From Leucobacter exalbidus (lineage in GTDB: Bacteria; Actinomycetota; Actinomycetes; Actinomycetales; Microbacteriaceae): a stretch of DNA of 64,000 nt. Positions 1-64,000 of the stretch are shown in pieces. The position numbers and the translations under genes are program-made. Where the stretch lies: positions 744,001 to 808,000 of the forward strand of contig NZ_JAFIDA010000001.1 in NCBI RefSeq assembly GCF_017834145.1, given 5' to 3'. The notes beneath the pieces are model-generated. The model was not told the origin of the DNA. It ran no database searches and saw only the letters and a program-made list of their open reading frames with translations. Position 1 is the stretch's first letter. Each line of letters starts with the position of its first letter.

Positions 1-521
1 TCGGGGGCGCTCACACGACCGGTGATCCCCTGCTGAGCCGAAAGCTCGAGCAACTGGCCAAAGATATCGCGAATCTGCGCCTCGGGCATGGCACCCTGAA
101 GCAGCGGCACGGGGCGACCGCCCACGAGCGCCACCACGGTGGGGATGGAGCGTGCCTGGAACGCCTGCACGATGCCAGGGTTTGCGTCGACGTCTACCTT
201 GCCGAGCATCAGCTGGCCGCCCAGCTCGCGGGTGAGCTTTTCGAGGACGGGGCCAAGCGTCTTGCTTGGCTCGCTCGACGCGGCCCACAGCTCGATCACG
301 ACGGGCACGACCGCAGACAGCTGAGCGACCTGCTCGAATGTGGCGTCGGTCACATCAACGATCAGTGACGGCACGTCAACAGTCTGGTGCCCGCCGGCCG
401 GGGCAGCCGGGGCAGCGCCGCCGGGCTGACCCTGCTGCGCCGCTTGCGCCTGGTGGCGTGCGGCGAGGTGGCTGAGGTCAACGCCACCTGCGGGAATTCG
501 TGCTGGCATCGGGTTACTCAT
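1..521 (-). CDS. Thioredoxin-domain co-chaperone, YbbN/CnoX-like (3' end outside window)
   Basis: Reading leftward from ATG at 521, with GGAGG about 8 nt upstream, the protein begins MSNPMPARIPAGGVDL, runs through a Gln/Ala/Pro/Gly-rich linker and enters a thioredoxin fold containing VVIELWAASSEPSKTL and later ARSIPTVVALVGGRPV, including the cis-Pro. The usual WCxxC is replaced by WAASSE, so this is not a disulfide reductase. That loss is typical of actinobacterial YbbN-like proteins, whose C-terminal TPR half would lie beyond base 1. The family acts as a holdase or co-chaperone; this assignment is by fold recognition only. The frame is open to the window edge, so the gene is partial. Confidence 0.8.
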   Translation of the reverse strand, partial: MSNPMPARIPAGGVDLSHLAARHQAQAAQQGQPGGAAPAAPAGGHQTVDVPSLIVDVTDATFEQVAQLSAVVPVVIELWAASSEPSKTLGPVLEKLTRELGGQLMLGKVDVDANPGIVQAFQARSIPTVVALVGGRPVPLLQGAMPEAQIRDIFGQLLELSAQQGITGRVSAP

Positions 522-610
522 CGTTACATCCTCCACATAATTCGTTCAGATTCGTTGCACCTGGGCCGTCGTGCCCGCGTGCCGGGGTGGTGTAGCCCCA
601 ATACACGGCT

Positions 611-659
611 GCGCATCGGTGCCATGCCTCTGAGCGCGGAAGGCCTAGCACCGATGCGC
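611..659 (-). terminator. Hairpin after the large membrane-protein gene
   Basis: Perfect 12-bp arms GCGCATCGGTGC (611-622) and GCACCGATGCGC (648-659) with a nested shorter stem in the loop. It lies directly downstream of the leftward gene that ends at 661. There is no strong T-run, so termination efficiency is uncertain. Confidence 0.55.
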
Positions 660-660
660 G

Positions 661-2631
661 CTAGTTGGTCGCGCCGACGAGCTCGCTCGTGACACCGAGC
701 AGCTCAATTTTCGTGTTTGTTTCGTCAGACTTGCTCGGCACAAAGAACAGCAGCTGGTGCGCTACCTGCTGCACGAGGCGATCCTGTTCACCAGAGAGCC
801 CCGAGAGCGCGGTGACCGCGTCTTTCGCCTGCGGCTTGTAGCGGCCGCCGTCGGCGTCAACAATCTGCTCTTCGATCACGGTGGTGGCCACGAGGGCCCC
901 GCCCGCGCCTGTCGACAGGGCGGTCTGCTGCAGCTCGCCCTGGTGCGCGGTCGCGCTGAACTTCATCGTCTGACCCTTGTCGTCAGATTCAACCTGGGCC
1001 TTGGCGGCGCGTGCTTGACCGTAGTTTTCGAGCAGGGTGTCACCGTCGAGGTTGAAGAATTCTGCCTCGGGAATATCGGTGCCGTTCTGCAGCAGGGCCG
1101 CGTAGGCTTCGCCCACCTTAGCCGGCTGCAGCACGAGGGTTTCAAGATCGCCCGAGAGCACCGCGGTGCCCTCCTCTGCGGGTGCGGCCTGCGGCATTGA
1201 GATGCCACCGCGCAGCGCGATGATGCGCGAGACGTGGTAGTTGCTGTGTGCGTTGGCCTGCTGCATGATCATCGCGATCGAGGGTGAAGCGTCTTCGGTG
1301 CCATCGCCAGGGGTCGAGGCCACGGTCACGAACAGGGTGCGTGGCCAGCCCTCGGTGCTCTGCACGAGCTTGTAGTCGAGCTCATCGTGCGTGAGGTTGG
1401 GAGGCACCACCGCGTACTCGGGCATGGCGGCACGAATCGCGTAGTTTGCGGCACGCTGCGCGAGCGCGTCACCGGTGAAACGGGTGGCGAGCAGCTCGGC
1501 GTCAAGCGTCTCATCTGACTCGTCAGCGATGGCCTCGACGTGGCCTACGATGCGCTCGACCTGTGAGCCGGTCACGGGCACGGGAGCAATGCGCGAGTCT
1601 TGTGCGGGGGTCGTCGTTTCTTCGACGACGGCGGTTTCGCCCAGCTGCGGCCAGTAGCTGGCCGTGCACCCTGACAGCCCCAGGGCAAGCGTGACGCCCA
1701 ACGCAGGCAATGCCGCGAAGCGGCGTGCGCGTGGCAGTGCGATGCGGGCGAGCGGCTTGGACCCTGAGTCAGCAGCTGCGGAGCCATCGACCGCGGGGCC
1801 GGTTTCGGCCGCGGGAGCTTCGGCGGCCTCGGGGGCGCCTGAGATATCAGCGGGAGCATCGGTGTGGTCAGCTGCAGGGGCCGCCGCGACGATCGGAGCC
1901 GCGGTCTTCCCCTTGCGCAGCCAGCGCCGGTTGCGCAGGCCCTGCAGCGGGCCCCGGCGACCGCGGCGCGGGCCGAGACCCCGACGGTCGTGATCGACCG
2001 CGAGCAGATACAGCACGCCGCCAATCAGCGCGAGCAGCGCACCACCGGCGAGCAACGGCCCGGCCCATGGCGTGTTGCGGTCTTGCGCCCACACGAGCGC
2101 AACATCGGCGGGGATCGGATCGCTGCCGTTCGAGGCGATGATCACCGACTGATCGGCGCCGAGAGCAACCGGCACGCGCAGCGCATCGGTCTCGTTTGCA
2201 TCTTCGGAAGTATTGGTGGATTCCACAGAGCGCTCCTCAACCCACAGGTCTGAGCCACGCGGATCGCGCGTTTCAACGCGCTCTTCGCCGGCGGCCTCAT
2301 CGACCACGGCCGGGGCTACCAGGCCCGTCAGCAGGGTCTTGCTCGTTGGATCGACCGTGAGCTCAGCGTGCGAGAAAGGCTCAGCCCAGCCACGCACGTC
2401 ACGGGTCGCACCGATCGCCACGAACGCGGTGTCACCGCGCACCACGACGTTCGCCTGGCCGGGCACCTCCGCAAATTCTTTCGCGTCGATGATGGCATAG
2501 CCGGTGTCTGACTGAGTATCGACGGGAAATCGAATCTCGGCCGGGCCGGCAAGAAAAGTTCGCTGGCCGATTCCGAGCAGCAACAGCAGCCCGGAAGCTA
2601 CCAGAGCCACGATTGCAAGCACGTGTCGCAC
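661..2631 (-). CDS. Membrane-anchored hypothetical protein with internal lipobox
   Basis: About 656 aa. I take GTG at 2631 because GAGGAG lies just upstream and the protein then opens directly with a membrane segment (VRHVLAIVALVASGLLLLLG). The frame stays open to 2829, but that extension is basic and signal-free. Order of parts: TM1 (residues 1-20), an outer domain (about 25-185), TM2 (about 189-212), a basic then Ala/Pro-rich low-complexity stretch, TM3 (about 305-321) ending in LSGC with Cys322, and a C-terminal outer domain to the end. The LSGC looks like a lipobox in the middle of the chain. I recognise no enzymatic domain. Position beside a YbbN-like gene is as I recall for Microbacteriaceae, but the function is unknown. 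Confidence 0.75.
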   Translation of the reverse strand: MRHVLAIVALVASGLLLLLGIGQRTFLAGPAEIRFPVDTQSDTGYAIIDAKEFAEVPGQANVVVRGDTAFVAIGATRDVRGWAEPFSHAELTVDPTSKTLLTGLVAPAVVDEAAGEERVETRDPRGSDLWVEERSVESTNTSEDANETDALRVPVALGADQSVIIASNGSDPIPADVALVWAQDRNTPWAGPLLAGGALLALIGGVLYLLAVDHDRRGLGPRRGRRGPLQGLRNRRWLRKGKTAAPIVAAAPAADHTDAPADISGAPEAAEAPAAETGPAVDGSAAADSGSKPLARIALPRARRFAALPALGVTLALGLSGCTASYWPQLGETAVVEETTTPAQDSRIAPVPVTGSQVERIVGHVEAIADESDETLDAELLATRFTGDALAQRAANYAIRAAMPEYAVVPPNLTHDELDYKLVQSTEGWPRTLFVTVASTPGDGTEDASPSIAMIMQQANAHSNYHVSRIIALRGGISMPQAAPAEEGTAVLSGDLETLVLQPAKVGEAYAALLQNGTDIPEAEFFNLDGDTLLENYGQARAAKAQVESDDKGQTMKFSATAHQGELQQTALSTGAGGALVATTVIEEQIVDADGGRYKPQAKDAVTALSGLSGEQDRLVQQVAHQLLFFVPSKSDETNTKIELLGVTSELVGATN

Positions 2632-2965
2632 AGGACGCTCCTCGCTGTAAAAAATTCTGTACCTCCCAACGCTACCGGAGCTTTCCGAAATTCCCATGCG
2701 CGCACGGCACATTTGTCGAGTTCGCGATGTTGGCGAGCGGGCGAGATCGGCATTGATCCGGCGCTGAATGGGGGTTGAACAGACTTTGAACGTTCGCTGA
2801 ATGGGCGTGAGTCTGCACGAAATCAGCAAATGATGTGACGCCCGACGACATTACGGGGCGCGCTCACGGGCAGCGGCAGCGTGGTTCTACTATCATAATG
2901 CTGGTACATGCCCGCGCGATGAATTCTCCGCTCTGGCGATCGTCTTAATGGTATTCGGAGGCCTC
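2632..2965. other. Divergent intergenic region
   Basis: About 330 bp separating the leftward membrane-protein gene from the rightward coiled-coil gene. It contains AT-rich TACTATCATAAT at about 2887-2898, a plausible -10 region for the rightward gene, but no clear -35. I see no RNA gene in it. Confidence 0.3.
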
Positions 2966-5900
2966 GTGTCCGACTCATCCCAACAGTTCACCCCCGCGTT
3001 TCGTGGCTATAACCGCGACGAGGTCGATGAGCGGATCGGGTCACTCACCGGCCACATCGGTACGCTGCAATCGCACCTTGAATCGCTGCAGAATGCGCAC
3101 CAGCAGTCTGCGCTCGTCGGTCAAGAGCAGCGTGAGCTGATCGCCGACCTGCAAGATCAGGTGGCAGAGCTCGGTGCGACCGGGTATTCGGGGCTGGGCC
3201 TGCGCGTTGAGAAGAGCCTGCAGGTTGCAGAGGATCACGCTCAGCGCCTCATGGCCCAGGCAGATCTCGATGCCGAGAAGCTGCGCCGCTCCTCTGAGGA
3301 GGAAGCGGCCCGCGTGCTGTCATCGGCGCAGTCTCGCGCCGATGAGCTGCTCACCTCTGCCGCCGAGCAGGCCGAGACGATGGTCGCCGGGGCTCGCACC
3401 GATCTCGCCGAGCAGACGGCTCACGCCAATGCCGAGCGCGAGCAGTTGCGCATCGAGGCCGATCGTCATGCAGAGCTCACCCGCAGCTCAGCCACGCGCG
3501 AGGCCACGGCTGAACGCGAAACCGCTCACCGCGAGGCCGAGGCAGAACTGGCGGCGGCACGCGCCGCAGCAGCCAGCGTGCAGGCAGCCGCTCAGACCGC
3601 GGCCAATGAGCTGCGCGAAGAGACCGAGCGTCAGGCCGACGCATTCGCTCGCGAGCGTGCCGAGAACGAGCGTGAGGCCCAGCTCGAGCGCGCCCGCCTC
3701 GTGCAGGAGGGCGAACGCGCCCGCGCAGAGTTTGAAGCCAAGCGCCAGCGCGAAGAAGCAGAACTTGAGGAGCGTTTCACTGAGCGCTCCCGCGAGCTCG
3801 AGGCCCGCAGCGATCAGGAACGCCGCGAACTGACGGGCGAGATGGAGGCGCTGCGCGCACTGATCGCGCAGGAACGCGCCGATCACGATACCGCCATCGC
3901 CAACGAGCGCGAGGCGCAGGCGAAGCGGCTCGCGGCCGATCTCACAGCTCACGACGGCCGTATTGAGCAGGAGCGCGCCGCCCTGCTCGCGAACCTGACA
4001 CGCGACGCAGATGCCGCGCGCACCGAGATTGAGACGCTTGCCCAGCAAGCCGCACGCGAGCGCGAACGCGCCCTCGAGATCTCGCTGGCCGATCGCACCC
4101 TCGCCGAAACCGAGCACCGCGAGCAGCTCACCGCTGAGCGCGAGGCCCAGCAGGCCGAGCTGACCCGCACCCGCACCATCCACGATTCGGCACTGCGTGA
4201 AGAGCGTGAAGAGCACGATGCGGCGATTTCAGCCGAACGCAGCGCGCACGACACCGCGATCTCGTCAGAGCGTGCAGCGCACGAAGCGGCCATCGCAGCA
4301 GAACTGGCTGAGCAGAAGTCACAGCTTGCACAGGAGCGTGAGGCACACGAGGCCCGCATCGCATCAGAGCGCGCCGCCCACGAGACCTCAGTGGCGCAGG
4401 AGTTCGAGGCGCACTCCGCGCTGATTCTCGCTGAGCGCACCGATCACGATGACGCAATCACGCAAGAGCGTGAGGCACACGATGATCGCATTCGCAGCCA
4501 GATCGTCTCGCACGAAGCGAAACTGGGCAATGAGCGCGATGCTCACCTCGCGAAGATGGCCGCCGAGCGTGAGACGCACGACGCTCGCATCACGGCTGAG
4601 AGCGAGGCACACAGTGCCCGCATTACGGCCGAGAGCGAAGCACACAGCGTGCGTCTCGCCGCCGAAACCGAGGCGCACGAATCCCGCATTAGCACCGAGA
4701 GCGAGGCCCATGAGGCCCTCATTGCGACTGAAAGCGAGGCGCATGAGGCCCGCATCGCAGCTGAAAGCGAAGCTCACGAGGCCCGCATCGCAGCTGAAAG
4801 CGAAGCACACAGCGCCAGAATTGCCGCCGAAAGCGACGCGCAGAGCACTCGTCTCGCCGCTGAGCGCGAGACGCACGATGCACGCATCGCGGCCGAAACT
4901 GAGGCGCACAAGTCGACCCTGAGCGCTGAGCGCCAGGCGCACGACACCACACTGCAGGCCGAGCGTGAGGCGCACGATGCCACGCTGCAGGCCGAGCTCA
5001 CCGAGCACCACACGGCGCTCTCGACCGAGAACACCGAGCAGCGCACGCGCCTCGCCGCCGAACTGGCCGAGCAGGCTGCGTTGCTGCTGGCCGAGCGCAC
5101 CTCGCACGACGGTGCGCTGAGCACTGAGCGCGAGACGCACGTCGCCGCGCTGCTGGGTGAGCGCGAAGCGCAGCACGTTGAACTCACCGTCGAGCGTGAA
5201 TCGCACGACGCAGCACTGACCGCAGAGCGCGACGCACAACGTGCCGCACTGACCGCTGAGCGCACCGAGCAGGAAGCGCTGCTCACGGCAGAACGTGACG
5301 CGCAGCGCAGCTTGCTGAGCACTGAGCGTGATGATCACGCCGCCAAGATTGGGCAAGAACTCGCGGCCCATCAGGATCGTCTCATCGATGAGTCTGAGGC
5401 GCACCACGCACGTCTCGTGGCTGAACGCACCGCGCAGGAGCAGCAGCTTGCTGAGGCCCGCACCGCACAGGAGCGCGCGCTGGCTCGTGAGCTCGCCGCG
5501 CACCAAGCACTCGTCGCTGACGAGAAGTCGGTGCATGACTCACGCATCGCCGCACAGCTGGTGTCGCACGCACAGCGCATTGAAGATGAGCGCGCCGCCG
5601 CCACCGACCACAACGTGGTCGAGCGCGAGGCCGTCGCCGCCGCCATCGGTGTCGAGCGTGAGGCCGCCGAGCTCGAACTCGAGCTCGAGCGCACCAAGCT
5701 CGCCGCAGACCAGGCACGTGAGCGCGACAACCTCGCACGCGAGCTCGCAGCGTCACGCGAGCAGCACGAGGAGACCTTGCGCGTCGAGCGTGAGCGTCAG
5801 GCCGATGCCATCGCTCGTGAGGTGGCCGCCCAGCGCGCCGCCGTCACCGAAGAAACTGACCTGTTGCGCGCCGACACGGTCGCTGAGCTCGCCGCCTACC

Positions 5901-6550
5901 GTGACGCTGAGGAGCGTGCGCTCGCCGAGCTGCGCGCGAGCGCCGAGGATGCCTCACGTGCGCTGCGCGAGCAGATCGACACCGACACACTGGCCTTCAC
6001 CACGAGCTCGTCGCAGCAGCGCGATGAGCTTGAACAGGATCTCGCCGAGCGCCAGCGCGCCGCGCAAGATGCTTCGAGCCGTGAGATTGCGGCTGCGACC
6101 GCTGAGCTTGCCGAGCTGCAGTCGCAGCTTGATACAGCCCGTGCCGAATACGATCGGGTCACCGCCGATGCGGCGCACGATGCCCGCACCACGCGCGCGC
6201 AGGCAGAAAGCGATGCCGCAGCGATTGTGTTCGAGGCCGAGCGTCGCGCGCAGGTCACGTTCCACTCGGCCGAGCAGCGCGCCACCAAGGTGTTGGCCGC
6301 GGCAGAAGACCGCATGACGCAGCTGAAGGTTGAGCGCGGGGCGGTCGCACGCTACTTCGAGAGCCTCGGCGAGGTCATCACCAACGCGCAGAAGATGAGC
6401 ACGGTCGCCGGCCGGCTCGTGGACGCCCCGGTGGCTGAAGCCGAGACGCAGGCTGAGGCGCTCACGCAGCCCAAGCTCTCGGCTAACGAGGCCGACTGGG
6501 CGAACGACGCCACGCAGCCCATCGCGCACATCACTAAGCAGGAGGACTAA
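2966..6550 (+). CDS. Giant DivIVA-like coiled-coil protein (polarity-scaffold type)
   Basis: 1194 aa from GTG at 2966, preferred because GGAGG (2957-2961) lies 4 nt upstream. ATG at 2948 lacks a ribosome site and would add MVFGGL. The N-terminus has the DivIVA membrane-targeting pattern (FTPAFRGYNRDEVDERI), then roughly 1100 residues of nearly unbroken Ala/Glu/Arg-rich coiled coil. From about residue 420 to 800 it consists of near-identical 11-residue units such as HEARIAAESEA, a hendecad periodicity. The family (Wag31, Scy and FilP relatives) organises polar growth in actinobacteria. Size and architecture resemble Streptomyces Scy, but orthology is not claimed. RNase HI follows 4 bp after the stop, so the two are probably co-transcribed. 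Confidence 0.85.
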   Translation: MSDSSQQFTPAFRGYNRDEVDERIGSLTGHIGTLQSHLESLQNAHQQSALVGQEQRELIADLQDQVAELGATGYSGLGLRVEKSLQVAEDHAQRLMAQADLDAEKLRRSSEEEAARVLSSAQSRADELLTSAAEQAETMVAGARTDLAEQTAHANAEREQLRIEADRHAELTRSSATREATAERETAHREAEAELAAARAAAASVQAAAQTAANELREETERQADAFARERAENEREAQLERARLVQEGERARAEFEAKRQREEAELEERFTERSRELEARSDQERRELTGEMEALRALIAQERADHDTAIANEREAQAKRLAADLTAHDGRIEQERAALLANLTRDADAARTEIETLAQQAARERERALEISLADRTLAETEHREQLTAEREAQQAELTRTRTIHDSALREEREEHDAAISAERSAHDTAISSERAAHEAAIAAELAEQKSQLAQEREAHEARIASERAAHETSVAQEFEAHSALILAERTDHDDAITQEREAHDDRIRSQIVSHEAKLGNERDAHLAKMAAERETHDARITAESEAHSARITAESEAHSVRLAAETEAHESRISTESEAHEALIATESEAHEARIAAESEAHEARIAAESEAHSARIAAESDAQSTRLAAERETHDARIAAETEAHKSTLSAERQAHDTTLQAEREAHDATLQAELTEHHTALSTENTEQRTRLAAELAEQAALLLAERTSHDGALSTERETHVAALLGEREAQHVELTVERESHDAALTAERDAQRAALTAERTEQEALLTAERDAQRSLLSTERDDHAAKIGQELAAHQDRLIDESEAHHARLVAERTAQEQQLAEARTAQERALARELAAHQALVADEKSVHDSRIAAQLVSHAQRIEDERAAATDHNVVEREAVAAAIGVEREAAELELELERTKLAADQARERDNLARELAASREQHEETLRVERERQADAIAREVAAQRAAVTEETDLLRADTVAELAAYRDAEERALAELRASAEDASRALREQIDTDTLAFTTSSSQQRDELEQDLAERQRAAQDASSREIAAATAELAELQSQLDTARAEYDRVTADAAHDARTTRAQAESDAAAIVFEAERRAQVTFHSAEQRATKVLAAAEDRMTQLKVERGAVARYFESLGEVITNAQKMSTVAGRLVDAPVAEAETQAEALTQPKLSANEADWANDATQPIAHITKQED

Positions 6551-6554
6551 CCAC

Positions 6555-7079
6555 GTGAGTCTCATTGCAGCAGCCGATGGTTCGGCTCTGGGCAACCCCG
6601 GCCCCGCTGGCTGGGCCTGGGTCATTGACAACCAGCAGTGGCGCGCAGGTGGCTGGCCTCGCGCCACCAACAACCAGGGCGAGCTGATGGCTGTGCTCGA
6701 TCTGCTGCACGCCACCAGCGTGCGCGCGGCTGAGCCCCTCACGGTGCTCTGCGACAGCCAGTACGTCATCAACTCGGTGACGAAGTGGATGCCGGGCTGG
6801 AAGAAGCGCGGCTGGCGCAAGGCCGACGGTAAGCCCGTGCTGAACCGCGAACTGCTCGAGCAGATCGACGAGGCCATGGTGGGCCGCAACGTCACCTTCC
6901 AGTGGGTCAAGGGCCACGCTGGCCACCCGCTGAACGAGGCCGCCGATGATCGCGCGCGCGCGGCGGCAACGGCGTTCCAGGCCAAGCGTGATCCGGATCA
7001 CGGCCCGGGTCTTGCGGGCGCTGCCCCCACGCCTGAGGTCGAGGTGGGGGCACCCGCCGCTCCCCCGACGCTGTTCTAA
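6555..7079 (+). CDS. rnhA: Ribonuclease HI
   Basis: 174 aa from GTG at 6555, preceded by AGGAGG at about 6540. It degrades the RNA strand of RNA-DNA hybrids. The RNase H fold is evident: AAADGSALGNPGPAGWAWV supplies the first Asp, NNQGELMAVLDLL the catalytic Glu, CDSQYVINSV the next Asp and NEAADDRARAAA the last. The basic WKKRGWRKADGKPV stretch matches the substrate-binding handle of type-1 enzymes. The last 30 residues are a Pro/Ala/Glu-rich tail that is probably disordered. It is probably translated from the coiled-coil gene's transcript. Confidence 0.93.
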   Translation: MSLIAAADGSALGNPGPAGWAWVIDNQQWRAGGWPRATNNQGELMAVLDLLHATSVRAAEPLTVLCDSQYVINSVTKWMPGWKKRGWRKADGKPVLNRELLEQIDEAMVGRNVTFQWVKGHAGHPLNEAADDRARAAATAFQAKRDPDHGPGLAGAAPTPEVEVGAPAAPPTLF

Positions 7080-7106
7080 CGAGACACCGCGTCAGCCCCA
7101 ACAGCT

Positions 7107-7144
7107 ACCCCCGAGTGAATCTTTTCGCTCGGGGGTACTTTTGT
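7107..7144 (+). terminator. Rho-independent terminator after rnhA
   Basis: Arms ACCCCCGAG (7107-7115) and CTCGGGGGT (7128-7136) with a 12-nt loop, followed by ACTTTTGT. Placed 28 bp after the rnhA stop. Confidence 0.8.
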
Positions 7145-7196
7145 CTCTGGCGGGCAGTGTCTTGAACCCCGGTGCCCAGCATGGCAGGGTGGGAGC

Positions 7197-7601
7197 ATGA
7201 CCCGACTGCGATATGTTGCAGCGTCAGCGCTGACGCTGGCCTCGGTTGTGCTGTTGACCGGTTGTGCGGGCCAACAGGCACCGCTCGCCGATCTCGCAGG
7301 CGAACGCACATCCCAAGACGAGCTGCCGCAGCTCAGCGACTACGCGTACGACCTCGTCAATACCGCCTCCAGCAAGTACGTGGGCGAGTACGAGGGGACA
7401 TCGCTTTGGCTCGCGCTAGGTATAGACCCCGATACACAGGTGTGCCTCATCGTCGCTCCAGGCAACGACCGCTGGACTGTCTCATGCGGGGGCATAAGGA
7501 TGATCACCTCGAACGGCGAGCATACCTTTGAGGTTGTGCCCGACGGTGCGTCACCTGCTGAGAGCGCCACACGCGTCTCTGAGAACGTGCACGCCCGGTA
7601 G
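7197..7601 (+). CDS. Small lipoprotein, function unknown
   Basis: 134 aa. The N-terminus MTRLRYVAASALTLASVVLL followed by TGC gives a basic-hydrophobic signal with lipobox LTGC (Cys23), so it should be a membrane-anchored outer-face lipoprotein. The mature part is hydrophilic, has two further Cys residues (TQVCLIV and VSCGGI) that could pair, and matches no domain I know. It stands alone between two terminators. Confidence 0.75.
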   Translation: MTRLRYVAASALTLASVVLLTGCAGQQAPLADLAGERTSQDELPQLSDYAYDLVNTASSKYVGEYEGTSLWLALGIDPDTQVCLIVAPGNDRWTVSCGGIRMITSNGEHTFEVVPDGASPAESATRVSENVHAR

Positions 7602-7620
7602 CGTCTCCCTGCTGCAACAA

Positions 7621-7661
7621 CGAAAGCCTCGGTCGAGAGTAGGTCTCGATCGAGGCTTTCG
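7621..7661. terminator. Bidirectional terminator
   Basis: CGAAAGCCTCG (from 7621) pairs with CGAGGCTTTCG (ending 7661), with a second inner palindrome in the loop. It lies between convergent genes ending at 7601 and 7678. Confidence 0.8.
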
Positions 7662-7677
7662 TGATGACTCAGCGATG

Positions 7678-7974
7678 CTAGGCGATGCGCCAGCAGTGCG
7701 CGTGGTAGTGACGCCTGTCGCGCACGGCAGCGTCATCTCCGAAGAAATGTTCTGCGTGCCAGGCAACAATGTGCGCTTGCCCCGGCGGAATCTGCGTCTG
7801 GCAGGCCGGGCACAGGTAATGCTTCTCGGCGCGGTGTGCGGGAATCTCGCGCACCAGCCAGTCAACACCGCGTCGTGACTCTTTACTTGCTCCGCCGTAG
7901 GCGAGGCGGGTCACGTCTTGGGGCGGATTCTGTGCGGCACGCTGGTACTTATTTACCCGACGAGCACGAGCCAT
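7678..7974 (-). CDS. Conserved actinobacterial small zinc-binding-type protein
   Basis: 98 aa. It has a basic N-terminus, a CPAC pair (residues about 55-58), then an AHIVAWHAEHFF stretch and a terminal HYHAHCW motif. The spacing of CxxC with a distal HxHxxC suggests one zinc site. I recognise this as a family common in Actinobacteria, often labelled ATP/GTP-binding without evidence. The function is unknown. It lies 9 bp downstream of the lytic-protein gene in the same direction, so the two may be co-transcribed. Confidence 0.75.
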   Translation of the reverse strand: MARARRVNKYQRAAQNPPQDVTRLAYGGASKESRRGVDWLVREIPAHRAEKHYLCPACQTQIPPGQAHIVAWHAEHFFGDDAAVRDRRHYHAHCWRIA

Positions 7975-7983
7975 CTACGCGGA

Positions 7984-8625
7984 TCACCACCAGTTGTTGG
8001 CGATCCAGAAATCGTACGCACCGGCCCACCCGCCGTAGCGATCGGCCGCATACCCGCTCGCCCAGCGCAGGTTATCGACGGGGTCATAGCCGTTACCGGG
8101 CACCTTGCTGCACGGGTACGCCTGAATCAGACCGCAGGCGCCAGAGCTTGCGTTCGTGGCGTTCGGATTCCAGGTGCTTTCTTTGTTCGCGATGTAATCG
8201 ACGAAGCCCCAGTCGCTCTCGGGGATACCGGCCGCTGCCATCCACTCAGCGGGAGCGCCGCCACCCGTGTACCGCGCGGGGCCAGCGGGGGCTGCAGGGC
8301 CTGCGGCCGCGGCTGACTCAGCCTTCTTCTTGGCTTCGGCCTCGGCTTTCGCCTTCGCTTCAGCTTCGAGCCGCAGTCGCTCCTCTTCAGGATCGGGCAG
8401 CTCAATCACCGGCACATCGGTGTAGATGAGGTCTTGTTCAGCATTCTCGGTCGGAATGAACTGCTGATGAATGCGCGCTTGAAAAGCCAATTCATCGGCC
8501 GAGGCGCTGGTGCTCGCCATCGTCAGGGGGGCCACCACAGCGGCGCCCAGAAGCACCGCAACCGCTGTCGCGGCCACGGGGGCGCGCAACCGCGACCAAC
8601 GGGATACAGGTTTCACAAAAGGCAC
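7984..8625 (-). CDS. Secreted lytic transglycosylase-like (Apf/SLT-type) protein
   Basis: 213 aa. A basic N-terminus and hydrophobic stretch (APVAATAVAVLLGAAVVAP) form a secretion signal or membrane anchor. A Glu/Lys/Ala coiled segment (about residues 75-110) acts as a spacer. The C-terminal roughly 80 residues carry the lysozyme-like pattern of aggregation-promoting-factor and Rpf relatives: IANKESTWNPNATN with the probable catalytic Glu, SGACGLIQAYP, and terminal WASGYAADRYGGWAGAY. It probably cleaves peptidoglycan outside the membrane. The Glu assignment is by pattern only. Confidence 0.85.
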   Translation of the reverse strand: MPFVKPVSRWSRLRAPVAATAVAVLLGAAVVAPLTMASTSASADELAFQARIHQQFIPTENAEQDLIYTDVPVIELPDPEEERLRLEAEAKAKAEAEAKKKAESAAAAGPAAPAGPARYTGGGAPAEWMAAAGIPESDWGFVDYIANKESTWNPNATNASSGACGLIQAYPCSKVPGNGYDPVDNLRWASGYAADRYGGWAGAYDFWIANNWW

Positions 8626-8686
8626 AATATAACGATTCTATCTCAGCAGCGAGCCGCGATCAACTATCGATCACTCAGCGTCTGGA

Positions 8687-9241
8687 TTAACGCGTGGCAA
8701 GCATCAGGTCGACAACAGCGTCGAGCAGTGCATCCACCTGGTCTTCGTCGTACCCGCGACGCTCGGGGTGAAACACCACATCGCGTACGTCTGCGGGCTT
8801 CATATCAAATTCGCGGCGCTCGAACATGTCGCCCACACGGGCCAAGAATGCATCGACCTGAGACCTGCGGTAGCCGGTCGCGAGCACGCTGCGGCGTGTG
8901 AACTTCCGGCCGCGAGGGCGTTCGATCCGGCCCCGAACTTCAGACAGCAGCGCGCGAGTGTCGTCCCACCAAGCATCCTCGCCGCCGCTGCGCACCGCAG
9001 CACGCCGCTCGCGTTCGAAGAACACTTCTTCTAGCCGGTCGAGCGCCGCATCCACGTAGCGTGCCGCGTAACCGCCCTTTTTGACAGGGAAAGACATGCC
9101 GCGCACATCACGCGAGGTCAGCGTCGTCGCGTGATCTGGGGCGCCCTCGTAGGCACTGCGTGCCCGCGCTAAAAAGTCGTCGACCTGATCGGGGTTGTAC
9201 CCGGGTTCAGATCCGGTCGCGAGCGGGAATGACGTGTGCAT
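8687..9241 (-). CDS. DivIVA-domain protein (short)
   Basis: 184 aa from ATG at 9241, preceded by GGGGAG. An upstream ATG at 9289 overlaps the cdsA stop as TAATG and would add 16 residues; I prefer the shorter form because it opens MHTSFPLATGSEPGYNPDQV, the family's usual start. Three DivIVA-type motifs are visible: GYNPDQVDDFLARA, TGYRRSQVDAFLARV and RGYDEDQVDALLDAV. Proteins of this kind are associated with septum or pole sites, but no role is established here. Position behind cdsA suggests membership of the rpsB-cdsA transcript. Confidence 0.85.
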   Translation of the reverse strand: MHTSFPLATGSEPGYNPDQVDDFLARARSAYEGAPDHATTLTSRDVRGMSFPVKKGGYAARYVDAALDRLEEVFFERERRAAVRSGGEDAWWDDTRALLSEVRGRIERPRGRKFTRRSVLATGYRRSQVDAFLARVGDMFERREFDMKPADVRDVVFHPERRGYDEDQVDALLDAVVDLMLATR

Positions 9242-9288
9242 ACTCACATTCTCCCCTGCCCCATTTGCCGCTCCCTGAGAACGCCGCA

Positions 9289-10206
9289 TTACAGGGCTCC
9301 CAGCGCGAGGGCGATACCGAAGACGCCAACGGCCGACGGCAGCAGTGAGTCGAGGCGATCGAGGAAGCCACCGTGGCCTGGAATCCAGGTGCTCATATCT
9401 TTCACTCCCAGGTTGCGCTTAATGAGCGACTCAGTGAGGTCGCCGCCGGTGGCGGTGAACAGCACCACGATGCCGAGCAGCACACCGACCCACCACGGCT
9501 GGTTCAGCGCCGTGATCGACACGATCACGCCGGCGGTCATCGCCGCTACAGCCGCGCCGGCAAAACCCTCCCAGGTTTTGTTGGGGCTGATGCGGGGCGT
9601 CATCTTGTGCTTGCCGAGCGTCACACCCGCGACGTAGGCACCCACATCAACCGAGACCACGATCAGCACGAGGGCGAATACCCACCACTGACCGCCCTCT
9701 GGAGCCACCATCAGAATGGTGAATGACGCGAGAAAAGCCACGTATACGAGCGTGAACAGCCCTGAGAACACGTCGCGCACCAGCGTGCGCGGCGCAGTCT
9801 CGTAGCGCGGCATCAATCCTTCGATGAGCCGCCACACGGTGAGCAGCGCTGATCCGGCAAACAGCCCGAACAGCATGCCAGCCGAGCCCCAGAAATAGGC
9901 GCCCGCCACGATGGTCAGGCCACCGAGTACGACGCCCACGCGGGGCACGCGGCGGCCGGCCACCCGAAACGCGCTCGCAAGTTCTACGAGCGCCACCGAG
10001 ACGAGCGCGGCCACCAGCACCACAAACAGTTCCTTGATGAGCAGCAAGCACACCAAGAACACCGCACCAAACACGAGCCCCGATCCGATCGCAAAGAAGA
10101 GGTTGCGACCCGCGCGGGCCTCAATCTTTGCGGTCGTCGCTTCAAACTGCGCACGTCTCATCTCGAGATGCGTGCGCGTATCGTCGCGCTTATCGGGGTG
10201 TGCCAT
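9289..10206 (-). CDS. cdsA: Phosphatidate cytidylyltransferase
   Basis: 305 aa integral membrane enzyme that makes CDP-diacylglycerol from phosphatidate and CTP for phospholipid synthesis. About eight hydrophobic segments follow a charged N-terminus. The C-terminal signature SLIKRNLGVKD then STWIPGHGGFLDRLD fits the family pattern (S-x-x-K-R-x4-K-D ... H-G-G-x-x-D-R-x-D) exactly. It starts 5 bp after the frr stop in the order pyrH-frr-cdsA, the standard bacterial arrangement. Confidence 0.95.
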   Translation of the reverse strand: MAHPDKRDDTRTHLEMRRAQFEATTAKIEARAGRNLFFAIGSGLVFGAVFLVCLLLIKELFVVLVAALVSVALVELASAFRVAGRRVPRVGVVLGGLTIVAGAYFWGSAGMLFGLFAGSALLTVWRLIEGLMPRYETAPRTLVRDVFSGLFTLVYVAFLASFTILMVAPEGGQWWVFALVLIVVSVDVGAYVAGVTLGKHKMTPRISPNKTWEGFAGAAVAAMTAGVIVSITALNQPWWVGVLLGIVVLFTATGGDLTESLIKRNLGVKDMSTWIPGHGGFLDRLDSLLPSAVGVFGIALALGAL

Positions 10207-10211
10207 GTGGG

Positions 10212-10766
10212 TTAGACCTCCAGCAGCTCTGCTTCTTTGCGCTTGAACGCATCATCGATCTGCTCGATGAACTGCTTGGTGATTACTTCGAGCTCTTTTT
10301 CAGCGCGCGCGACATCGTCTTCGCCGATCTCGCTCTTCAGGCTGTCAAGATCATCCATGCCAGCGCGGCGCACGTTACGCACGACAACGCGAGCGTCTTC
10401 TGCGCGGCTCTTCACAATCTTGACGAACTCGCGGCGGCGCTCCTCGGTGAGGTCAGGCAGCGTCACGCGAATGACCGTGCCATCGTTCGAGGGGTTCGCG
10501 CCCAGGTTGGGCATGTCGCGAATGGCCGTCTCGATGTCCTTCATCGCACCCTTGTCGTAGGGGGTGATGAGCAGGCTGCGGGCATCCTGGTTCTGCACCG
10601 AGGCAAGCTGAGACAGCGGCGTGGGGGTGCCGTAGTAATCAACCTGAACGTTCTGCAGCAGTGACGGTGAGGCGCGGCCGGTGCGAACGGTCGCAAAGCT
10701 CTCCTTTGCTGCCTCAATCGCGCGGGTCATGCGCTCTTTAACATCGACGAAGACCTCTTCGATCAC
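10212..10766 (-). CDS. frr: Ribosome recycling factor
   Basis: 184 aa, the family length, starting at GTG 10766 with AAGGAG just upstream. It splits post-termination ribosomes together with EF-G. Recognised from VRTGRASPSLLQNVQVDYYG, the ATP-free two-domain length, and NDGTVIRVTLPDLTEERR with the following RNVRR segment. It lies between pyrH and cdsA on one strand. Confidence 0.97.
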   Translation of the reverse strand: MIEEVFVDVKERMTRAIEAAKESFATVRTGRASPSLLQNVQVDYYGTPTPLSQLASVQNQDARSLLITPYDKGAMKDIETAIRDMPNLGANPSNDGTVIRVTLPDLTEERRREFVKIVKSRAEDARVVVRNVRRAGMDDLDSLKSEIGEDDVARAEKELEVITKQFIEQIDDAFKRKEAELLEV

Positions 10767-10840
10767 GGTGTTCTCCTTCTGGCGGGTACGAATAGATCCA
10801 GCTTACCGGTGCCAAGCAGGCAGCACGGTGCACCGGGGGC

Positions 10841-11560
10841 TTAGCTGTGTACGAGGGTGCCGAGCTTCTCGCCACGAATGGCGGCGGTCACGTTGCCGCT
10901 GGGCGACATGCCAAACACGCGCATCGGCATGCCGTTGTCCATGCAGAGGCTAAATGAGGTCGAGTCAACAACCTTCAGGCCGCGCACGAGGGCGTCGTTG
11001 TAGCTGATTTCTTCGATCAGCGTCGCGGTGGAATCCTTATTCGGGTCAGCGGTGTACACACCATCAACGCCGTTCTTCGCAACGAGCACCTCTTCAGCGT
11101 GGATCTCGAGGGCACGCTGAGCGGCGACCGTGTCGGTTGAGAAGTAGGGCAGGCCAGCGCCTGCGCCAAAGATCACGACGCGGCCCTTTTCCATGTGCCG
11201 AATCGCGCGCAACGGAATGTAGGTCTCAGCGACCTGCGTCATCGTAATGGCTGACTGCACACGGCTGTCAACGCCGGCCTGCTCCAGGAAGTCCTGCAGC
11301 GCGAGCGCGTTCATCACGGTGCCCAGCATGCCCATGTAATCGGCGCGGGCGCGATCCATGCCACGCTGAGAGAGCTCAGCGCCGCGGAAGAAGTTACCGC
11401 CACCAACGACCACGGCGACCTCTGCGTGCTCCATTGCAGCAGCGATTTCGCGGGCGATTTGGCTAATCACATCGGGGTTCACGCCGAGGGTGCCTCCTCC
11501 GAAGGCCTCCCCCGAGAGCTTCAACAGTACGCGGCGTTTGCGGGTAGCGGTCTCGGTCAT
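10841..11560 (-). CDS. pyrH: Uridylate kinase
   Basis: 239 aa, amino-acid-kinase fold; phosphorylates UMP to UDP for pyrimidine nucleotide supply. Motifs are [13 protein letters not shown] at the N-terminus, [13 protein letters not shown], a GPI-like region replaced by the family's [12 protein letters not shown], and [14 protein letters not shown]. Start ATG 11560 is preceded by AAAGGGG. A strong hairpin separates it from tsf, so its expression may partly depend on read-through or its own promoter. Confidence 0.96.
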
Positions 11561-11729
11561 ATGGATCCCCTTTGCGGTGGGTAAATTCTAAATATTCGAT
11601 TACACACCCCGGTTTGGGGTGTTGTGGTGGCATCACGTGCGGTGATGCCACGGGCCTCGAGGCCATGCTATCGGTGAGACGGGTAGTCTGCCGATATTGC
11701 GTCCCAATCATATGCGTCAGGACACAGCG

Positions 11730-11760
11730 AAGGACCCGGGCCGCTAGGGCCCGGGTCCTT
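11730..11760 (-). terminator. Strong hairpin between tsf and pyrH
   Basis: Perfect 13-bp arms AAGGACCCGGGCC (11730-11742) and GGCCCGGGTCCTT (11748-11760) with a 5-nt loop, starting 12 bp after the tsf stop. No T-run follows on the transcribed strand, so it may attenuate or process rather than fully terminate. Confidence 0.6.
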
Positions 11761-11772
11761 ATGTGGTCGTGC

Positions 11773-12603
11773 TTACGCGCCGACCTTGCTGCGGGCGAAG
11801 CCCGAAACGGTGATGCCAGCTGCTTCAGCAACCTTCTTCACGTCGCGCTTGTCAGCGTCAAGTGCGTGCACCTGATCGTTGAGCGAAACCTGCTTGAAGA
11901 ACGCGGTCAGACGACCCTCGACGATCTTGGGCAGAGCCGCTTCAGGCTTGCCTTCGTTCTTCGAGATCTCGGTGACAAGCTCGCGCTCCTTGTCAACCTC
12001 AGCTGCGGGGACATCCTCGCGGTTGAGGTAGAGCGGGTCAGCGAACGAGATGTGACGTGCGATCGACAGTGCTGCGTCTGCGTCGTCACCCTCGTAGCCA
12101 ACAACCACGCCGATCTGCGGGGGCAGATCCTTCGAGGTCTGGTGCAGGTACACCGAGGTTGCGGGGGCTTCGACACGCGAAACCTTACGCAGAACGATGC
12201 GCTCGCCGAGGATGGCCGACTCTTCGGTGATAACTTCACCGACGGTCTTGCCCTCTGCGGGAGCCGCAAGGGCTTCCTCAGGGGTGCTTGCCTTCGCGTC
12301 AGCGATTGCGCCCAGGATGCGATCAGACAGTGCGATGAACTTTTCGTTCTTTGCAACGAAGTCGGTCTCGCAAACGAGCTCGATCATCGTGGCAGCGCCT
12401 TCGGTCTGCTTGACGGCAACGAGGCCCTCGCTAGCTTCACGATCGCCGCGCTTTGCAACACCCTTCAGGCCCTTGAGACGCAAGATCTCAATCGCCTTCT
12501 CGATGTCGCCATCTGCCTCAACGAGAGCGTTCTTGCTGTCGAGCATGCCAGCGCCAAGACGCTCGCGCAGCTCCTTCACAGCGGCCATGCTTACTGCAGC
12601 CAT
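11773..12603 (-). CDS. tsf: Elongation factor Ts
   Basis: 276 aa; exchanges GDP for GTP on EF-Tu. The N-terminal UBA-like region reads AAVKELRERLGAGMLDSKNA, and the second family signature is ELVCETDFVAKN. ATG at 12603 has AGGAG 6 nt upstream. An internal Met at 12588 would give MAAVKELR, but the upstream one has the ribosome site. It is the second gene after rpsB, as usual. Confidence 0.97.
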   Translation of the reverse strand: MAAVSMAAVKELRERLGAGMLDSKNALVEADGDIEKAIEILRLKGLKGVAKRGDREASEGLVAVKQTEGAATMIELVCETDFVAKNEKFIALSDRILGAIADAKASTPEEALAAPAEGKTVGEVITEESAILGERIVLRKVSRVEAPATSVYLHQTSKDLPPQIGVVVGYEGDDADAALSIARHISFADPLYLNREDVPAAEVDKERELVTEISKNEGKPEAALPKIVEGRLTAFFKQVSLNDQVHALDADKRDVKKVAEAAGITVSGFARSKVGA

Positions 12604-12644
12604 ACGTGACTCCTAAGTCTTTTAGTCGTTGAAGGGAACCGAGA

Positions 12645-13478
12645 TTACTCGGCTGCCGGGGTCTCTGCAACGGGAGCCTCAACGGCCTCAGCTGCGGGTG
12701 CCTCTACGGCCTCGGTCTTGTCTGCGTTGAGCAGCTCAACCTCCCACTCGGGAAGGGGCTCAGCAGCAGCTTCGCCGGCCTCGGGCTTCTGGTGGCGCTC
12801 CATGAGGCCCTCAGCAACTGCGTCAGCAATTACGCGGGTCAGCAGTGCAACCGAGCGGATCGCGTCATCGTTACCGGGGATCGGGAACGTAACCTCGTCG
12901 GGATCGCAGTTCGTGTCGAGGATAGCGATCACGGGGATGCCAAGCTTTGCAGCCTCGTCAATTGCGAGGTGCTCCTTCTTGGTGTCAACGATCCAGATAG
13001 CCGAAGGCGTCTTGGTCATGTGACGGATGCCGCCAAGCGACTTCTGCAGCTTGTCGAGCTCGCGCTTCTTGAGCAGCAGTTCCTTCTTGGTGAAGCCACT
13101 GGTGGTGCCTTCGTAATCGAGCTGCTCGAGCTCCTTCATGCGCTCCAGGCGGCCGGTGACCGTCTGGAAGTTGGTGAGGAGGCCACCGAGCCAACGCTGG
13201 TTCACGAAGGGCTGGTTAACGCGAGTTGCCTGCTCAGCAATTGCTTCCTGAGCCTGCTTCTTCGTGCCAACGAAAAGAATGTTGCCGCCGCGTGCGACGG
13301 TGTTCTTCACGAACTCGTAAGCCGAGTCGATGTAGCCGAGCGACTGCTGCAGGTCAATGATGTAGATACCCGAGCGCTCGGTGAAGATGAAACGCTTCAT
13401 CTTCGGGTTCCAGCGACGCGTCTGGTGTCCGAAGTGAACGCCGCTGTCGAGCAGCTGGCGCATAGTTACAACGGCCAT
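12645..13478 (-). CDS. rpsB: 30S ribosomal protein S2
   Basis: 277 aa, recognised from [36 protein letters not shown] and the [13 protein letters not shown] block. It has an acidic Ala/Glu/Pro-rich C-terminal tail of about 40 residues beyond the conserved core. ATG 13478 follows GGAG. It heads the leftward rpsB-tsf-pyrH-frr-cdsA block. The 276 bp upstream, shared with the divergent M23 gene, should hold its promoter, though I cannot single out an unambiguous one. Confidence 0.97.
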
Positions 13479-13754
13479 GGCCGTCTCCTATTCTGCATGC
13501 GAAACGCATGCGTTGGTTACATCGGCCGCGGTTGCGACCAGATCCTGGTGCCCGCAATGATCGCCGCTTCGCAAAAGCAAAGACCGTGGCAATCATCGTT
13601 AGTTCGGGCACGCGTAGTCACCTTGTTAAAGGTGCAGCGAAAAGTCTACCATCTACGCCGTCCACATCGTGCACGCGGCGCGGCGCGAGATCAAGTTATC
13701 CACTGATCCAGATTTTAGATCCTCCAGCACCGCTATTCATGGGAGCCTCACATT

Positions 13755-14297
13755 ATGCGTTGGTTCCCGTCTTCTCCGCTGCTGTGCACGGCACTGCTGT
13801 GTGCCGGGCTGGTGTGGCCTGCGGCTGCAGCACCGGCCACTCGCGCTGCTCCGGCAGCTCCGACAGCTCCCCACGAACAAGCGGTGTCGGCTGCGGAATA
13901 TTGGCTACCGCCCCTCGGGTACACCCTCACGCTAGAACGACCATTTCAGGCGCCCGCGAATCGGTATTCGGCCGGGCACCGCGGCTTTGATCTCCCCGCG
14001 ACTTCAGGAGACTGGGTGAGCGCGCCCGTGTCGGGCACCGTGACCTTCTCGGGCCGGGTCGTGGACCGCGAGGTGGTGTCGGTGCGGGTAAACCCCCAAA
14101 CGGTGGTGTCGTTCGAACCGGTGTCGAGTGAACTTGCGGCCGGCGACACCGTTGACCGCGGTGCCCTCTTGGGCGTGGTCACCAGTGGCGGGCACTGCGC
14201 AACCGAGTGCCTGCACCTCGGGGTGCGGGTGGACGACTGGTACGTCAATCCCATGCGCTATTTTCGCGGCAAGCCCCGCTTGCTGCCCTGGGACTAG
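13755..14297 (+). CDS. Secreted M23 (LytM-like) peptidase-fold protein
   Basis: 180 aa. It has a signal sequence MRWFPSSPLLCTALLCAGLV with an Ala-rich cleavage region, then an M23 domain: AGHRGFDLPATSGDWVSAP gives the first HxxxD pair, and CATECLHLGVR the C-terminal His. The canonical second motif is HxH; here only LHLGV is present, with Leu at the first His position, so one zinc ligand may be missing and the protein may be a non-catalytic LytM factor that regulates cell-wall hydrolases. GGGAG lies 9 nt before ATG 13755. Divergent from rpsB and convergent with xerC. Confidence 0.85.
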   Translation: MRWFPSSPLLCTALLCAGLVWPAAAAPATRAAPAAPTAPHEQAVSAAEYWLPPLGYTLTLERPFQAPANRYSAGHRGFDLPATSGDWVSAPVSGTVTFSGRVVDREVVSVRVNPQTVVSFEPVSSELAAGDTVDRGALLGVVTSGGHCATECLHLGVRVDDWYVNPMRYFRGKPRLLPWD

Positions 14298-14303
14298 GGT
14301 CAT

Positions 14304-15251
14304 TCAGGCGCGGGGGTGCGCCCGGCGATAATTGGCGGCCAGCCGGTCGGTCGACACGTGCGTGTACACCTGTGTGCTGGCGAGGCTGGCGTGCCCGAGC
14401 ATCTCTTGCACCACTCTGAGGTCGGCGCCGCCATTCAACATGTGCGTCGCGGCGGTGTGACGAAACGTGTGTGGGCCGCTCGGGCCGCTTCCCGGCGCAG
14501 CTTCAAGTTCGTGGGAGACCAGTTTGTATACCGTGCTCGTGCCGAGGGGTCCCCCGCGTTCGCCAAGGAAGAGTTCTTGGCGGGGCGCCCCGGCGTAGGC
14601 GCGAGCGCCGCTGCCGCCCGCGTGCACCGCGGCGCTTTCGAGCAGCGGCCGCGCGTTGCTGAGGTAGCGTTCCAATGCACGGGTGGCAGGCACGCCCACC
14701 GGCACCACGCGCTCTTTGCCGCCCTTTCCCACCACGCGAATGGTGTGTTCGCGGCGGTCGAAGCCGTCAACGCTCAAGCTACATACCTCTGACACGCGCA
14801 GCGCCGAGGAGTACAGCAGCTCAAGGATCGCGTGATTGCGCAGGGGCACGGGCTCCCCCGCCGCCGCGCGCTGGGCGGCCCACTCTAACAGCCGCGTCAT
14901 GTGATCCTCTGACAATACGCGCGGTAACGACTGCGCCGGTTTGGGGGCACGCAAGCGCGCCGCCGGGTTTGCCGGCACAAATTCGCAGCGTTCCAGCCAG
15001 GTGCCAAACGATTTCAGCGTGGCCACGCCACGGGCGAGCGTGGCCTTCGCCATGCCCCGCTGCTGTCTCGCCCACATCCAGTCACGCATCAGCTCAACGT
15101 CGGTGCCCGCGAGGGTGGTGACGTCGCGTGTCTGGGCGAACTGGGCAAACTCCGCCAGGTCTGCGCGGTAGGCGGTGACGGTGTGCTCCGAGTAGCCGTA
15201 TTCCAGGCGCACCGCAGCGAGAAACTCGTCAATAGCGAAGCTGAGCAGCAT
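14304..15251 (-). CDS. xerC: Tyrosine recombinase XerC
   Basis: 315 aa. Start ATG 15251 lies 4 nt past the dprA stop and gives MLLSFAIDEFLAAV, the usual XerC opening; the frame remains open further upstream. Catalytic set: Arg in SSALRVSEVCSLS, Lys in GKGGKERVVPV, HTFRHTAATHML (HxxR), LGHASLAS and Tyr in TQVYTHVS. It resolves chromosome dimers at dif with XerD and is the host gene, not part of the element. Normally it is the last gene of comM-dprA-xerC. The mobile element now separates it from the upstream promoter, so its expression must come from elsewhere. Confidence 0.92.
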   Translation of the reverse strand: MLLSFAIDEFLAAVRLEYGYSEHTVTAYRADLAEFAQFAQTRDVTTLAGTDVELMRDWMWARQQRGMAKATLARGVATLKSFGTWLERCEFVPANPAARLRAPKPAQSLPRVLSEDHMTRLLEWAAQRAAAGEPVPLRNHAILELLYSSALRVSEVCSLSVDGFDRREHTIRVVGKGGKERVVPVGVPATRALERYLSNARPLLESAAVHAGGSGARAYAGAPRQELFLGERGGPLGTSTVYKLVSHELEAAPGSGPSGPHTFRHTAATHMLNGGADLRVVQEMLGHASLASTQVYTHVSTDRLAANYRRAHPRA

Positions 15252-15255
15252 GCCT

Positions 15256-15924
15256 CTATTGTCGCGCAGTGAGCCGCCACATCGGTTGCGCCTCGCCAGC
15301 GCTCTCCTGCTGTGAGACATGCCCCAGCAGTTCCAGCTCGGCGAGCGCTCCCCGGGCCTCCTGCCGTTCGACCCCGGCGCCCCGACTCACCTCGTCGAGG
15401 CTGCGTGCGCCCCGCAGCGGCAATGCGTCAAGGATGCGGCGGTGCAGGGGCGGTGGCCGGTCTCCCCCTGGTGCGAGATCGAACAAAGCGACGTCAACGC
15501 CGATGCCCATCAGCTCTTGTGCTTCGGTGGCGTTGGTGACCAGCGTCGCGCCGTAATCCCGAATCAACCGGTGGCACCCGGCAGATGCCGGGCTCGTCAC
15601 CGGCCCGGGCACCGCGCCGAGCGCCCGCGACAGCTCAGCCGCGTGCCCCGCGGTGTTCAACGACCCCGAGCGCACCCCGGCCTCGGTGATGAGCGTGGCC
15701 CTGGCCAACGCTGAAATGCTTCTGTTGCGTTGCAAAAACCGCCAGCGAGTTGGCGCAGACCCCGGCACCATCTCCGAGCACACCAGCCCCCGTCTGGCAA
15801 TACTCTGCAGCAATTCGACGTGCCCGCTGGGATAGGGCCGGTCCACCCCGCCCGCGACCACCGCGATCGTGCCCCCGCCTGCGGCGAGCGCGGTGCGGTG
15901 AGCGACGGCGTCGATGCCGTAGGT
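15256..15924 (-). pseudogene. dprA: dprA 3' fragment (split by the mobile element)
   Basis: Encodes the C-terminal half of DprA, the RecA loader of natural transformation. It begins at TYGIDAVAHRTALAAGGGTI, continues with VDRPYPSGHVELLQ, SGSLNTAGHAAELSRALGAV and PGPVTSPASAGCHRLI, and ends with the winged-helix domain (LLGHVSQQE). The missing N-terminal half is at 40372-41007. The frame stays open into the element up to 16230 with unrelated residues, so a chimeric product could be translated (for instance from ATG near 15987), but it would lack the first half of the Rossmann fold. Confidence 0.92.
15919..15924. other. Left dprA/element junction
   Basis: Read on the minus strand this hexamer is ACCTAC followed by GGCATCGAC (GID of DprA). 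At the right junction the corresponding hexamer is GTCTAT. The exact crossover lies within or beside these six bases. The unoccupied site probably encoded SGA-x-YGID. Confidence 0.6.
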
Positions 15925-16045
15925 TCTCTCCCCCTTTCTGGCGTGTTGCGTGCGGGTGTCTGCTCCGGCGCTGAAAGATGGGCCCATGGGGATCAAACAG
16001 CATGTGTCTTGGAAGCTCTTTTTCTTCCCGAGGAGAGTCTCGGTC

Positions 16046-17512
16046 ATGGGTGACGAACTGCTCTTACGAAGTTTCGAGCAACAGCAGATCGCCGTTGAGC
16101 AGGCAGCGATCCCGTCACCTCTTGTTGGAAGACCATTCTTTCTAGACAATGACGGCAACCCACACATTGCCCTGAACCAGTTCTTTGGCAGCGGACGAAT
16201 GCGTAATCGTTCCGAAGGCACCAATCGCAAGTACGCGCATGCTCTAAGTGTGTGGGTGAATTTCTTGGTCAGACAAGGTACTAATTGGGATTCAGCGACC
16301 GAAGAAGATCTGCTCGATTACAAGTTTTGGCGCAGAACAGATGAGCGCAACCCGCGACCTGTGTCTGGCTCAACGTGGACTGGGGATGTGGCCGCGCTGA
16401 GCCTGTTCTACGACTGGGCTAAGAAGGCCCTCAATGGGCCAGATCTACTTGGAGGGGCCGACATTAGGGGAACTCGTCGGTACGCCGGTCGGGCGACTGA
16501 CGGGATCATGGTGAAGGCTTCGACGGTGCGCGGCGCTGACGTGAAGTGGCTGTCACCAGGGGCCTACCGAAAATGGCGCGACATTGGCATCCATGGGATC
16601 GCAGCGAACGGGGCTGAGCGGACTCGGTGGCGACCGCGGTCGCAATCTCGGGATGCAGCCTTCGTCGATGGAATCTATGGCAGTGGCTTGCGGCTTCAGG
16701 AATGGGCAAGTGTGCTCACGACTGAGCTACGTGAACCAGCACCTAGTCGCGACTATGTGACCCTCCAGCTGGCTGACGCCTGCGCTAAAGGCAGTCGCGG
16801 TCACCCCTACTGGCTGAGGCGTCAGACTCTCAATTCCGTCGCGGTGTACATCGAAACAGAACGAGCTACGGCTGTTCGTAAAGCTCAAGCCTTCGGCCTA
16901 TACGAACGGCTACCCGACGTTCAAATTGTTGAGTCGGTAAACGAAAAGGGTCGGGCAAGGATTACCGATGCCGCCACCTCATTTTCTAGAACAGTCAATC
17001 TCAATGATTTGAATCCGGATCAACGACGTGTGCTCTTCACACGAGATGACGGCGGTTTAGCCCCACTCATGCTTTGGTTAAACGAGGACGGTTCGCCCCG
17101 CCCCAAACGGGCCTGGTATAAATCCTTCTCCCGAGCGAATGAACGGGTACGGCGTTCCGGAATCGATCGGATGGTATGCCATCCACACATGCTTCGCCAC
17201 AGCTTTGCGCTGCGCTGGTATGCCGTAGGTCGCCTCATATGGGAACGACGGGATGTCGGCCTGAATAATAACCACGTCTTGGATTTTCGCCAGCAGTTTG
17301 GGGACACCTGGTCATTGGTTCAGACAATGCTGGGGCATTCAACTGTCGAGACAACTAGGAGCATTTATCTCGAGCCTTTCTTGACTCTCGATGTCCAGCT
17401 CATACTGCAGTACGGCTTGAGCGAGGTCGATGCCGAGTTACTCCTTCAAGTCCTTCAGACGAACCCTCGGGTTCGTCTTGATGAACCCTCCGAGATAGGG
17501 GCAAGTGCATGA
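16046..17512 (+). CDS. Tyrosine recombinase 1 of element (TnpA-like)
   Basis: 488 aa from ATG 16046, chosen because GAGGAG lies about 10 nt upstream. In-frame ATG 15986 or 15950 would extend it by 20 or 32 residues. It has an N-terminal SAM-like DNA-binding region (GTNRKYAHALSVWVNFLVRQ) and a catalytic domain with Arg in YGSGLRLQEW, HMLRHSFALRW (HxxR), LGHSTVETTRSIYLEPF (His and nucleophile Tyr). All key catalytic positions are present, so it is probably an active DNA strand-exchange enzyme. It reads inward from the left end with about 120 bp of terminal DNA before it. The stop overlaps the next gene's ATG. Confidence 0.88.
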   Translation: MGDELLLRSFEQQQIAVEQAAIPSPLVGRPFFLDNDGNPHIALNQFFGSGRMRNRSEGTNRKYAHALSVWVNFLVRQGTNWDSATEEDLLDYKFWRRTDERNPRPVSGSTWTGDVAALSLFYDWAKKALNGPDLLGGADIRGTRRYAGRATDGIMVKASTVRGADVKWLSPGAYRKWRDIGIHGIAANGAERTRWRPRSQSRDAAFVDGIYGSGLRLQEWASVLTTELREPAPSRDYVTLQLADACAKGSRGHPYWLRRQTLNSVAVYIETERATAVRKAQAFGLYERLPDVQIVESVNEKGRARITDAATSFSRTVNLNDLNPDQRRVLFTRDDGGLAPLMLWLNEDGSPRPKRAWYKSFSRANERVRRSGIDRMVCHPHMLRHSFALRWYAVGRLIWERRDVGLNNNHVLDFRQQFGDTWSLVQTMLGHSTVETTRSIYLEPFLTLDVQLILQYGLSEVDAELLLQVLQTNPRVRLDEPSEIGASA

Positions 17513-19317
17513 AGGGCGCAGCGCTCCCCGAGCACGGCTACGAACGTCCAAACAGTCTGATTCGGTTGAGCGACAAAGTCATCGTGCGTGTCTTCTCCGA
17601 GAACGGTTCCTCTCAGAAAGACTTTGATTTCCAAAGTTTTCAGATTGGTGAGGAACTCGAACTGGCTTTCGCTGAAGGCTTTGACCGAGCCACTGGACCT
17701 GGAGGAACCAGGCGCACGAACGAGTCGACCAAGAACCTCTACAGTGGGCTTCGTGCATTTGCCAAGCTACTCAACGCTGCGTCAAATCCCCCGCGCGCGC
17801 TCAGCGATCTACGTCCGGCGCACATAGCTGGCCTTAGATTGCAGGGCACCAAGAATAGCCAATCGATCGTGATGGCAATTCGGGTCGTTCTGCGTGGCAA
17901 TAGTTCACTCCCGACCCCATTCCGCGAGCTTCTCTTTGCACCCATGAAGTCCGCTGCGTACGTCGGCAAAGTTTCCGCCTACAGCGAGAGCGAGTTTCGG
18001 GCCATTCGGCGGTCGGCGCGTACCGAAATTCGCGCCGCCCTCAAACGAGTCCGAACCATGGAAGCTGAACTGGCTGCGTGGCAGCAGCATTCAGATGAGG
18101 TTGTAGATCCGGAAGTGGCACGGCGCGGAAACCTATTAGCCTTCATCGCTGCCAACGGGGATCTTCCACGGTATGAAAGCGGGCTTGTAAACCAATATGG
18201 TCCATACAAGAACTCTCCAAAAATATTCCGGTCGCTATTTCCCACGCTGTCCGAACTCGCTGCGATCGTGATTCTCATGCAGTGCCTGACAGGGCAGAAC
18301 GTGACAACGATTTGCGAGCTAACGACGGCCCACGCGCGAGCTGATGATCAGGAAGGCGAGGATGAAGTTCTTCTCATTCGCGCGCAGAAACGGCGCAGAG
18401 GGCGGCATGCTGCGGAAATGGATATCTCATTCACTTCGATGCCCGTCTGGCTGGATGAGGGCGGCAAGGATGACGATGACTTCGCCTCACCGTTTGGCTT
18501 GTTCAAGATCGCGGAAGAACTTTGTCACCGTGCACGCGCATTCGCTGGATCAGAAAGACTCCTATGTGCATATTCCAGCAAACGCCGCGAGACAACGTTC
18601 AATGGCCTTGGATTCCGAGGGATCAATCAAGTATCCGGTTCGATTTGGAACGGCTGGGTTCATGAGGACAAGCATTGCGACGGAATCGACACTATGCGGT
18701 TGCGCCGCACTTTCCTCGAACTTCACCAGCGCCCAGTGGCGCAGAAGTCCTCGACTCTCGCCGACACATATCTATCCAAGGATCCCGGTTCGCTACCTAC
18801 ATACCAAGCTGTCGTGGACGAGGCCTTATCGGACGAAGTAAATCGCATTCGTGCCACTAACACCATACGGACGCTGAGCGAGGATGAGGTGCGTGAAGCT
18901 GCGCAAGATCCTGAGGCACTCGCCGTACAGTTGGGGCTATCAGCCGGAAAACTCAAAGAGCTGCTCGATGGACGTTTAGACACGATCGCCGCGGCCTGTG
19001 TAGATCCTGATAACGGACCTTACGATCCAGCGGGACAAGCCTGTACTGCGTCTTTCCTGCTCTGCCTAGGCTGCCCCAACGCCCGCTCGGAACCACGACA
19101 CATCCCAGTCCAATCTCTTTTGAGCAAGCGAATCCGGGCCCGCAAACTCGAGATGCCGGCCGAACAATGGACCCAGCGATATCAGGTTGCTGATGAGCAG
19201 TTACAGGACCTGCTCCGCGAACAACGTGCTGACGTCGACGAAATGGCGCTTCAAACGAGTGATCACGACTTCCAGATGGTTGAAGCACTTCTCGAAGGAA
19301 GGTATGACATCCGATGA
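17509..19317 (+). CDS. Recombinase 2 of element (TnpB-like, degenerate)
   Basis: 602 aa; ATG 17509 overlaps the previous stop (ATGA). The length resembles Tn554 TnpB (about 630 aa). A recombinase-like core is seen at CLTGQNVTTICELTTAH, where the usual TGxRxxE Arg is Gln-Asn, and at DTMRLRRTFLELHQ, which has no HxxR. So the active site looks incomplete and the protein may be a structural partner. The C-terminus has ACTASFLLCLGCPNARSE, a Cys-rich motif seen in the third protein too (CVYNQTTALC). No independent function can be assigned. Confidence 0.75.
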   Translation: MKGAALPEHGYERPNSLIRLSDKVIVRVFSENGSSQKDFDFQSFQIGEELELAFAEGFDRATGPGGTRRTNESTKNLYSGLRAFAKLLNAASNPPRALSDLRPAHIAGLRLQGTKNSQSIVMAIRVVLRGNSSLPTPFRELLFAPMKSAAYVGKVSAYSESEFRAIRRSARTEIRAALKRVRTMEAELAAWQQHSDEVVDPEVARRGNLLAFIAANGDLPRYESGLVNQYGPYKNSPKIFRSLFPTLSELAAIVILMQCLTGQNVTTICELTTAHARADDQEGEDEVLLIRAQKRRRGRHAAEMDISFTSMPVWLDEGGKDDDDFASPFGLFKIAEELCHRARAFAGSERLLCAYSSKRRETTFNGLGFRGINQVSGSIWNGWVHEDKHCDGIDTMRLRRTFLELHQRPVAQKSSTLADTYLSKDPGSLPTYQAVVDEALSDEVNRIRATNTIRTLSEDEVREAAQDPEALAVQLGLSAGKLKELLDGRLDTIAAACVDPDNGPYDPAGQACTASFLLCLGCPNARSEPRHIPVQSLLSKRIRARKLEMPAEQWTQRYQVADEQLQDLLREQRADVDEMALQTSDHDFQMVEALLEGRYDIR

Positions 19318-21419
19318 ACACACAAGTTCTAATTACCGCCCAGCTTGAGGAAGATCCACCGGTACTCATGAATCGTCAGCTCCGACCTGATGACACGCGC
19401 CGAGGATCACTTTCACGATTCAGCGACGCTACATGGGACTTATCGCCGGGTGTATTCGAGGATCACAGCACGATGATTTCTTTGAACTTCGAGGTTTTCC
19501 CGGAACACTGGCGGCAAGACGTGAAGACTTACTTTTGGCATCTCATCAACGACGAGAAAATACGACCGCTGCCCGCTGGCCCTGTCGAAGCACTTCCGTC
19601 ATTGCGCACGATTGCCTTTGTACGCCCACACCTTCTTCGACTCATAACGTGGTTTGAGACTCAAGGAATCCGGAGCTTAGATAAAGCCACGCCTAAAATC
19701 CTGGACGCTTTGCTGGGCGATCTGAGCGAAACTGATCTCACCTATGCCCAGAAGCGACACATTCTTACGGAGACCCGGCGGCTCTGGGTCTACCGTGACG
19801 TGGTACCGGTGTCGATGCAATTGCCCGCAGCTGCGCCCTGGCATGATGAACGGGCCTATGACCTCTTAGGTCGTCCTCCTCAGAAACGTGAGAATCGGAC
19901 ACCGCGCATTTCCGATGGAACCCTGGCACCCCTCATGGGTTGGTCGATCCAGTTCGTCGAAAACTTTGCCGACGACATCGTTGGCAGCTACCATCAGTAC
20001 CTCGAACTGATAAAAAACGAATATAGACACAGACCTGTGGAGTCAGAGCAGTTGCAAGCTTCCGATCGGAAGCAACGCCTTCGAAGAACACTTGCTGCTT
20101 TAAAAAAGGCGGACGTTGGGCTTCCTGGGCGGGTTTTAGCGGACGGCACACGCGAGGTTCGATGGCAGCACCTGGGCCGTCTTGCGCGTGGCCCCGGACA
20201 TTCTTTTCCTAAATTTGATAGTAAAATGATCGCCCGTTCGGGTCTGCCGATCGACGACAATGCCTATCTGACCGTGCCCTGTTCGGCCATGCTAGATGGG
20301 GAGCTCTGGAGAGGGCGCTTCCTCGCTTGGGATGAGATCATTTCGTTGACAACACACCTTCAGACGGCATGCTTCGTCCTGCTCACCTACCTGTCGGGGA
20401 TGCGCCCTGGGGAAGCGTTGTCTCTCGAACAGGACTGCCTGATCTTGGACTCCAAGACCGGACTCTGGGCGGTCTCTGGAATTCAGTGGAAATCCGCAAA
20501 GAACACGAATGGCCAGAAAGCGGCAGAAGGGCAGCAGCGGTCCGTACCGTGGATCGTACACCCGCTAGCGGCAGAGGCAGTAAGAATACTCACAAAGCTG
20601 AGCTCAGGTCGACTTCTCTTCCCCAATTCATTGCGCCCGCGAGCAATACGTGGGTTAAATTCCCCCGACAACCTACGAGCTGGGACGGCACGAACCTCGT
20701 CGCAGATTGGCACAGATCTCGTCAGATTCATTGACTGGGTGAATGACTACTGCACATCTAACAATCGAAAAGACAGCATCCCCGCGGATCCACATGGTCG
20801 CGTCAGCCCGAGTCGATTCCGGAGAACCCTGGCCTGGCATATCGTCCGTCGCCCACGAGGCCTCGTGGCTGCAGCGATTCAATATGGACATGTCGCCACC
20901 TACGTCACACAGGGATATTCGGGAAGTTATGCCTCCGGCTTTCCTGATGAACTCGGCTTCGAACGGTGGCTCGAACGAATTGACAATGTTCAAGACGTAG
21001 AGGAATACCTCAACAATGGCGGACATCTAAGTGGGCCCGCGGCGACCGAACTCGAGCAGCGTACAAGGCTTGCTACCGCGAAGTTCTTGGGCCGCACCAT
21101 TCCCACCAGACGCCAAGCTAACGCGCTCCTCTCCGACCCCACGCTCCAAGTATTTAAGGGGGCAGGCATGCACTGCGTCTATAACCAAACAACAGCACTC
21201 TGCTCACGAAATGATCAAGGGCCAGCGCTCGGTGAGTGTCGAAGTGCCTGCTCGAACATCGCTAGAACAGACGGAGATATTAACGAGCTCAAGGAAATGG
21301 TCGCCGAATTGAACGACGATATCCTTGCGCCGCCGATCAGATACCAACGCGCTCAACTCGTCGCAAGCACGCTCACAAAAGCGATTCATGAACACGAAAG
21401 CAACCAAAACGATGACTGA
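19314..21419 (+). CDS. Tyrosine recombinase 3 of element
   Basis: 701 aa; ATG 19314 overlaps the previous TGA. The catalytic region includes Arg in YLSGMRPGEALSLEQDC, then SRFRRTLAWHIVRRPRG where HxxR has become RxxR-like, YGHVATYVTQGYSGSY supplying His and Tyr, and a C-terminal Cys cluster (MHCVYNQTTALCSRND and GECRSACSN) that may bind metal. It most resembles the large TnpB-class recombinases. Three such proteins in one operon also recall recombinase-in-trio elements, so classification between that group and Tn554 is open. Confidence 0.8.
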   Translation: MNTQVLITAQLEEDPPVLMNRQLRPDDTRRGSLSRFSDATWDLSPGVFEDHSTMISLNFEVFPEHWRQDVKTYFWHLINDEKIRPLPAGPVEALPSLRTIAFVRPHLLRLITWFETQGIRSLDKATPKILDALLGDLSETDLTYAQKRHILTETRRLWVYRDVVPVSMQLPAAAPWHDERAYDLLGRPPQKRENRTPRISDGTLAPLMGWSIQFVENFADDIVGSYHQYLELIKNEYRHRPVESEQLQASDRKQRLRRTLAALKKADVGLPGRVLADGTREVRWQHLGRLARGPGHSFPKFDSKMIARSGLPIDDNAYLTVPCSAMLDGELWRGRFLAWDEIISLTTHLQTACFVLLTYLSGMRPGEALSLEQDCLILDSKTGLWAVSGIQWKSAKNTNGQKAAEGQQRSVPWIVHPLAAEAVRILTKLSSGRLLFPNSLRPRAIRGLNSPDNLRAGTARTSSQIGTDLVRFIDWVNDYCTSNNRKDSIPADPHGRVSPSRFRRTLAWHIVRRPRGLVAAAIQYGHVATYVTQGYSGSYASGFPDELGFERWLERIDNVQDVEEYLNNGGHLSGPAATELEQRTRLATAKFLGRTIPTRRQANALLSDPTLQVFKGAGMHCVYNQTTALCSRNDQGPALGECRSACSNIARTDGDINELKEMVAELNDDILAPPIRYQRAQLVASTLTKAIHEHESNQNDD

Positions 21420-21810
21420 CAATGAGGCTGAACAAACCCGTACCTTGCTTCAGCAGGCAGCCGATGATCTTCTTGAAGGTCGCGTTGAAGGCCCGCTGAC
21501 CGGATTGCGACTCATCGAACTCGCGGGAGTCAAACGGCATCGGCTCACGCACGACAACCCTGACATTAATAAAGCGTTCCAAGAGCGTGCACGAATGTTG
21601 AATCGTACAAAACCGGAGGTCGACCAGCTCCGAACCCGGCTTACCGAGGAGATCGCACGGAACACTCGACTCAGCTCCGAACGAATGGAACTTGCAGAGC
21701 GAGTGAAGAACTACGCCGCTGCGCTGGCGCTCGTATTAGATGAACGCGATCAGCTACGCGAAGCTCTCAACGGCGAACAAAACTTGGTGACAATCCCGCG
21801 GTTTCGGTAG
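21412..21810 (+). CDS. TnpC/DUF6262-like small coiled-coil protein
   Basis: 132 aa from ATG 21412, which overlaps the end of recombinase 3. ATG 21388 is an alternative. An N-terminal helix-turn-helix-like part (LTGLRLIELAGVKRHRLTHD) is followed by a heptad-rich coil (NRTKPEVDQLRTRLTEEI). Tn554 TnpC is a small non-catalytic protein that affects transposition frequency and orientation; position, size and coil match, but sequence homology was not tested. Last gene of the recombination operon. Confidence 0.7.
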   Translation: MTDNEAEQTRTLLQQAADDLLEGRVEGPLTGLRLIELAGVKRHRLTHDNPDINKAFQERARMLNRTKPEVDQLRTRLTEEIARNTRLSSERMELAERVKNYAAALALVLDERDQLREALNGEQNLVTIPRFR

Positions 21811-21902
21811 TTCGTGACCTCTGCCGAGAAGTAGCGTTGTGCCCTCATTGCAGGATGGTGAGATCGCCGCTCACAAGGACCGCGCGTGTGCCCGCAAGAG
21901 TT

Positions 21903-22109
21903 AGACCCAAAGAGCCTGGCGAGGGGCCCATGAACAGCATGGCACCGATACTCCCAGACAATACGACCGGTCAGATCGAGATTCTTGCTCACCTTGGGGA
22001 GCTAGTTGCAGACGCGCTTGAGCCGATTCGAGCATCGATATTGAACTCGCCGACGATCATCCCAGCCATGCACCGCAGGAACTCGGCTGGCTACTATGAC
22101 TTGCATTAG
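21903..22109 (+). pseudogene. C-terminal remnant of the unknown gene at 35556
   Basis: Encodes KEPGEGPMNSMAPILPDN and then TGQIEILAHLGELVADALEP, ending with PTIIPAMHRRN. These match in order the C-terminal part of the protein at 35556-36227 (AEPGESTLNGMAPLLLGH; TGQIQILGSLGQIAVDAMEP; PTIHGLWHRKD). The N-terminal two-thirds are missing, so this is a truncated paralogue left behind the recombination genes. The region 21811-21902 holds nothing else I can name. Confidence 0.75.
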
Positions 22110-22199
22110 GCTGCCGAACGGTGTGCTGGGCCTAGATCTGCTCAGAAGCGCCTCCCCAAAAGGCGTGCAAGTGTTCATGGACTGCGGCAGACTTGAGGC

Positions 22200-22400
22200 A
22201 TGGATTACCACGAACTCGAGGGCCCCGACGGCGCAGCGATCCGCGTGCCTAAGGACGAGAGTCACCGAACATGTCCAGCGTGCGGTGGTGACTGTAAGCC
22301 TGAGCCGACCACGGTTTCTGGCATGGGTGTCCGCATCGCGTTCATTTGCCCCGAGCACGGGGTTCACAGCGTCATCGATCCCTTTGAAGAAAAGCGATGA
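22200..22400 (+). CDS. Cys-rich mini-protein, copy 1 (CPAC...FICPEHG)
   Basis: 66 aa. It has a TCPACGGDC pair of cysteines, an intervening basic/hydrophobic strand, then IAFICPEHGVHSVIDPFEE. The pattern CxxC ... C-x-x-H suggests one zinc ribbon. The copy at 37289 shares RTCxxCGxDC, GxRIAFICPxHG and DPFEE; a decayed copy lies at 40005. It follows a remnant of the same gene that precedes copy 2. The stop overlaps the next start (ATGA). Function unknown; metal binding is inferred from residue pattern only. Confidence 0.7.
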   Translation: MDYHELEGPDGAAIRVPKDESHRTCPACGGDCKPEPTTVSGMGVRIAFICPEHGVHSVIDPFEEKR

Positions 22401-22684
22401 TCGGCGAGCTGTTCTCAATGAACGCGACGAATTTCGGCCGTGCCGCTCAACGCGCTATGTATCTTCCCGTCGGTTCCCCGGTTATCACTGAGCTGGTCAC
22501 CATTTCGGGCGACACCTACACCGGTCTCGGCCTCAGGGTCACCGGTCCTGGCGGGTATAACCGAACGATTCCCATTGACGATGAGCGAGTGCAGGCGTGT
22601 ATCCACGGGAAACAGGAGCCGCAAGCATTCGTCGATGACCTAGAAGCGCAGCTCAGGCAGGCGGTGGAAGAAGCCGGCCCGTAG
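22397..22684 (+). CDS. Small hypothetical protein coupled to copy 1
   Basis: 95 aa, ATG 22397 overlapping the previous stop by 4 bases, so translationally coupled. No recognised domain. Its centre reads PVITELVTISGDTYTGLGLR with IPIDDERVQACIHGKQE, compact and soluble in appearance. I do not recognise the family. It lacks a counterpart beside copies 2 and 3 of the Cys-rich gene. Confidence 0.6.
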   Translation: MIGELFSMNATNFGRAAQRAMYLPVGSPVITELVTISGDTYTGLGLRVTGPGGYNRTIPIDDERVQACIHGKQEPQAFVDDLEAQLRQAVEEAGP

Positions 22685-22723
22685 GCGGCGACCCGGATCT
22701 GATGTCAGTGGTACCGTGCTGAC

Positions 22724-23209
22724 TCACTCCTGGCTGCGGCCATCAATGATCACCATTACGTCCGCCAGAGTATGGCCGTCAGTGAGCCACTGCACCGGGC
22801 TGAGACCACCCAGCATTTCGTCCGCGTCCGGCTCCGTCATGAGGTCGCGGACAGTGACTGGATGGTAGCTGCGTGGCAATGCGCGGACAATCTCCTGCAG
22901 CCCCGGCAGAAGACCCGACGTCGTGAATTGCCACGTCGGGAACCAGATCGCTTCACCTACCTCAGACGCAAAAGAGTACAGCGCGCCCTCCGACGCAGCA
23001 CGACGCACACTGGCGGGCTCGAGGTTGAGGAACACAGCGACGCGGTCGACATCCCACGATGCAGCCACGGCTTGCTGGTGAGCTGCTGCGCGATTTCTAG
23101 CAAGCTCGGCATCACCCTCTCGAAGCGCCTCATCCGAGAGATCAGCTTCTGTCAGGCCAGCATACTTGATGAGAAAGTCGTGGTCAGCGCGGTCGGCTTC
23201 GGTTGTCAT
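22724..23209 (-). CDS. Hypothetical protein with HTH-like and ParS/MbcA-like tail
   Basis: 161 aa from ATG 23209 (MTTEADRADHDFL). A GTG at 23242 would add 11 residues. The middle reads SWDVDRVAVFLNLEPASVRR, like a helix-turn-helix followed by a WFPTWQF beta segment; the end (VTVRDLMTEPDADEMLGG, then PVQWLTDGHTLADVM) recalls the toxin-antitoxin Xre/MbcA/ParS tail in which a protein selects rows by a 'P...WL..G' motif. No toxin gene is adjacent, so I do not call an antitoxin. Confidence 0.55.
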   Translation of the reverse strand: MTTEADRADHDFLIKYAGLTEADLSDEALREGDAELARNRAAAHQQAVAASWDVDRVAVFLNLEPASVRRAASEGALYSFASEVGEAIWFPTWQFTTSGLLPGLQEIVRALPRSYHPVTVRDLMTEPDADEMLGGLSPVQWLTDGHTLADVMVIIDGRSQE

Positions 23210-23431
23210 AATGACGACGCTACGCGTTGCCGGCGACGCCACACAAGGATGGTGTAGCTTGTTGCCAGGGCTTGGAGCGCCATCGAGAACTTGTTCCGTG
23301 GGTTCTGAGACTTGAATGTCTCATTGATGAGGTGTTGCGCAGTCCTCGCTTCACCGTAGTCACCCCAGCTACTTTGGTCACAAAGAACCCTCTACGCTTT
23401 CGCTGCTGTGTTAGCCGACACCATGATTGGA

Positions 23432-23740
23432 CTAACCAGTCGTGGTCCCTGCAATCTGTTGCAGGGCACGGACATGCGCATCGAACGCAACCCGTCCAGC
23501 AGAGGTAAGGGCCAACCAAGTAATGCGGCGTGCGTCATTTCGTCCGGCGAATGCGGCTTTGTTGGAGGAAACGTACCCGGCCGTGACCAAAGTCTTCAAG
23601 TGCTTGGAAAGCGTGGCATCCGAGATGTTCAGTGCGTCACGCAGAACAGCGAAATCAAGTTGTTCGACCGGACGCAGGAGCCCACAGATGCGCAATCGCA
23701 CGGGCGCGTGGATGATCTCATCAAACGCAACCTCATTCAC
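23432..23740 (-). CDS. Winged-helix transcriptional regulator (MarR/ArsR-like)
   Basis: 102 aa. A compact winged helix: APVRLRICGLLRPVEQLDF, LRDALNISDATLSKHLKTL as recognition helix, and the wing with NDARRITWLALTSAGR. This is the single-domain type usually paired with a small membrane protein, as here: its start lies 8 bp inside the upstream membrane-protein gene. It probably autoregulates the pair. Ligand unknown. Confidence 0.8.
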   Translation of the reverse strand: MNEVAFDEIIHAPVRLRICGLLRPVEQLDFAVLRDALNISDATLSKHLKTLVTAGYVSSNKAAFAGRNDARRITWLALTSAGRVAFDAHVRALQQIAGTTTG

Positions 23741-24200
23741 TACGCAACTTCTCCGTTGCTGATCGAAAAGCGACGCCAGCCAGCCACGTCGTCAACGCGA
23801 ACGCGATAAGGCTGGTTATTGAGACAGCCCAGTACGCGCCGAAAGACACGAGACCGAGAGAAAGACTGAACAGCGCGAGGCAGATGGCAATGATCGCGAC
23901 CGTTGCCCAACCGGCTCGGGCACCCATCGATCGGAAGCGGATCCCGGTCTCTAGCGTGATCAAGTACGAAACGACGAGCGTGACAACTATAGCCAGCCAA
24001 CTCGATGTGGGCGGTTCGTAGCTCTCGCCAGGACTTGCCGAGGCCGCGCCAGCAACCCACCACGCGCCCACCCCGCCGAAGGCGGCCAGCAGCGCCCAGG
24101 GCACGTTTACGTTCGCTGCAAGTTGTTCCCGGTCGGCCGATAGCGCGTTCAGGGCGTCCGTGGCTGCGTCTGGCGATGGCCCGCTAAAGTTGTTTTCCAT
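23733..24200 (-). CDS. Small membrane protein paired with regulator
   Basis: 155 aa from ATG 24200 (MENNFSGPSP); the frame is open to 24236. Four hydrophobic segments are visible: VPWALLAAFGGVGAWWVAG, SWLAIVVTLVVSYLIT, WATVAIIAICLALFSLSLGL and YWAVSITSLIAFALTTWLA. It overlaps the regulator gene by 8 bp, so the two are coupled. No transport motif. Function unknown. Confidence 0.65.
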   Translation of the reverse strand: MENNFSGPSPDAATDALNALSADREQLAANVNVPWALLAAFGGVGAWWVAGAASASPGESYEPPTSSWLAIVVTLVVSYLITLETGIRFRSMGARAGWATVAIIAICLALFSLSLGLVSFGAYWAVSITSLIAFALTTWLAGVAFRSATEKLRSE

Positions 24201-24371
24201 AACGGAAAGCATATTGTTCATTTTCCGAATTGGCAAGTAACTTTACGACCCACACCACCACGCACGCATTGTCCAGCCGACGCAGATCGCCACTTTTGCA
24301 CGCAGTCACGGCCAATCTCGAGACATCGGCGCTACGCGTTGCTGGCGGAACCAGACAATGCTGGCGTTGGT

Positions 24372-24618
24372 GCGCCACCGTTTATCACCCACAAGTGACC
24401 CGGGTTCCTGACAAGCGCGCCACCGGAGCTTGACCCTAAGTGGGTCAAGAAGCGCCACCATTTTTCACTGCCCCGAGCAACACAGGGAAAGGCTGAGCAT
24501 AATCCGCAGAAACATGCGGTTCTTGCAGCTCACGTAAACCAGGTTCAAGCCTCAAGCGCCACCGTTTATCACCGTGTTGTGTGGCAGCCCCGCTGTGGAG
24601 CGCCACCGATTATCACCG
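24372..24618 (+). repeat. Direct-repeat cluster, unit GCGCCACCGTTTATCACC
   Basis: Strong copies at 24372-24390, 24555-24574 and 24599-24618 (the last with GATTATC), plus partial copies at 24417-24425 and 24451-24468. A separate palindrome, CTTGACCC/GGGTCAAG, lies at 24429-24449. The surrounding 24201-24764 has no convincing gene. Such arrays resemble the multiple terminal repeats of IS21-family elements, but no transposase is present, so this may be a remnant or a regulator-binding array for the downstream two-component operon. Confidence 0.6.
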
Positions 24619-24764
24619 GGCAGATTGAAGACCCGTTCTCCAAATTTGGGCGGGCGCAAAGCGCTGGAGTTCCATGCCCTGGATGGGGACTGGCCTTATA
24701 TCACTCCTCTCTTTGGCGTCGCGGTAGCCAGCTGCGTTGGACACGTACCTTCTACGATGGATAC

Positions 24765-25934
24765 ATGAAGACAGGGAAAGCTACTACTGCCCGGAGAGGT
24801 GGCGAGGTGTTGTCTTCTGCCGTTCTGCGCCAGTCTGCCTGGTGGGTCCTGGGTCGGAACCTCGTGTTCGGGCTGGCGGTCATCGCGGGACTGTGGCTGA
24901 CTGTGCCCCCTCATGACGGAGACGCACGGTGGGTTCAGCTTGTGCTCGCCACTGCCGCGGTGGGAGGCGTGCTACTGAGCCGTAGCTGGCCAGTTCTCGC
25001 ATTGCTCGTCACTGCCGTGGCGACGGGAGTCGCATGGGTATTTGGGGTGACAGCTGATCCATTTGTGCTGACGGGCTTCACGGTTTTCGTGCTCGCCGAG
25101 CGACGAGGCTCTCGACGGTTCCCGTGGTGGATGCTTATTGCTGCTCTTCTTGTCCTGTTCTTGTCGATGGGACTCGGTGCGGAGGGTGTCGAAGATCGCT
25201 TCCGAGGAATGCTGCTGAGCACGGTGGTGCTTGCGGCGTCGTGGGTACTTGGGGTGCGAACCCGGCAGGCGCGGCGTGAATCGGCAGCTCGCTCGCGTGC
25301 GGAAGAGCGGCTGCGGATGTCTCGGGATGTGCATGATGTTCTCTCACATTCGCTGGGCACGATCGGTGTCCGTGCTGGTATCGCGGCGCACGTGTCGACT
25401 CTCGATAACGCGCAGCTGCGTGCCGTGTTACACGAGATAGCGGATGACGCCCGCACTTCACTCGCTGAGTTGAAGGACTTGCTACAGCAAGAACGCTCAA
25501 ACGACGAGGGTGTTTCAGCGACGCCCTCCTCATTGCCCTTGGTCGGAGCACTGGCTGACCTCGCACAAGCCGCGGAGCGCACAGGTATTCGCGCAATCGT
25601 GGAGGTGGACGGCGATCTGGATAGATTGCCCGCGGCCCTGCGGACGACCGTCCATCGGATCGCGCAGGAGGCGGTGACTAACGTCATCCGACATGCGGCA
25701 GCGTCGTCTGTTTCCATCGGTGTGCGCATCTCTGATGAGAGCGTCAAAGTCGAGGTTCGCGATGACGGGCAGGGTGCACCACAAGGCTTCCGCGAAGGGC
25801 ATGGTCTGACAGGGATGCGTGAGCGGGTCGGACTACGGGGCGGCACATTTCGTGCGACAACTTCTACGCCCGGCTTCATCGTCACGGCGACCATGCCTTG
25901 TCGGGTAGCAGCTGAGTCAGGCGGTGTCTCATAG
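24765..25934 (+). CDS. Sensor histidine kinase (NarL/DesK class)
   Basis: 389 aa from ATG 24765. Six hydrophobic segments (residues about 30-170) form a membrane sensor with no large outer domain. The dimerisation/phosphoacceptor motif is SRDVHDVLSHSLGTI with His, the N-box QEAVTNVIRHAAASS, and the G-boxes DDGQGAPQG and HGLTGMRERV. It should autophosphorylate and pass phosphate to the next gene's product, whose GTG overlaps its stop (TAGTG). With the following ABC genes it forms a sensing/export unit, commonly for cell-envelope antibiotics. The signal is unknown. Confidence 0.88.
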   Translation: MKTGKATTARRGGEVLSSAVLRQSAWWVLGRNLVFGLAVIAGLWLTVPPHDGDARWVQLVLATAAVGGVLLSRSWPVLALLVTAVATGVAWVFGVTADPFVLTGFTVFVLAERRGSRRFPWWMLIAALLVLFLSMGLGAEGVEDRFRGMLLSTVVLAASWVLGVRTRQARRESAARSRAEERLRMSRDVHDVLSHSLGTIGVRAGIAAHVSTLDNAQLRAVLHEIADDARTSLAELKDLLQQERSNDEGVSATPSSLPLVGALADLAQAAERTGIRAIVEVDGDLDRLPAALRTTVHRIAQEAVTNVIRHAAASSVSIGVRISDESVKVEVRDDGQGAPQGFREGHGLTGMRERVGLRGGTFRATTSTPGFIVTATMPCRVAAESGGVS

Positions 25935-26575
25935 TGTCGATCCGGGTGTTGATCGCTGATGACGACGCAACGATCCGTGCGTCGTTGAACCTGCTGGTGG
26001 ATAGCGAACCAGGAATGTCCGTGGTTGCGGAAGCGAATGACGGGCACGAAGCGCTACGCATGGCTGAGCTGCATCGTCCAGACGTGGTGCTGCTGGACGT
26101 GCAGATGCCCCGAATGACGGGGTTGGAGGCCACCCGCGTTTTGGCCGAGCGGCCTGGTGGTCCGCACGTGATCGTGTTGACCATGTTTGATTTGGACGAT
26201 TACGTGTATGAGGCGTTGCGGGCAGGTGCGTCAGGGTTTCTGCTGAAGAACAGCCCACCCCCGGAGGTGTTGCGAGCAATTCGCATCGCCGCTGAGGGGA
26301 ACGCGTTACTTGCGCCGGAGGTGACGAAACGGCTGATAAGTCGCTTTGCTCCGGCTCGACGAGACAAACGGGTGGACCTGCTCACTACCCGCGAACAGGA
26401 GACGCTGGTGCTGATCGGCAGAGGGCTGTCGAACGACGAGGTCTCTCAGGCGCTGTTTGTGACGCCAACGACCGTACGCACCTACGTCAGTCGTATTCTG
26501 ACCAAGCTCGGTGCTCGTGACCGCGCGCAACTGGTTGTCATCGCCTACGAGAATGGGCTGGTTGGCATCCCCTGA
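25934..26575 (+). CDS. LuxR/NarL-family response regulator
   Basis: 213 aa from GTG 25934, overlapping the kinase stop. Receiver domain: IADDDATIRAS supplies the acidic pocket, VVLLDVQMPRMTG the phosphorylated Asp, and LLKNSPPPE the conserved Lys. C-terminal helix-turn-helix: LTTREQETLVLIGRGLSNDE and TVRTYVSRILTKLGARD. It probably activates the ABC exporter genes starting 86 bp downstream. Confidence 0.92.
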   Translation: MSIRVLIADDDATIRASLNLLVDSEPGMSVVAEANDGHEALRMAELHRPDVVLLDVQMPRMTGLEATRVLAERPGGPHVIVLTMFDLDDYVYEALRAGASGFLLKNSPPPEVLRAIRIAAEGNALLAPEVTKRLISRFAPARRDKRVDLLTTREQETLVLIGRGLSNDEVSQALFVTPTTVRTYVSRILTKLGARDRAQLVVIAYENGLVGIP

Positions 26576-26660
26576 ATGCCGGTGGGTCCACTCCTTTGAT
26601 CTCCGGATTGTCAACGTCTGCAGACTGACACATCGGGGCTGACTTGGTTGACTCGAAGGC

Positions 26661-27398
26661 ATGATCGAAATCAGTAATCTTGTCAAACGCCACGGCTCCC
26701 GGGCGGTCGTTGACAACGTCAGTTTCTCTGCTTTGCCAGGACGAGTGACGGGGCTTCTGGGCCCAAACGGGGCGGGCAAGAGCTCGACGATGCGCATCCT
26801 CCTCGGCCTCGACCGCGCAACCTCGGGGAGCGCGCTGATCGATGGCGTGCCTTATCGTGCGCTTCAACGGCCGTTGTGGAAGGTCGGCGCGATGTTGGAT
26901 GGCCCCGGTGCGAACAAGGGCCGTACCGCCCGCGCGCATCTGAGGTGGGTCGCGCAGTCCAACGCGATCCCCACGCGGCGAGTGGACGAGGTGCTCGAGT
27001 TGACCGGCCTACGGGATGCCGACAAGGTACGGATCGGCGGCTTCTCTCTTGGTATGGGGCAACGCCTTGGCATCGCGGCCGCGCTTCTGGGCAACCCGAG
27101 AGTTCTTGTGTTGGACGAGCCCACGAACGGTCTGGACCCTGATGGGATTCGCTGGACTCGGCAGTTCCTGCGGTCGCTTGCGGAGGAAGGCCGAGCAGTC
27201 CTCGTCTCAAGCCATCTGATGAGTGAGATGGAAGAGACAGCCGACGACTTCGTCATCATCGCCCGAGGCAAGGTCCTCGCATCGGGCACCACCACTGAAG
27301 TGAAGGGCGAACACCGCACTTTGGAAGACGCGTTCTTCGCTCTCACCGAGAACCAGGCCGACTACCGCGCCACCGGCACTGAGGGGTGGGGACGATGA
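26661..27398 (+). CDS. ABC transporter ATP-binding subunit (BcrA-like)
   Basis: 245 aa. Walker A in LLGPNGAGKSSTMR, signature in FSLGMGQRLGIAAAL, Walker B in RVLVLDEPTNGLDPDG and the switch His in VLVSSHLMSEMEE. Drives the two permeases that follow; its stop overlaps the next start. The arrangement of an ATPase, two six-helix permeases and an adjoining two-component system matches bacteriocin/bacitracin-type self-protection exporters, though substrate cannot be read from sequence. Confidence 0.9.
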   Translation: MIEISNLVKRHGSRAVVDNVSFSALPGRVTGLLGPNGAGKSSTMRILLGLDRATSGSALIDGVPYRALQRPLWKVGAMLDGPGANKGRTARAHLRWVAQSNAIPTRRVDEVLELTGLRDADKVRIGGFSLGMGQRLGIAAALLGNPRVLVLDEPTNGLDPDGIRWTRQFLRSLAEEGRAVLVSSHLMSEMEETADDFVIIARGKVLASGTTTEVKGEHRTLEDAFFALTENQADYRATGTEGWGR

Positions 27399-28156
27399 GT
27401 GCACTTGCCCTGACACGCTCGGAGGCGACCAAATTCTTCAGCGCGACAACGATGTGGGTCCTCGCTCTGGTGACGATGCTCGCAACCTGGCCGATGGCTT
27501 GGACAAACGTGGCCTCCGGTGCTGACCTGCCGGCAGATGACCCTCGACTGTTCTCTGCCGAGCCCATCCCGATCAGCTACCAAGGCTTCGAGATGGCTGG
27601 CTTCGGATATGTCCTCGTTGTCGTGCTGGCTGCGCTGTGGGCGGGTAGTGAGTACGGCGCTGGGAAACAGATCCGGACGACACTTTTGGCGACTCCGCAG
27701 CGGCTGCGTGTGTTCATCGTGAAGACCGTACTGCTTGCCTGCGCGGTCGCAGTGATCGGATTTCTCACTATGTGGGGCACCATCGTCATCACCCACGCCG
27801 CCGGCAACGCCGGGATCGACCCGTGGGCACTGACCCCCGCGATCTGGGCGAACATCGGCGGCGTAACCCTGGCCTGGATACTTACTGCACTCATCGCGTT
27901 CGCCGTCGGCGTTCTTGCCCGTACCGCGATCCTGCCACTCATTCTCGTCATCCCCCTGGTCATCGGAATCGGCGATTTCCTAGCTGGATTTTGGGAAGGC
28001 GCGAAGTACCTGCCGGTCGCTGCGGGGGCTGCGCTCTACAGTGACACGTCTACAGGAATCCACCTCGGTTCTGTCGCTGGTGGGCTGGTTCAGGCCACAT
28101 GGGCTCTCGCTTTGCTGACGGTGGCGGCGGTTTCCTTCGTCCGCCGTGACATGTGA
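27395..28156 (+). CDS. ABC-2 type permease 1
   Basis: 253 aa from ATG 27395, overlapping the ATPase stop (ATGA). About six hydrophobic segments, including YVLVVVLAALWAGSEYGAG, VFIVKTVLLACAVAVIGFL and LPLILVIPLVIGIGDFLA. The GSEYGAGKQIRTTLLATPQR stretch after the second helix is typical of BcrB/NatB-like permeases. Pairs with the next gene, with which it shares the GTEYxxxxxRTTLLATP-type segment, suggesting duplication. Confidence 0.85.
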   Translation: MSALALTRSEATKFFSATTMWVLALVTMLATWPMAWTNVASGADLPADDPRLFSAEPIPISYQGFEMAGFGYVLVVVLAALWAGSEYGAGKQIRTTLLATPQRLRVFIVKTVLLACAVAVIGFLTMWGTIVITHAAGNAGIDPWALTPAIWANIGGVTLAWILTALIAFAVGVLARTAILPLILVIPLVIGIGDFLAGFWEGAKYLPVAAGAALYSDTSTGIHLGSVAGGLVQATWALALLTVAAVSFVRRDM

Positions 28157-28166
28157 GGCGCAGCTC

Positions 28167-28910
28167 ATGATCCACGTACTCATCGCCGAACTGACCAAGA
28201 CATTTACGCTGCGCAGCATCCAGGCCACTCTGGCCGCGGCGCTCGTCATCCCACCCGCACTTGCGCTGACATCCGGTCTCGCGTTCGACCCGTTGGCACC
28301 CGCCGCCGCAGCGTTCCCCATCGAGTCTCACGGGTTCGAGACGGCAGGTTTTGGGCAGCCTCTCGTGATCCTTCTCGCCGCACTCATTACTGGCACCGAG
28401 TACCTTGACGGACAGCTTCGAACGACACTGCTGGCCACGCCCGGCCGAGGCCGGGTACTCGCCACGAAGTTTGCTGTCATCGCGGCACTGTCAGCGATGA
28501 TCGGCCTCATCAGCACGAGCGCTGCCGTCTTGGTGAAACATGCTGCCCTCGGTGAGTACGGACTGTCGGTTGGCATGTTCACGACCGAGATGGTCTGGAA
28601 TATTCTGAGCGTCGCAGTCAACTACGCACTCATTGCGCTCATCGCTGCCTCGATCACGATCCTTGCGAGAAGCTTGATCGTCACCCTCGTCGTGCTTGTC
28701 CCTCTTGTGCTCGGTCTCACCATCTCCCTGCTTGGCGCGGTACCCATACTGAAATATCTACCTGACCTGACGGGAATCCAGCTCCTCACTACATATCCCG
28801 GCATCGGCCTACTCGATCCCATATCTGGCGGACTTGTCATGGCAGGTTGGGCCGGCCTGCTATCGGGTGCCGCGTGGATCATATTTCGCACGCGCGACGC
28901 CAACGGGTAG
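28167..28910 (+). CDS. ABC-2 type permease 2
   Basis: 247 aa from ATG 28167, with GAGG about 9 nt upstream. ATG 28146 within the previous gene is the alternative. Same layout as permease 1, including ITGTEYLDGQLRTTLLATPG and six hydrophobic segments. Last gene of the two-component/ABC unit. Confidence 0.85.
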   Translation: MIHVLIAELTKTFTLRSIQATLAAALVIPPALALTSGLAFDPLAPAAAAFPIESHGFETAGFGQPLVILLAALITGTEYLDGQLRTTLLATPGRGRVLATKFAVIAALSAMIGLISTSAAVLVKHAALGEYGLSVGMFTTEMVWNILSVAVNYALIALIAASITILARSLIVTLVVLVPLVLGLTISLLGAVPILKYLPDLTGIQLLTTYPGIGLLDPISGGLVMAGWAGLLSGAAWIIFRTRDANG

Positions 28911-29458
28911 TGGGGTGAATGCATGAGCGGTCACCGCGCCACGGATCAAAGGGAACCTCGTCGCAGGGCTCAGGCAATCACAGATACAGGCGGCTTGTAG
29001 AGATCTCCTTAGCGAGACTCGAACCTGAAGTTGCCTTGGCACCGGGTCAATGCCACGGTGCCCGTCGGGCACCGTTCGAGTTCCGCACCACGAGTCCAGT
29101 CTCTCGCGAATTCACGTCCGGATACGGGGTGCACTTTGCGGAGGAAAATGTAGCTAGGTTGTTCCGTAGTGCGACCGAGTTACGCCACGGAACAACCTTT
29201 GTTATGGCCCCGTAACCTGCGACCCCGAGATAAGGACTAGAGCCAAAAGTCTCGCTGTTGAATTGCGTCTCCATGACACTCCCCATACTCGAACTTCGCC
29301 CCGTTACACTTTGCACCCCAACGTGCCGAAGAATTCAGGCACAACCCCGAGTGAGGTACCCGACCAGATATTGTCTGAAGAGGGTCGGCACTGCAAAGCG
29401 AGCTACGGTCACGTTGCAATATCGACCGAAGCGCCAAGAACATCAATGGGGAGAAATC
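28911..29458. other. Gene-poor stretch before the AAA_13 gene
   Basis: About 550 bp without a convincing gene; open frames here lack coding character. It holds a perfect 12-bp inverted repeat, AGGTTGTTCCGT (29156-29167) and ACGGAACAACCT (29187-29198), which could be a terminator for the exporter operon or a protein-binding site. A minus-strand GGTTCGAGTCTC at about 29011-29022 recalls a tRNA T-arm, but no cloverleaf can be built around it. Confidence 0.4.
29156..29198. repeat. Perfect 12-bp inverted repeat
   Basis: Arms AGGTTGTTCCGT and ACGGAACAACCT separated by 19 bp, followed by TTGTTA. Located between the exporter unit and the PrrC/RloC-like gene. Confidence 0.6.
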
Positions 29459-31750
29459 GTGGAAATTGAGTCAATCACCGTCCAGGCCGACTATTGCTTC
29501 GGAGAGCAACCACTACGGCTCGGTGACCTCAAGAAGGTCAACTTCATCTTCGCACCAAATGGCGCAGGCAAGTCAACAATCTCAAGCATGCTGGCCAGAC
29601 AGCCAAGTGATGCGGCCCAAAGAGCGACCTGGGATGTAGCACGTACGAATCTTCCGATTCGAGTGTTCAACGAGGCTTACCGATCACGAGTTCTTACCGA
29701 GCGAGTTAATGGCATATTCACTATGGGAGACACATCAAAGACGATTAATGACGAAATCGACGCGCTGAAAGACGAAATCAGGGATCGCACCAGCAAACGC
29801 AACCAGTGGCGCATAGAGATTGGTCCAGGATCCGACGACAAGGCCCCGAAAGGCCTGCTTGGGGACATAGAAAACTACCGAGTCGCTGCTCGCAAATCGA
29901 TCTTCAGTGCTCACAAAGATATTGACGAATCTGTAGTTCCTCTAGTTTTCGAGGGATTTCGAAACAATCAAGACAAGTTCTTTAACGAGGCGCGCAAACG
30001 TTTCGGCGAGATACAGTCCTTAAACTCAGAAGTTGACTGGGAGCCGATCAAGACACGCGCCCAAAGCTTGAGCAGCGGCAAAAAGATACGTGTGAGTCTC
30101 CCCGACATTACGACGGTCAGTTTGATATCTGCGGACGATGTCGCCGAGGTTTCCAGCAAGAGCTCGCACGGCCAAGGTGGAAAGTTCGCAGAACTCATCC
30201 AGCATCTAAAGAACGAAGACTGGGTCAGTAAGGGTCGAGACTACGTAGATGAAGCGCAAGGGAAGTGCCCGTTTTGTCAGAACCAAGCACCTGCAAATCT
30301 CGAGCATGACTTAGCTCAGTATTTCGAGGGCGGGTTCGATGCGGCACTTCAAGGTTCACTCAAGATTGAAAGCGCTGTAAAACTTGTCGCTGCAAAGCTC
30401 GAGGGTGAGATCTCCGCGTTAGAAATTGCGTTGAGCGAGGATACGGAGGTCGAGGAAGAGGAATTCAGTCCTGCGATCTCGCGTGTTCGCGAAGCCGCGA
30501 AGCTCCTTCTCGCTGAACTGCGAGAGAGAAGCGCACACCCGACACAGCCGATCACTGTTTCTGATGTGGATGGTGTTGTATCTGAACTTGCGAAGCTCGT
30601 TGATGATGAGAACGAGAAGATCGAGCAACACAAACAGATCGTTGAGAATGCCAGCGTCGAGCGCGGCAAACTCGTCGCCGACGGGTGGGTGGCGTTCCTG
30701 TCTGGCACCGCCGTTAGCAACGAGCTGAAAAAGTTAAACGGGATTGAAGCAAAAAAGCAAAAGGAAATCACCGGGCTGCGGACCAAAATTACGGAAAGCG
30801 AGCACGAGGACGCTCTAGCAAATCCGAAGATAGACGACCTTCAAAAATCTATTTCCAACACGAGCGATGTCGCCGACAAGATCAACAAGCTACTCAAAGC
30901 GATGGGTTTCCACCGCTTCAGCCTAAGCAGCGCCGGTGATTCCAGCGGTGGCTATCGGATAGTCCGCGAAGATGGCAGCCCTGCATTTGATTCTCTCTCC
31001 GAAGGCGAGAAGTCCTTCATTTGCTTCGCCTATTTTTGGGAATCACTCTTCGGTAGCGAAGTGGCCAGCGGCGTACCTGAAGATGTTGTGGCCGTCATAG
31101 ACGATCCGATCTCCAGCCTAGACAGCGACGCCCTTTTCATGATCGCCGCGTACATCCGCGATGCCGCGAATCTAGCCATAAAGGGAACCACCAATCTCCG
31201 CCAACTCATTGTTTTGACGCACAACACACAGTTTCATCATGAGGCTGCCTACACTGCAGATCGGAAATCGAAACAACGCCGTTATTTCAGGCTTGTGAAG
31301 GATCTGGATGGGTTCACCACAGTCCGTGACGACGAATACAAATCCAAGATCCGCGGTAGCTATCCCCTTCTCTGGCATTCAGTTGTTGAGGCTGCGCAAA
31401 CCGAAGACGAATCAGATTTGGTACGTGTTGGCGTATTCAATATCGTCAGAAGAATTCTCGAAGGGTACTTCAAGACAATAGGAAACGTAAAGGATTTTGA
31501 TCGGCCCAGCAACGCATCACCGATCGAAGAGCGAGTGGTTTCCCAGTTTCATGTCTGGGCTAACTCAGGGTCGCACACCATCGCGGACGACATAGACCAG
31601 ACGATTGACGTCGGACGCACTAAAGACTTCCTCAGGCTGTTTAAGCAGTATTTCGACGTTCAGGGCCATGGGGCTCACTTCGACATGATGGTGGTAGCAA
31701 GTGATGGTGAGAGTCTCTTGGAGTCGGATCAGCTGTTTGCTCGGTTATGA
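29459..31750 (+). CDS. PrrC/RloC-like AAA ATPase, candidate anticodon nuclease
   Basis: 763 aa from GTG 29459, with GGGGAG about 5 nt upstream; the frame stays open upstream but without a ribosome site. Parts: Walker A FAPNGAGKST (residues 31-40), a long coiled insertion with one CPFC pair (Cys270, Cys273) like a zinc hook, the ABC signature LSEGEKSFICFAYF (about 518), Walker B VVAVIDDPISSLDSD (about 543), LTHNTQFHHEA, and a C-terminal part with RRILEGYF and SGSHTIADD. PrrC and RloC are stress-activated anticodon nucleases whose active site uses Arg-x3-Glu and a distal His; RRILE followed by His 30-38 residues later fits that layout. No restriction-modification genes are adjacent. Confidence 0.8.
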   Translation: MEIESITVQADYCFGEQPLRLGDLKKVNFIFAPNGAGKSTISSMLARQPSDAAQRATWDVARTNLPIRVFNEAYRSRVLTERVNGIFTMGDTSKTINDEIDALKDEIRDRTSKRNQWRIEIGPGSDDKAPKGLLGDIENYRVAARKSIFSAHKDIDESVVPLVFEGFRNNQDKFFNEARKRFGEIQSLNSEVDWEPIKTRAQSLSSGKKIRVSLPDITTVSLISADDVAEVSSKSSHGQGGKFAELIQHLKNEDWVSKGRDYVDEAQGKCPFCQNQAPANLEHDLAQYFEGGFDAALQGSLKIESAVKLVAAKLEGEISALEIALSEDTEVEEEEFSPAISRVREAAKLLLAELRERSAHPTQPITVSDVDGVVSELAKLVDDENEKIEQHKQIVENASVERGKLVADGWVAFLSGTAVSNELKKLNGIEAKKQKEITGLRTKITESEHEDALANPKIDDLQKSISNTSDVADKINKLLKAMGFHRFSLSSAGDSSGGYRIVREDGSPAFDSLSEGEKSFICFAYFWESLFGSEVASGVPEDVVAVIDDPISSLDSDALFMIAAYIRDAANLAIKGTTNLRQLIVLTHNTQFHHEAAYTADRKSKQRRYFRLVKDLDGFTTVRDDEYKSKIRGSYPLLWHSVVEAAQTEDESDLVRVGVFNIVRRILEGYFKTIGNVKDFDRPSNASPIEERVVSQFHVWANSGSHTIADDIDQTIDVGRTKDFLRLFKQYFDVQGHGAHFDMMVVASDGESLLESDQLFARL

Positions 31751-31958
31751 AAATTCCGACTGGCCCCTAGCGCTGCATGAAGTAAACAGAAATGCCCGGA
31801 ATACCAACCTCCCGAGGGTACCCATGTCGATCGTCCGTGACCTCATCAGGCTTTGCGTTCCTTGGTTGTGTGCAGTTCGCCGACGTCGTAGTTGACGGCG
31901 TCTCAAATCGCGCAGAAGTCGCACCGGGCGCGGGTGCACCCATTGTCGTCGCGTTGGG

Positions 31959-31989
31959 TTGACCTTGACACAGTGACAAGGTCTTCAAT
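31959..31989 (+). promoter_or_regulatory. MerR-type promoter with 19-bp spacer and operator
   Basis: TTGACC (31959-31964) and TTCAAT (31984-31989) are separated by 19 bp rather than 17, and a palindrome GACCTTG...CAAGGTC (31961-31983) fills the spacer. This over-long spacer with a dyad is the hallmark of promoters that MerR-family proteins twist into activity. A MerR-family gene lies two genes downstream. Confidence 0.75.
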
Positions 31990-32009
31990 AGATGTAGGAG
32001 GTGGTTGCA

Positions 32010-32681
32010 ATGACCCAAATAGGAATAGAAGAGTCGGCTTCAAAGCTGAGGAACGCTTTGGAAGCGTCTGCCTCGTCGGTGAGGCTACAGGCGGCTCTCA
32101 CAGCGGGGAGCGCCCCGACCCCGGGCTACATCGACGTGCTGATTGACCGGTGCGCGATCGAACCGGACTTCTATGTGCGTGACATGCTGACGTGGGCACT
32201 GATCCGCAATGACGCGTCGGCAGTGGCCGAACGGCTGCTAACGGAGCTAGGCTCCGACGTCACACAAGCGCGGGCCCAGGCCCTTCATACTCTATCGAAG
32301 CTTGGACACCCTGACACTTGGCCCGCAATCACCTCGGCGCTCTTGCAGGACGAGGATGACGAGGTCGCTCGCGCCGCGTGGCGCACGGCTGCCGGATTGG
32401 TTCCCTCTGGCGGAGAAGCTGATCTGGCCGAGACTTTGTCAACGCAGTTCAACCGTGGAGATCGGGAGGTTCAGCTGAGCCTCAGCCGCGCGTTCGCCGC
32501 TTTGGGAGAGGGCGCGACGGCGGTCGTCGAGCGAGCAACGACCGACTCTGACACAGGGGTGCGTGCGCATGCGCTGGCAACCGAAATACTCATGCAAGAT
32601 CCTGACGAAGCGTTCGATGCCGCGATTGCAGAAGCACGTCGAGTCGTTGCTCTTCGCGATTCGCCAGTTGTGAAGGATTGA
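32010..32681 (+). CDS. HEAT-repeat protein
   Basis: 223 aa from ATG 32010 with AGGAGGT 8 nt upstream. Made of repeated two-helix units: VRDMLTWALIRNDASAVAE, ARAQALHTLSKLGHPDTWP, VARAAWRTAAGLVPSGGE and VQLSLSRAFAALGEGATA. HEAT solenoids bind proteins or DNA. Followed after 4 bp by a MerR regulator that itself ends in HEAT-like repeats, so the two proteins may interact. Its promoter is the 19-bp-spacer site at 31959. Confidence 0.8.
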   Translation: MTQIGIEESASKLRNALEASASSVRLQAALTAGSAPTPGYIDVLIDRCAIEPDFYVRDMLTWALIRNDASAVAERLLTELGSDVTQARAQALHTLSKLGHPDTWPAITSALLQDEDDEVARAAWRTAAGLVPSGGEADLAETLSTQFNRGDREVQLSLSRAFAALGEGATAVVERATTDSDTGVRAHALATEILMQDPDEAFDAAIAEARRVVALRDSPVVKD

Positions 32682-32685
32682 GCGG

Positions 32686-33678
32686 ATGCTTATCGGCGAG
32701 GTCTCCGAGCAGTCCGGGATCAGCGCCCGAATGCTACGTCACTACGACAAGATCGGGCTCGTATCGCCCACCGGACGGACGCACGGCGGGTATCGGCAGT
32801 ACTCAGAGCAAGACGTTCAACGCCTCTTCCACGTAGAGTGTCTCCGCTCTCTCGGATTGAATCTGCAAGAGGTCGCAAAAGCGCTCGGAGACCTCGCGTT
32901 CGATCCGGCACCCTTGGTCGAACAGATGATCACCCGCACACGCACCCGCGTTGCCGAAGAGGAGGAGCTGCTGCGCAGACTAAACCAGGTACACAGGAGC
33001 AGCCCCGCCGCATGGTCCGACGTGCTGCGCACCATCGGACTGGTGCGAGGACTCGAAGTCGACGACCCGTCAGCGCGACAACGCCTCGCCCTTGCGCTAA
33101 CCGGCGAGGGGCAAGCGGACGTCCCGTCCCTCACCGAAGCAGCGCTGAGCGAACTCGATCCCAACGCTGCGGGTGCTCTCTACTGGGCAATCGCGCGGAA
33201 CGGTGATAAGGCAATCCCGATTCTTGCGGAGGCATTGAGCTCACCTGACGCCGGGCGACGAGGCCGCGCAGTCGAGGCACTGGAGAAGATTAACTCCCCC
33301 CGTGCTCTCGCTGCGCTTGGCGACGCCTTCCAACACTCCGACCCGTTGGTTAGCGGGCGAGCCGTGCTCGCACGCGGCACCCGCGGTGACACGGATGTCA
33401 TTCCCGATCTGGTCGCCCTCATCATCGATGGCCGCTACGACATCGAAGCCGCGGATGCCCTTGGCGTGCTGGCAGCAGAGGACAGTTGTGCGGATGGCAT
33501 TGTTCGTGCGATTGTCGCCGGACTTTCAGAAGCACCAGTCGCCGCTCGCCAACGCTTGACGGCTACACTCGCGGAGATTCCCGGGTCGGCGGCTGAAGCT
33601 ACGCTCACCGCCCTCGTCAATGACTCTGACCGCGGCGTCGCTCTGACCGCGACCTCCGTCGTCCGCGCGCGCCGATGA
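32686..33678 (+). CDS. MerR regulator fused to HEAT-like repeats
   Basis: 330 aa. N-terminal MerR winged helix MLIGEVSEQSGISARMLRHY and YDKIGLVSPTGRTHGGYRQY, then the dimerisation helix (LLRRLNQVHRSSP). From about residue 120 to the end there are HEAT-like units, e.g. ALYWAIARNGDKAIPILAEA and GRRGRAVEALEKINSPRALA. No metal-binding Cys. It probably acts on the palindrome at 31961-31983. The effector domain being a solenoid suggests sensing through a protein or large molecule. Confidence 0.85.
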   Translation: MLIGEVSEQSGISARMLRHYDKIGLVSPTGRTHGGYRQYSEQDVQRLFHVECLRSLGLNLQEVAKALGDLAFDPAPLVEQMITRTRTRVAEEEELLRRLNQVHRSSPAAWSDVLRTIGLVRGLEVDDPSARQRLALALTGEGQADVPSLTEAALSELDPNAAGALYWAIARNGDKAIPILAEALSSPDAGRRGRAVEALEKINSPRALAALGDAFQHSDPLVSGRAVLARGTRGDTDVIPDLVALIIDGRYDIEAADALGVLAAEDSCADGIVRAIVAGLSEAPVAARQRLTATLAEIPGSAAEATLTALVNDSDRGVALTATSVVRARR

Positions 33679-33738
33679 GAACCTCATATGTGCGTCCGCA
33701 ACCCGACCGGCTTATGGGAGACATGGGAACATTCTGGA

Positions 33739-34485
33739 ATGCCTACCTTTGACCTTCGTCCGTTAACGGCCGGACAAGTGGAATTGCATGACGCTCGACG
33801 GAAACGCCGCTGGACCGTCGACCTAGAACCTTTTGCGATTGGGGCTGTCCCCGTCACCACCGCTCAATACGCGCAGCTGATGGGTAATAGAGAATCGGGT
33901 TCGGAATCGCCGCTGGTAGATATTACGTGGTTGGAAGCCATCAAGTTTTGCAATGCGGCCTCGATGAAAGAAGATCTTGCCCCTGCATACTTCTTCGAAG
34001 CAGACGAGGTGATTTGGCAGACCAACGCTTCTGGGTATCGGCTGCCCACCGAAGCCGAATGGGAATATGCGTGCCGAGCTGGCACTGTGGGGTCACAGTA
34101 TGGACCCCTCGATGCCATCGCTTGGACATCGAACGACAAGCTGGAGAACCCGAAAGAAGTTGGTCAAAAAGAGCCCAATGCATTCGGGCTTCGCGACACT
34201 CTTGGAAACGTCTGGGAATGGTGCTGGGATTTGCTAGATCCTGCCCGCTACGGAGATTACCGGGTCTTCCGAGGAGGAGGCTTTGCTGACAAGCCGTGGA
34301 GTGTCCGGGCCTCGACGCGCCGAGGCGGTGCACCTGGAATGAGCCACCCAGACCTTGGCCTGCGGTTGGCACGCGGTGCATATGATGATGCTCTGGCAGC
34401 TCAAGGATGGTCATCGGCGGCAGACTCTGAACGTGGAAAGATCGCTGGCATGCTGCCATCTGGATGGACACCTAGGCGACACTAA
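33739..34485 (+). CDS. SUMF1/FGE-fold protein lacking the active-site cysteines
   Basis: 248 aa from ATG 33739 (MPTFDLRPLT). An upstream ATG at 33688 would add 17 residues. Family motifs: VPVTTAQYAQLMGN, YRLPTEAEWEYACRAGT, NAFGLRDTLGNVWEWCWD, VFRGGGFADKPWSVRASTRR and LGLRLAR. True formylglycine-generating enzymes have a Cys pair just after the RGGS/W motif; here that segment has none, so sulfatase activation is unlikely. The fold is also used as a ligand-binding or ergothioneine-type module. No sulfatase gene is nearby. Confidence 0.82.
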   Translation: MPTFDLRPLTAGQVELHDARRKRRWTVDLEPFAIGAVPVTTAQYAQLMGNRESGSESPLVDITWLEAIKFCNAASMKEDLAPAYFFEADEVIWQTNASGYRLPTEAEWEYACRAGTVGSQYGPLDAIAWTSNDKLENPKEVGQKEPNAFGLRDTLGNVWEWCWDLLDPARYGDYRVFRGGGFADKPWSVRASTRRGGAPGMSHPDLGLRLARGAYDDALAAQGWSSAADSERGKIAGMLPSGWTPRRH

Positions 34486-34977
34486 TTCCAACCAGTTTCG
34501 GCCTGGTTACATCCGCTGTTATTGCTGTCCCGCGGGAGGGTCCCACCACGACACAATCGCTACCGAACGTCTCTCGACTAAAAGTTTCGTAGTTCCGGAG
34601 CCCGCATCTTTCCGTACGCCCCGCCCGACTTGATGCCCGATGAACGTGGCTCCACGGCAACACACTTATCGCCTCGAAACCCTAGATAAACAAGACATAT
34701 CGCCGCCGATTCACTGTGCGAGACCTATTCCTGCGCCCCACTGGCACGCCAGTTCTCATAACTATGCCTCGTAACCGACGGCGAATTCTCCAGTACCCAA
34801 CGTCGCTTAGGAGACACCCCGTGAGCTCTACAAACCGCGCCTCGTCGCGTTCAACAAACGGTCGTTCGATGATGCTTTTGAAGGGTGGTTAAAAACACCC
34901 ATTTCAGGCTCGCACGTCGTTCAACAACGGTAAGCTTTAAGCAATAACTGAACACGTTTATTGAACGGATCATTGTC
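34486..34977. other. Gene-free stretch with recombination-site-like repeats
   Basis: About 490 bp without a gene. Its right half holds GTTCAACAA-type repeats, described in the next entry, and its left half shows no structure I can name. Confidence 0.4.
34844..34966 (+). repeat. res-like repeats upstream of the serine-recombinase gene
   Basis: Three related 12-18-bp units: GTTCAACAAACGG at 34844-34861, GTTCAACAACGG at 34913-34930, and an inverted CGTTTATTGAAC at 34955-34966. Tn3-type resolvases bind three such dyads (res) immediately upstream of their own gene. Spacing is suggestive but subsites I-III are not resolved here. Confidence 0.45.
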
Positions 34978-35556
34978 ATGGCACTGGTAGGACTTGTACG
35001 AGTAAACGCCAAGGGTCAAGACACTGCCCGGCAGCACGACGCGCTGGACCAGATCTGTGTCAAGGTCTTCGAGGAGAAGGTCAGCGGGAGCCTGAAGCTG
35101 GACAAGCGACCGGGGCTGCAGGCGGCGCTTGAGTACATCCGGCCCGGCGACATGCTCGCTGTACAAGAGGTCGACAGGCTTGGGCGCAACCTCATCGAGG
35201 GCCTGATCGTCTTGGAGGATCTATTCAAGCAGGGCATCCTCGTCAAGGTGCTCGAAGGCATTGCCGCTGGGGAGCACAAGGAGCGTAGCTTCCTGCTCGA
35301 CCTCGCGTTCGCGCTGGCCGAAGACCGCCGCCGCGACATCGTGAAGAAGACCAAGAGTGGCCTGGAAGCAGCACGCACGCGAGGGAAGGTCGGAGGCCGT
35401 CCCCGTGTGGTCGACGAGGACAAGCGAACAGTAATCCTGGCTCGTCGGGAAAAGGGCGAGTCGATCCGAGCGATTGCTAAGGCCGTCGGCGTCTCTGTCG
35501 GCACTGTGTCTGGTGCCCTCAAGGAAGCACCCCTGGAAGAAAGCGAGGTCGCCTGA
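34978..35556 (+). CDS. Serine-recombinase family protein with Asn10 in place of Ser
   Basis: 192 aa. Resolvase fold with VEKVSG-type strand, GDMLAVQEVDRLGRNLIEGL (the conserved Asp-Arg-x-x-Arg pair), RSFLLDLAFALAEDRRRDIV and a C-terminal helix-turn-helix with GESIRAIAKAVGVSVGT. The N-terminal motif is LVRVNAKGQ instead of the standard ARVSTxxQ: codon 10 is AAC (Asn), one base from AGC (Ser). The nucleophile is therefore absent in this reading. It may bind res without recombining, act as a regulator of the genes downstream, or use an adjacent residue. It overlaps the next gene as TGATG. Confidence 0.8.
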   Translation: MALVGLVRVNAKGQDTARQHDALDQICVKVFEEKVSGSLKLDKRPGLQAALEYIRPGDMLAVQEVDRLGRNLIEGLIVLEDLFKQGILVKVLEGIAAGEHKERSFLLDLAFALAEDRRRDIVKKTKSGLEAARTRGKVGGRPRVVDEDKRTVILARREKGESIRAIAKAVGVSVGTVSGALKEAPLEESEVA

Positions 35557-36227
35557 TGGCTCAGGACATCGGCGAGCAATTGATCCTCGCAGAGTGGCTG
35601 TTCGTCGAGACGGTCGACGACCTCCGCCGGCGGAGCACCAATCCGGAGACACGAACCAGGTATGAGCTGTTGGGTATTGCGCCTCTGTTGCGAAAACTAC
35701 TGACCGATGGGAAGGCCCTACTCAACACAATAAAGACCACACGACCCGAAGTTCCGATTGAATTTCACATCCGCTCTTGGAATGAGATCGAGGACAAGCT
35801 TGCCGCTGCGGGGTTACCACGCCACTTCGGGAACGGAGGTGAGCGGATCATTGGCGACCCCGGCGGTCCCGCCGTGGGATTGGAGCAGTTCCTCAAGACT
35901 GACATCGGCGTTGCCGAAGGTAACGACCTTTCCGTCAAGAGCGTGATCCGCTACTACGCTCACGTCGAAGGTGGGGTGCACTTCGGCAAGCCCGCTGAGC
36001 CAGGAGAATCCACTTTGAACGGCATGGCACCGTTGCTACTCGGACACTCAACTGGTCAGATCCAAATCCTTGGCAGCCTTGGGCAGATAGCCGTCGACGC
36101 GATGGAGCCATTGCGCCAATCCATCTTGTCTGAGCCAACGATTCATGGACTGTGGCATCGCAAAGATGATCACGGGCGCTTCATGAACCACTGGACGACT
36201 GAATATCTGCAGGCGCTGCGCGATTAG
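35556..36227 (+). CDS. Unknown protein, full-length copy of the 21.9 kb remnant
   Basis: 223 aa, ATG 35556 overlapping the previous TGA. Predominantly helical. It has a central RYYAHVEGGVHFGKPAEPG segment and a C-terminal half (STGQIQILGSLGQIAVDAM) shared with the remnant at 21903-22109. I recognise no named domain; the His/Gly-rich motif could be functional. It sits between a recombinase-like gene and a DUF4365-like nuclease, all close-packed, so co-expression is likely. Confidence 0.7.
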   Translation: MAQDIGEQLILAEWLFVETVDDLRRRSTNPETRTRYELLGIAPLLRKLLTDGKALLNTIKTTRPEVPIEFHIRSWNEIEDKLAAAGLPRHFGNGGERIIGDPGGPAVGLEQFLKTDIGVAEGNDLSVKSVIRYYAHVEGGVHFGKPAEPGESTLNGMAPLLLGHSTGQIQILGSLGQIAVDAMEPLRQSILSEPTIHGLWHRKDDHGRFMNHWTTEYLQALRD

Positions 36228-36281
36228 CACGATGCGTGGTGTGGGAGTTGCCCCATTCCATGTCTATGGGATCCTTTAGAC

Positions 36282-37301
36282 ATGACGGAAGCTCGAACCA
36301 AACAACGACAAAGGCGACATATCAGCGCAGACAGCGGTGTCGACATCGTCAAACGCAAGCTCCCTCGCTCGTGGGTTGTCCGGGAGATGAGCCCCGATTA
36401 TGGCCTTGACTTGCACGTTGAAGTGTTTGGTCCAGATCCGACCGATCCCGAAAGCGCGAACACACTCGGCGAACATTTCTATATCCAAGTAAAAGCCACG
36501 GAGCAGATCGAGCTCCATAAACACGTCGTACGCAGTCGGGGAAATGTTACAAAGCTTGACCCTGCCCCCAACGACGGCACTCCGATGACGATCAGGGTCG
36601 CGAAGTTCACACTCGACACAGAAACACTTCTGACAGTTGAGACAATGGGTGCCGCTATTCCAGTTCTCCTTTGCTACGTCGATCTGAAGACTGAAGACGT
36701 CTATTACGTTTGTCTCAATGACTACTTAGCCAAAGTGTTGCTGCCCACCAATCCGGCATATCAGGAGCAAAACACGGCTACTGTCTACATCCCGTCGTGG
36801 AACCAGCTAGACCAGCACGATCCAAGCTTTTCGTATATCGGACTGCTTGCACGTAGAGGCAAGTATTATTCAGCGTTCAATACGTTTGCATATCAGCTCA
36901 AAGAGCTCGATAATGCTTTGTTTCGCGCCGGCATCCCTGAACCGAACTCGCCTGTAGTCGTTCCACCGAGAGAGCTTCTCACCCTGGTGAGGCTGTTTCT
37001 TCGAGCTGATCTTCGACTTGCGATCTGGGACAAAATCGATGGATCATACTGGTCGCCTCTGGAGGATGTGCAATCTGACCTAAAGACTCTGCAAGATACT
37101 CTCCCAAAGGTGGGCGCTGCGATACCTGCAATCGAATTGACGGAGTACATGAGCGCGTTGCACATTGGCTTCTCACGCGCAGTCAACCTTGGGCGCATGT
37201 ATGAGGAATTGGTCCGGGAGTGGCGGCAGCCCACTTACCTTGCGGCCGGCTTGGACCGCAACCCAGCACAGGCAGTCAATCCGCCGGAATGGCCCGAATA
37301 G
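36282..37301 (+). CDS. DUF4365-like protein, predicted PD-(D/E)XK nuclease fold
   Basis: 339 aa. N-terminal RHISADSGVDIVKRKLPRSW and MSPDYGLDLHVEVFG (Asp43, Glu47), then FYIQVKATEQ (Gln69, Lys71): D-(x)-E...QVK is the PD-(D/E)XK arrangement of DUF4365. Nucleases of this type are frequent in mobile and defence loci; activity here is predicted, not shown. The C-terminal two-thirds (from about residue 170) is helical and unassigned. Its end overlaps the small Cys-rich gene at 37289 by 13 bp. Confidence 0.75.
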   Translation: MTEARTKQRQRRHISADSGVDIVKRKLPRSWVVREMSPDYGLDLHVEVFGPDPTDPESANTLGEHFYIQVKATEQIELHKHVVRSRGNVTKLDPAPNDGTPMTIRVAKFTLDTETLLTVETMGAAIPVLLCYVDLKTEDVYYVCLNDYLAKVLLPTNPAYQEQNTATVYIPSWNQLDQHDPSFSYIGLLARRGKYYSAFNTFAYQLKELDNALFRAGIPEPNSPVVVPPRELLTLVRLFLRADLRLAIWDKIDGSYWSPLEDVQSDLKTLQDTLPKVGAAIPAIELTEYMSALHIGFSRAVNLGRMYEELVREWRQPTYLAAGLDRNPAQAVNPPEWPE

Positions 37302-37531
37302 AACCAAATTCACATAAGTCATGGACATGGAGTAAAAAAGAGGTCGGCAAGCTGAACGGCACGCCGATCCGCTTGCCCACGGAAGACAGCTACAGGACAT
37401 GCTCCGTCTGTGGCAGAGACTGCGAGTCAGATGTTGCTTTCGGCTCCAACAATGCGGGCGGGCGCATCGCATTCATCTGCCCCGTGCACGGTATCCAGAG
37501 TTTGGTCGACCCGTTCGAGGAACAACGGTAG
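37289..37531 (+). CDS. Cys-rich mini-protein, copy 2
   Basis: 80 aa from ATG 37289 (MARIEPNSHKS). The same family as copy 1: TCSVCGRDC, GGRIAFICPVHG and SLVDPFEEQR. The Cys and His positions are all kept. It overlaps the preceding nuclease gene, so it is translationally coupled; a small metal-binding partner for the nuclease is one possibility. Convergent with the GHKL gene that ends 12 bp on. Confidence 0.75.
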   Translation: MARIEPNSHKSWTWSKKEVGKLNGTPIRLPTEDSYRTCSVCGRDCESDVAFGSNNAGGRIAFICPVHGIQSLVDPFEEQR

Positions 37532-37543
37532 CGGCTTTCGTAA

Positions 37544-39592
37544 CTAGCTGGACGGCAACCCCAACCTGTCAAAAAACGCTCGGTTTCGTTCTTTCGCTCC
37601 ATTGACAAGGCCGTCGAAACTGATGACTTCGATATACGCCTTGTAAGGCTCGTTGTAACCGAAGTACCCGAGCCCGTCGTGGGTCTTGGTCAAGTTGGAC
37701 TTCTTGCATCGACTCACCATCGTCGGAGTGAGATCGGCAATCACATAGCAGAACGCAGGCGGCTCCTGCGGACTTGACGGGATCGGCCTCCCCATCGCGG
37801 TCTTCGTTTTACCCTCACGAATACGTTCGACGTAGTCCAAGCACTGATCGATCGGGTTCTCCCCTTCGGCCGCATCATTGCGCATCGGACGTTTGAGTTC
37901 GACGACGACGATCGAATTCAGCGGCGGATTTTGGCGGTCAGAAGTGAGCACCGGCAAGTCCGGTTGGATCGGCCGAGACACCACGATGTCTGGACGCTTC
38001 ATGGACTCATCCCCAGTGATAACTATGCTCTTGAGCGATTTGTCGGACGCGAGGTAGTCATGAAAGACGAGCCGCTCGTCCAAAATCCAGAGATTCGACG
38101 CGTCCATCCCGACATCGTTCGAGTCTTTTCGCATCGGGAAAAGTAACTCGTGAATGGAATCTTCACGGGCGTACTTGCCATCTTCGCCCGATCGGATGAG
38201 CTCCTCAAGAATGTCGAGCGTGGTGCGACGTCGCGCGACATAGTTGGCCAGGTCCGACTGGTTGAGCTCGGTGAGGGTCTCGACGTACTTGGCAAGACGT
38301 TTGTCATAGCCTTCGGGCTTCTTGCCACTCGATACGGCAAACACGGCCTGGCCCTCGGCCAGTAACTCGGTCTCAATCTTCTGGGCGTGCTTGTGGAGCT
38401 CCAGCTCGAGGTCGGTGTCCTTCATTGACGGGTCCACGACGATCCCGGCCGATTCGATGCGCTTCATGAGAGGGCGGAACTTGGGCCCCTTCGTGCTCAC
38501 GAAGTGGTTGATTCGCTCTTTGCTCGCGGTCTGCGCTGACGCCAGTGGCTCGGCAAGGGTCTTCGCAACCTCTTTCAGGACACCTGTACGGATGTCATTG
38601 AGCGTTGGCTCGTTGAGGATGGCTTCGCCCGGCAAACGATCTGGCAGGTCAAAATCAGTGCGGTCGGCCCTGACGTGGTCGTCAAGGAAGGCTGAAGACA
38701 AATAACAGACGTAGGTAAACTCGCCTGAGGCGCTGTCCTTCATACGAGCGTAGAGCCCAGGAAGCTTGCCAGCGATGCTCTCGTCCTTCACAACGCGGTT
38801 CGCGGCACACCAATGCAAGCGGGGCGTGGCGTTGCGGGCCGAGGTCTTCAGACGGAGGTTAAGCATTGTAAACGTCTGCCCTTTGACCTCGAAAGAAGCC
38901 GTGGTCTCTGTGTACCCAAGTTCTTCGACGAAGTCTTTGAGCGAGTAAGCTTCGTCGTCGTCCTTAACGACCACGTCAGGAGCTCCGCCATCGCGGAGAA
39001 AATACCAGATGCAGTGTTCGAAGATCTCCCGAGCGATTGCCTCGGCGGACTTCGCTGCGCTCTGCTGGTAGGCCTTCTTAAAACCGTCGAGTCGCACGGT
39101 TGTACCGGAATCAGTCAATCCTTCGGGCGAGACGCCCTGAACGACGTCCTGGGCAATCGAAAATTTGAACTGCCGACCAGAGAGCAAGCCACCGTCGTAG
39201 TACGCGCTACGAACCTCGACGCGGTCGAACGCCACGAGCCACAGGAGCCGCCCCACTCCACGACAACCAATGCCTGCCTTATAGTCGCTGTCGAGTGTCT
39301 CGAACGACGTCATGTTGTCGGGGGTGAATCCGACGCCGTTATCCACGACGCTGAAACCGGTAATGACCCTCATCGGTGAACGACCACGAGATTCGGCATT
39401 AAGGTCGAACACCCCTTGAGTCTCACGATGGATCTGGACGGTTAGTCGACCTCGACCGGCACTATCTTCGGGGAACCGGACGTCGATCGCCTGGATGCCG
39501 TTCACAACCGCCTCATGGAGCGGGAGTAGCGCGTGGCTCTTGGGTAGTGTCGTGTTCCGCACCCGACCCACCAGGGATGTCTTTAGCGCCAT
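37544..39592 (-). CDS. GHKL ATPase fused to PD-(D/E)XK nuclease
   Basis: 682 aa from ATG 39592, with AGAGGAG just upstream; a GTG two codons earlier is the alternative. N-terminal Bergerat-fold ATPase: HEAVVNGIQA (Glu27, Asn31), SVVDNGVGFTPDN and GIGCRGVGRLLW. A middle S5-like part follows. C-terminus: RPDIVV (Asp535), VVVELKRP (Glu565, Lys567) and NPIDQCLDYVERI, the classical nuclease motif order. Iyer and colleagues described bacterial GHKL ATPases linked to restriction nucleases as relatives of eukaryotic MORC proteins; this single-chain fusion resembles that group. Probably DNA- or RNA-cleaving and ATP-gated. Read toward the DUF4365 operon. Confidence 0.85.
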   Translation of the reverse strand: MALKTSLVGRVRNTTLPKSHALLPLHEAVVNGIQAIDVRFPEDSAGRGRLTVQIHRETQGVFDLNAESRGRSPMRVITGFSVVDNGVGFTPDNMTSFETLDSDYKAGIGCRGVGRLLWLVAFDRVEVRSAYYDGGLLSGRQFKFSIAQDVVQGVSPEGLTDSGTTVRLDGFKKAYQQSAAKSAEAIAREIFEHCIWYFLRDGGAPDVVVKDDDEAYSLKDFVEELGYTETTASFEVKGQTFTMLNLRLKTSARNATPRLHWCAANRVVKDESIAGKLPGLYARMKDSASGEFTYVCYLSSAFLDDHVRADRTDFDLPDRLPGEAILNEPTLNDIRTGVLKEVAKTLAEPLASAQTASKERINHFVSTKGPKFRPLMKRIESAGIVVDPSMKDTDLELELHKHAQKIETELLAEGQAVFAVSSGKKPEGYDKRLAKYVETLTELNQSDLANYVARRRTTLDILEELIRSGEDGKYAREDSIHELLFPMRKDSNDVGMDASNLWILDERLVFHDYLASDKSLKSIVITGDESMKRPDIVVSRPIQPDLPVLTSDRQNPPLNSIVVVELKRPMRNDAAEGENPIDQCLDYVERIREGKTKTAMGRPIPSSPQEPPAFCYVIADLTPTMVSRCKKSNLTKTHDGLGYFGYNEPYKAYIEVISFDGLVNGAKERNRAFFDRLGLPSS

Positions 39593-40004
39593 GGCCACTC
39601 CTCTGATTCGATTATCGAAACTCTATTTGAAGAGTCCGACATTAGGAGAGCCTCTTTTCACCGAGGTCGCCAGCGTCTTCGTCTCCTGAGTCCGAATCAG
39701 GGCCGCAATATGGTCGTAGACGTTTCGCCACTTAGTGCACCTTTCGAAGACCTCTAGAATCCACGCAATTCTATGGCGGTAAAGGTCTTTGCCCTAGGAA
39801 TGCACGCTGCTCGGAGGGTCGGGGCCTTGTCCGACATCCCTTCGAATTGCACTTGGAATTCGACGCCGAGGCCATTGCTCCGAAAGCTACCCAGCTCAGA
39901 GTTGAATCCATGCATCTAGCCTTTACGTCCCCGGCGACGAAACGCCAGCCCCTCCTCCACATACACACAAATTCACCGCTGGATCGCTTGCCCTGATTGG
40001 AATC
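39593..40004. other. Gene-poor stretch upstream of GHKL gene
   Basis: About 410 bp that must hold the GHKL-gene promoter. Open frames are short and lack ribosome sites. I see no repeat or RNA structure here. Confidence 0.35.
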
Positions 40005-40217
40005 TACGACCCACTCTCATGGTCCACAATATTGTCCCCTGTCACTGTGCCCCGTGACCAGGGACATGGGACAGGCTCAGGCTGAGGTGGTGACTGTACT
40101 CCAGAACCCAATGCCTTTGATGGCTTCGGAGTACGTCTCCTCTTCGACTATTCGGGACACGGCGTTCAGAGCATCGTGAATCCGTTTGAGAACGAACGAA
40201 CGTTGGATTGTTCTTGA
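40005..40217 (+). pseudogene. Decayed third copy of the Cys-rich mini-gene
   Basis: Frame reading GGDCTPEPNAFDGFGVRL then SGHGVQSIVNPFENER aligns with copy 1 GGDCKPEPTTVSGMGVRI, EHGVHSVIDPFEEKR. Upstream, the residues VPRDQGHGTGSG align with VPKDESHRTCPA, followed by an in-frame TGA at 40083 where copy 1 has Cys. Both Cys of the first pair and the second Cys are lost, so it cannot make the presumed metal site. Ends at TGA 40215-40217. Confidence 0.72.
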
Positions 40218-40319
40218 TTCGTCAGTACCCAAGGAAAACGATTGCGGGATTGTAATTCTCGAGTCTCCCCATCATGACCATCACGGCTCAAAAGCAAAAG
40301 TTGAGAAAGCATTGGGCGA

Positions 40320-40363
40320 CCCCAAATTTCTCTTTCCTTTGGAAGCAACAACATAATTTGGGG
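40320..40363. repeat. Inverted repeat near the right element end
   Basis: CCCCAAATT (40320-40328) and AATTTGGGG (40355-40363), 26 bp apart, ending about 10 bp from the dprA junction. Placement suggests recombinase arm sites or a terminator protecting the element. Confidence 0.55.
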
Positions 40364-40371
40364 TACAGAAT

Positions 40372-40377
40372 ATAGAC
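40372..40377. other. Right dprA/element junction
   Basis: On the minus strand GTCTAT follows directly after the DprA codons for SGA. The matching left-end hexamer is ACCTAC. Crossover lies within or beside it. Confidence 0.6.
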
Positions 40378-41007
40378 GGCGCCCGAGACGATGGTGGCGC
40401 CGGCGGCGCACACGCCGTCGGTGATTTCTGCGGTGATGTGTGCCCCGTACCCGGTGTTTGCCCGTGCGCCGACGACGGCGAGCGAGATCTCAGACAGCAG
40501 TTCGGTGCGGCCGCGCGCCCACAGTACGACGGGGGCGTGGTATCCGAGGTCGTTGAGACTGTCTGGCCAGTGGGGGTCGCCGGGAATGAGGAGGCGTGTG
40601 TGGGTTTCGGCGGCGCTTGCCAGGTCGTGGAGGGTGGCGTTCTTATCCAGCCGGGGGCGCCACCTGGCGATCCCCTTGACGAACGCTGCGGGGTCGATGT
40701 CGAGGGACGCTGGGGCGCGGGAGCCTGTATCGAGTGTGCCCGCGATGACGGTCTCGAGGGCGGCGACGGCGCCCAGTGTGGCGATGAGGTGACCGGCGAT
40801 GGCGTCACCGGGTTCGATGAGTCGCGCCCAGGTGGCGCGGGCAAAGACCTCGGCCACACGGCTGGACACCGGTTCAGTCGCTGAGGCTTGCGGGTCGATC
40901 GCTTCAGGAGCTGCGGGGTCGGGCTCAACATGGTCTGTGCCGTGGGCTTCCCAGATGGTCCGGATCAGGGCGTGGGTGCCCGGGTCGATGCCGAGTGTGC
41001 TGGTCAT
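40372..41007 (-). pseudogene. dprA: dprA 5' fragment (split by the mobile element)
   Basis: ATG 41007 overlaps the comM stop (ATGA) with GAGGAGGA before it. It encodes the N-terminal 210 residues of DprA up to SLAVVGARANTGYGAH and GATIVSGA, the first half of the Rossmann fold; the conserved SGxxxGID motif is cut here. Beyond the junction the frame continues about 30 codons into element DNA and stops at 40288, giving a tailed, non-functional protein. The remainder of the gene is at 15256-15924. Confidence 0.92.
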
Positions 41008-42578
41008 GTTCGGTCTCCTCCTCGTAGGGCCAGTGCTTGTGCGAGCTCGGGCCTGCCAGGGCGCGGGATCCCGGCGAGATCGGCGACGCTCCAGGCGATG
41101 CGCAGTGCCCGGTCGTATCCCCGCATGGTGATCGCGCCTCTGGCGTAGGCCTGGTCGAGCACCGCGGTGTCTGCGCGGTCGAGTTTGAAGGCGCCGCGCA
41201 GCATGGTGCCCGGCACCTCGGCGTTGACGCGCCACGGGGTGTGGCGCAGCCGGTGTGCGGTGCGGCTGCGCGCGGCGATCACGCGCTCGCGCAGTTGTGC
41301 GCTGGTGGGGCGGTGCCCCGGGTCGGCGTTGACGAGGGCTTGTGACACCCGGTGCAGGTTGAGCCGCAGATCGATGCGATCCGAGAGCGGCCCTGAGATG
41401 CGTTGTTGGTAGCGCATGCGCGCAATGGGCGTGCAGGTGCATTGGATGGCGGTTTCGACTGATCCGGCGTTACCGCAGGGACAGGGGTTCGATGCGAGCA
41501 CGAGTTGGAATCTTGCCGGGAGTACCGCGCGCACGTTGGAGCGATGGATTTCAACGGTGCCTGATTCGAGTGGTTGGCGGAGTGCTTCGAGGACGTCTCG
41601 ATTAAATTCGGGGGCCTCGTCCATGAGTAGCGTGCCGTGGCAGGCCCGTGTGATGGCCCCCGGGCGCACCGCGCTGCCGTGGCCGCCTCCGATAATGGCA
41701 ACGGTGGAGGCGGTGTGGTGTGGGCTCTCAAACGGGGGCGTGCGCACGAGGGAGGTGAGGGTGTCGCCGCCGAGCGAGGCGATGCAGCTGGCCTGCAGGG
41801 CTTCGTCGTCGGTCAGTGGGGGCAGGATGGTGGTGAGCCTCGTCGCGAGGAGTGTTTTGCCCGCGCCGGGCGGGCCCAGCAGGGAGAGGTGGTGCCGCCC
41901 GGCCGCTGCGACCACCAGGGCTTCCACAGCTTCGGGTTGCCCGATGACGTCTGACATGTCTCCGGCAAAGGTGGGGTGTGAGGCGGCTGAAGCGTGAGCT
42001 TCACTCGTGCGGGGTTCTGCCCGGCCTGGTGTGCCCGTGCTTAAGGCGGCGATGCGCCGTTCCCCGCGGTACCAGGCGACGGCGTCGAGGAGCCCGGCCA
42101 CCGCGACCACTTCGATGCCCGGTACCAGTTGCGCTTCTCTCACGCAGGAGCTGGGCACCATCACGCGGGCGAAGCCGTGTGCCCGGGCGGCGACCACCGC
42201 GGTGAGGAGCCCCGCGGGGCGTCGGAGTTCGCCACTGAGCCCCAGCTCCCCCAGGTGCACGGTGTCACTCATATCGCTTTCAGGTACCTGCTGGGAGGCG
42301 GCGAGCGCCGCCAGTGCGATAGCGAGATCAAACCCCGAGCCGTGTTTAGGGAGCGCGGCGGGCGAAAGGTTGACGGTCACGAAGCGGCTCGAGACGGGCA
42401 GCCCAATCTGCCCGGTGGCGGTGCGCACCCGCAGTTTGGCTTCGGCGAGTGCAGCGTCTGGTAGCCCAATGATCGCCATGCCGGGAAGCTGTTGTGAGAC
42501 GGCGGCCTCCACCATCACCACCGTGCCGTCGAGCCCGGTGAGCGACACGGCGGCGGCACGACACACATGGGCGCTCAT
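41004..42578 (-). CDS. comM: YifB/ComM family AAA ATPase
   Basis: 524 aa from ATG 42578, overlapping the yraN stop; the upstream open frame is non-conserved. N-terminal domain LPGMAIIGLPDAALAEAKLR and VNLSPAALPKHGSGFDLA, then Mg-chelatase-like ATPase with LLGPPGAGKTLLA (Walker A), GTLLMDEAPEFNRDVLEALR (Walker B) and the CNPCPCG-type zinc region LASNPCPCGNAGS. ComM is a helicase promoting branch migration in natural transformation. Intact, unlike dprA next to it. Confidence 0.92.
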   Translation of the reverse strand: MSAHVCRAAAVSLTGLDGTVVMVEAAVSQQLPGMAIIGLPDAALAEAKLRVRTATGQIGLPVSSRFVTVNLSPAALPKHGSGFDLAIALAALAASQQVPESDMSDTVHLGELGLSGELRRPAGLLTAVVAARAHGFARVMVPSSCVREAQLVPGIEVVAVAGLLDAVAWYRGERRIAALSTGTPGRAEPRTSEAHASAASHPTFAGDMSDVIGQPEAVEALVVAAAGRHHLSLLGPPGAGKTLLATRLTTILPPLTDDEALQASCIASLGGDTLTSLVRTPPFESPHHTASTVAIIGGGHGSAVRPGAITRACHGTLLMDEAPEFNRDVLEALRQPLESGTVEIHRSNVRAVLPARFQLVLASNPCPCGNAGSVETAIQCTCTPIARMRYQQRISGPLSDRIDLRLNLHRVSQALVNADPGHRPTSAQLRERVIAARSRTAHRLRHTPWRVNAEVPGTMLRGAFKLDRADTAVLDQAYARGAITMRGYDRALRIAWSVADLAGIPRPGRPELAQALALRGGDRT

Positions 42579-43189
42579 GAGATGCCCTGCAGGTGGTCGA
42601 TGTTGGGCGCGTACCCGTCGCGCAGCACAATACCAATGGCGTCGATGCGCAGTTGGGCCCACCACCGTCGGGGCCGATCACCTCGAACACCTACAACGGG
42701 GCGGTCATCTGAGGCGAGGGGGCCGTCCAAGTCGGGGCAGCCCGTTAAGGCAAGGCGGTCGCCCATTCCAGCTGTCGCAGCGGTATCGGTGAGGTCGCTG
42801 CCATCGTGTGCGCGGCACCACTCCACGAGCAGCCGGCGTAACCGCGCGGCCTTGCGGTCGGTGATCGCCTGCAGCGGGTGCCCGTACCCGAGCCCCGTGC
42901 GGGTTTTCACCTCGACGGCGACGAGCGTCTCGCCGTCCACGGCCACAAGGTCAAGCTCGCCGTACCGGCTGTACCAGTTGCGGTCGAGGATGCGGTAGCC
43001 CAGCCCCTCGAGGTACGCCGCCGCGATGGCTTCGCCGCGGGCCCCCACCGTGCGGTTGTGCGAGGCAGAACGCGGGGCGCTGTGTGGGGCGCTGTGCGGG
43101 GCGGCCACTGGTTGCGCGGATGACGCGGATGGCACGGCTGCCGATGCTGCGGGGCGGCGGGATTGCCCGCCAGCCAAGTGCTGGGTCAT
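42575..43189 (-). CDS. yraN: YraN family (UPF0102) nuclease-fold protein
   Basis: 204 aa, longer than the usual about 120 because of an Ala/Ser/Pro-rich N-terminal extension and a roughly 35-residue insertion. Core motifs RTVGARGEAIAAAYLEGLGY, RYGELDLVAVDG and LVAVEVKTRT give the PD-(D/E)XK-type set (Glu, Asp, Glu-x-Lys). Function unknown; it is almost always next to comM. Its ribosome site lies in the loop of a hairpin (43188-43211) that also holds the start codon. Confidence 0.88.
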   Translation of the reverse strand: MTQHLAGGQSRRPAASAAVPSASSAQPVAAPHSAPHSAPRSASHNRTVGARGEAIAAAYLEGLGYRILDRNWYSRYGELDLVAVDGETLVAVEVKTRTGLGYGHPLQAITDRKAARLRRLLVEWCRAHDGSDLTDTAATAGMGDRLALTGCPDLDGPLASDDRPVVGVRGDRPRRWWAQLRIDAIGIVLRDGYAPNIDHLQGIS

Positions 43190-43211
43190 GGTGCACCTCC
43201 TGGTGCACCAT
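43188..43211 (-). promoter_or_regulatory. Start-codon hairpin of yraN
   Basis: On the minus strand the perfect 10-bp arms ATGGTGCACC and GGTGCACCAT enclose AGGA, with the ATG start in the second arm and AGGAGG beginning in the loop. If formed, it would sequester the start codon. Confidence 0.5.
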
Positions 43212-43350
43212 CATGGGCTCAGCGGCCACCCGCCCGGCAGGGGGTCACCCGCAATGGGGATAGATCACGTGTTTTCGCGCTGATCGACGTGCTGTGGACG
43301 AGGCGGCGCGATCCGGAGCAGCGTGGATCGTACGCCCCTGCGGCCCGGCG

Positions 43351-44112
43351 CTATTCGCGGTAGTAGACGGCGACACGGCGGCCGCCGTGTTCGATCACCT
43401 CAACCGGGGTTTCGAACACGCGTTCGAGCACCTCGGGGGTGATGATTTCTTCGGGGGTGCCCGAGGCGACCACGCGGCCATCGGCGAGTGCGACGATGCG
43501 GTCGGCGTACGCGGCCGCAAAGTTCACGTCGTGGATCACGAGCACCACGGTTTTGCCGAGGGTGTCGGCGGCGGCCCGCACCTGCCCCATCATGGCGACC
43601 GCGTGGCGCATGTCGAGCCCGGTGAGGGGCTCATCGAGCAGCACGTAATCGGTGTCTTGCGCGAGCACCATTGCCACGAACGCGCGCTGCCGCTGGCCGC
43701 CCGAGAGCTCATCGATGAAGCGGTCTTCGAGGCCCGCGAGGTTCAAGAACGCGATGGCGGCGTGGATGGCGCGCTGATCGGCGGCCGTGATGCGGCCCGC
43801 CGAGTGCGGAAACCGGCCGAAGGTGACGAGCTGGCGCACCGTCAGCCGCGCCATGAAGTGGTTTTCTTGGCGCAGAATGGAGATCGTTTTCGCAAGATCT
43901 TTGGGGTGCGCGGTGCGCACGTCGAGCCCGCCCACCTCGACCGTGCCCTGATCGGCCTGCAGCAGACGACCGATGATCGTCAGCATCGTGGATTTGCCTG
44001 CCCCATTGGGGCCGATCAGCGCGGTCACCCCGCCCCGCTCGATCGTGAGGTCGATGGGGCCCAGCACCTGCTTGTTGCGGTAGTGCTTGGCAATATTTTC
44101 GAGACGAATCAA
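43351..44112 (-). CDS. Siderophore ABC importer, ATP-binding subunit
   Basis: 253 aa. Walker A ALIGPNGAGKSTML, signature ELSGGQRQRAFVAM, Walker B DYVLLDEPLTGLDMRHA, switch LVIHDVNFAAAY. FepC/FecE class. Last gene of the importer operon and its start overlaps the preceding permease stop by 4 bp. Confidence 0.92.
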   Translation of the reverse strand: MIRLENIAKHYRNKQVLGPIDLTIERGGVTALIGPNGAGKSTMLTIIGRLLQADQGTVEVGGLDVRTAHPKDLAKTISILRQENHFMARLTVRQLVTFGRFPHSAGRITAADQRAIHAAIAFLNLAGLEDRFIDELSGGQRQRAFVAMVLAQDTDYVLLDEPLTGLDMRHAVAMMGQVRAAADTLGKTVVLVIHDVNFAAAYADRIVALADGRVVASGTPEEIITPEVLERVFETPVEVIEHGGRRVAVYYRE

Positions 44113-45137
44113 CGCAGTCCCTTTCGCAGCAGCAGGATGAGAAACAACAGCCCGCCAGCAAATTCAATGATCACGGTTACCAGGCCCGCCGCCGAGAACA
44201 CGTTTCTGAGCACGAACGTGGCGCCCAACAGGGTGACGAGCGCGATGCCGATCGCGAGCGGCAGCACCTCTGTGTGAGAGTCGCCGCGCGCGAACTGGTA
44301 GGCGAGGGTGGCGACGAGGAAGCCGTAGAACGTCATCGGCCCCACCATCGTCACTGACACCGAGATGAGTACGGCCACGGCGATCAGAATGCCGATCACC
44401 TCGCGCTGGTAGCGCACGCCCAGGCTCGTGGCGACGTCGCGCCCGAGCGAAACGACGTCGTAGCGACGCCTGCGCGACCACACCCACACGAGCACGACAC
44501 CCACGATGACGGCCGCCACGGGCAGGTACTCAACATTGCCCTTGCCAATCGAGCCAAACAACCGGGCGCTCAGCACGTCGAACTCGCTGGGGGTCAACAG
44601 CCGCTGCATAAACGTTGACACCGAGCCAAAGCCCATGCCCAGCACGAGCCCCACCATCAGCAGCAGGTGCAGGTTGGTGCGTTTGCCCGAGAACAGCCAG
44701 CCATACAGCACGGTCGCAAACACGATCATCATGAGACTCTGCGCGATGATCTTCGGGATCCCCTCGAAGCTTTGCGCCGATACCCCAAACACAAACACGA
44801 GCGCGGTCTGCGACAGCACGTAAAGGGCGTCGAAGCCGAGAATTGACGGGGTCAGAATACGGTTGGAGGTCGCCGAATGGAACAGCACCGTCGACACCGC
44901 CTGGCACACCGCGACCAGCGCGATCGTGGCAAGCGAGGCGAGCCTGCTGCGCACGATGATCATGAAGGCGGCTGATCCGGGGGGCGCGGGATTACCGTAG
45001 GTGAGAATCGCGATCGCGAGCAGGGCCGCGATGATAAACACGACGATCACGGGCGCATAGTGCCGGATCCAGGACATGCGCGGTTCGGGCGCCTCGGGTG
45101 CTTCGCCCGAACTGGTGAGTTGTACGGGGCTGCTCAT
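44109..45137 (-). CDS. Siderophore ABC importer permease 2 (FecCD)
   Basis: 342 aa from ATG 45137 with GGAGG upstream; it overlaps the preceding permease stop. About nine to ten hydrophobic segments, with VGLVLGMGFGSVSTF and ATSLGVRYQREVIGI in FecCD order and the cytoplasmic coupling loop near it. Partner of the permease at 45134-46153. Confidence 0.9.
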   Translation of the reverse strand: MSSPVQLTSSGEAPEAPEPRMSWIRHYAPVIVVFIIAALLAIAILTYGNPAPPGSAAFMIIVRSRLASLATIALVAVCQAVSTVLFHSATSNRILTPSILGFDALYVLSQTALVFVFGVSAQSFEGIPKIIAQSLMMIVFATVLYGWLFSGKRTNLHLLLMVGLVLGMGFGSVSTFMQRLLTPSEFDVLSARLFGSIGKGNVEYLPVAAVIVGVVLVWVWSRRRRYDVVSLGRDVATSLGVRYQREVIGILIAVAVLISVSVTMVGPMTFYGFLVATLAYQFARGDSHTEVLPLAIGIALVTLLGATFVLRNVFSAAGLVTVIIEFAGGLLFLILLLRKGLR

Positions 45138-46153
45138 GCGGTCCTCCGCAACAGCAGGGAAATGAAGACGACGGCGCCGACAAGGCCGAGCACCATGGAC
45201 ACCGGAACCTCGAACGGCATGATGATGAGTCGGCCGATGAGATCGCACGCGATCACAAGCCCGATGCCGCCCAGGCACACCCAGGGCAGATTTGAGCGCA
45301 CGTTATCACCGCGCATCATCGACACGATGTTGGGCACCACGAGTCCCAAAAACGGCAGAAACCCGACCACCACGGTGGTGACGCCCGAGGCGATCGCGAC
45401 CAGGCCGGTGCCGAGAAACAGCACGCGTTCGTAGTTCAGGCCAACATTGGTCGCGACGTCTTTACCGAGGCCCGCGACGGTGATGCGATCGGCGAACACG
45501 AACACCAGCACGGTGACGATCCCCACGATCCACAGCACCTCATAGCGGCCGCGCACGATCTGCGTGAAGCTGCCCATGAACCAGGTGGAGAGCATCTGCA
45601 GCAGGTTGAACTGTGCGGCGAGGAAGGTGGTGAGCGCGCTCACCACGGCGCCCAGCATGATGCCCACGAGCGGCACGATGAGGGTGCTGCGAATCACGAT
45701 GCGCTGCAGGATCAGCATGAACAGCATGGCCCCAATGAACGCGGCGACGCTTGAGACCACCATGCGGGTGACCATATTCGCCTCGGGCACGACCAGCACC
45801 GTGAGTAGCAGGCCGAGGGCGGCCCACTCGGTGGTGCCCGAGGTAGTCGCGTCAACAAACCGGTTTTGCGTGAGCATCTGCATCACGAGCCCACTCACCG
45901 CCATCGCGGCTCCCGCCAGCACGAGCGCGATCGTGCGGGGCACGCGGGTGATCCAAAACATCTCGGAGCCAAAGGCCTGGCCCGAGATGTCGTACACGCC
46001 CACCGCGAGGGACGCTGCAATGAGCCCCGCCACCACGATGATGGCTGCGGCGAGCGCCCACACGGTGCGGGGTCGCACAGCGGGGCGGTCACCCGTTTCG
46101 GTGGCCGCCCCGCTGTTTCGGCCTGTTTTACTCAGGCCTGTGTTTTCGATCAT
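45134..46153 (-). CDS. Siderophore ABC importer permease 1 (FecCD)
   Basis: 339 aa. Multiple hydrophobic segments, VPRTIALVLAGAAMAVSGLV and MQMLTQNRFVDATTSGTTEW matching the FecCD N-terminal signature, and ATNVGLNYERVLFLG later. It overlaps the substrate-binding gene by 4 bp. Confidence 0.92.
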   Translation of the reverse strand: MIENTGLSKTGRNSGAATETGDRPAVRPRTVWALAAAIIVVAGLIAASLAVGVYDISGQAFGSEMFWITRVPRTIALVLAGAAMAVSGLVMQMLTQNRFVDATTSGTTEWAALGLLLTVLVVPEANMVTRMVVSSVAAFIGAMLFMLILQRIVIRSTLIVPLVGIMLGAVVSALTTFLAAQFNLLQMLSTWFMGSFTQIVRGRYEVLWIVGIVTVLVFVFADRITVAGLGKDVATNVGLNYERVLFLGTGLVAIASGVTTVVVGFLPFLGLVVPNIVSMMRGDNVRSNLPWVCLGGIGLVIACDLIGRLIIMPFEVPVSMVLGLVGAVVFISLLLRRTA

Positions 46154-47181
46154 GCTGCGGCGAACGCCTCCGAGATGTTGGTGAACAGTGCCGTGTAGGC
46201 CTGAATACCCTCGGTGAGGTAGAAGTTCGGGTCGAGGATCACGATCTGCTGCTTCGTGACGGCGGGCACCTGGGCGAGGGCTTCGGCGTCGCGGATGAGT
46301 TCGTTGGCGGGAGCTGACCCGGCTTCGCGTTCGGCCGGCGCGAACGAGGCGTCGCGGTCGAGGGCGAAGATCCAGTCGGGGTTTGAGTCGGCGATCGCTT
46401 CGACCGAGATGTCATCACCCTGGTGGTCGTTAGATGCGTTCTTCACCTCGAGGGCGGGGGTCAGGTCGAGGGCGCCGAAGATCGAGCCGAGCGAGCGGCC
46501 GATACCGGGGGCGATGTAGCCGATCTGGCCGGCCGAGGTGTTGACCGCCATTACGGTCTCGCCCGTCGGGTAGTTGCTCTTGGCGTCGGCGATGGCGTCG
46601 TCGAGCTGGGTGTTGAGCGCTGCGGCTTCGTCTTCATGGTCGAAGATCTGGCCGAGGATCTCGGTCTGGCGCTTGAGCTCTGCGAACTGGTCTTCGCCGT
46701 CGCGCGGGGCGATCTCGATGACGGTCGCGTCGGGGTTCTGCTTCTTGATCTCGGCGTACTGGTCGCTGAAGCGGTAGCCGCCGATGATCAGATCGGGCTC
46801 TGCCGCGACGATCATTTCGAGGTTGGGTTCGCGGTGCGTACCGATGTCGAGCACGGCGTCGTCGTCGGTGTACCCGGGCCAGGCTGAGCCCATGACTCCC
46901 TTGGGGGCGGCGACGAGGTCGACATCCCATGCGGCGAGCGTGTCAAAGGCGGTGTTGTCGAGGGCGACGACGCGCTGCGGGTTCACGGGCACTGCGATCT
47001 CACCGTGGTTGTCGGTAATGGTGACGGTGTCAGTGCTTGCCGAGATATTCGCGGCAGGATCGGTGGGCTCAGGAGCGCACGCGGTCAGGCCAGCAGCGAG
47101 GGCAAGGGTGGCGCCAAGCGCGAGGGCGACGCGGGTACGACGAATGGCACCGGTCGTACGAAGAGTGTGGGGTGACACCAT
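46150..47181 (-). CDS. Siderophore-binding lipoprotein
   Basis: 343 aa from ATG 47181 (AAAGGAA upstream). Signal with lipobox LAAGLTAC (Cys about 33). Periplasmic-binding fold of the CeuE/YclQ type: NPQRVVALDNTAFDTLAAWD, MIVAAEPDLIIGGYR, VMAVNTSAGQIGYIAPG. Heads the four-gene operon. Closest in appearance to petrobactin/enterobactin-class binders; substrate is inferred. Confidence 0.88.
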   Translation of the reverse strand: MVSPHTLRTTGAIRRTRVALALGATLALAAGLTACAPEPTDPAANISASTDTVTITDNHGEIAVPVNPQRVVALDNTAFDTLAAWDVDLVAAPKGVMGSAWPGYTDDDAVLDIGTHREPNLEMIVAAEPDLIIGGYRFSDQYAEIKKQNPDATVIEIAPRDGEDQFAELKRQTEILGQIFDHEDEAAALNTQLDDAIADAKSNYPTGETVMAVNTSAGQIGYIAPGIGRSLGSIFGALDLTPALEVKNASNDHQGDDISVEAIADSNPDWIFALDRDASFAPAEREAGSAPANELIRDAEALAQVPAVTKQQIVILDPNFYLTEGIQAYTALFTNISEAFAAA

Positions 47182-47216
47182 GGGGTTCCTTTGATCAGGT
47201 GAGCTGGGCACCAACT

Positions 47217-47233
47217 TACCATAGCCTTACATA
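47217..47233 (-). promoter_or_regulatory. Candidate DtxR/IdeR iron box
   Basis: Minus-strand TATGTAAGGCTATGGTA matches the actinobacterial iron-box consensus TAGGTTAGGCTAACCTA at about 11-12 of 17 positions, 36 bp upstream of the siderophore-binding gene. Confidence 0.5.
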
Positions 47234-47313
47234 CATCAGATGTTCAACCTTTGGTGCAGAAATGGCACCGCTCGCGCCTCGCCGCGGGGCACACAGCGGG
47301 CCGGTGGCAGCAA

Positions 47314-47343
47314 AGAAGCGGGGGTGGTGACACCCCCGCTTCT
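47314..47343 (-). terminator. Terminator after the DUF2469 gene
   Basis: Arms AGAAGCGGGGGTG (47314-47326) and CACCCCCGCTTCT (47331-47343), loop GTGA, then TTTG on the minus strand. 15 bp past the DUF2469 stop. Confidence 0.8.
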
Positions 47344-47358
47344 GCCACACCGTGCCCG

Positions 47359-47682
47359 CTACTCGTCGAGTGCGAGCTCCTGCGGCAGCTTGAATTCGCG
47401 CGCCGACAGTTCTTCGACGTTCACGTCCTTGAACGTGAGCACCCGCACTGACTTCACGAAGCGGTCTGAGCGATACACATCCCACACCCACACGTCGTTC
47501 ATCGTGAGTTCGAAGTAGAAATCACTCCCAGCATCTTGGCGCTTCAGATCGACCTCATTGGCCAGATAGAAGCGTCGTTCGGTCTCTACTACATAGCGAA
47601 ACTGGCTGGCGATATCGCGGTACTCGCGAAAGAGCGACAGCTCGGCGTCACGTTCGTAATCGTCTAGCTCTTCCTCGTTCAT
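47359..47682 (-). CDS. DUF2469 protein
   Basis: 107 aa from ATG 47682 (MNEEELDDYERDAELSLFRE); an ATG three codons earlier is the alternative. Acidic N-terminus, then FRYVVETERRFYLANEV and DVWVWDVYRSDRFVKSVRVL, the DUF2469 pattern. Actinobacterial genomes usually have rnhB, this gene and yraN together; here the siderophore operon lies between it and yraN. Function unknown. Confidence 0.88.
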   Translation of the reverse strand: MNEEELDDYERDAELSLFREYRDIASQFRYVVETERRFYLANEVDLKRQDAGSDFYFELTMNDVWVWDVYRSDRFVKSVRVLTFKDVNVEELSAREFKLPQELALDE

Positions 47683-47767
47683 CTCTCCCATCCTACGCGC
47701 TATCTGCCCAGACTTTAAGCGGCGCTGCGGGCACGCTCAGGGTAACCACGCGGGCACGGGTGCCGGA

Positions 47768-47796
47768 TTGACTTATTCGAACATATGTTCGAATAT
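47768..47796 (+). promoter_or_regulatory. SOS promoter with LexA box
   Basis: TTGACT (47768-47773) and GAATAT (47791-47796), 17-bp spacer, overlap a perfect LexA box TCGAAC-ATAT-GTTCGA at 47777-47792. The expected start of transcription is at or near the ATG at 47803, so the mRNA is probably leaderless. Confidence 0.88.
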
Positions 47797-47802
47797 GGCT
47801 AC

Positions 47803-48438
47803 ATGGTTTCCACCACCGTTCAGTCACTGCAGCAGCGCATCACCCAGATGCAGCCCACGCGCCTGCCCGAACGCAATCTCCCCACGCACCCGGGGCTTGG
47901 GCCGGTGCTTCCTGGCGGTGCCATTCACGCCGGATCGAGCTACTCAGTGCGCGGTTCGTGGCAACTTGCGCTCGCGTTTCTCACTGAGGCCTCCAGCGCC
48001 GGAGCCTGGTGCGGGGTGATCGGCTGCCCGTCGTTTGGCGCCGAGGCTGCCGCCGCCATGGGCGTCGCTCTCGATCGCTGCATTCTTATTCCCTCCCCCG
48101 GTGCCCACGGGTTTGCGCTCGCTGGCGCGCTGAGTGAGATTCTCACTGTCACGCTGCTGCACGCCCCCGCGCAGGTGCCCGCGGGCGTCGCCGAGCGCAT
48201 CGCGGCGCGGCTGCGCGAACACCAGTCGGCTCTCGTGGTGACGGGAGACTGGCCCAACACCGCCGCCACTCTCGAGGTCACGGCGTCACGCTGGGAAGGT
48301 CTCGAGCACGGCTTTGGCCGGCTGCGGGCCCGCACCCTCGGGGTGGCGACCCGCAGCACGCGCGGCACCGCGCACCACACGCTGCGCTTCGCAGATGGCG
48401 CCCTCGCCACGGCACCGCCCACGAGGGTGCGGCCGTGA
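47803..48438 (+). CDS. imuA': ImuA'-like protein of the mutasome
   Basis: 211 aa from ATG 47803. An earlier ATG at 47785 lies inside the LexA box, so the later start is preferred. RecA-fold-like protein with GGAIHAGSSYSVRGSWQLAL, VIGCPSFGAEAAAAMGV and ALVVTGDWPNTAATLE. ImuA', ImuB and DnaE2 form the actinobacterial SOS mutagenesis module; ImuA' links the pieces. It couples to imuB by GTGA overlap. Confidence 0.82.
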   Translation: MVSTTVQSLQQRITQMQPTRLPERNLPTHPGLGPVLPGGAIHAGSSYSVRGSWQLALAFLTEASSAGAWCGVIGCPSFGAEAAAAMGVALDRCILIPSPGAHGFALAGALSEILTVTLLHAPAQVPAGVAERIAARLREHQSALVVTGDWPNTAATLEVTASRWEGLEHGFGRLRARTLGVATRSTRGTAHHTLRFADGALATAPPTRVRP

Positions 48439-50096
48439 ACGAGAGCGAACGCGTGATCGTGGTGTGGCTGCCCGATTGGCCGGTGACCGCGCTGCGCCAG
48501 CAGCTGCAGTCGACAGCGACGGAGCCCCCTGCGGGCGACCCCGCTGAGGTTCCGCTCGCGCTGTGCGCGCAGCGTCGCATCGTTGCGTGCTGCGCGATGG
48601 CCCGCGCGGCCGGTGTGCGCGCGGGGATGCGTGAGCGCGATGCGCAGGCGATCTGCCCCACGCTCGAGCTGCATCCGCATGATCCGGATCGCGATGCACG
48701 CCTGTTCCTTCCCGTGCTGGCCGCGTTTGAGCAGGTCGTCACCGGGCTCGAAGCGCGGCGCCCGGGCCTCGCCGCGCTGCGGGCTCGGGGCCCCGCCCGC
48801 TATTACGGCGGGGAAGAACCCGCCGCCCACACCCTGCTGAGCCGCACCGCCCAGCTGGGATTGCACACCGCGCGCATCGGCATCGCCGACGGTTTATTCG
48901 CGGCAGAGCAGGCCGCACGGCAGCCGCGCGCCGTCACCGTGGTACCGCCCGGGGAGTCCCGGGCGTTCTTATCGCCGCTGCCCATTGCGCGCGCGGCCCC
49001 CGAACGTCTCGCCGCCACCCTGCAGGGGCTCGGCATTCACACCTTGGGTGCGTTCGCGGCGCTTCCCGAAGAAGCCGTGCGCCAGCGGTTTGGCAGCGAC
49101 GGCGTTGCCGCCCACCGCAGGTCACTGGCCGCGGGCCCCCGGCACGGCACCGACATTCGCCCCCGCACTGTCCCCCAAGAGCTCTCAGCCCAGATCGAAT
49201 TCGAACCCTCCCTCAACACGGGCGCAGCCCTGGTGGCCGCCGCTACCGCCACCGTCACCCAGTTTTTTGCCGCGCTCGATGAGGCCGCCCTGATCTGCAC
49301 GGGAATACGCATCGAACTCACCGACGACACCGGCGCCCGCCACGAACGCACCTGGTCGCACCCCACGCACCTGCGCATGGAAGACGTGCTCGACCGGGTG
49401 CAGTGGCAGGCCGAATCGGGGGCGCTGTCGGCGGCGAGCGCCTCTGCGTCCGATGACCGCGGCGGGGCCGGGGTCACCCGCCTCACGCTCACGCCCACCC
49501 GCACCGACCGCGCGGCGGCTCACGAGGCGGGCCTGTGGGGCAGCGAACCCGATGAACGCGTGCGCCATCACCTGCGGGGCATCCAGTCAGCGCACGGCCG
49601 CGACAGCGTCGGCACCGCCTCCCTGCGTGGCGGTCGCCTCGCGCGCCACCGGCAAGAGTTCACTCCGTGGGGATCTGACTCGCACACTGAACGCAACGGC
49701 AGCGCGGCCGGTCTCCCCTGGCCTGGGGCGTCCTCAGCCCCCGCGCCCGGCCTGGTGTTCTCGCCACCGCTCCCAGCCTTGCTCAGCGACCCCTCAGGCG
49801 CCCCGATCAGCGTCACCGAAGACGACCTCCTCAGTGCCGTGCCCGCCACCCTCAGCGTGCACGCCGGTGACGACGCAGGTTCCACCGCGCATCCCGCCAC
49901 TCATGCCACCGTTTCTCCCGCCGCGCTGCCCCGCCACGTAGCGGTCACCGCGTGGTCTTCCCCCTGGCCGGTGCACGAGCACTGGTGGGAGGGCTCCCCC
50001 GCCAGAGTGCGATTGCAGGTGGTGCTCGCCACCGGTGACGCCTGGCTCCTCTGCCACGAGGCCGGCGGCTGGCTCGCTGAGGGGCGATACGACTAA
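48435..50096 (+). CDS. imuB: ImuB, inactive Y-family polymerase-like protein
   Basis: 553 aa from GTG 48435, overlapping the imuA' stop. Recognised from VVWLPDWPVTALRQQLQ, AQRRIVACCAMARAAGVRAG and RARGPARYYGGEEPAA. The Y-family acidic catalytic residues are absent, consistent with ImuB serving as an adaptor to the sliding clamp rather than a polymerase. Contains a long low-complexity C-terminal part. Confidence 0.88.
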   Translation: MNESERVIVVWLPDWPVTALRQQLQSTATEPPAGDPAEVPLALCAQRRIVACCAMARAAGVRAGMRERDAQAICPTLELHPHDPDRDARLFLPVLAAFEQVVTGLEARRPGLAALRARGPARYYGGEEPAAHTLLSRTAQLGLHTARIGIADGLFAAEQAARQPRAVTVVPPGESRAFLSPLPIARAAPERLAATLQGLGIHTLGAFAALPEEAVRQRFGSDGVAAHRRSLAAGPRHGTDIRPRTVPQELSAQIEFEPSLNTGAALVAAATATVTQFFAALDEAALICTGIRIELTDDTGARHERTWSHPTHLRMEDVLDRVQWQAESGALSAASASASDDRGGAGVTRLTLTPTRTDRAAAHEAGLWGSEPDERVRHHLRGIQSAHGRDSVGTASLRGGRLARHRQEFTPWGSDSHTERNGSAAGLPWPGASSAPAPGLVFSPPLPALLSDPSGAPISVTEDDLLSAVPATLSVHAGDDAGSTAHPATHATVSPAALPRHVAVTAWSSPWPVHEHWWEGSPARVRLQVVLATGDAWLLCHEAGGWLAEGRYD

Positions 50097-50154
50097 CCGG
50101 CACTCCGTTCATCCATCCGCCCGTCATTGCACGCCGACACAGACCGAGATCACT

Positions 50155-53100
50155 ATGCGCTGGAACAACTCACCGCTGTCGTGGCAGGAGTTTGAACGCA
50201 AACTCTCAGCACGCACGGGCCCCGTCACCCGCCCCGCACCACCCGGGCACACACCATCCGGGCAAACACCATCCGCACACGAGCCGACGCCGCAGCAGCC
50301 CGGCTCCGCATACCCCGATGCCCCGCACGTTCCCTATGCCGAGCTACACGCCCACTCGAGCTTCAGCTTTCTCGACGGCGCTTCATCCCCCGAGTCCCTC
50401 ATCGCCGAAGCCACCCGCCTCAACCTCGCAGGGCTCGCGATCACCGACCACAACGGGCTCTACGGCGCAGCCATATTCGCGGAGGCCGCCGCGCACGCCG
50501 CACGCACCCAGGCGCAAGACCCGGCACCGGTGCAACCACACGCGCAACTACAAACGCAGCCACCCCGCGCTCCCCTCCTCACCGTGTACGGTGCCGAACT
50601 CTCCCTGGGGCTCGACTCACCCCAACTCGGCGTCGCCGACCCCGCAGGCACCCACCTCCTCGTGCTCGCCCGCGGCGCCGCCGGCTACCACAAGCTCGCC
50701 GCCGCCATCACCGAGGCACAACTCGCCGGCGGCGCGAAAGGCCGCCCCCGCTACCACCTCGCCGACCTCGCCGACGCTGCAGCAGACGACTGGGTGATCC
50801 TCACCGGCTGCCGTAAAGGCGCCGTACGCCGCGCCCTCACCGCCGGCTCCCCGTCGCACCCCACCGGCGCCCACCTCGCCGCCGCCACGCACGAACTCAC
50901 CACCCTCACCGACCTCTTCGGCCCCGATAACGTCTACGTCGAGCTCACGCACCACGGCCACCCCGCAGACGACGACACCAACGCCGCCCTCGCCCACCTC
51001 GCCCACGAACTCCACCTCCCCACCATCGCCACCGGCGGCGTCCACTACGCCACCCGCGCCCAGGCACCGCTCGCTGAGGCGCTCGCCGCCGTGCGAGCCC
51101 GGCGCAGCCTCGCCGAGATGGATCCCTATCTGCCGGCGACGGGGGCGGCGAGGCTACGATCCGGGGCCGCGATGGCGCGCAGATTCGCGCGCTTCCCCGA
51201 CGCCGTCACCCGCACCGTGCCGCTCGCGAGTGAGCTCGCGTTCTCGCTGCGCGCCGCGACCCCGCGCCTGCCCACCCTCGACGTACCCGACGGGCACACG
51301 CAGATGAGTTGGCTGCGCAAGCTGACGTGGGAGGGCGCCGAGCGATGCTACGGGCAGCTCTCATCGGGCACCCGTGAGCGCCTCGAACGCGAGCTCGCCG
51401 TTATCGAGCAGAAGGATTTTCCCGGCTATTTCTTGATCGTGCACGACCTGGTGCACTACGCCAAGGGGCGCGGCATTTTGTGCCAGGGGCGCGGCTCGGC
51501 CGCCAACTCGGCCGTGTGTTACGTGCTGGGGATCACCGCGGTCGACTCCGTGTTCTACAACCTGCCCTTCGAACGGTTTCTCTCGAGCATGCGCGACGAA
51601 GAGCCCGACATCGATGTCGACTTCGATTCGGGGCGGCGAGAAGAGGTGATCCAGTACGTCTACACCCGGTATGGCCGTACCAACGCGGCGCAGGTGGCGA
51701 ACGTGATTAGTTACCGCCCCAAGGCCGCTATTCGCGATGCGGCGAAGGCGCTCGGATACAGCGCGGGGCAGCAGACCGCGTGGTCTCGCTCGGTGGAGCG
51801 CCGCGGCGCGCTCGACGACCCCGCCGGCCAGATTCCCGCGCCGGTGCGCGACCTTGCCGCGCAGATGCTGAAGCTGCCGCGCCACCTCGGCATTCACTCG
51901 GGCGGCATGGTGCTCACCGAGCGCCCCGTCGGCGAGGTGTGCCCCATTGAGCACGCGCGCATGGAGGGGCGCACCGTGCTGCAGTGGGACAAAGAGTCAT
52001 GCGCGTGGATGGGGCTCGTGAAGTTCGATCTGTTGGGGCTGGGCATTCTCAGCGCGCTGCAGCAGGCCATGGACCTGGTGGCCGAGCACACCGGTGAGCG
52101 GTGGGAGATGAGCACGATCCCCAAGGAGGAGCCCGGGGTCTACGACATGCTCTGCCGCGCCGATGCGATCGGGGTGTTTCAGGTGGAGAGCCGTGCACAG
52201 CTGAACACGCTCCCCCGGCTGCGCCCCCGCAGCTTCTACGATCTGGTGATCGAGATCGCGCTGATTCGCCCAGGCCCCATTCAGGGCGGCGCTGTGCACC
52301 CCTATTTGAAACGCCGCAGCGGCGAAGAGCCCGTCACCTACCCGCACCCGGCGCTCGCCCCGGTGCTCGAACGCACCCTGGGGGTGCCCCTGTTTCAGGA
52401 GCAACTGATGCAGATGGCCATGGCCGTGGGAAACTGCAGCGCCGAAGACGCCGATCTGCTGCGCCGCTCAATGGGCTCGAAGCGCGGCGAAGAGCACGTC
52501 GCATCACTGCGCGAGAAACTCTTCGCGGGCATGCGCGCCAACGGCCTCGAGCAAGACGAGGCGCAGCGCATCTACGACCAGATCGAGGCCTTCGCGAGCT
52601 TCGGATTCGCCGAGAGCCACTCGATCAGCTTCGCGCTACTCGTGTACGTCAGCGCCTGGTTCAAGCTGCACTACCCGGCCGCGTTTCTTGCGGCGCTGCT
52701 GAATGCGCAGCCGATGGGGTTCTACGCCCCGCGCACCCTCGTCGACGATGCCAGGCGCCACGGCGTCGTCGTGCTCCCCGCCGACGTGCAGCATTCTGGG
52801 GCCGCGGCGGGGCTCGAGCCTCGCGAGGCAGCTGGGGCGGGGCCGCTTCGATCCGGATCGCCCAGCCCCCATGCCCCCTGCACCGCGGCGGCAGGGCCCG
52901 CAGCTGCGCCCGCCAGCTCCAGCGCGGCTCCGCCGGCGTCACCTGTGCCACCGTTTGACCCCGCGGCGCCCGATACCAGCGGCGCCCACCGGCGCGACCA
53001 GGCCCTCGCCGTCAGGCTCGGGCTCACCGGGGTGCGCGGCATCGAGCAGGCCGCGGCCGAACGCATCGTCGCCGCACGCGCCGATGGCCCGTTTGAGAGC

Positions 53101-53706
53101 CTCCCCGATCTCGCCCGCCGCGCCCACCTCGATCGTTCGCAGCTCGAAGCCCTCGCGGCGGCGGGAGCCTGCGCAGGCATCGGCCTTGATCGCCGTGCAG
53201 CGCTGTGGGCGGCCGCCCCCGCCGCCGATCACCGCGAACAGTTTCTGGCGGGCTCAGCGTTTGAGCTGCAACCGCCGCTGCTGCCCGTGCTCAGCCCCGC
53301 CGATCAGAGCGCACTCGATCTGTGGAGCACCGGCATCACCACGGGCGCGCACCCCGTAGCTCACCTGCGCGCCGGCCTCGACGCGCAGGGCGTCGTGCGT
53401 TCAGACGCGCTGCCGCGCACCCGGCCTGGCCAGCACATCACGGTCGCCGGCATCGTGACCCACCGGCAACGCCCCTCCACCGCGGGCGGCGTCACCTTCA
53501 TCTCACTCGAAGACGAATCGGGCACCGTCAACGTGGTGGTATGGGCGAAAGTGTGGGAGCGCCACCGCTTTATCGCCAGGTCATCCCCTGCATTACTCGT
53601 GCGGGGCGTCTACGAGCGATCCCCCGAGGGCGTCGGCAACATCATTGCGGCCACGATGACCCCGCTCGCCGCGCCAGCTGGGGTGCACTCCCGTGACTTT
53701 CGGTAA
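50155..53706 (+). CDS. dnaE2: Error-prone DNA polymerase DnaE2
   Basis: 1183 aa from ATG 50155 (MRWNNSPLSWQEFERKL); the frame is open further upstream within imuB but non-conserved. PHP domain YAELHAHSSFSFLDGASS and LAITDHNGLYGAAIF, polymerase core with CQGRGSAANSAVCYVLG and EPDIDVDFDSGRREEVIQYV (catalytic Asp set), helix-hairpin-helix, and C-terminal OB fold ITVAGIVTHRQRP. Third gene of the SOS cassette; performs translesion synthesis. A Pro/Ser/Ala-rich insertion lies near 52.85-52.97 kb. Confidence 0.95.
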   Translation: MRWNNSPLSWQEFERKLSARTGPVTRPAPPGHTPSGQTPSAHEPTPQQPGSAYPDAPHVPYAELHAHSSFSFLDGASSPESLIAEATRLNLAGLAITDHNGLYGAAIFAEAAAHAARTQAQDPAPVQPHAQLQTQPPRAPLLTVYGAELSLGLDSPQLGVADPAGTHLLVLARGAAGYHKLAAAITEAQLAGGAKGRPRYHLADLADAAADDWVILTGCRKGAVRRALTAGSPSHPTGAHLAAATHELTTLTDLFGPDNVYVELTHHGHPADDDTNAALAHLAHELHLPTIATGGVHYATRAQAPLAEALAAVRARRSLAEMDPYLPATGAARLRSGAAMARRFARFPDAVTRTVPLASELAFSLRAATPRLPTLDVPDGHTQMSWLRKLTWEGAERCYGQLSSGTRERLERELAVIEQKDFPGYFLIVHDLVHYAKGRGILCQGRGSAANSAVCYVLGITAVDSVFYNLPFERFLSSMRDEEPDIDVDFDSGRREEVIQYVYTRYGRTNAAQVANVISYRPKAAIRDAAKALGYSAGQQTAWSRSVERRGALDDPAGQIPAPVRDLAAQMLKLPRHLGIHSGGMVLTERPVGEVCPIEHARMEGRTVLQWDKESCAWMGLVKFDLLGLGILSALQQAMDLVAEHTGERWEMSTIPKEEPGVYDMLCRADAIGVFQVESRAQLNTLPRLRPRSFYDLVIEIALIRPGPIQGGAVHPYLKRRSGEEPVTYPHPALAPVLERTLGVPLFQEQLMQMAMAVGNCSAEDADLLRRSMGSKRGEEHVASLREKLFAGMRANGLEQDEAQRIYDQIEAFASFGFAESHSISFALLVYVSAWFKLHYPAAFLAALLNAQPMGFYAPRTLVDDARRHGVVVLPADVQHSGAAAGLEPREAAGAGPLRSGSPSPHAPCTAAAGPAAAPASSSAAPPASPVPPFDPAAPDTSGAHRRDQALAVRLGLTGVRGIEQAAAERIVAARADGPFESLPDLARRAHLDRSQLEALAAAGACAGIGLDRRAALWAAAPAADHREQFLAGSAFELQPPLLPVLSPADQSALDLWSTGITTGAHPVAHLRAGLDAQGVVRSDALPRTRPGQHITVAGIVTHRQRPSTAGGVTFISLEDESGTVNVVVWAKVWERHRFIARSSPALLVRGVYERSPEGVGNIIAATMTPLAAPAGVHSRDFR

Positions 53707-53749
53707 CGCGCCCAACGCACAAAACACCACCGCGAGGCCGCTGCGCAGA

Positions 53750-53755
53750 TACACT
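53750..53755 (+). promoter_or_regulatory. -10 element of a leaderless pncB
   Basis: TACACT fits TANNNT and lies 6 bp before the GTG at 53762, where transcription should begin. No ribosome site precedes that GTG. Confidence 0.6.
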
Positions 53756-53761
53756 GGCCAA

Positions 53762-55078
53762 GTGCACACGTCTACAGCCCTGTTCACCGACCACTACGAA
53801 CTCACGATGGTTGATGCCGCGCTGCATGCCGGCACCGCAAACCGTCAGAGCGTCTTTGAACTTTTCACGCGCAGGCTCTCGGGGGCCCGCCGGTACGGCG
53901 TCGTTGCCGGCACCGGCCGCCTCCTCGAAGCCATCGAGCGTTTCAGGTTCACCGATGCCGAGCTCTCGTTCCTCCAAGAGAACAAGGTAGTTCGCCCCGA
54001 GACCATCGACTGGCTCGCGAACTACCGCTTCTCTGGAGACATCTGGGGGTACCCCGAGGGCGAAACATTCTTCCCCGGATCCCCCGTCCTCACCGTGGAG
54101 TCGACGTTCGCCGAGGGGGTGCTGCTTGAGACCCTCGCGCTCAGCATGTTGAACTCAGACTCGGCCATCGCCACCGCCGCTTCCCGCATGGTGAACGCGG
54201 CCGCAGGCAAACCGCTCGCCGAGATGGGCTCGCGCCGCACCGGCGAACACAGCGCCGTCGCCGCCGCCCGCGCCGCATACATCGCGGGCTTCAACGCCAC
54301 CTCAAACCTTGAGGCCGGTCGCAGCTACGGGGTGCCCACCATGGGCACCGCGGCCCACGCCTTCACACTGCTGCACGACACCGAGCGCGACGCCTTCGTC
54401 GCGCAGGTCGCCGCCCTCGGCATCGACACCACGCTGCTCGTGGACACATACGACATTGAGCAGGGGGTGCGCACCGCCATCGAGGTGGCGGGCACGGGCC
54501 TTGGAGCGGTACGCATCGACTCGGGTGACCTGCCCGTCGTCGTCGCGAAGGTGCGCCGGCTGCTTGACGATCTGGGCGCGACCAACACCCGCATCACCGT
54601 CACCAATGACCTCGACGAGCACACGGTCGCCGCCCTCGCGGCTTCGCCCGTCGACAGCTTTGGCGTGGGTACCTCAGTGGTCACCGGTTCGGGCACCCCC
54701 ACGATGAGCATGGTGTACAAGCTCGTCGCACGCCAAGATGACGACGGCGCGTGGGTGGCGGTGGCGAAGCAGTCAACGGGTAAGGCCTCCGTCGGTGGCC
54801 GCAAGAGCGTGCGTCGCGCGCACAACTCGCGCGGGGTGGCTACGGCCGAACTCATCGCGGTGGGCGACGGCCCGGCAGGCACGGCTGAACTTGCCGAGCT
54901 GCACGGCCGTGATGTGCTCGTGCCGTTGATGATCGCAGGCGACGTGGTGCCCGGGTACACCGGCGCCGAGGGCATCGCACTCGCCCGCGAGCAGCACCGG
55001 GCAAGCATCGCCGAGTTGCCGCACGTGGCGATGAGCCTCACCCGCGGTGACCCTGCCATTCCCACCGAATACCGCTAA
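53762..55078 (+). CDS. pncB: Nicotinate phosphoribosyltransferase
   Basis: 438 aa from GTG 53762 (VHTSTALFTDHYELTMVDAA); the longer frame to 53693 overlaps dnaE2 and lacks conservation. NAD salvage: converts nicotinate and PRPP to nicotinate mononucleotide. Motifs are LFTDHYELTMVDAALHAGTA, SRRTGEHSAVAAARAAYIAG, VPTMGTAAHAFTLL and VRIDSGDLPVV, with the late FGVGTSVVTGSGTPT phosphate loop. Confidence 0.93.
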   Translation: MHTSTALFTDHYELTMVDAALHAGTANRQSVFELFTRRLSGARRYGVVAGTGRLLEAIERFRFTDAELSFLQENKVVRPETIDWLANYRFSGDIWGYPEGETFFPGSPVLTVESTFAEGVLLETLALSMLNSDSAIATAASRMVNAAAGKPLAEMGSRRTGEHSAVAAARAAYIAGFNATSNLEAGRSYGVPTMGTAAHAFTLLHDTERDAFVAQVAALGIDTTLLVDTYDIEQGVRTAIEVAGTGLGAVRIDSGDLPVVVAKVRRLLDDLGATNTRITVTNDLDEHTVAALAASPVDSFGVGTSVVTGSGTPTMSMVYKLVARQDDDGAWVAVAKQSTGKASVGGRKSVRRAHNSRGVATAELIAVGDGPAGTAELAELHGRDVLVPLMIAGDVVPGYTGAEGIALAREQHRASIAELPHVAMSLTRGDPAIPTEYR

Positions 55079-55094
55079 CACGCGGCCAGACGAC

Positions 55095-55138
55095 ACAACG
55101 CCCGCTCACGCACCATCAGGTGCGTGAGCGGGCGTTGT
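55095..55138. terminator. Bidirectional terminator pncB/DUF3039
   Basis: AACGCCCGCTCACGCACC (55097-55114) pairs with GGTGCGTGAGCGGGCGTT (55119-55136), loop ATCA, flanked by TTGTTGTTT on the right. Confidence 0.9.
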
Positions 55139-55181
55139 TGTTTGCAGCCGGTGGCTGCGGTGTACGAAGCGTGTGGCTTCG

Positions 55182-55457
55182 TTACTTCTTCATGTTCTCG
55201 TATACCTTTTTGCAGTCGGGGCATACGGGAAACTTCTCGGGGTCGCGCGAGGGCGTCCACTTCTTACCGCAGAGCGCGCGCACGGGCTTCCCCGACATCG
55301 CCGACTCCATGATCTTGTCCTTCGGCACATAGTGCGAAAAACGCTCGTGGTCGCCATCCTCGAGCTGTGCGTCTTCGAGAAGCTTCTCGAGTTCGCGGTC
55401 GAGCACGTCTGTGCCGCCACCACCAGTGGACTTGTCATCACGCGTGAAGATACCCAT
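55182..55457 (-). CDS. DUF3039 protein
   Basis: 91 aa. Acidic N-terminus (VLDRELEKLLEDAQLEDGDH), FSHYVPKDKIMESAMSGKPV, ALCGKKWTPSRDPEKFPVCP and DCKKVYENMKK: the DUF3039 layout with an isolated Cys, then a CPDC pair that may bind zinc. Actinobacteria-wide, function unknown. Confidence 0.88.
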   Translation of the reverse strand: MGIFTRDDKSTGGGGTDVLDRELEKLLEDAQLEDGDHERFSHYVPKDKIMESAMSGKPVRALCGKKWTPSRDPEKFPVCPDCKKVYENMKK

Positions 55458-55557
55458 GCCGAGATTCTACCGCGATTCAGGCGCACCTGAAGGCACAAAA
55501 AAGTTCGTGCAAGCAGTGCTCGCACGAACCTTTCAGTGTTACGCCTCAGACCCGCGG

Positions 55558-57129
55558 TTAGTCGAAGACCTGTGTCACCGCGATCAGCTCGGGGCCGTTG
55601 CGTTCAAACAGCTTGCCACCGATCAAGATGCCCAGCACCAGCACGACGAGGCCGTAGCCCACGCCAAAGGCAAGTGCCCACATGTTCTCGAGGAACGAGA
55701 GATCGATAATCGCCAAGACGGCGAACCATACCGGCGGCACCGCCAGCACGAGAGACACCAGCATCGACAGCGTCTGCGCGAGGCCCGAGCCTGAGCCAGA
55801 CCACTGCGGCTGCACGAAGGGGCTGTCGCCCGGCCGCGTGGTCGGGTACGGCATCGCGACCGAGAAGATACTCGTAATGCCTGAGGCCACCAGCAGCACG
55901 GCAATGTTCAGCCCGAGCACGGCGGGCAGAATGCGCCACTCACCAGCGACCGTGACGGTGAGGCTTGAACCAATGACCGCGAGCGGCACACCAATCATCA
56001 TCACGGGCGCGAGGCGCCCGGCACGGTCTGAACGACCGCGAATACCACTGGCGACGTGCTCCCAAATGGCCGTCGAATCCATCGCTACATCGTTGTGCTG
56101 CGACCACGCCAGCAGCAACAACACCACCGGCAGGGGCACGAGCGCGAGGTTGCGCATATCTGCGCCGGCCACGCTAAACGCGACAATCATCACCAACGGC
56201 GCGATCGGAATCGCGAACAGCGCCACGCGGTAGCGCGGGTCACGCGACCAGTACGTCAGGCTGCGCGCGGCGATGACCTGTGCGGGGCGGGCCGAGAACC
56301 GTTCGAACCAGCCGAGGCCGCGACGAGCGACGCCCGGATCAGCGGGGCGGTCTACCCGGAACAGGGTGACGCGCACGAGCGGAATCCACAGCAGCAGCAG
56401 TACGATCAGTGCGCCCACGGCCAGGCCCAGGTGCATCAGCGCGGCATCGGTGTCGCCGCCCGCGGCGAACCCAATCGCAGCGAAGGGGGCGCCAAACGGC
56501 GTCAAGCCCGCAATGCGCGCCGCTTCAGCAGCGGCGGTCTCGCCCGCGGCCGTCAGCGTTGCTGAGCCGGCAAGCACTGCGAACGGCACACAGGCCACCA
56601 GCAGCACCACACCAATGGTACGCAGGGCACCGGTGTAGCGCACGCCCGCGATGCGCTGCGACAGCGCCGCCATCACCCGCACGCACGCGATCCCCAGGAG
56701 GGCGGCGACGACGAGCGCGGCGGGCAATACCCAGCCTGCGCCCTGCCACTCGGTACGGAACACTCCGAGCGAGATCAGCCAGGCCGCAAAGATCAGAAAC
56801 GGCCAGCTGAAGATCGTGGTGATGAAGAGCCCAAACCCAATGCTCCCGGCCGAAGCTGGGTATGACGCAAACTGGGCGGGCGACAAATTACGTCGGTTCG
56901 CGAAAAACGGGACGACGAAGGTCGCCGCGAGCACCACGGCGCCCGCGAGCACGTCGATCATCGCGCGCTGGGTCGCAGAAACGCCCAAGAACGAGGGCGC
57001 CGCAGCAGCGGCAACAATCAGCGCGAACAGCACCAACAGTCCCAGGCCCGTACGAACTGCACGCCACATCGACCCTCGGAAGGCAGCGCCCAGCAGCGCT
57101 ACTCTGAGTCGGAAGAGCCGTGCAACCAT
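55558..57129 (-). CDS. ABC exporter membrane protein
   Basis: 523 aa. About twelve hydrophobic segments; no recognised substrate motif. It opens MVARLFRLRVALLGAAFRGS, and YWSRDPRYRVALFAIPIAPL marks the join between two similar halves. It overlaps its ATPase by 31 bp, so the two form one exporter. Substrate unknown. Confidence 0.82.
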   Translation of the reverse strand: MVARLFRLRVALLGAAFRGSMWRAVRTGLGLLVLFALIVAAAAAPSFLGVSATQRAMIDVLAGAVVLAATFVVPFFANRRNLSPAQFASYPASAGSIGFGLFITTIFSWPFLIFAAWLISLGVFRTEWQGAGWVLPAALVVAALLGIACVRVMAALSQRIAGVRYTGALRTIGVVLLVACVPFAVLAGSATLTAAGETAAAEAARIAGLTPFGAPFAAIGFAAGGDTDAALMHLGLAVGALIVLLLLWIPLVRVTLFRVDRPADPGVARRGLGWFERFSARPAQVIAARSLTYWSRDPRYRVALFAIPIAPLVMIVAFSVAGADMRNLALVPLPVVLLLLAWSQHNDVAMDSTAIWEHVASGIRGRSDRAGRLAPVMMIGVPLAVIGSSLTVTVAGEWRILPAVLGLNIAVLLVASGITSIFSVAMPYPTTRPGDSPFVQPQWSGSGSGLAQTLSMLVSLVLAVPPVWFAVLAIIDLSFLENMWALAFGVGYGLVVLVLGILIGGKLFERNGPELIAVTQVFD

Positions 57130-58040
57130 TCGAGTCCCTTTCGTGTCTCGCCGCCACCGGTGAGCTGAACAAAGCGTTCTTCCAGGCTCTGCCCGTCACG
57201 CACGGCATCAACGGTGCCCTGCGCAATGACGCTGCCGTCAACGATGATCGAGACGTGGTCGCAGACACGCTGAATGAGATCGAGACTGTGGCTCGACATC
57301 ACCACGCTGCCGCCACCAGAGACGTACTTTTCAAGAATGTCGGTCACGTTTGACGCCGATACCGGGTCGATTGCTTCGAACGGCTCGTCGAGCACCAGTA
57401 CCTCGGGGGCATGAATCATCGAGCACGCGAGCGCGATCTTCTTCTGCATACCGGCCGAGTAATCAGATACCAGGCGGCCGAGCGCCGATTCCAAACCGAA
57501 TGCGGCAGAAAGCTCGCCAGCGCGCTGCGCCACCGAGGATTCAGGCACACCGTGCAGCACGCCCGAGTAGTAGAGCAGCTGAGCACCGGTGAGCCGATCG
57601 AACAGGCGCAACCGGTCGGGCAGCGTGCCGATCAGGCGCTTCGCCGTTGGCCCGTCTCGCCACACATCGACACCACTCACGGTGACGCGGCCAGACGTGG
57701 GCCGCAGCAATCCGCTGATCATCGAGAGGGTGGTGGTCTTGCCGGCACCGTTGGGGCCGACCACGCCGGTAAAGGAACCCGCGTGCACGTCCATCGACAC
57801 CTCGTTGGCAGCAACGAGAGAACCGTAGGTCTTGGTGAGCACTTCAGTGCGCAACACGACGGGATTTTGCGCGGCGATTCGACCACGCTCGCGAGCCCGC
57901 ACGACCGACGGAACCGGTACCTGAATGCGACCGGTGCGCGGGGCGCGCGGTCGTTCAGCGGTCGAGATCGCGGGTTCGACGTGATCCCCGGTCTCCTCGG
58001 ATCTAGGAGCGGGCACGGCAGAAGAACTCAGTGGTGACAC
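57099..58040 (-). CDS. ABC exporter ATP-binding protein
   Basis: 313 aa from GTG 58040, which follows a TAGGTT -10-like element by 7 nt and may be leaderless; the frame stays open to 58139. A charged roughly 80-residue N-terminal extension precedes the ATPase: GVVGPNGAGKTTTLSM (Walker A), SDYSAGMQKKIALACSM (signature), PEVLVLDEPFEAIDPVSA (Walker B), MSSHSLDLIQRVCD. Divergent from the TagGH-like pair. Confidence 0.85.
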   Translation of the reverse strand: MSPLSSSAVPAPRSEETGDHVEPAISTAERPRAPRTGRIQVPVPSVVRARERGRIAAQNPVVLRTEVLTKTYGSLVAANEVSMDVHAGSFTGVVGPNGAGKTTTLSMISGLLRPTSGRVTVSGVDVWRDGPTAKRLIGTLPDRLRLFDRLTGAQLLYYSGVLHGVPESSVAQRAGELSAAFGLESALGRLVSDYSAGMQKKIALACSMIHAPEVLVLDEPFEAIDPVSASNVTDILEKYVSGGGSVVMSSHSLDLIQRVCDHVSIIVDGSVIAQGTVDAVRDGQSLEERFVQLTGGGETRKGLEWLHGSSDSE

Positions 58041-58117
58041 AAGCTCTAACCTACCAAATTCAGGCGCGCCCGGTGCCACGCGCGCCGTTGTACTCAGTAA
58101 CACGGCAGAATAGAGAC

Positions 58118-58906
58118 GTGAACACCCCTGCCGCCTCATCTCGATCTCGCTCGCGCGCGTGGTCTTCCCTGTGGCTCCTCACCAGGCGAGACCTCAAAGT
58201 TCGGTACTCGACATCGCTGCTGGGCTACGTCTGGTCGATCCTTGACCCGCTCTTGATGAGCCTGATTTATTGGTTCATCTTCACTCAGGTATTCACCAGG
58301 GGTGTGGGCGAAACGCCCTACATCGTCTTTCTGCTCACGGCGATGCTGCCGTGGGTATGGCTGAACGGGGCCGTGTCTGACTGCACGCGCGCTTTCTTGC
58401 GCGACATGAAACTCGTGCGCTCGGTCGCGCTGCCGCACTGGATCTGGGTGGGACGCATCGTCTGCTCGAAGGGCATTGAATTTTTGCTCAGCCTGCCCGT
58501 GCTGATCGCCTTTGCCATCGGCTCGGGCGCTACAGTCGGCCCAGGCCTGCTGCTGTTTCCCGTCGCCATCATCATGATGGGCGCCCTCATTTTGGGCGTT
58601 GGGCTGATTATCGCCCCGCTCGTCGTATTTTTCCGCGACCTTGAGCGTGCGGTGAAGCTCGTGCTGCGCGTATTGTTCTACGCCTCCCCCATCATCTACG
58701 GCGCCGCCGACCTGCCTGAGTTCGCTCAGCCGCTTGCCTGGCTGAACCCGCTCTCGGGCATCTTCGCGCTGTTCCGCGCGGGGTTCTTCCCCGATCAGCT
58801 CAATGTGGGGCTCGTCTTGAGCTCGGCCGCGATCACCGTCGTCACCCTCGGTATCGGCATCATCGTTTTCCGCCGCACCATCGGCGGCGTCCTCAAGGAG
58901 CTCTAG
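58118..58906 (+). CDS. Polysaccharide/teichoic-acid ABC exporter permease (TagG/Wzm-like)
   Basis: 262 aa from GTG 58118 (VNTPAASSRSRSRAWSS); the open frame begins at 58031 without a better start. ABC-2 permease: LLTRRDLKVRYSTSLLGYVW, TAMLPWVWLNGAVSDCTRAF and YASPIIYGAADLPEFAQPLA with a conserved WLNPLSGIFALFR. Exports lipid-linked wall polymer with the next gene. Confidence 0.88.
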   Translation: MNTPAASSRSRSRAWSSLWLLTRRDLKVRYSTSLLGYVWSILDPLLMSLIYWFIFTQVFTRGVGETPYIVFLLTAMLPWVWLNGAVSDCTRAFLRDMKLVRSVALPHWIWVGRIVCSKGIEFLLSLPVLIAFAIGSGATVGPGLLLFPVAIIMMGALILGVGLIIAPLVVFFRDLERAVKLVLRVLFYASPIIYGAADLPEFAQPLAWLNPLSGIFALFRAGFFPDQLNVGLVLSSAAITVVTLGIGIIVFRRTIGGVLKEL

Positions 58907-58907
58907 C

Positions 58908-59669
58908 GTGACTCTCACCCCGGCTCAGCCGCAGCAGTCTCCCATCATCACCGCCGAAGGCCTCGGTGTACGCTTTCGCCGCAACCGTGGCGCACGTCGC
59001 AGCTTCAAGGATCTCTTGGGGGGCCGCGCAAGGCGCGGCAGGCCGGGCGATTTTTGGGCGCTGCGTGACGTAAGTTTCAGCGTGTACCCTGGCGAAGCCA
59101 TTGGCGTCGTCGGCCGCAACGGTCAGGGCAAATCAACGCTGCTCAAGTTGGTTGCGCGGGTACTGTTTCCCGACGAGGGCCGCGTGCGCGTCAACGGCGG
59201 CGTCGCCCCGCTGATCGAGATCACCGGCGGGTTCGTAGGCGATCTGACGGTGCGCGATAACGTGCACCTCACCGCTGGGCTCCACGGCCTCCCGAAAGCT
59301 GAAATCGCGCGCCGCTTCGACGACATCATCAACTTTGCGGGCGCGGCCGACGTGATCGACACCCCGTTTAAGCATCTCTCGAGTGGCATGAAGGTGCGAG
59401 TGGCGTTCTCGCTCATCTCGCAGCTCGATGAGCCGGTGCTGCTGGTGGATGAGGTACTCGCGGTCGGCGATAAGGCGTTTCGCGCGCGCTGCTACCAGCG
59501 CATCGAAGAGCTGCTCGCCGACGGCAAGACACTGTTCTTGGTGTCGCACAATGAGCGCGACCTGCGGCGCTTTTGCACCCGTGGGCTCTACCTCGACGCG
59601 GGCAAGCTGCAGCTCGATGCCCCCATCAATGAGGTGCTCGACCGCTATAACGCAGACCACCCGGCCTAA
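58908..59669 (+). CDS. Polysaccharide/teichoic-acid ABC exporter ATPase (TagH/Wzt-like)
   Basis: 253 aa from GTG 58908 with AGGAG 8 nt upstream, directly behind the permease. Walker A GVVGRNGQGKSTLLKLVARV, signature FKHLSSGMKVRVAFS, Walker B VLLVDEVLAVGDKAFRARC, and the VNGGVAPLIEITGGFVGDLT segment characteristic of Wzt/TagH. No C-terminal sugar-binding domain. Confidence 0.9.
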   Translation: MTLTPAQPQQSPIITAEGLGVRFRRNRGARRSFKDLLGGRARRGRPGDFWALRDVSFSVYPGEAIGVVGRNGQGKSTLLKLVARVLFPDEGRVRVNGGVAPLIEITGGFVGDLTVRDNVHLTAGLHGLPKAEIARRFDDIINFAGAADVIDTPFKHLSSGMKVRVAFSLISQLDEPVLLVDEVLAVGDKAFRARCYQRIEELLADGKTLFLVSHNERDLRRFCTRGLYLDAGKLQLDAPINEVLDRYNADHPA

Positions 59670-59722
59670 TTGCCGCCGCGGTTCGCCCCCGCGGCGCAGA
59701 CCGGCGCAGGCGCATACAGACA

Positions 59723-59770
59723 AAAAGGCCAGGGCAACACAATCGTGAGATTGTGTTGCCCTGGCCTTTT
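59723..59770. terminator. Bidirectional terminator tagH/pyk
   Basis: Perfect 22-bp arms (59723-59744 and 59749-59770) around GTGA, with A and T runs at the ends. Confidence 0.92.
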
Positions 59771-59781
59771 GGCGCGTGAGC

Positions 59782-61257
59782 TTAGGCGTCAGCCTGCTTG
59801 CGGCCGATCACGTGCTTGCGAGGGCCAGCCTCGGGCAGCTGACCGGTCGCCTCACCAATGCGGTGAATGCGCAGCGTGTTCGTGGTGCCCACGGTCCCGG
59901 GAGGGGATCCGGCAATGATGAGTACCTTGTCGCCCAGCTCGCAACGGGCGTGCGCGAGCAGCACCTCGTCGACCTGCGTGAACATTTCATCGGTGCTCTC
60001 AACGCGGGGCACTTCGTAGCTGCGTGCACCCCAGGTGAGTTCCATGCGACGGCGCGTTTCAGCGTCGGGGGTGAAGCCGAGAATCGGAATGGGCTTGCGC
60101 AGGCGCGACATGCGGCGCACGGTGTCACCTGACTCGGTGAACACGCAAATGTACTTGGCGCCAATGAACTCGGCGACCTCTGCGGCGGCGAGGGTCAGAA
60201 TGCCGCCCTGCGTGCGCGGGGCAACACCGATCGGCTCGATGCGGTCGAGTGCGTGATCTTCGGTCGACTCGATAATGCGAGCCATCGTCGCCACGGCTTC
60301 AACGGGGAACGCGCCCACGCTGGTCTCGCCCGAGAGCATGACTGCGTCGGCGCCGTTGAGCACAGCGTTAGCGCAGTCAGAAGCCTCTGCACGGGTCGGG
60401 CGCGGGTTCTCGATCATCGATTCGAAGACCTGCGTCGCCACGATAACGGGCTTGGCGTTGCGACGAGCCATCGCGACGGCTTCCATCTGCACGAGCGGAA
60501 CCTGCTCGAGGGGCAGCTCAACGCCAAGGTCACCACGTGCGACCATGATGCCGTCGAAGGCGGTCACAATCTCTTCGAGGTGCTCTACGGCCTGCGGCTT
60601 CTCGATCTTGGCGATCACGGGAAGGCGTACGCCCTCTTCGTCCATGATCTCGTGTACGCGCACGATGTCGGCTGCGTCACGCACAAACGAGAGCGCAATG
60701 TAGTCGGCGCCGAGGGCAATCGCCCAGCGCAGATCCTGCTCGTCCTTGTCAGACAGCGCGGGCACGTTGACGGCAACGCCGGGCAGGTTGATGCCCTTGT
60801 TGTTCGACACTGCGCCGGGGATCTCAACAACCGTGTACACGGTGTCTTCGGTGACGCGCACCGCGCGCAGACCGATCTTGCCGTCGTCGACGAGCAGCGG
60901 GTCGCCCACGCTGACGTCACCGGGCAGACCCTTGTGGGTCGTGCCACAGATCTTGGCGTCGCCCAGAATGTCGCGCGTGGTGATGGCGAACTCGTCGCCC
61001 ACCTCGAGCTGGTACGGGCCACCCTCGAACTTACCCAGGCGAATCTTCGGACCCTGAAGGTCAGCGAGCACGGCGATCGGACGACCGACTTCTGCTTCGG
61101 CACGGCGAATGTTGCGGTAGATGCCCTCGTGCACGTTGTAGGTGCCGTGTGACATGTTCAAACGCGCAACGTTCACACCAGCGCGAATCAGATCGAGGGT
61201 GCGGTCATAACTCGAAACCGCGGGCCCCCAAGTGGCTACGATCTTAGCGTGACGCAT
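59782..61257 (-). CDS. pyk: Pyruvate kinase
   Basis: 491 aa. Glycolytic ATP synthesis from phosphoenolpyruvate. Opening MRHAKIVATWGPAVSSYDRT and VARLNMSHGTYNVHEG, then IAKIEKPQAVEHLEEIVTAF with the catalytic Lys, and IMVARGDLGVELPLEQVPLV. Start ATG 61257 is close behind lgt. Confidence 0.96.
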   Translation of the reverse strand: MRHAKIVATWGPAVSSYDRTLDLIRAGVNVARLNMSHGTYNVHEGIYRNIRRAEAEVGRPIAVLADLQGPKIRLGKFEGGPYQLEVGDEFAITTRDILGDAKICGTTHKGLPGDVSVGDPLLVDDGKIGLRAVRVTEDTVYTVVEIPGAVSNNKGINLPGVAVNVPALSDKDEQDLRWAIALGADYIALSFVRDAADIVRVHEIMDEEGVRLPVIAKIEKPQAVEHLEEIVTAFDGIMVARGDLGVELPLEQVPLVQMEAVAMARRNAKPVIVATQVFESMIENPRPTRAEASDCANAVLNGADAVMLSGETSVGAFPVEAVATMARIIESTEDHALDRIEPIGVAPRTQGGILTLAAAEVAEFIGAKYICVFTESGDTVRRMSRLRKPIPILGFTPDAETRRRMELTWGARSYEVPRVESTDEMFTQVDEVLLAHARCELGDKVLIIAGSPPGTVGTTNTLRIHRIGEATGQLPEAGPRKHVIGRKQADA

Positions 61258-61267
61258 GTATTCTCCC

Positions 61268-62266
61268 TTAGTTGTTAGCGGATGCTATCGGGTGGTGAGC
61301 AGCAGTACGATCCTGCTGCTCGTCTTCTGATCCATCATCGTTGGTATCGCTTGCGGTGCCGCGGTCAACGATGTGGAAGTATTCGTCGGCGTTTGACGTG
61401 GCCACGAGGGCCATATCTGCCGGGTTGATGCGGTTGGGCAGGTACACGGTGGTCTCAATACCCACGTGACGCTTGCGCTGCACGATGTACAGCACGATGC
61501 CCAAAACGACCATCAAGATGGCGGCGAGCACGTTCGTGCGGATGCCCAGGAACAGCAGGCTCGGGTCAACGCGCAGTGACTCGGTCACCGAGCGGCCGAG
61601 GCCGTACCAAATGAAGTACATCGCGAGGAACATGCCCCAGCGCGGCTTGAACTTACGCTCGATCGCCAGCAGCACGACAATGCCGAGGATGTTCCACACC
61701 ATCTCGTACAAGAAGGTGGGGTGGAACAGCGTGTCAGCGGGCAGGCCGATGGGGAACGCCGGGTTCGAAGCCTCGATTTGCAGGCCCCAGGGAAGCGAGG
61801 TCGGGCCACCGAAGAGCTCGTGATTGAACCAGTTGCCGAGGCGGCCGACGGCCTGTGCGAGCAGCAGGCCGGGCACGAGGGCGTCGGCGAACGAGAGGAA
61901 CTTGATGCCGGTGATGCGCGAGGCTACCAGCACGCCAATGGCGCCGCCGAGCAGCGCACCGAAGATGGCGATGCCACCCTGCCAGAACGCGAATGCGTCG
62001 AGCGGGTTCTTGCCGGGCCCAAAGTAATCGCCCCAGTGGGTGACCACGTGGTACAGGCGTGCACCGATGATGCCGAGCACGAGTGACCACACGAGGAAGT
62101 CAAACACTGCGCCGCGTTCACCACCGCGCTGACCGAGTCGGCGAGCGGTCCACACCCCCGCGAGCACAATGCCCAGGATGATGCAGAGTGCGTAGAAATA
62201 AATGCGCAGCGGACCGATCTGCAAGAACTGCATTTCTGGGCTGGGGATGCTGAGCGGGAGAATCAT
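61268..62266 (-). CDS. lgt: Prolipoprotein diacylglyceryl transferase
   Basis: 332 aa membrane enzyme that lipidates the lipobox Cys of lipoproteins, required for the lipoproteins in this window. Signature GRLGNWFNHELFG, family YALCIILGIVLAGVWTARRL, then a polar C-terminal tail of about 45 residues. Between trpA and pyk. Confidence 0.96.
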   Translation of the reverse strand: MILPLSIPSPEMQFLQIGPLRIYFYALCIILGIVLAGVWTARRLGQRGGERGAVFDFLVWSLVLGIIGARLYHVVTHWGDYFGPGKNPLDAFAFWQGGIAIFGALLGGAIGVLVASRITGIKFLSFADALVPGLLLAQAVGRLGNWFNHELFGGPTSLPWGLQIEASNPAFPIGLPADTLFHPTFLYEMVWNILGIVVLLAIERKFKPRWGMFLAMYFIWYGLGRSVTESLRVDPSLLFLGIRTNVLAAILMVVLGIVLYIVQRKRHVGIETTVYLPNRINPADMALVATSNADEYFHIVDRGTASDTNDDGSEDEQQDRTAAHHPIASANN

Positions 62267-62362
62267 TCACTCCTCTTTCACTGGCGGTGGTGCCGCCCTC
62301 GTCGCGCGGGCGGCAGAGCCGTCCAAGTGGAATTGCCGCGTGAGCGGCGGTCAGGGATAATT

Positions 62363-63187
62363 CTAGCGCGCGCTGACCGCAGGATCGGTGGGCGCACCCT
62401 GCGTGCCGCTGGCAATGTGGCGTACGACTTCGGCGAGTGCGGGCACTCCCCCGTCGCGCAGTGCGCGCACGAAGGCGGTGCCGACGATCGCGCCGTCAGC
62501 GTAGTCAAGGGCGGCTGACACCTGTTCGGGTGTCGAGATGCCAATGCCCACGCACGCCAGCGGAGCGCCTGCTTCGCGCAGCCGCGCGGTCAGCGTGCGA
62601 GCCGCCTTATCGAGTTCGGCTCGTTCGCCGGTGATGCCCATCGTCGACACGGTGTAGACGAACCCGGTCGTGGCTTCAGAAACGAGACGCAGGCGCGCAT
62701 CGGTTGAGCTGGGGGCCGCCAAGAACACGCGGTCGAGGCCGAACTGCTCGCTGACCGCGATCCACTGCGCGGCCGAGTCAGGCGTGATGTCGGGCGTGAT
62801 GAGCCCCGCGCCACCGGCCGCGGCGAGGTCGCGCGCGAAGCGCTCGACACCGTACTGCATCACCGGGTTCCAGTAGGTCATAATGAGCACGGGCACGTCA
62901 ACGGCTTCGCGCACACGACGCACCGCTTCGAACACGTGGGTCAGCTTGAAGCCGTCAGCAAGCGCGGTCTTCGTCGCTTCCTGAATCACGGCGCCATCCA
63001 TCACCGGATCGGAGTAGGGCACCCCAAGCTCAATGACGTCGGCACCGTTTTGCGCCAGCGCAATGGCGGCTTCAACGCTCGTGCCGAGATCGGGGAAACC
63101 GACCGGCAGGTAGCCAATCAGTGCGCCCTTGCGCTCAACGTTTGCCTGCTTGATTGCGCGTGAGACCGAAGATTCGTGCGTGCTCAT
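62363..63187 (-). CDS. trpA: Tryptophan synthase alpha subunit
   Basis: 274 aa. Cleaves indole-3-glycerol phosphate to indole. Motifs: [40 protein letters not shown] with catalytic Glu and Asp, and [17 protein letters not shown] [15 protein letters not shown] 63187 overlaps the trpB stop. Confidence 0.96.
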
Positions 63188-64000
63188 TCGTCCACTCCAG
63201 CTTCGTGGTCAAACAGATCAAAGTAGCGACCTGCCGTGCCCATGTCTTTATCGCCACGGCCAGACAAGTTCACCGCGATCACTGAGCCTTCACCCAGTTC
63301 ACGGCCGATCCGCAGCGCACCGGCCAGCGCGTGCGCCGACTCGATTGCGGGGATGATGCCCTCGCTGCGGCTCAGCAGCCGCAGTGCCTGCATGGCTTCG
63401 TCGTCGGTTGCGGGAATATACTGCGCGCGACCGATATCGGCGAGCCAGGCGTGCTCGGGGCCAACGCCCGGGTAGTCGAGGCCGGCAGAAATCGAGTGTG
63501 ACTCGATCGTCTGGCCGTCTTCGTCCTGCAGCACATACGTCAGCGCACCGTGCAAAATACCGGGGCGACCGCGCTCGATTGAAGCGGCGTGCTGCTCGGT
63601 GTCAACACCAGCGCCCGCGGCTTCGACACCGTAGAGCTTGACGTCGGCGTCATCGAGAAACGCGTCGAACATGCCGATGGCGTTCGAGCCGCCACCCACG
63701 CAGGCCACGACCGCGTCGGGCAGCTTGCCCGTCTTCGCGATCAGCTGGGCACGCGCTTCTTCAGAGATGATCTTCTGGAAATCGCGCACCATGGCGGGGA
63801 ACGGGTGGGGGCCTGCGGCCGTACCGAAGATGTAGTTAGTGCGCTCAACCGAGGCCACCCAGTCGCGGTATGCCTCGTTGATCGCATCCTTGAGGGTGCG
63901 TGAGCCCGCGGTCACGGGAATCACTTCAGCACCCAGCAACCGCATGCGGGCCACGTTGAGGGCCTGACGCTCGGTGTCAACCTCGCCCATGTAAATGGTG
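63184..64000 (-). CDS. trpB: Tryptophan synthase beta subunit (5' end outside window)
   Basis: C-terminal about 270 residues; the frame is open to the window edge. The PLP-pocket GGGSN in [20 protein letters not shown], then [20 protein letters not shown] and [11 protein letters not shown]. Condenses indole and serine; coupled to trpA by a 4-bp overlap. Confidence 0.95.

Follow-up and report, generated by a model that had tools for sequence, protein, structure and literature searches.

Tn554 has radC as its target, and dprA is a gene that some bacteria need for using DNA acquired from outside. Element insertions in competence genes have been published along with a model of why such insertions pay; the accessible part of that text names comK, comYC, comFA, comM, comEC and radC as interrupted, not dprA, a word that occurs there twice, both times in reference titles (PMC4774983). 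In open PMC text we found no report of an insertion into dprA, and nothing bringing together dprA, an integrative element and Actinobacteria. Among the described systems with comparable recombination genes, SEs have been reported solely in Gammaproteobacteria, leave no empty site after circularization and move by a copy-out process, with the native 6 bp located beside the intA-proximal end and a foreign 6 bp at the other (PMC10214605). The insertion of GInts probably does not fully inactivate their targets, and the words actinobacteria and dprA are missing from the main text of the paper that describes them (PMC5385486). The RIT archetype comprises three recombinases of 315 to 410 aa, all with a catalytic Tyr (PMC10214605).

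The window, that is, the whole 64,000-nt stretch of Leucobacter exalbidus DNA analyzed here, likewise contains mobile DNA inside a competence gene, as in the accessible part of the survey cited above (PMC4774983). Its dprA is found on the minus strand in two in-register halves, with the break within SGAA/YGID. An earlier note had read the gene as broken in register by an insertion carrying its own recombinases and foreign cargo, and this is borne out by the two halves spanned by NCBIfam TIGR00732, by the exact ends and by a ginABCD-like module at one end with cargo genes behind it (Table 1). Every named match among the 120 ComM relatives listed is a Leucobacter, which places the host in this genus or close to it. 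A search of the whole genome located the dprA pieces at C1:784378-784611 and C1:759523-759921, both on a single closed contig (3,181,803 bases, 99.93% complete), so that a join error is unlikely. When the intact gene was sought in the genus, the SGxxxGID motif was uninterrupted in 29 of the 30 Leucobacter dprA loci fetched (the pattern missed L136), and comM lay within the fetched flank at 26 of the 28 loci of a stricter listing, as it does in the window. Since the split falls inside this conserved region, the DprA copy of the window is, as judged from its sequence, very probably dead.

Table 1 Features of the interrupted dprA and of the inserted element (positions in the window)
Feature	Position	Strand	Remarks
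dprA C-terminal part	15256..15923	-	YGIDAVAHR... to stop; TIGR00732 positions 83-215
ginA-proximal hexamer	15918..15923	.	CGTAGG (coding strand CCTACG)
Left terminal inverted repeat	15924..15949	+	TTCTCTCCCCC...GTGTTGC; 16/26 positions match right end
ginA/intA-like	15986..17512	+	Ordinary tyrosine recombinase, 508 aa from chosen ATG
ginB/tfp-like	17509..19317	+	Tyrosine-recombinase fold, 602 aa
ginC/intB-like	19314..21419	+	Large tyrosine recombinase, 701 aa
ginD/srap-like	21412..21810	+	132 aa, coiled-coil-like by sequence; aligned with 12 relatives
Unknown protein, HTH_34 regulator, small protein without Pfam match	22724..24236	-	
HisKA_3 sensor kinase, LuxR-type response regulator, ABC ATPase, two ABC-2-like permeases	24579..28910	+	Pfam
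AAA_13 ATPase, candidate defence gene	29258..31750	+	PADLOC PDC-S06, 7e-157
HEAT-repeat protein, MerR+HEAT regulator, FGE-sulfatase-type protein	32001..34485	+	
Serine resolvase, unknown protein, DUF4365 protein	34978..37301	+	
684-aa protein without Pfam match	37544..39598	-	
Right terminal inverted repeat	40345..40370	-	Reverse complement TTCTGTACCCC...GTTGTTGC
ginA-distal hexamer	40371..40376	.	TATAGA (coding strand TCTATA)
dprA N-terminal part	40377..41007	-	Start codon at 41007; ends ...IVSGA plus one base; TIGR00732 positions 5-81

The element extends from 15924 to 40370 (24,447 bp), with a GC content of 57.2% versus 64.7% and 66.4% in the flanks. The imperfect inverted repeats of 13 to 19 bp found in SEs have a counterpart at its ends, where 16 of 26 positions are identical (9 of the first 11), a match equalled by 26 of 200,000 random pairs drawn from the element. 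The two flanking hexamers differ from each other. At this site, the 29 genus dprA loci have CCTACG (18), CGTACG (7), CATACG (3) or CATATG (1), and the distal TCTATA was found in none of them; the ginA-side hexamer of the window is thus native-like and the distal one foreign, in agreement with the SE rule. TCTATA resembles the hexamers of three relatives, L014 to L016 (TCTACA, TCTACT and TTTACA), which suggests, judged from six bases alone, that the element may have come from a polymerase-type site.

In the alignment of 24 GinA proteins, R248, H413, R416, H463 and Y473 (numbering of the longer 520-aa frame) are invariant, and Pfam matches a Phage_integrase domain (4e-8) and a SAM-like N domain. 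GinC retains R364, H509, R512, H526 and Y535 in all 23 aligned sequences, the residues being assigned by motif reading, with a Phage_integrase match (2e-4) below the cut-off of that family. By motif reading, GinB has an invariant Asn264 in place of the first catalytic Arg and keeps a Tyr in the expected place, so that the invariant RHRY columns are present in the first and third proteins and missing in the second, as in SEs. Foldseek alone gave no match for GinB below an E value of 0.001, and a recombinase fold was matched on a second look. No conjugation or phage families were seen among the element genes scanned, nor did GinB match any of 50,697 phage records, and we reject an identity as ICE or phage. 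Among the cargo proteins, the AAA_13 ATPase has a match in PDC-S06, a family of candidate anti-phage defence proteins.

By architecture and size, the module follows the IntA-Tfp-IntB-Srap order that SEs show at one end; the proteins of the SE located on pSEA1 beside blaGMA-1 measure 408, 581, 720 and 135 aa, versus 508, 602, 701 and 132 aa here (annotated coordinates). Overlapping genes, the 6-bp asymmetry and the lack of a conjugation family in the genes scanned are also common to both. Profile comparison, of low power with a single SE sequence in each case, matched GinA to the first SE integrase (probability 83, E value of 8.8e-6), GinC only weakly to IntB (22, 0.00096), and found no homology to Tfp or Srap. 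In contrast to SEs, the host here belongs to the Actinomycetota, the insertion site lies inside a coding motif and, as described below, the native hexamer is not on the same side in all relatives. With GInts, the likeness is one of architecture, taken from their published description: one end encodes a small protein and three of recombinase type, the cargo is large, insertion is site-specific and the att repeats are imperfect, although their degenerate recombinase is the third (GinC), whereas here it is the second, with R, H, R, H and Y retained in the third (PMC5385486). The three large proteins (508, 602 and 701 aa) and the fourth gene of the module do not correspond to RIT. The Tn554 family shares an ordinary and a large tyrosine recombinase, a small protein and a 6-bp footprint with the element, but it is without the Tfp-like gene present here, so its TnpA, TnpB, TnpC pattern does not apply (PMC10214605). 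The comparison with Tn554 and AbaR drawn in the earlier note therefore holds as an analogy only, the module being SE/GInt-like.

A search with one GinA sequence as the query gave no match to relatives. GinA relatives were found in 2 of 54 genomes of the genus and 8 of 398 of the family and, under a stricter limit, in 4 of 396 genomes of the order and 24 of 394 of the class (own genome included in all cases). The search with the GinC alignment provided 186 genome loci, the best 80 of which were kept. Among 72,556 plasmid records, 230 matched GinC at an E value of 0.001, with Streptomyces first and Agrobacterium and Sphingobium also present. GinC-like large recombinases were matched on Agrobacterium, Sphingobium and Rhizobium plasmids, and the wider family may thus not be confined to Actinomycetota.

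To describe the targets, 108 ginA-side flanks of relatives were examined, of which 102 were distinct. Protein matches stop at the element edge inside dprA in five of them (the window, L024, L028, L036 and L102), inside comM in seven (L005, L007, L008, L052, L087, L088 and L093) and inside comEC in four (L053, L065, L071 and L092), that is, 16 of 102. The other 86 showed no junction with these genes, although some are perhaps not true element ends. Pfam named 24 of the 30 target fragments scanned, mostly with the ginA-side half alone seen; among those named are DNA ligases, a Y-family polymerase, an N6 methylase, DpdA, GmrSD, PCMT, a kinase, a transporter and an esterase. It had no match for L023 (which we take to be WGR-type), L026, L027, L048, L081 and L106. 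The elements of L081 and L090 end in a gene that resembles CoiA by its motif.

Insertions into dprA occur at a single codon position, in either orientation, and those into comM at two sites. The earlier note had proposed dprA as a landing site from this single case; because the position is shared by four loci besides the window, the gene is a recurrent one, and so are comM and comEC. In G1170 and G1059, both dprA halves are on one contig, separated by about 40 kb and about 6 kb, respectively, and in G1169 they are on two contigs, with no further dprA match in any of these three. In the metagenome assembly G1168, the N half is at a contig end, the C half was not found, and two further DprA-like genes are present. 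Similarly, seven of seven genomes have comM in at least two pieces, which share a contig in six genomes and are spread over two in G1172; three of the seven still pass the family cut-off with the larger piece or pieces. In G1173, comM seems to be cut into three by two insertions (L173, L174 and L182).

The rule for the native hexamer was not uniform among these relatives. L028 has the hexamer of its genus (CCTTCG, present in 9 of 29 Rhodococcus loci) on the ginA-distal side. The distal hexamer of L036, CATTTG, is absent from the 29 genus loci, yet it encodes the A-F-G of the genus, unlike the proximal hexamer. The native side is thus the opposite one in L028 and, going by the encoded residues, in L036 as well, and we reject a uniform SE rule for this family. 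G1059, with an identical hexamer on both sides, and L023 are uninformative in this respect, and in the Streptomyces comM insertions the two flanking hexamers differ.

Regarding what chooses the site, the nearest relative on the GinA tree, L014, sits at the polymerase-type codons YSIDEAF, where its site reads CTACAGCATCGACG versus CTACGGCATCGACG in the dprA of the window. L016 is one base off L014. A single element (99.85% identity over 7,417 bp) was found in two genomes, in dprA in L024 and in an unrelated gene in L023, both sites containing GCCTA[CT]G. Taken together, the L014 string and this shared element suggest that the site is chosen at least in part by its DNA. Not every choice follows from DNA identity, since L015, whose target is a Y-family polymerase by Pfam of the same group as L014 and L016, shares just 10 of 14 half-site bases (CTACTCGATCGATG) at the same YSIDEAF motif, and the ligase gene that holds L018, a member of the same clade, lacks the L014/dprA string. 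The exact dprA half-site was found, among the nearest polymerase relatives, in L014 alone. In the host genome, the half-site CTAYRGCATCGACG occurs exactly once, within dprA; 25 one-mismatch half-sites are all unused, and the pattern read backwards gives 9. Of the idea that the gene is chosen as a conserved transformation gene, the recurrence of dprA stands, but the choice as such is weakened by the short DNA string common to unrelated genes.

We consider it probable that the 24.4-kb insertion is an SE/GInt-type island that integrated itself by means of its ginABCD-like module at the A-Y-G spacer of dprA, guided largely by DNA. The module comprises a pair of catalytic tyrosine recombinases, a degenerate protein of recombinase fold and a small accessory protein, and a circular form would integrate across the 6-bp spacer in the codons A-Y-G of SGAAYGID. 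We infer that recognition would be largely by DNA sequence, which would be conserved at the site solely because the protein motif is conserved. Integration has left this dprA copy broken. The insertion is real and precise, it recurs in other genomes, and the SE/GInt-like element responsible lies beyond the host range published for SEs.

In the host, a second, full-length DprA-like gene (L001) is present at C1:1808930, and a host wholly without DprA-type gene is rejected. A phage-type integrase and a transposase-like gene are located in the vicinity of L001. In the genus, many genomes contain two or more DprA-family matches, and 50 of 54 (own included) contain a full-length gene above the cut-off, perhaps not always the comM-linked copy. 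The host comEC is also split (N part at C1:303596-304474, C part at C1:343718-345439; L240 to L242) by about 39 kb of inserted DNA, as one or more elements, with a large serine-recombinase gene, read from sequence, beside the junction at C1:342169-343701. Two transformation genes of one chromosome are therefore interrupted by foreign DNA. comM is intact, and comEA looks intact by reading.

Such a double interruption fits both an arms race, as modelled in PMC4774983, and relaxed selection. If transformation has been lost from the lineage, insertions in comEC and dprA would be tolerated and accumulate, a possible reading toward which the split comEC of the same chromosome points, although the intact comM, the apparently intact comEA and the full-length DprA-family genes of the genus speak against it, and we lean somewhat against it. 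The family might instead be selected to hit transformation genes, their breakage stopping homologous removal of the element. The 16 of 102 flanks (a raw count) are compatible with this, as are the single dprA codon position in both orientations and the two comM sites, the model of benefit in the accessible part of the published account (PMC4774983), and a minimum of 11 switches between transformation-gene and other targets on the GinA tree, a count without a shuffled control from 100 rows and a quick method (L028 is absent because its ginA frame is split). We find targeting of this kind unlikely, given the 86 flanks without such a junction, several of them in ligase, kinase, transporter and esterase genes, the near-identical element in the non-competence gene of L023, the interrupted comEC and the dprA paralogue.

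That the element gains by blocking transformation is possible, and that disabling transformation protects it is plausible. More elaborate, and in our opinion rather doubtful, is the proposal of an actinobacterial SE/GInt-like branch repeatedly specialized in codon sites of dprA, comM and comEC, which would break uptake recombination and escape removal, with hosts perhaps answering with an accessory DprA and the foreign hexamer recording the previous site, here polymerase-like. An assembly artefact or chimeric join is extremely improbable and was rejected, given the closed contig, the precise inverted-repeat ends, the two hexamers, the in-register halves and the same position in other genomes.

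With this locus, dprA joins the competence genes in which interruption by mobile elements has been found, and an extension of SE/GInt-like elements to Actinomycetota is suggested. The near-identical element of L023 and L024 provides a natural comparison between chance of site sequence and selection against transformation, while flanking hexamers may allow the last donor site to be read from sequence. In L115 (G1166), a distant GinA relative adjoins a truncated gene for a type II/IV secretion ATPase, perhaps of the Tad-pilus type, which we take to be tied to DNA uptake. Two recombinase modules were found back to back or close together in one locus in both L051 and L093.
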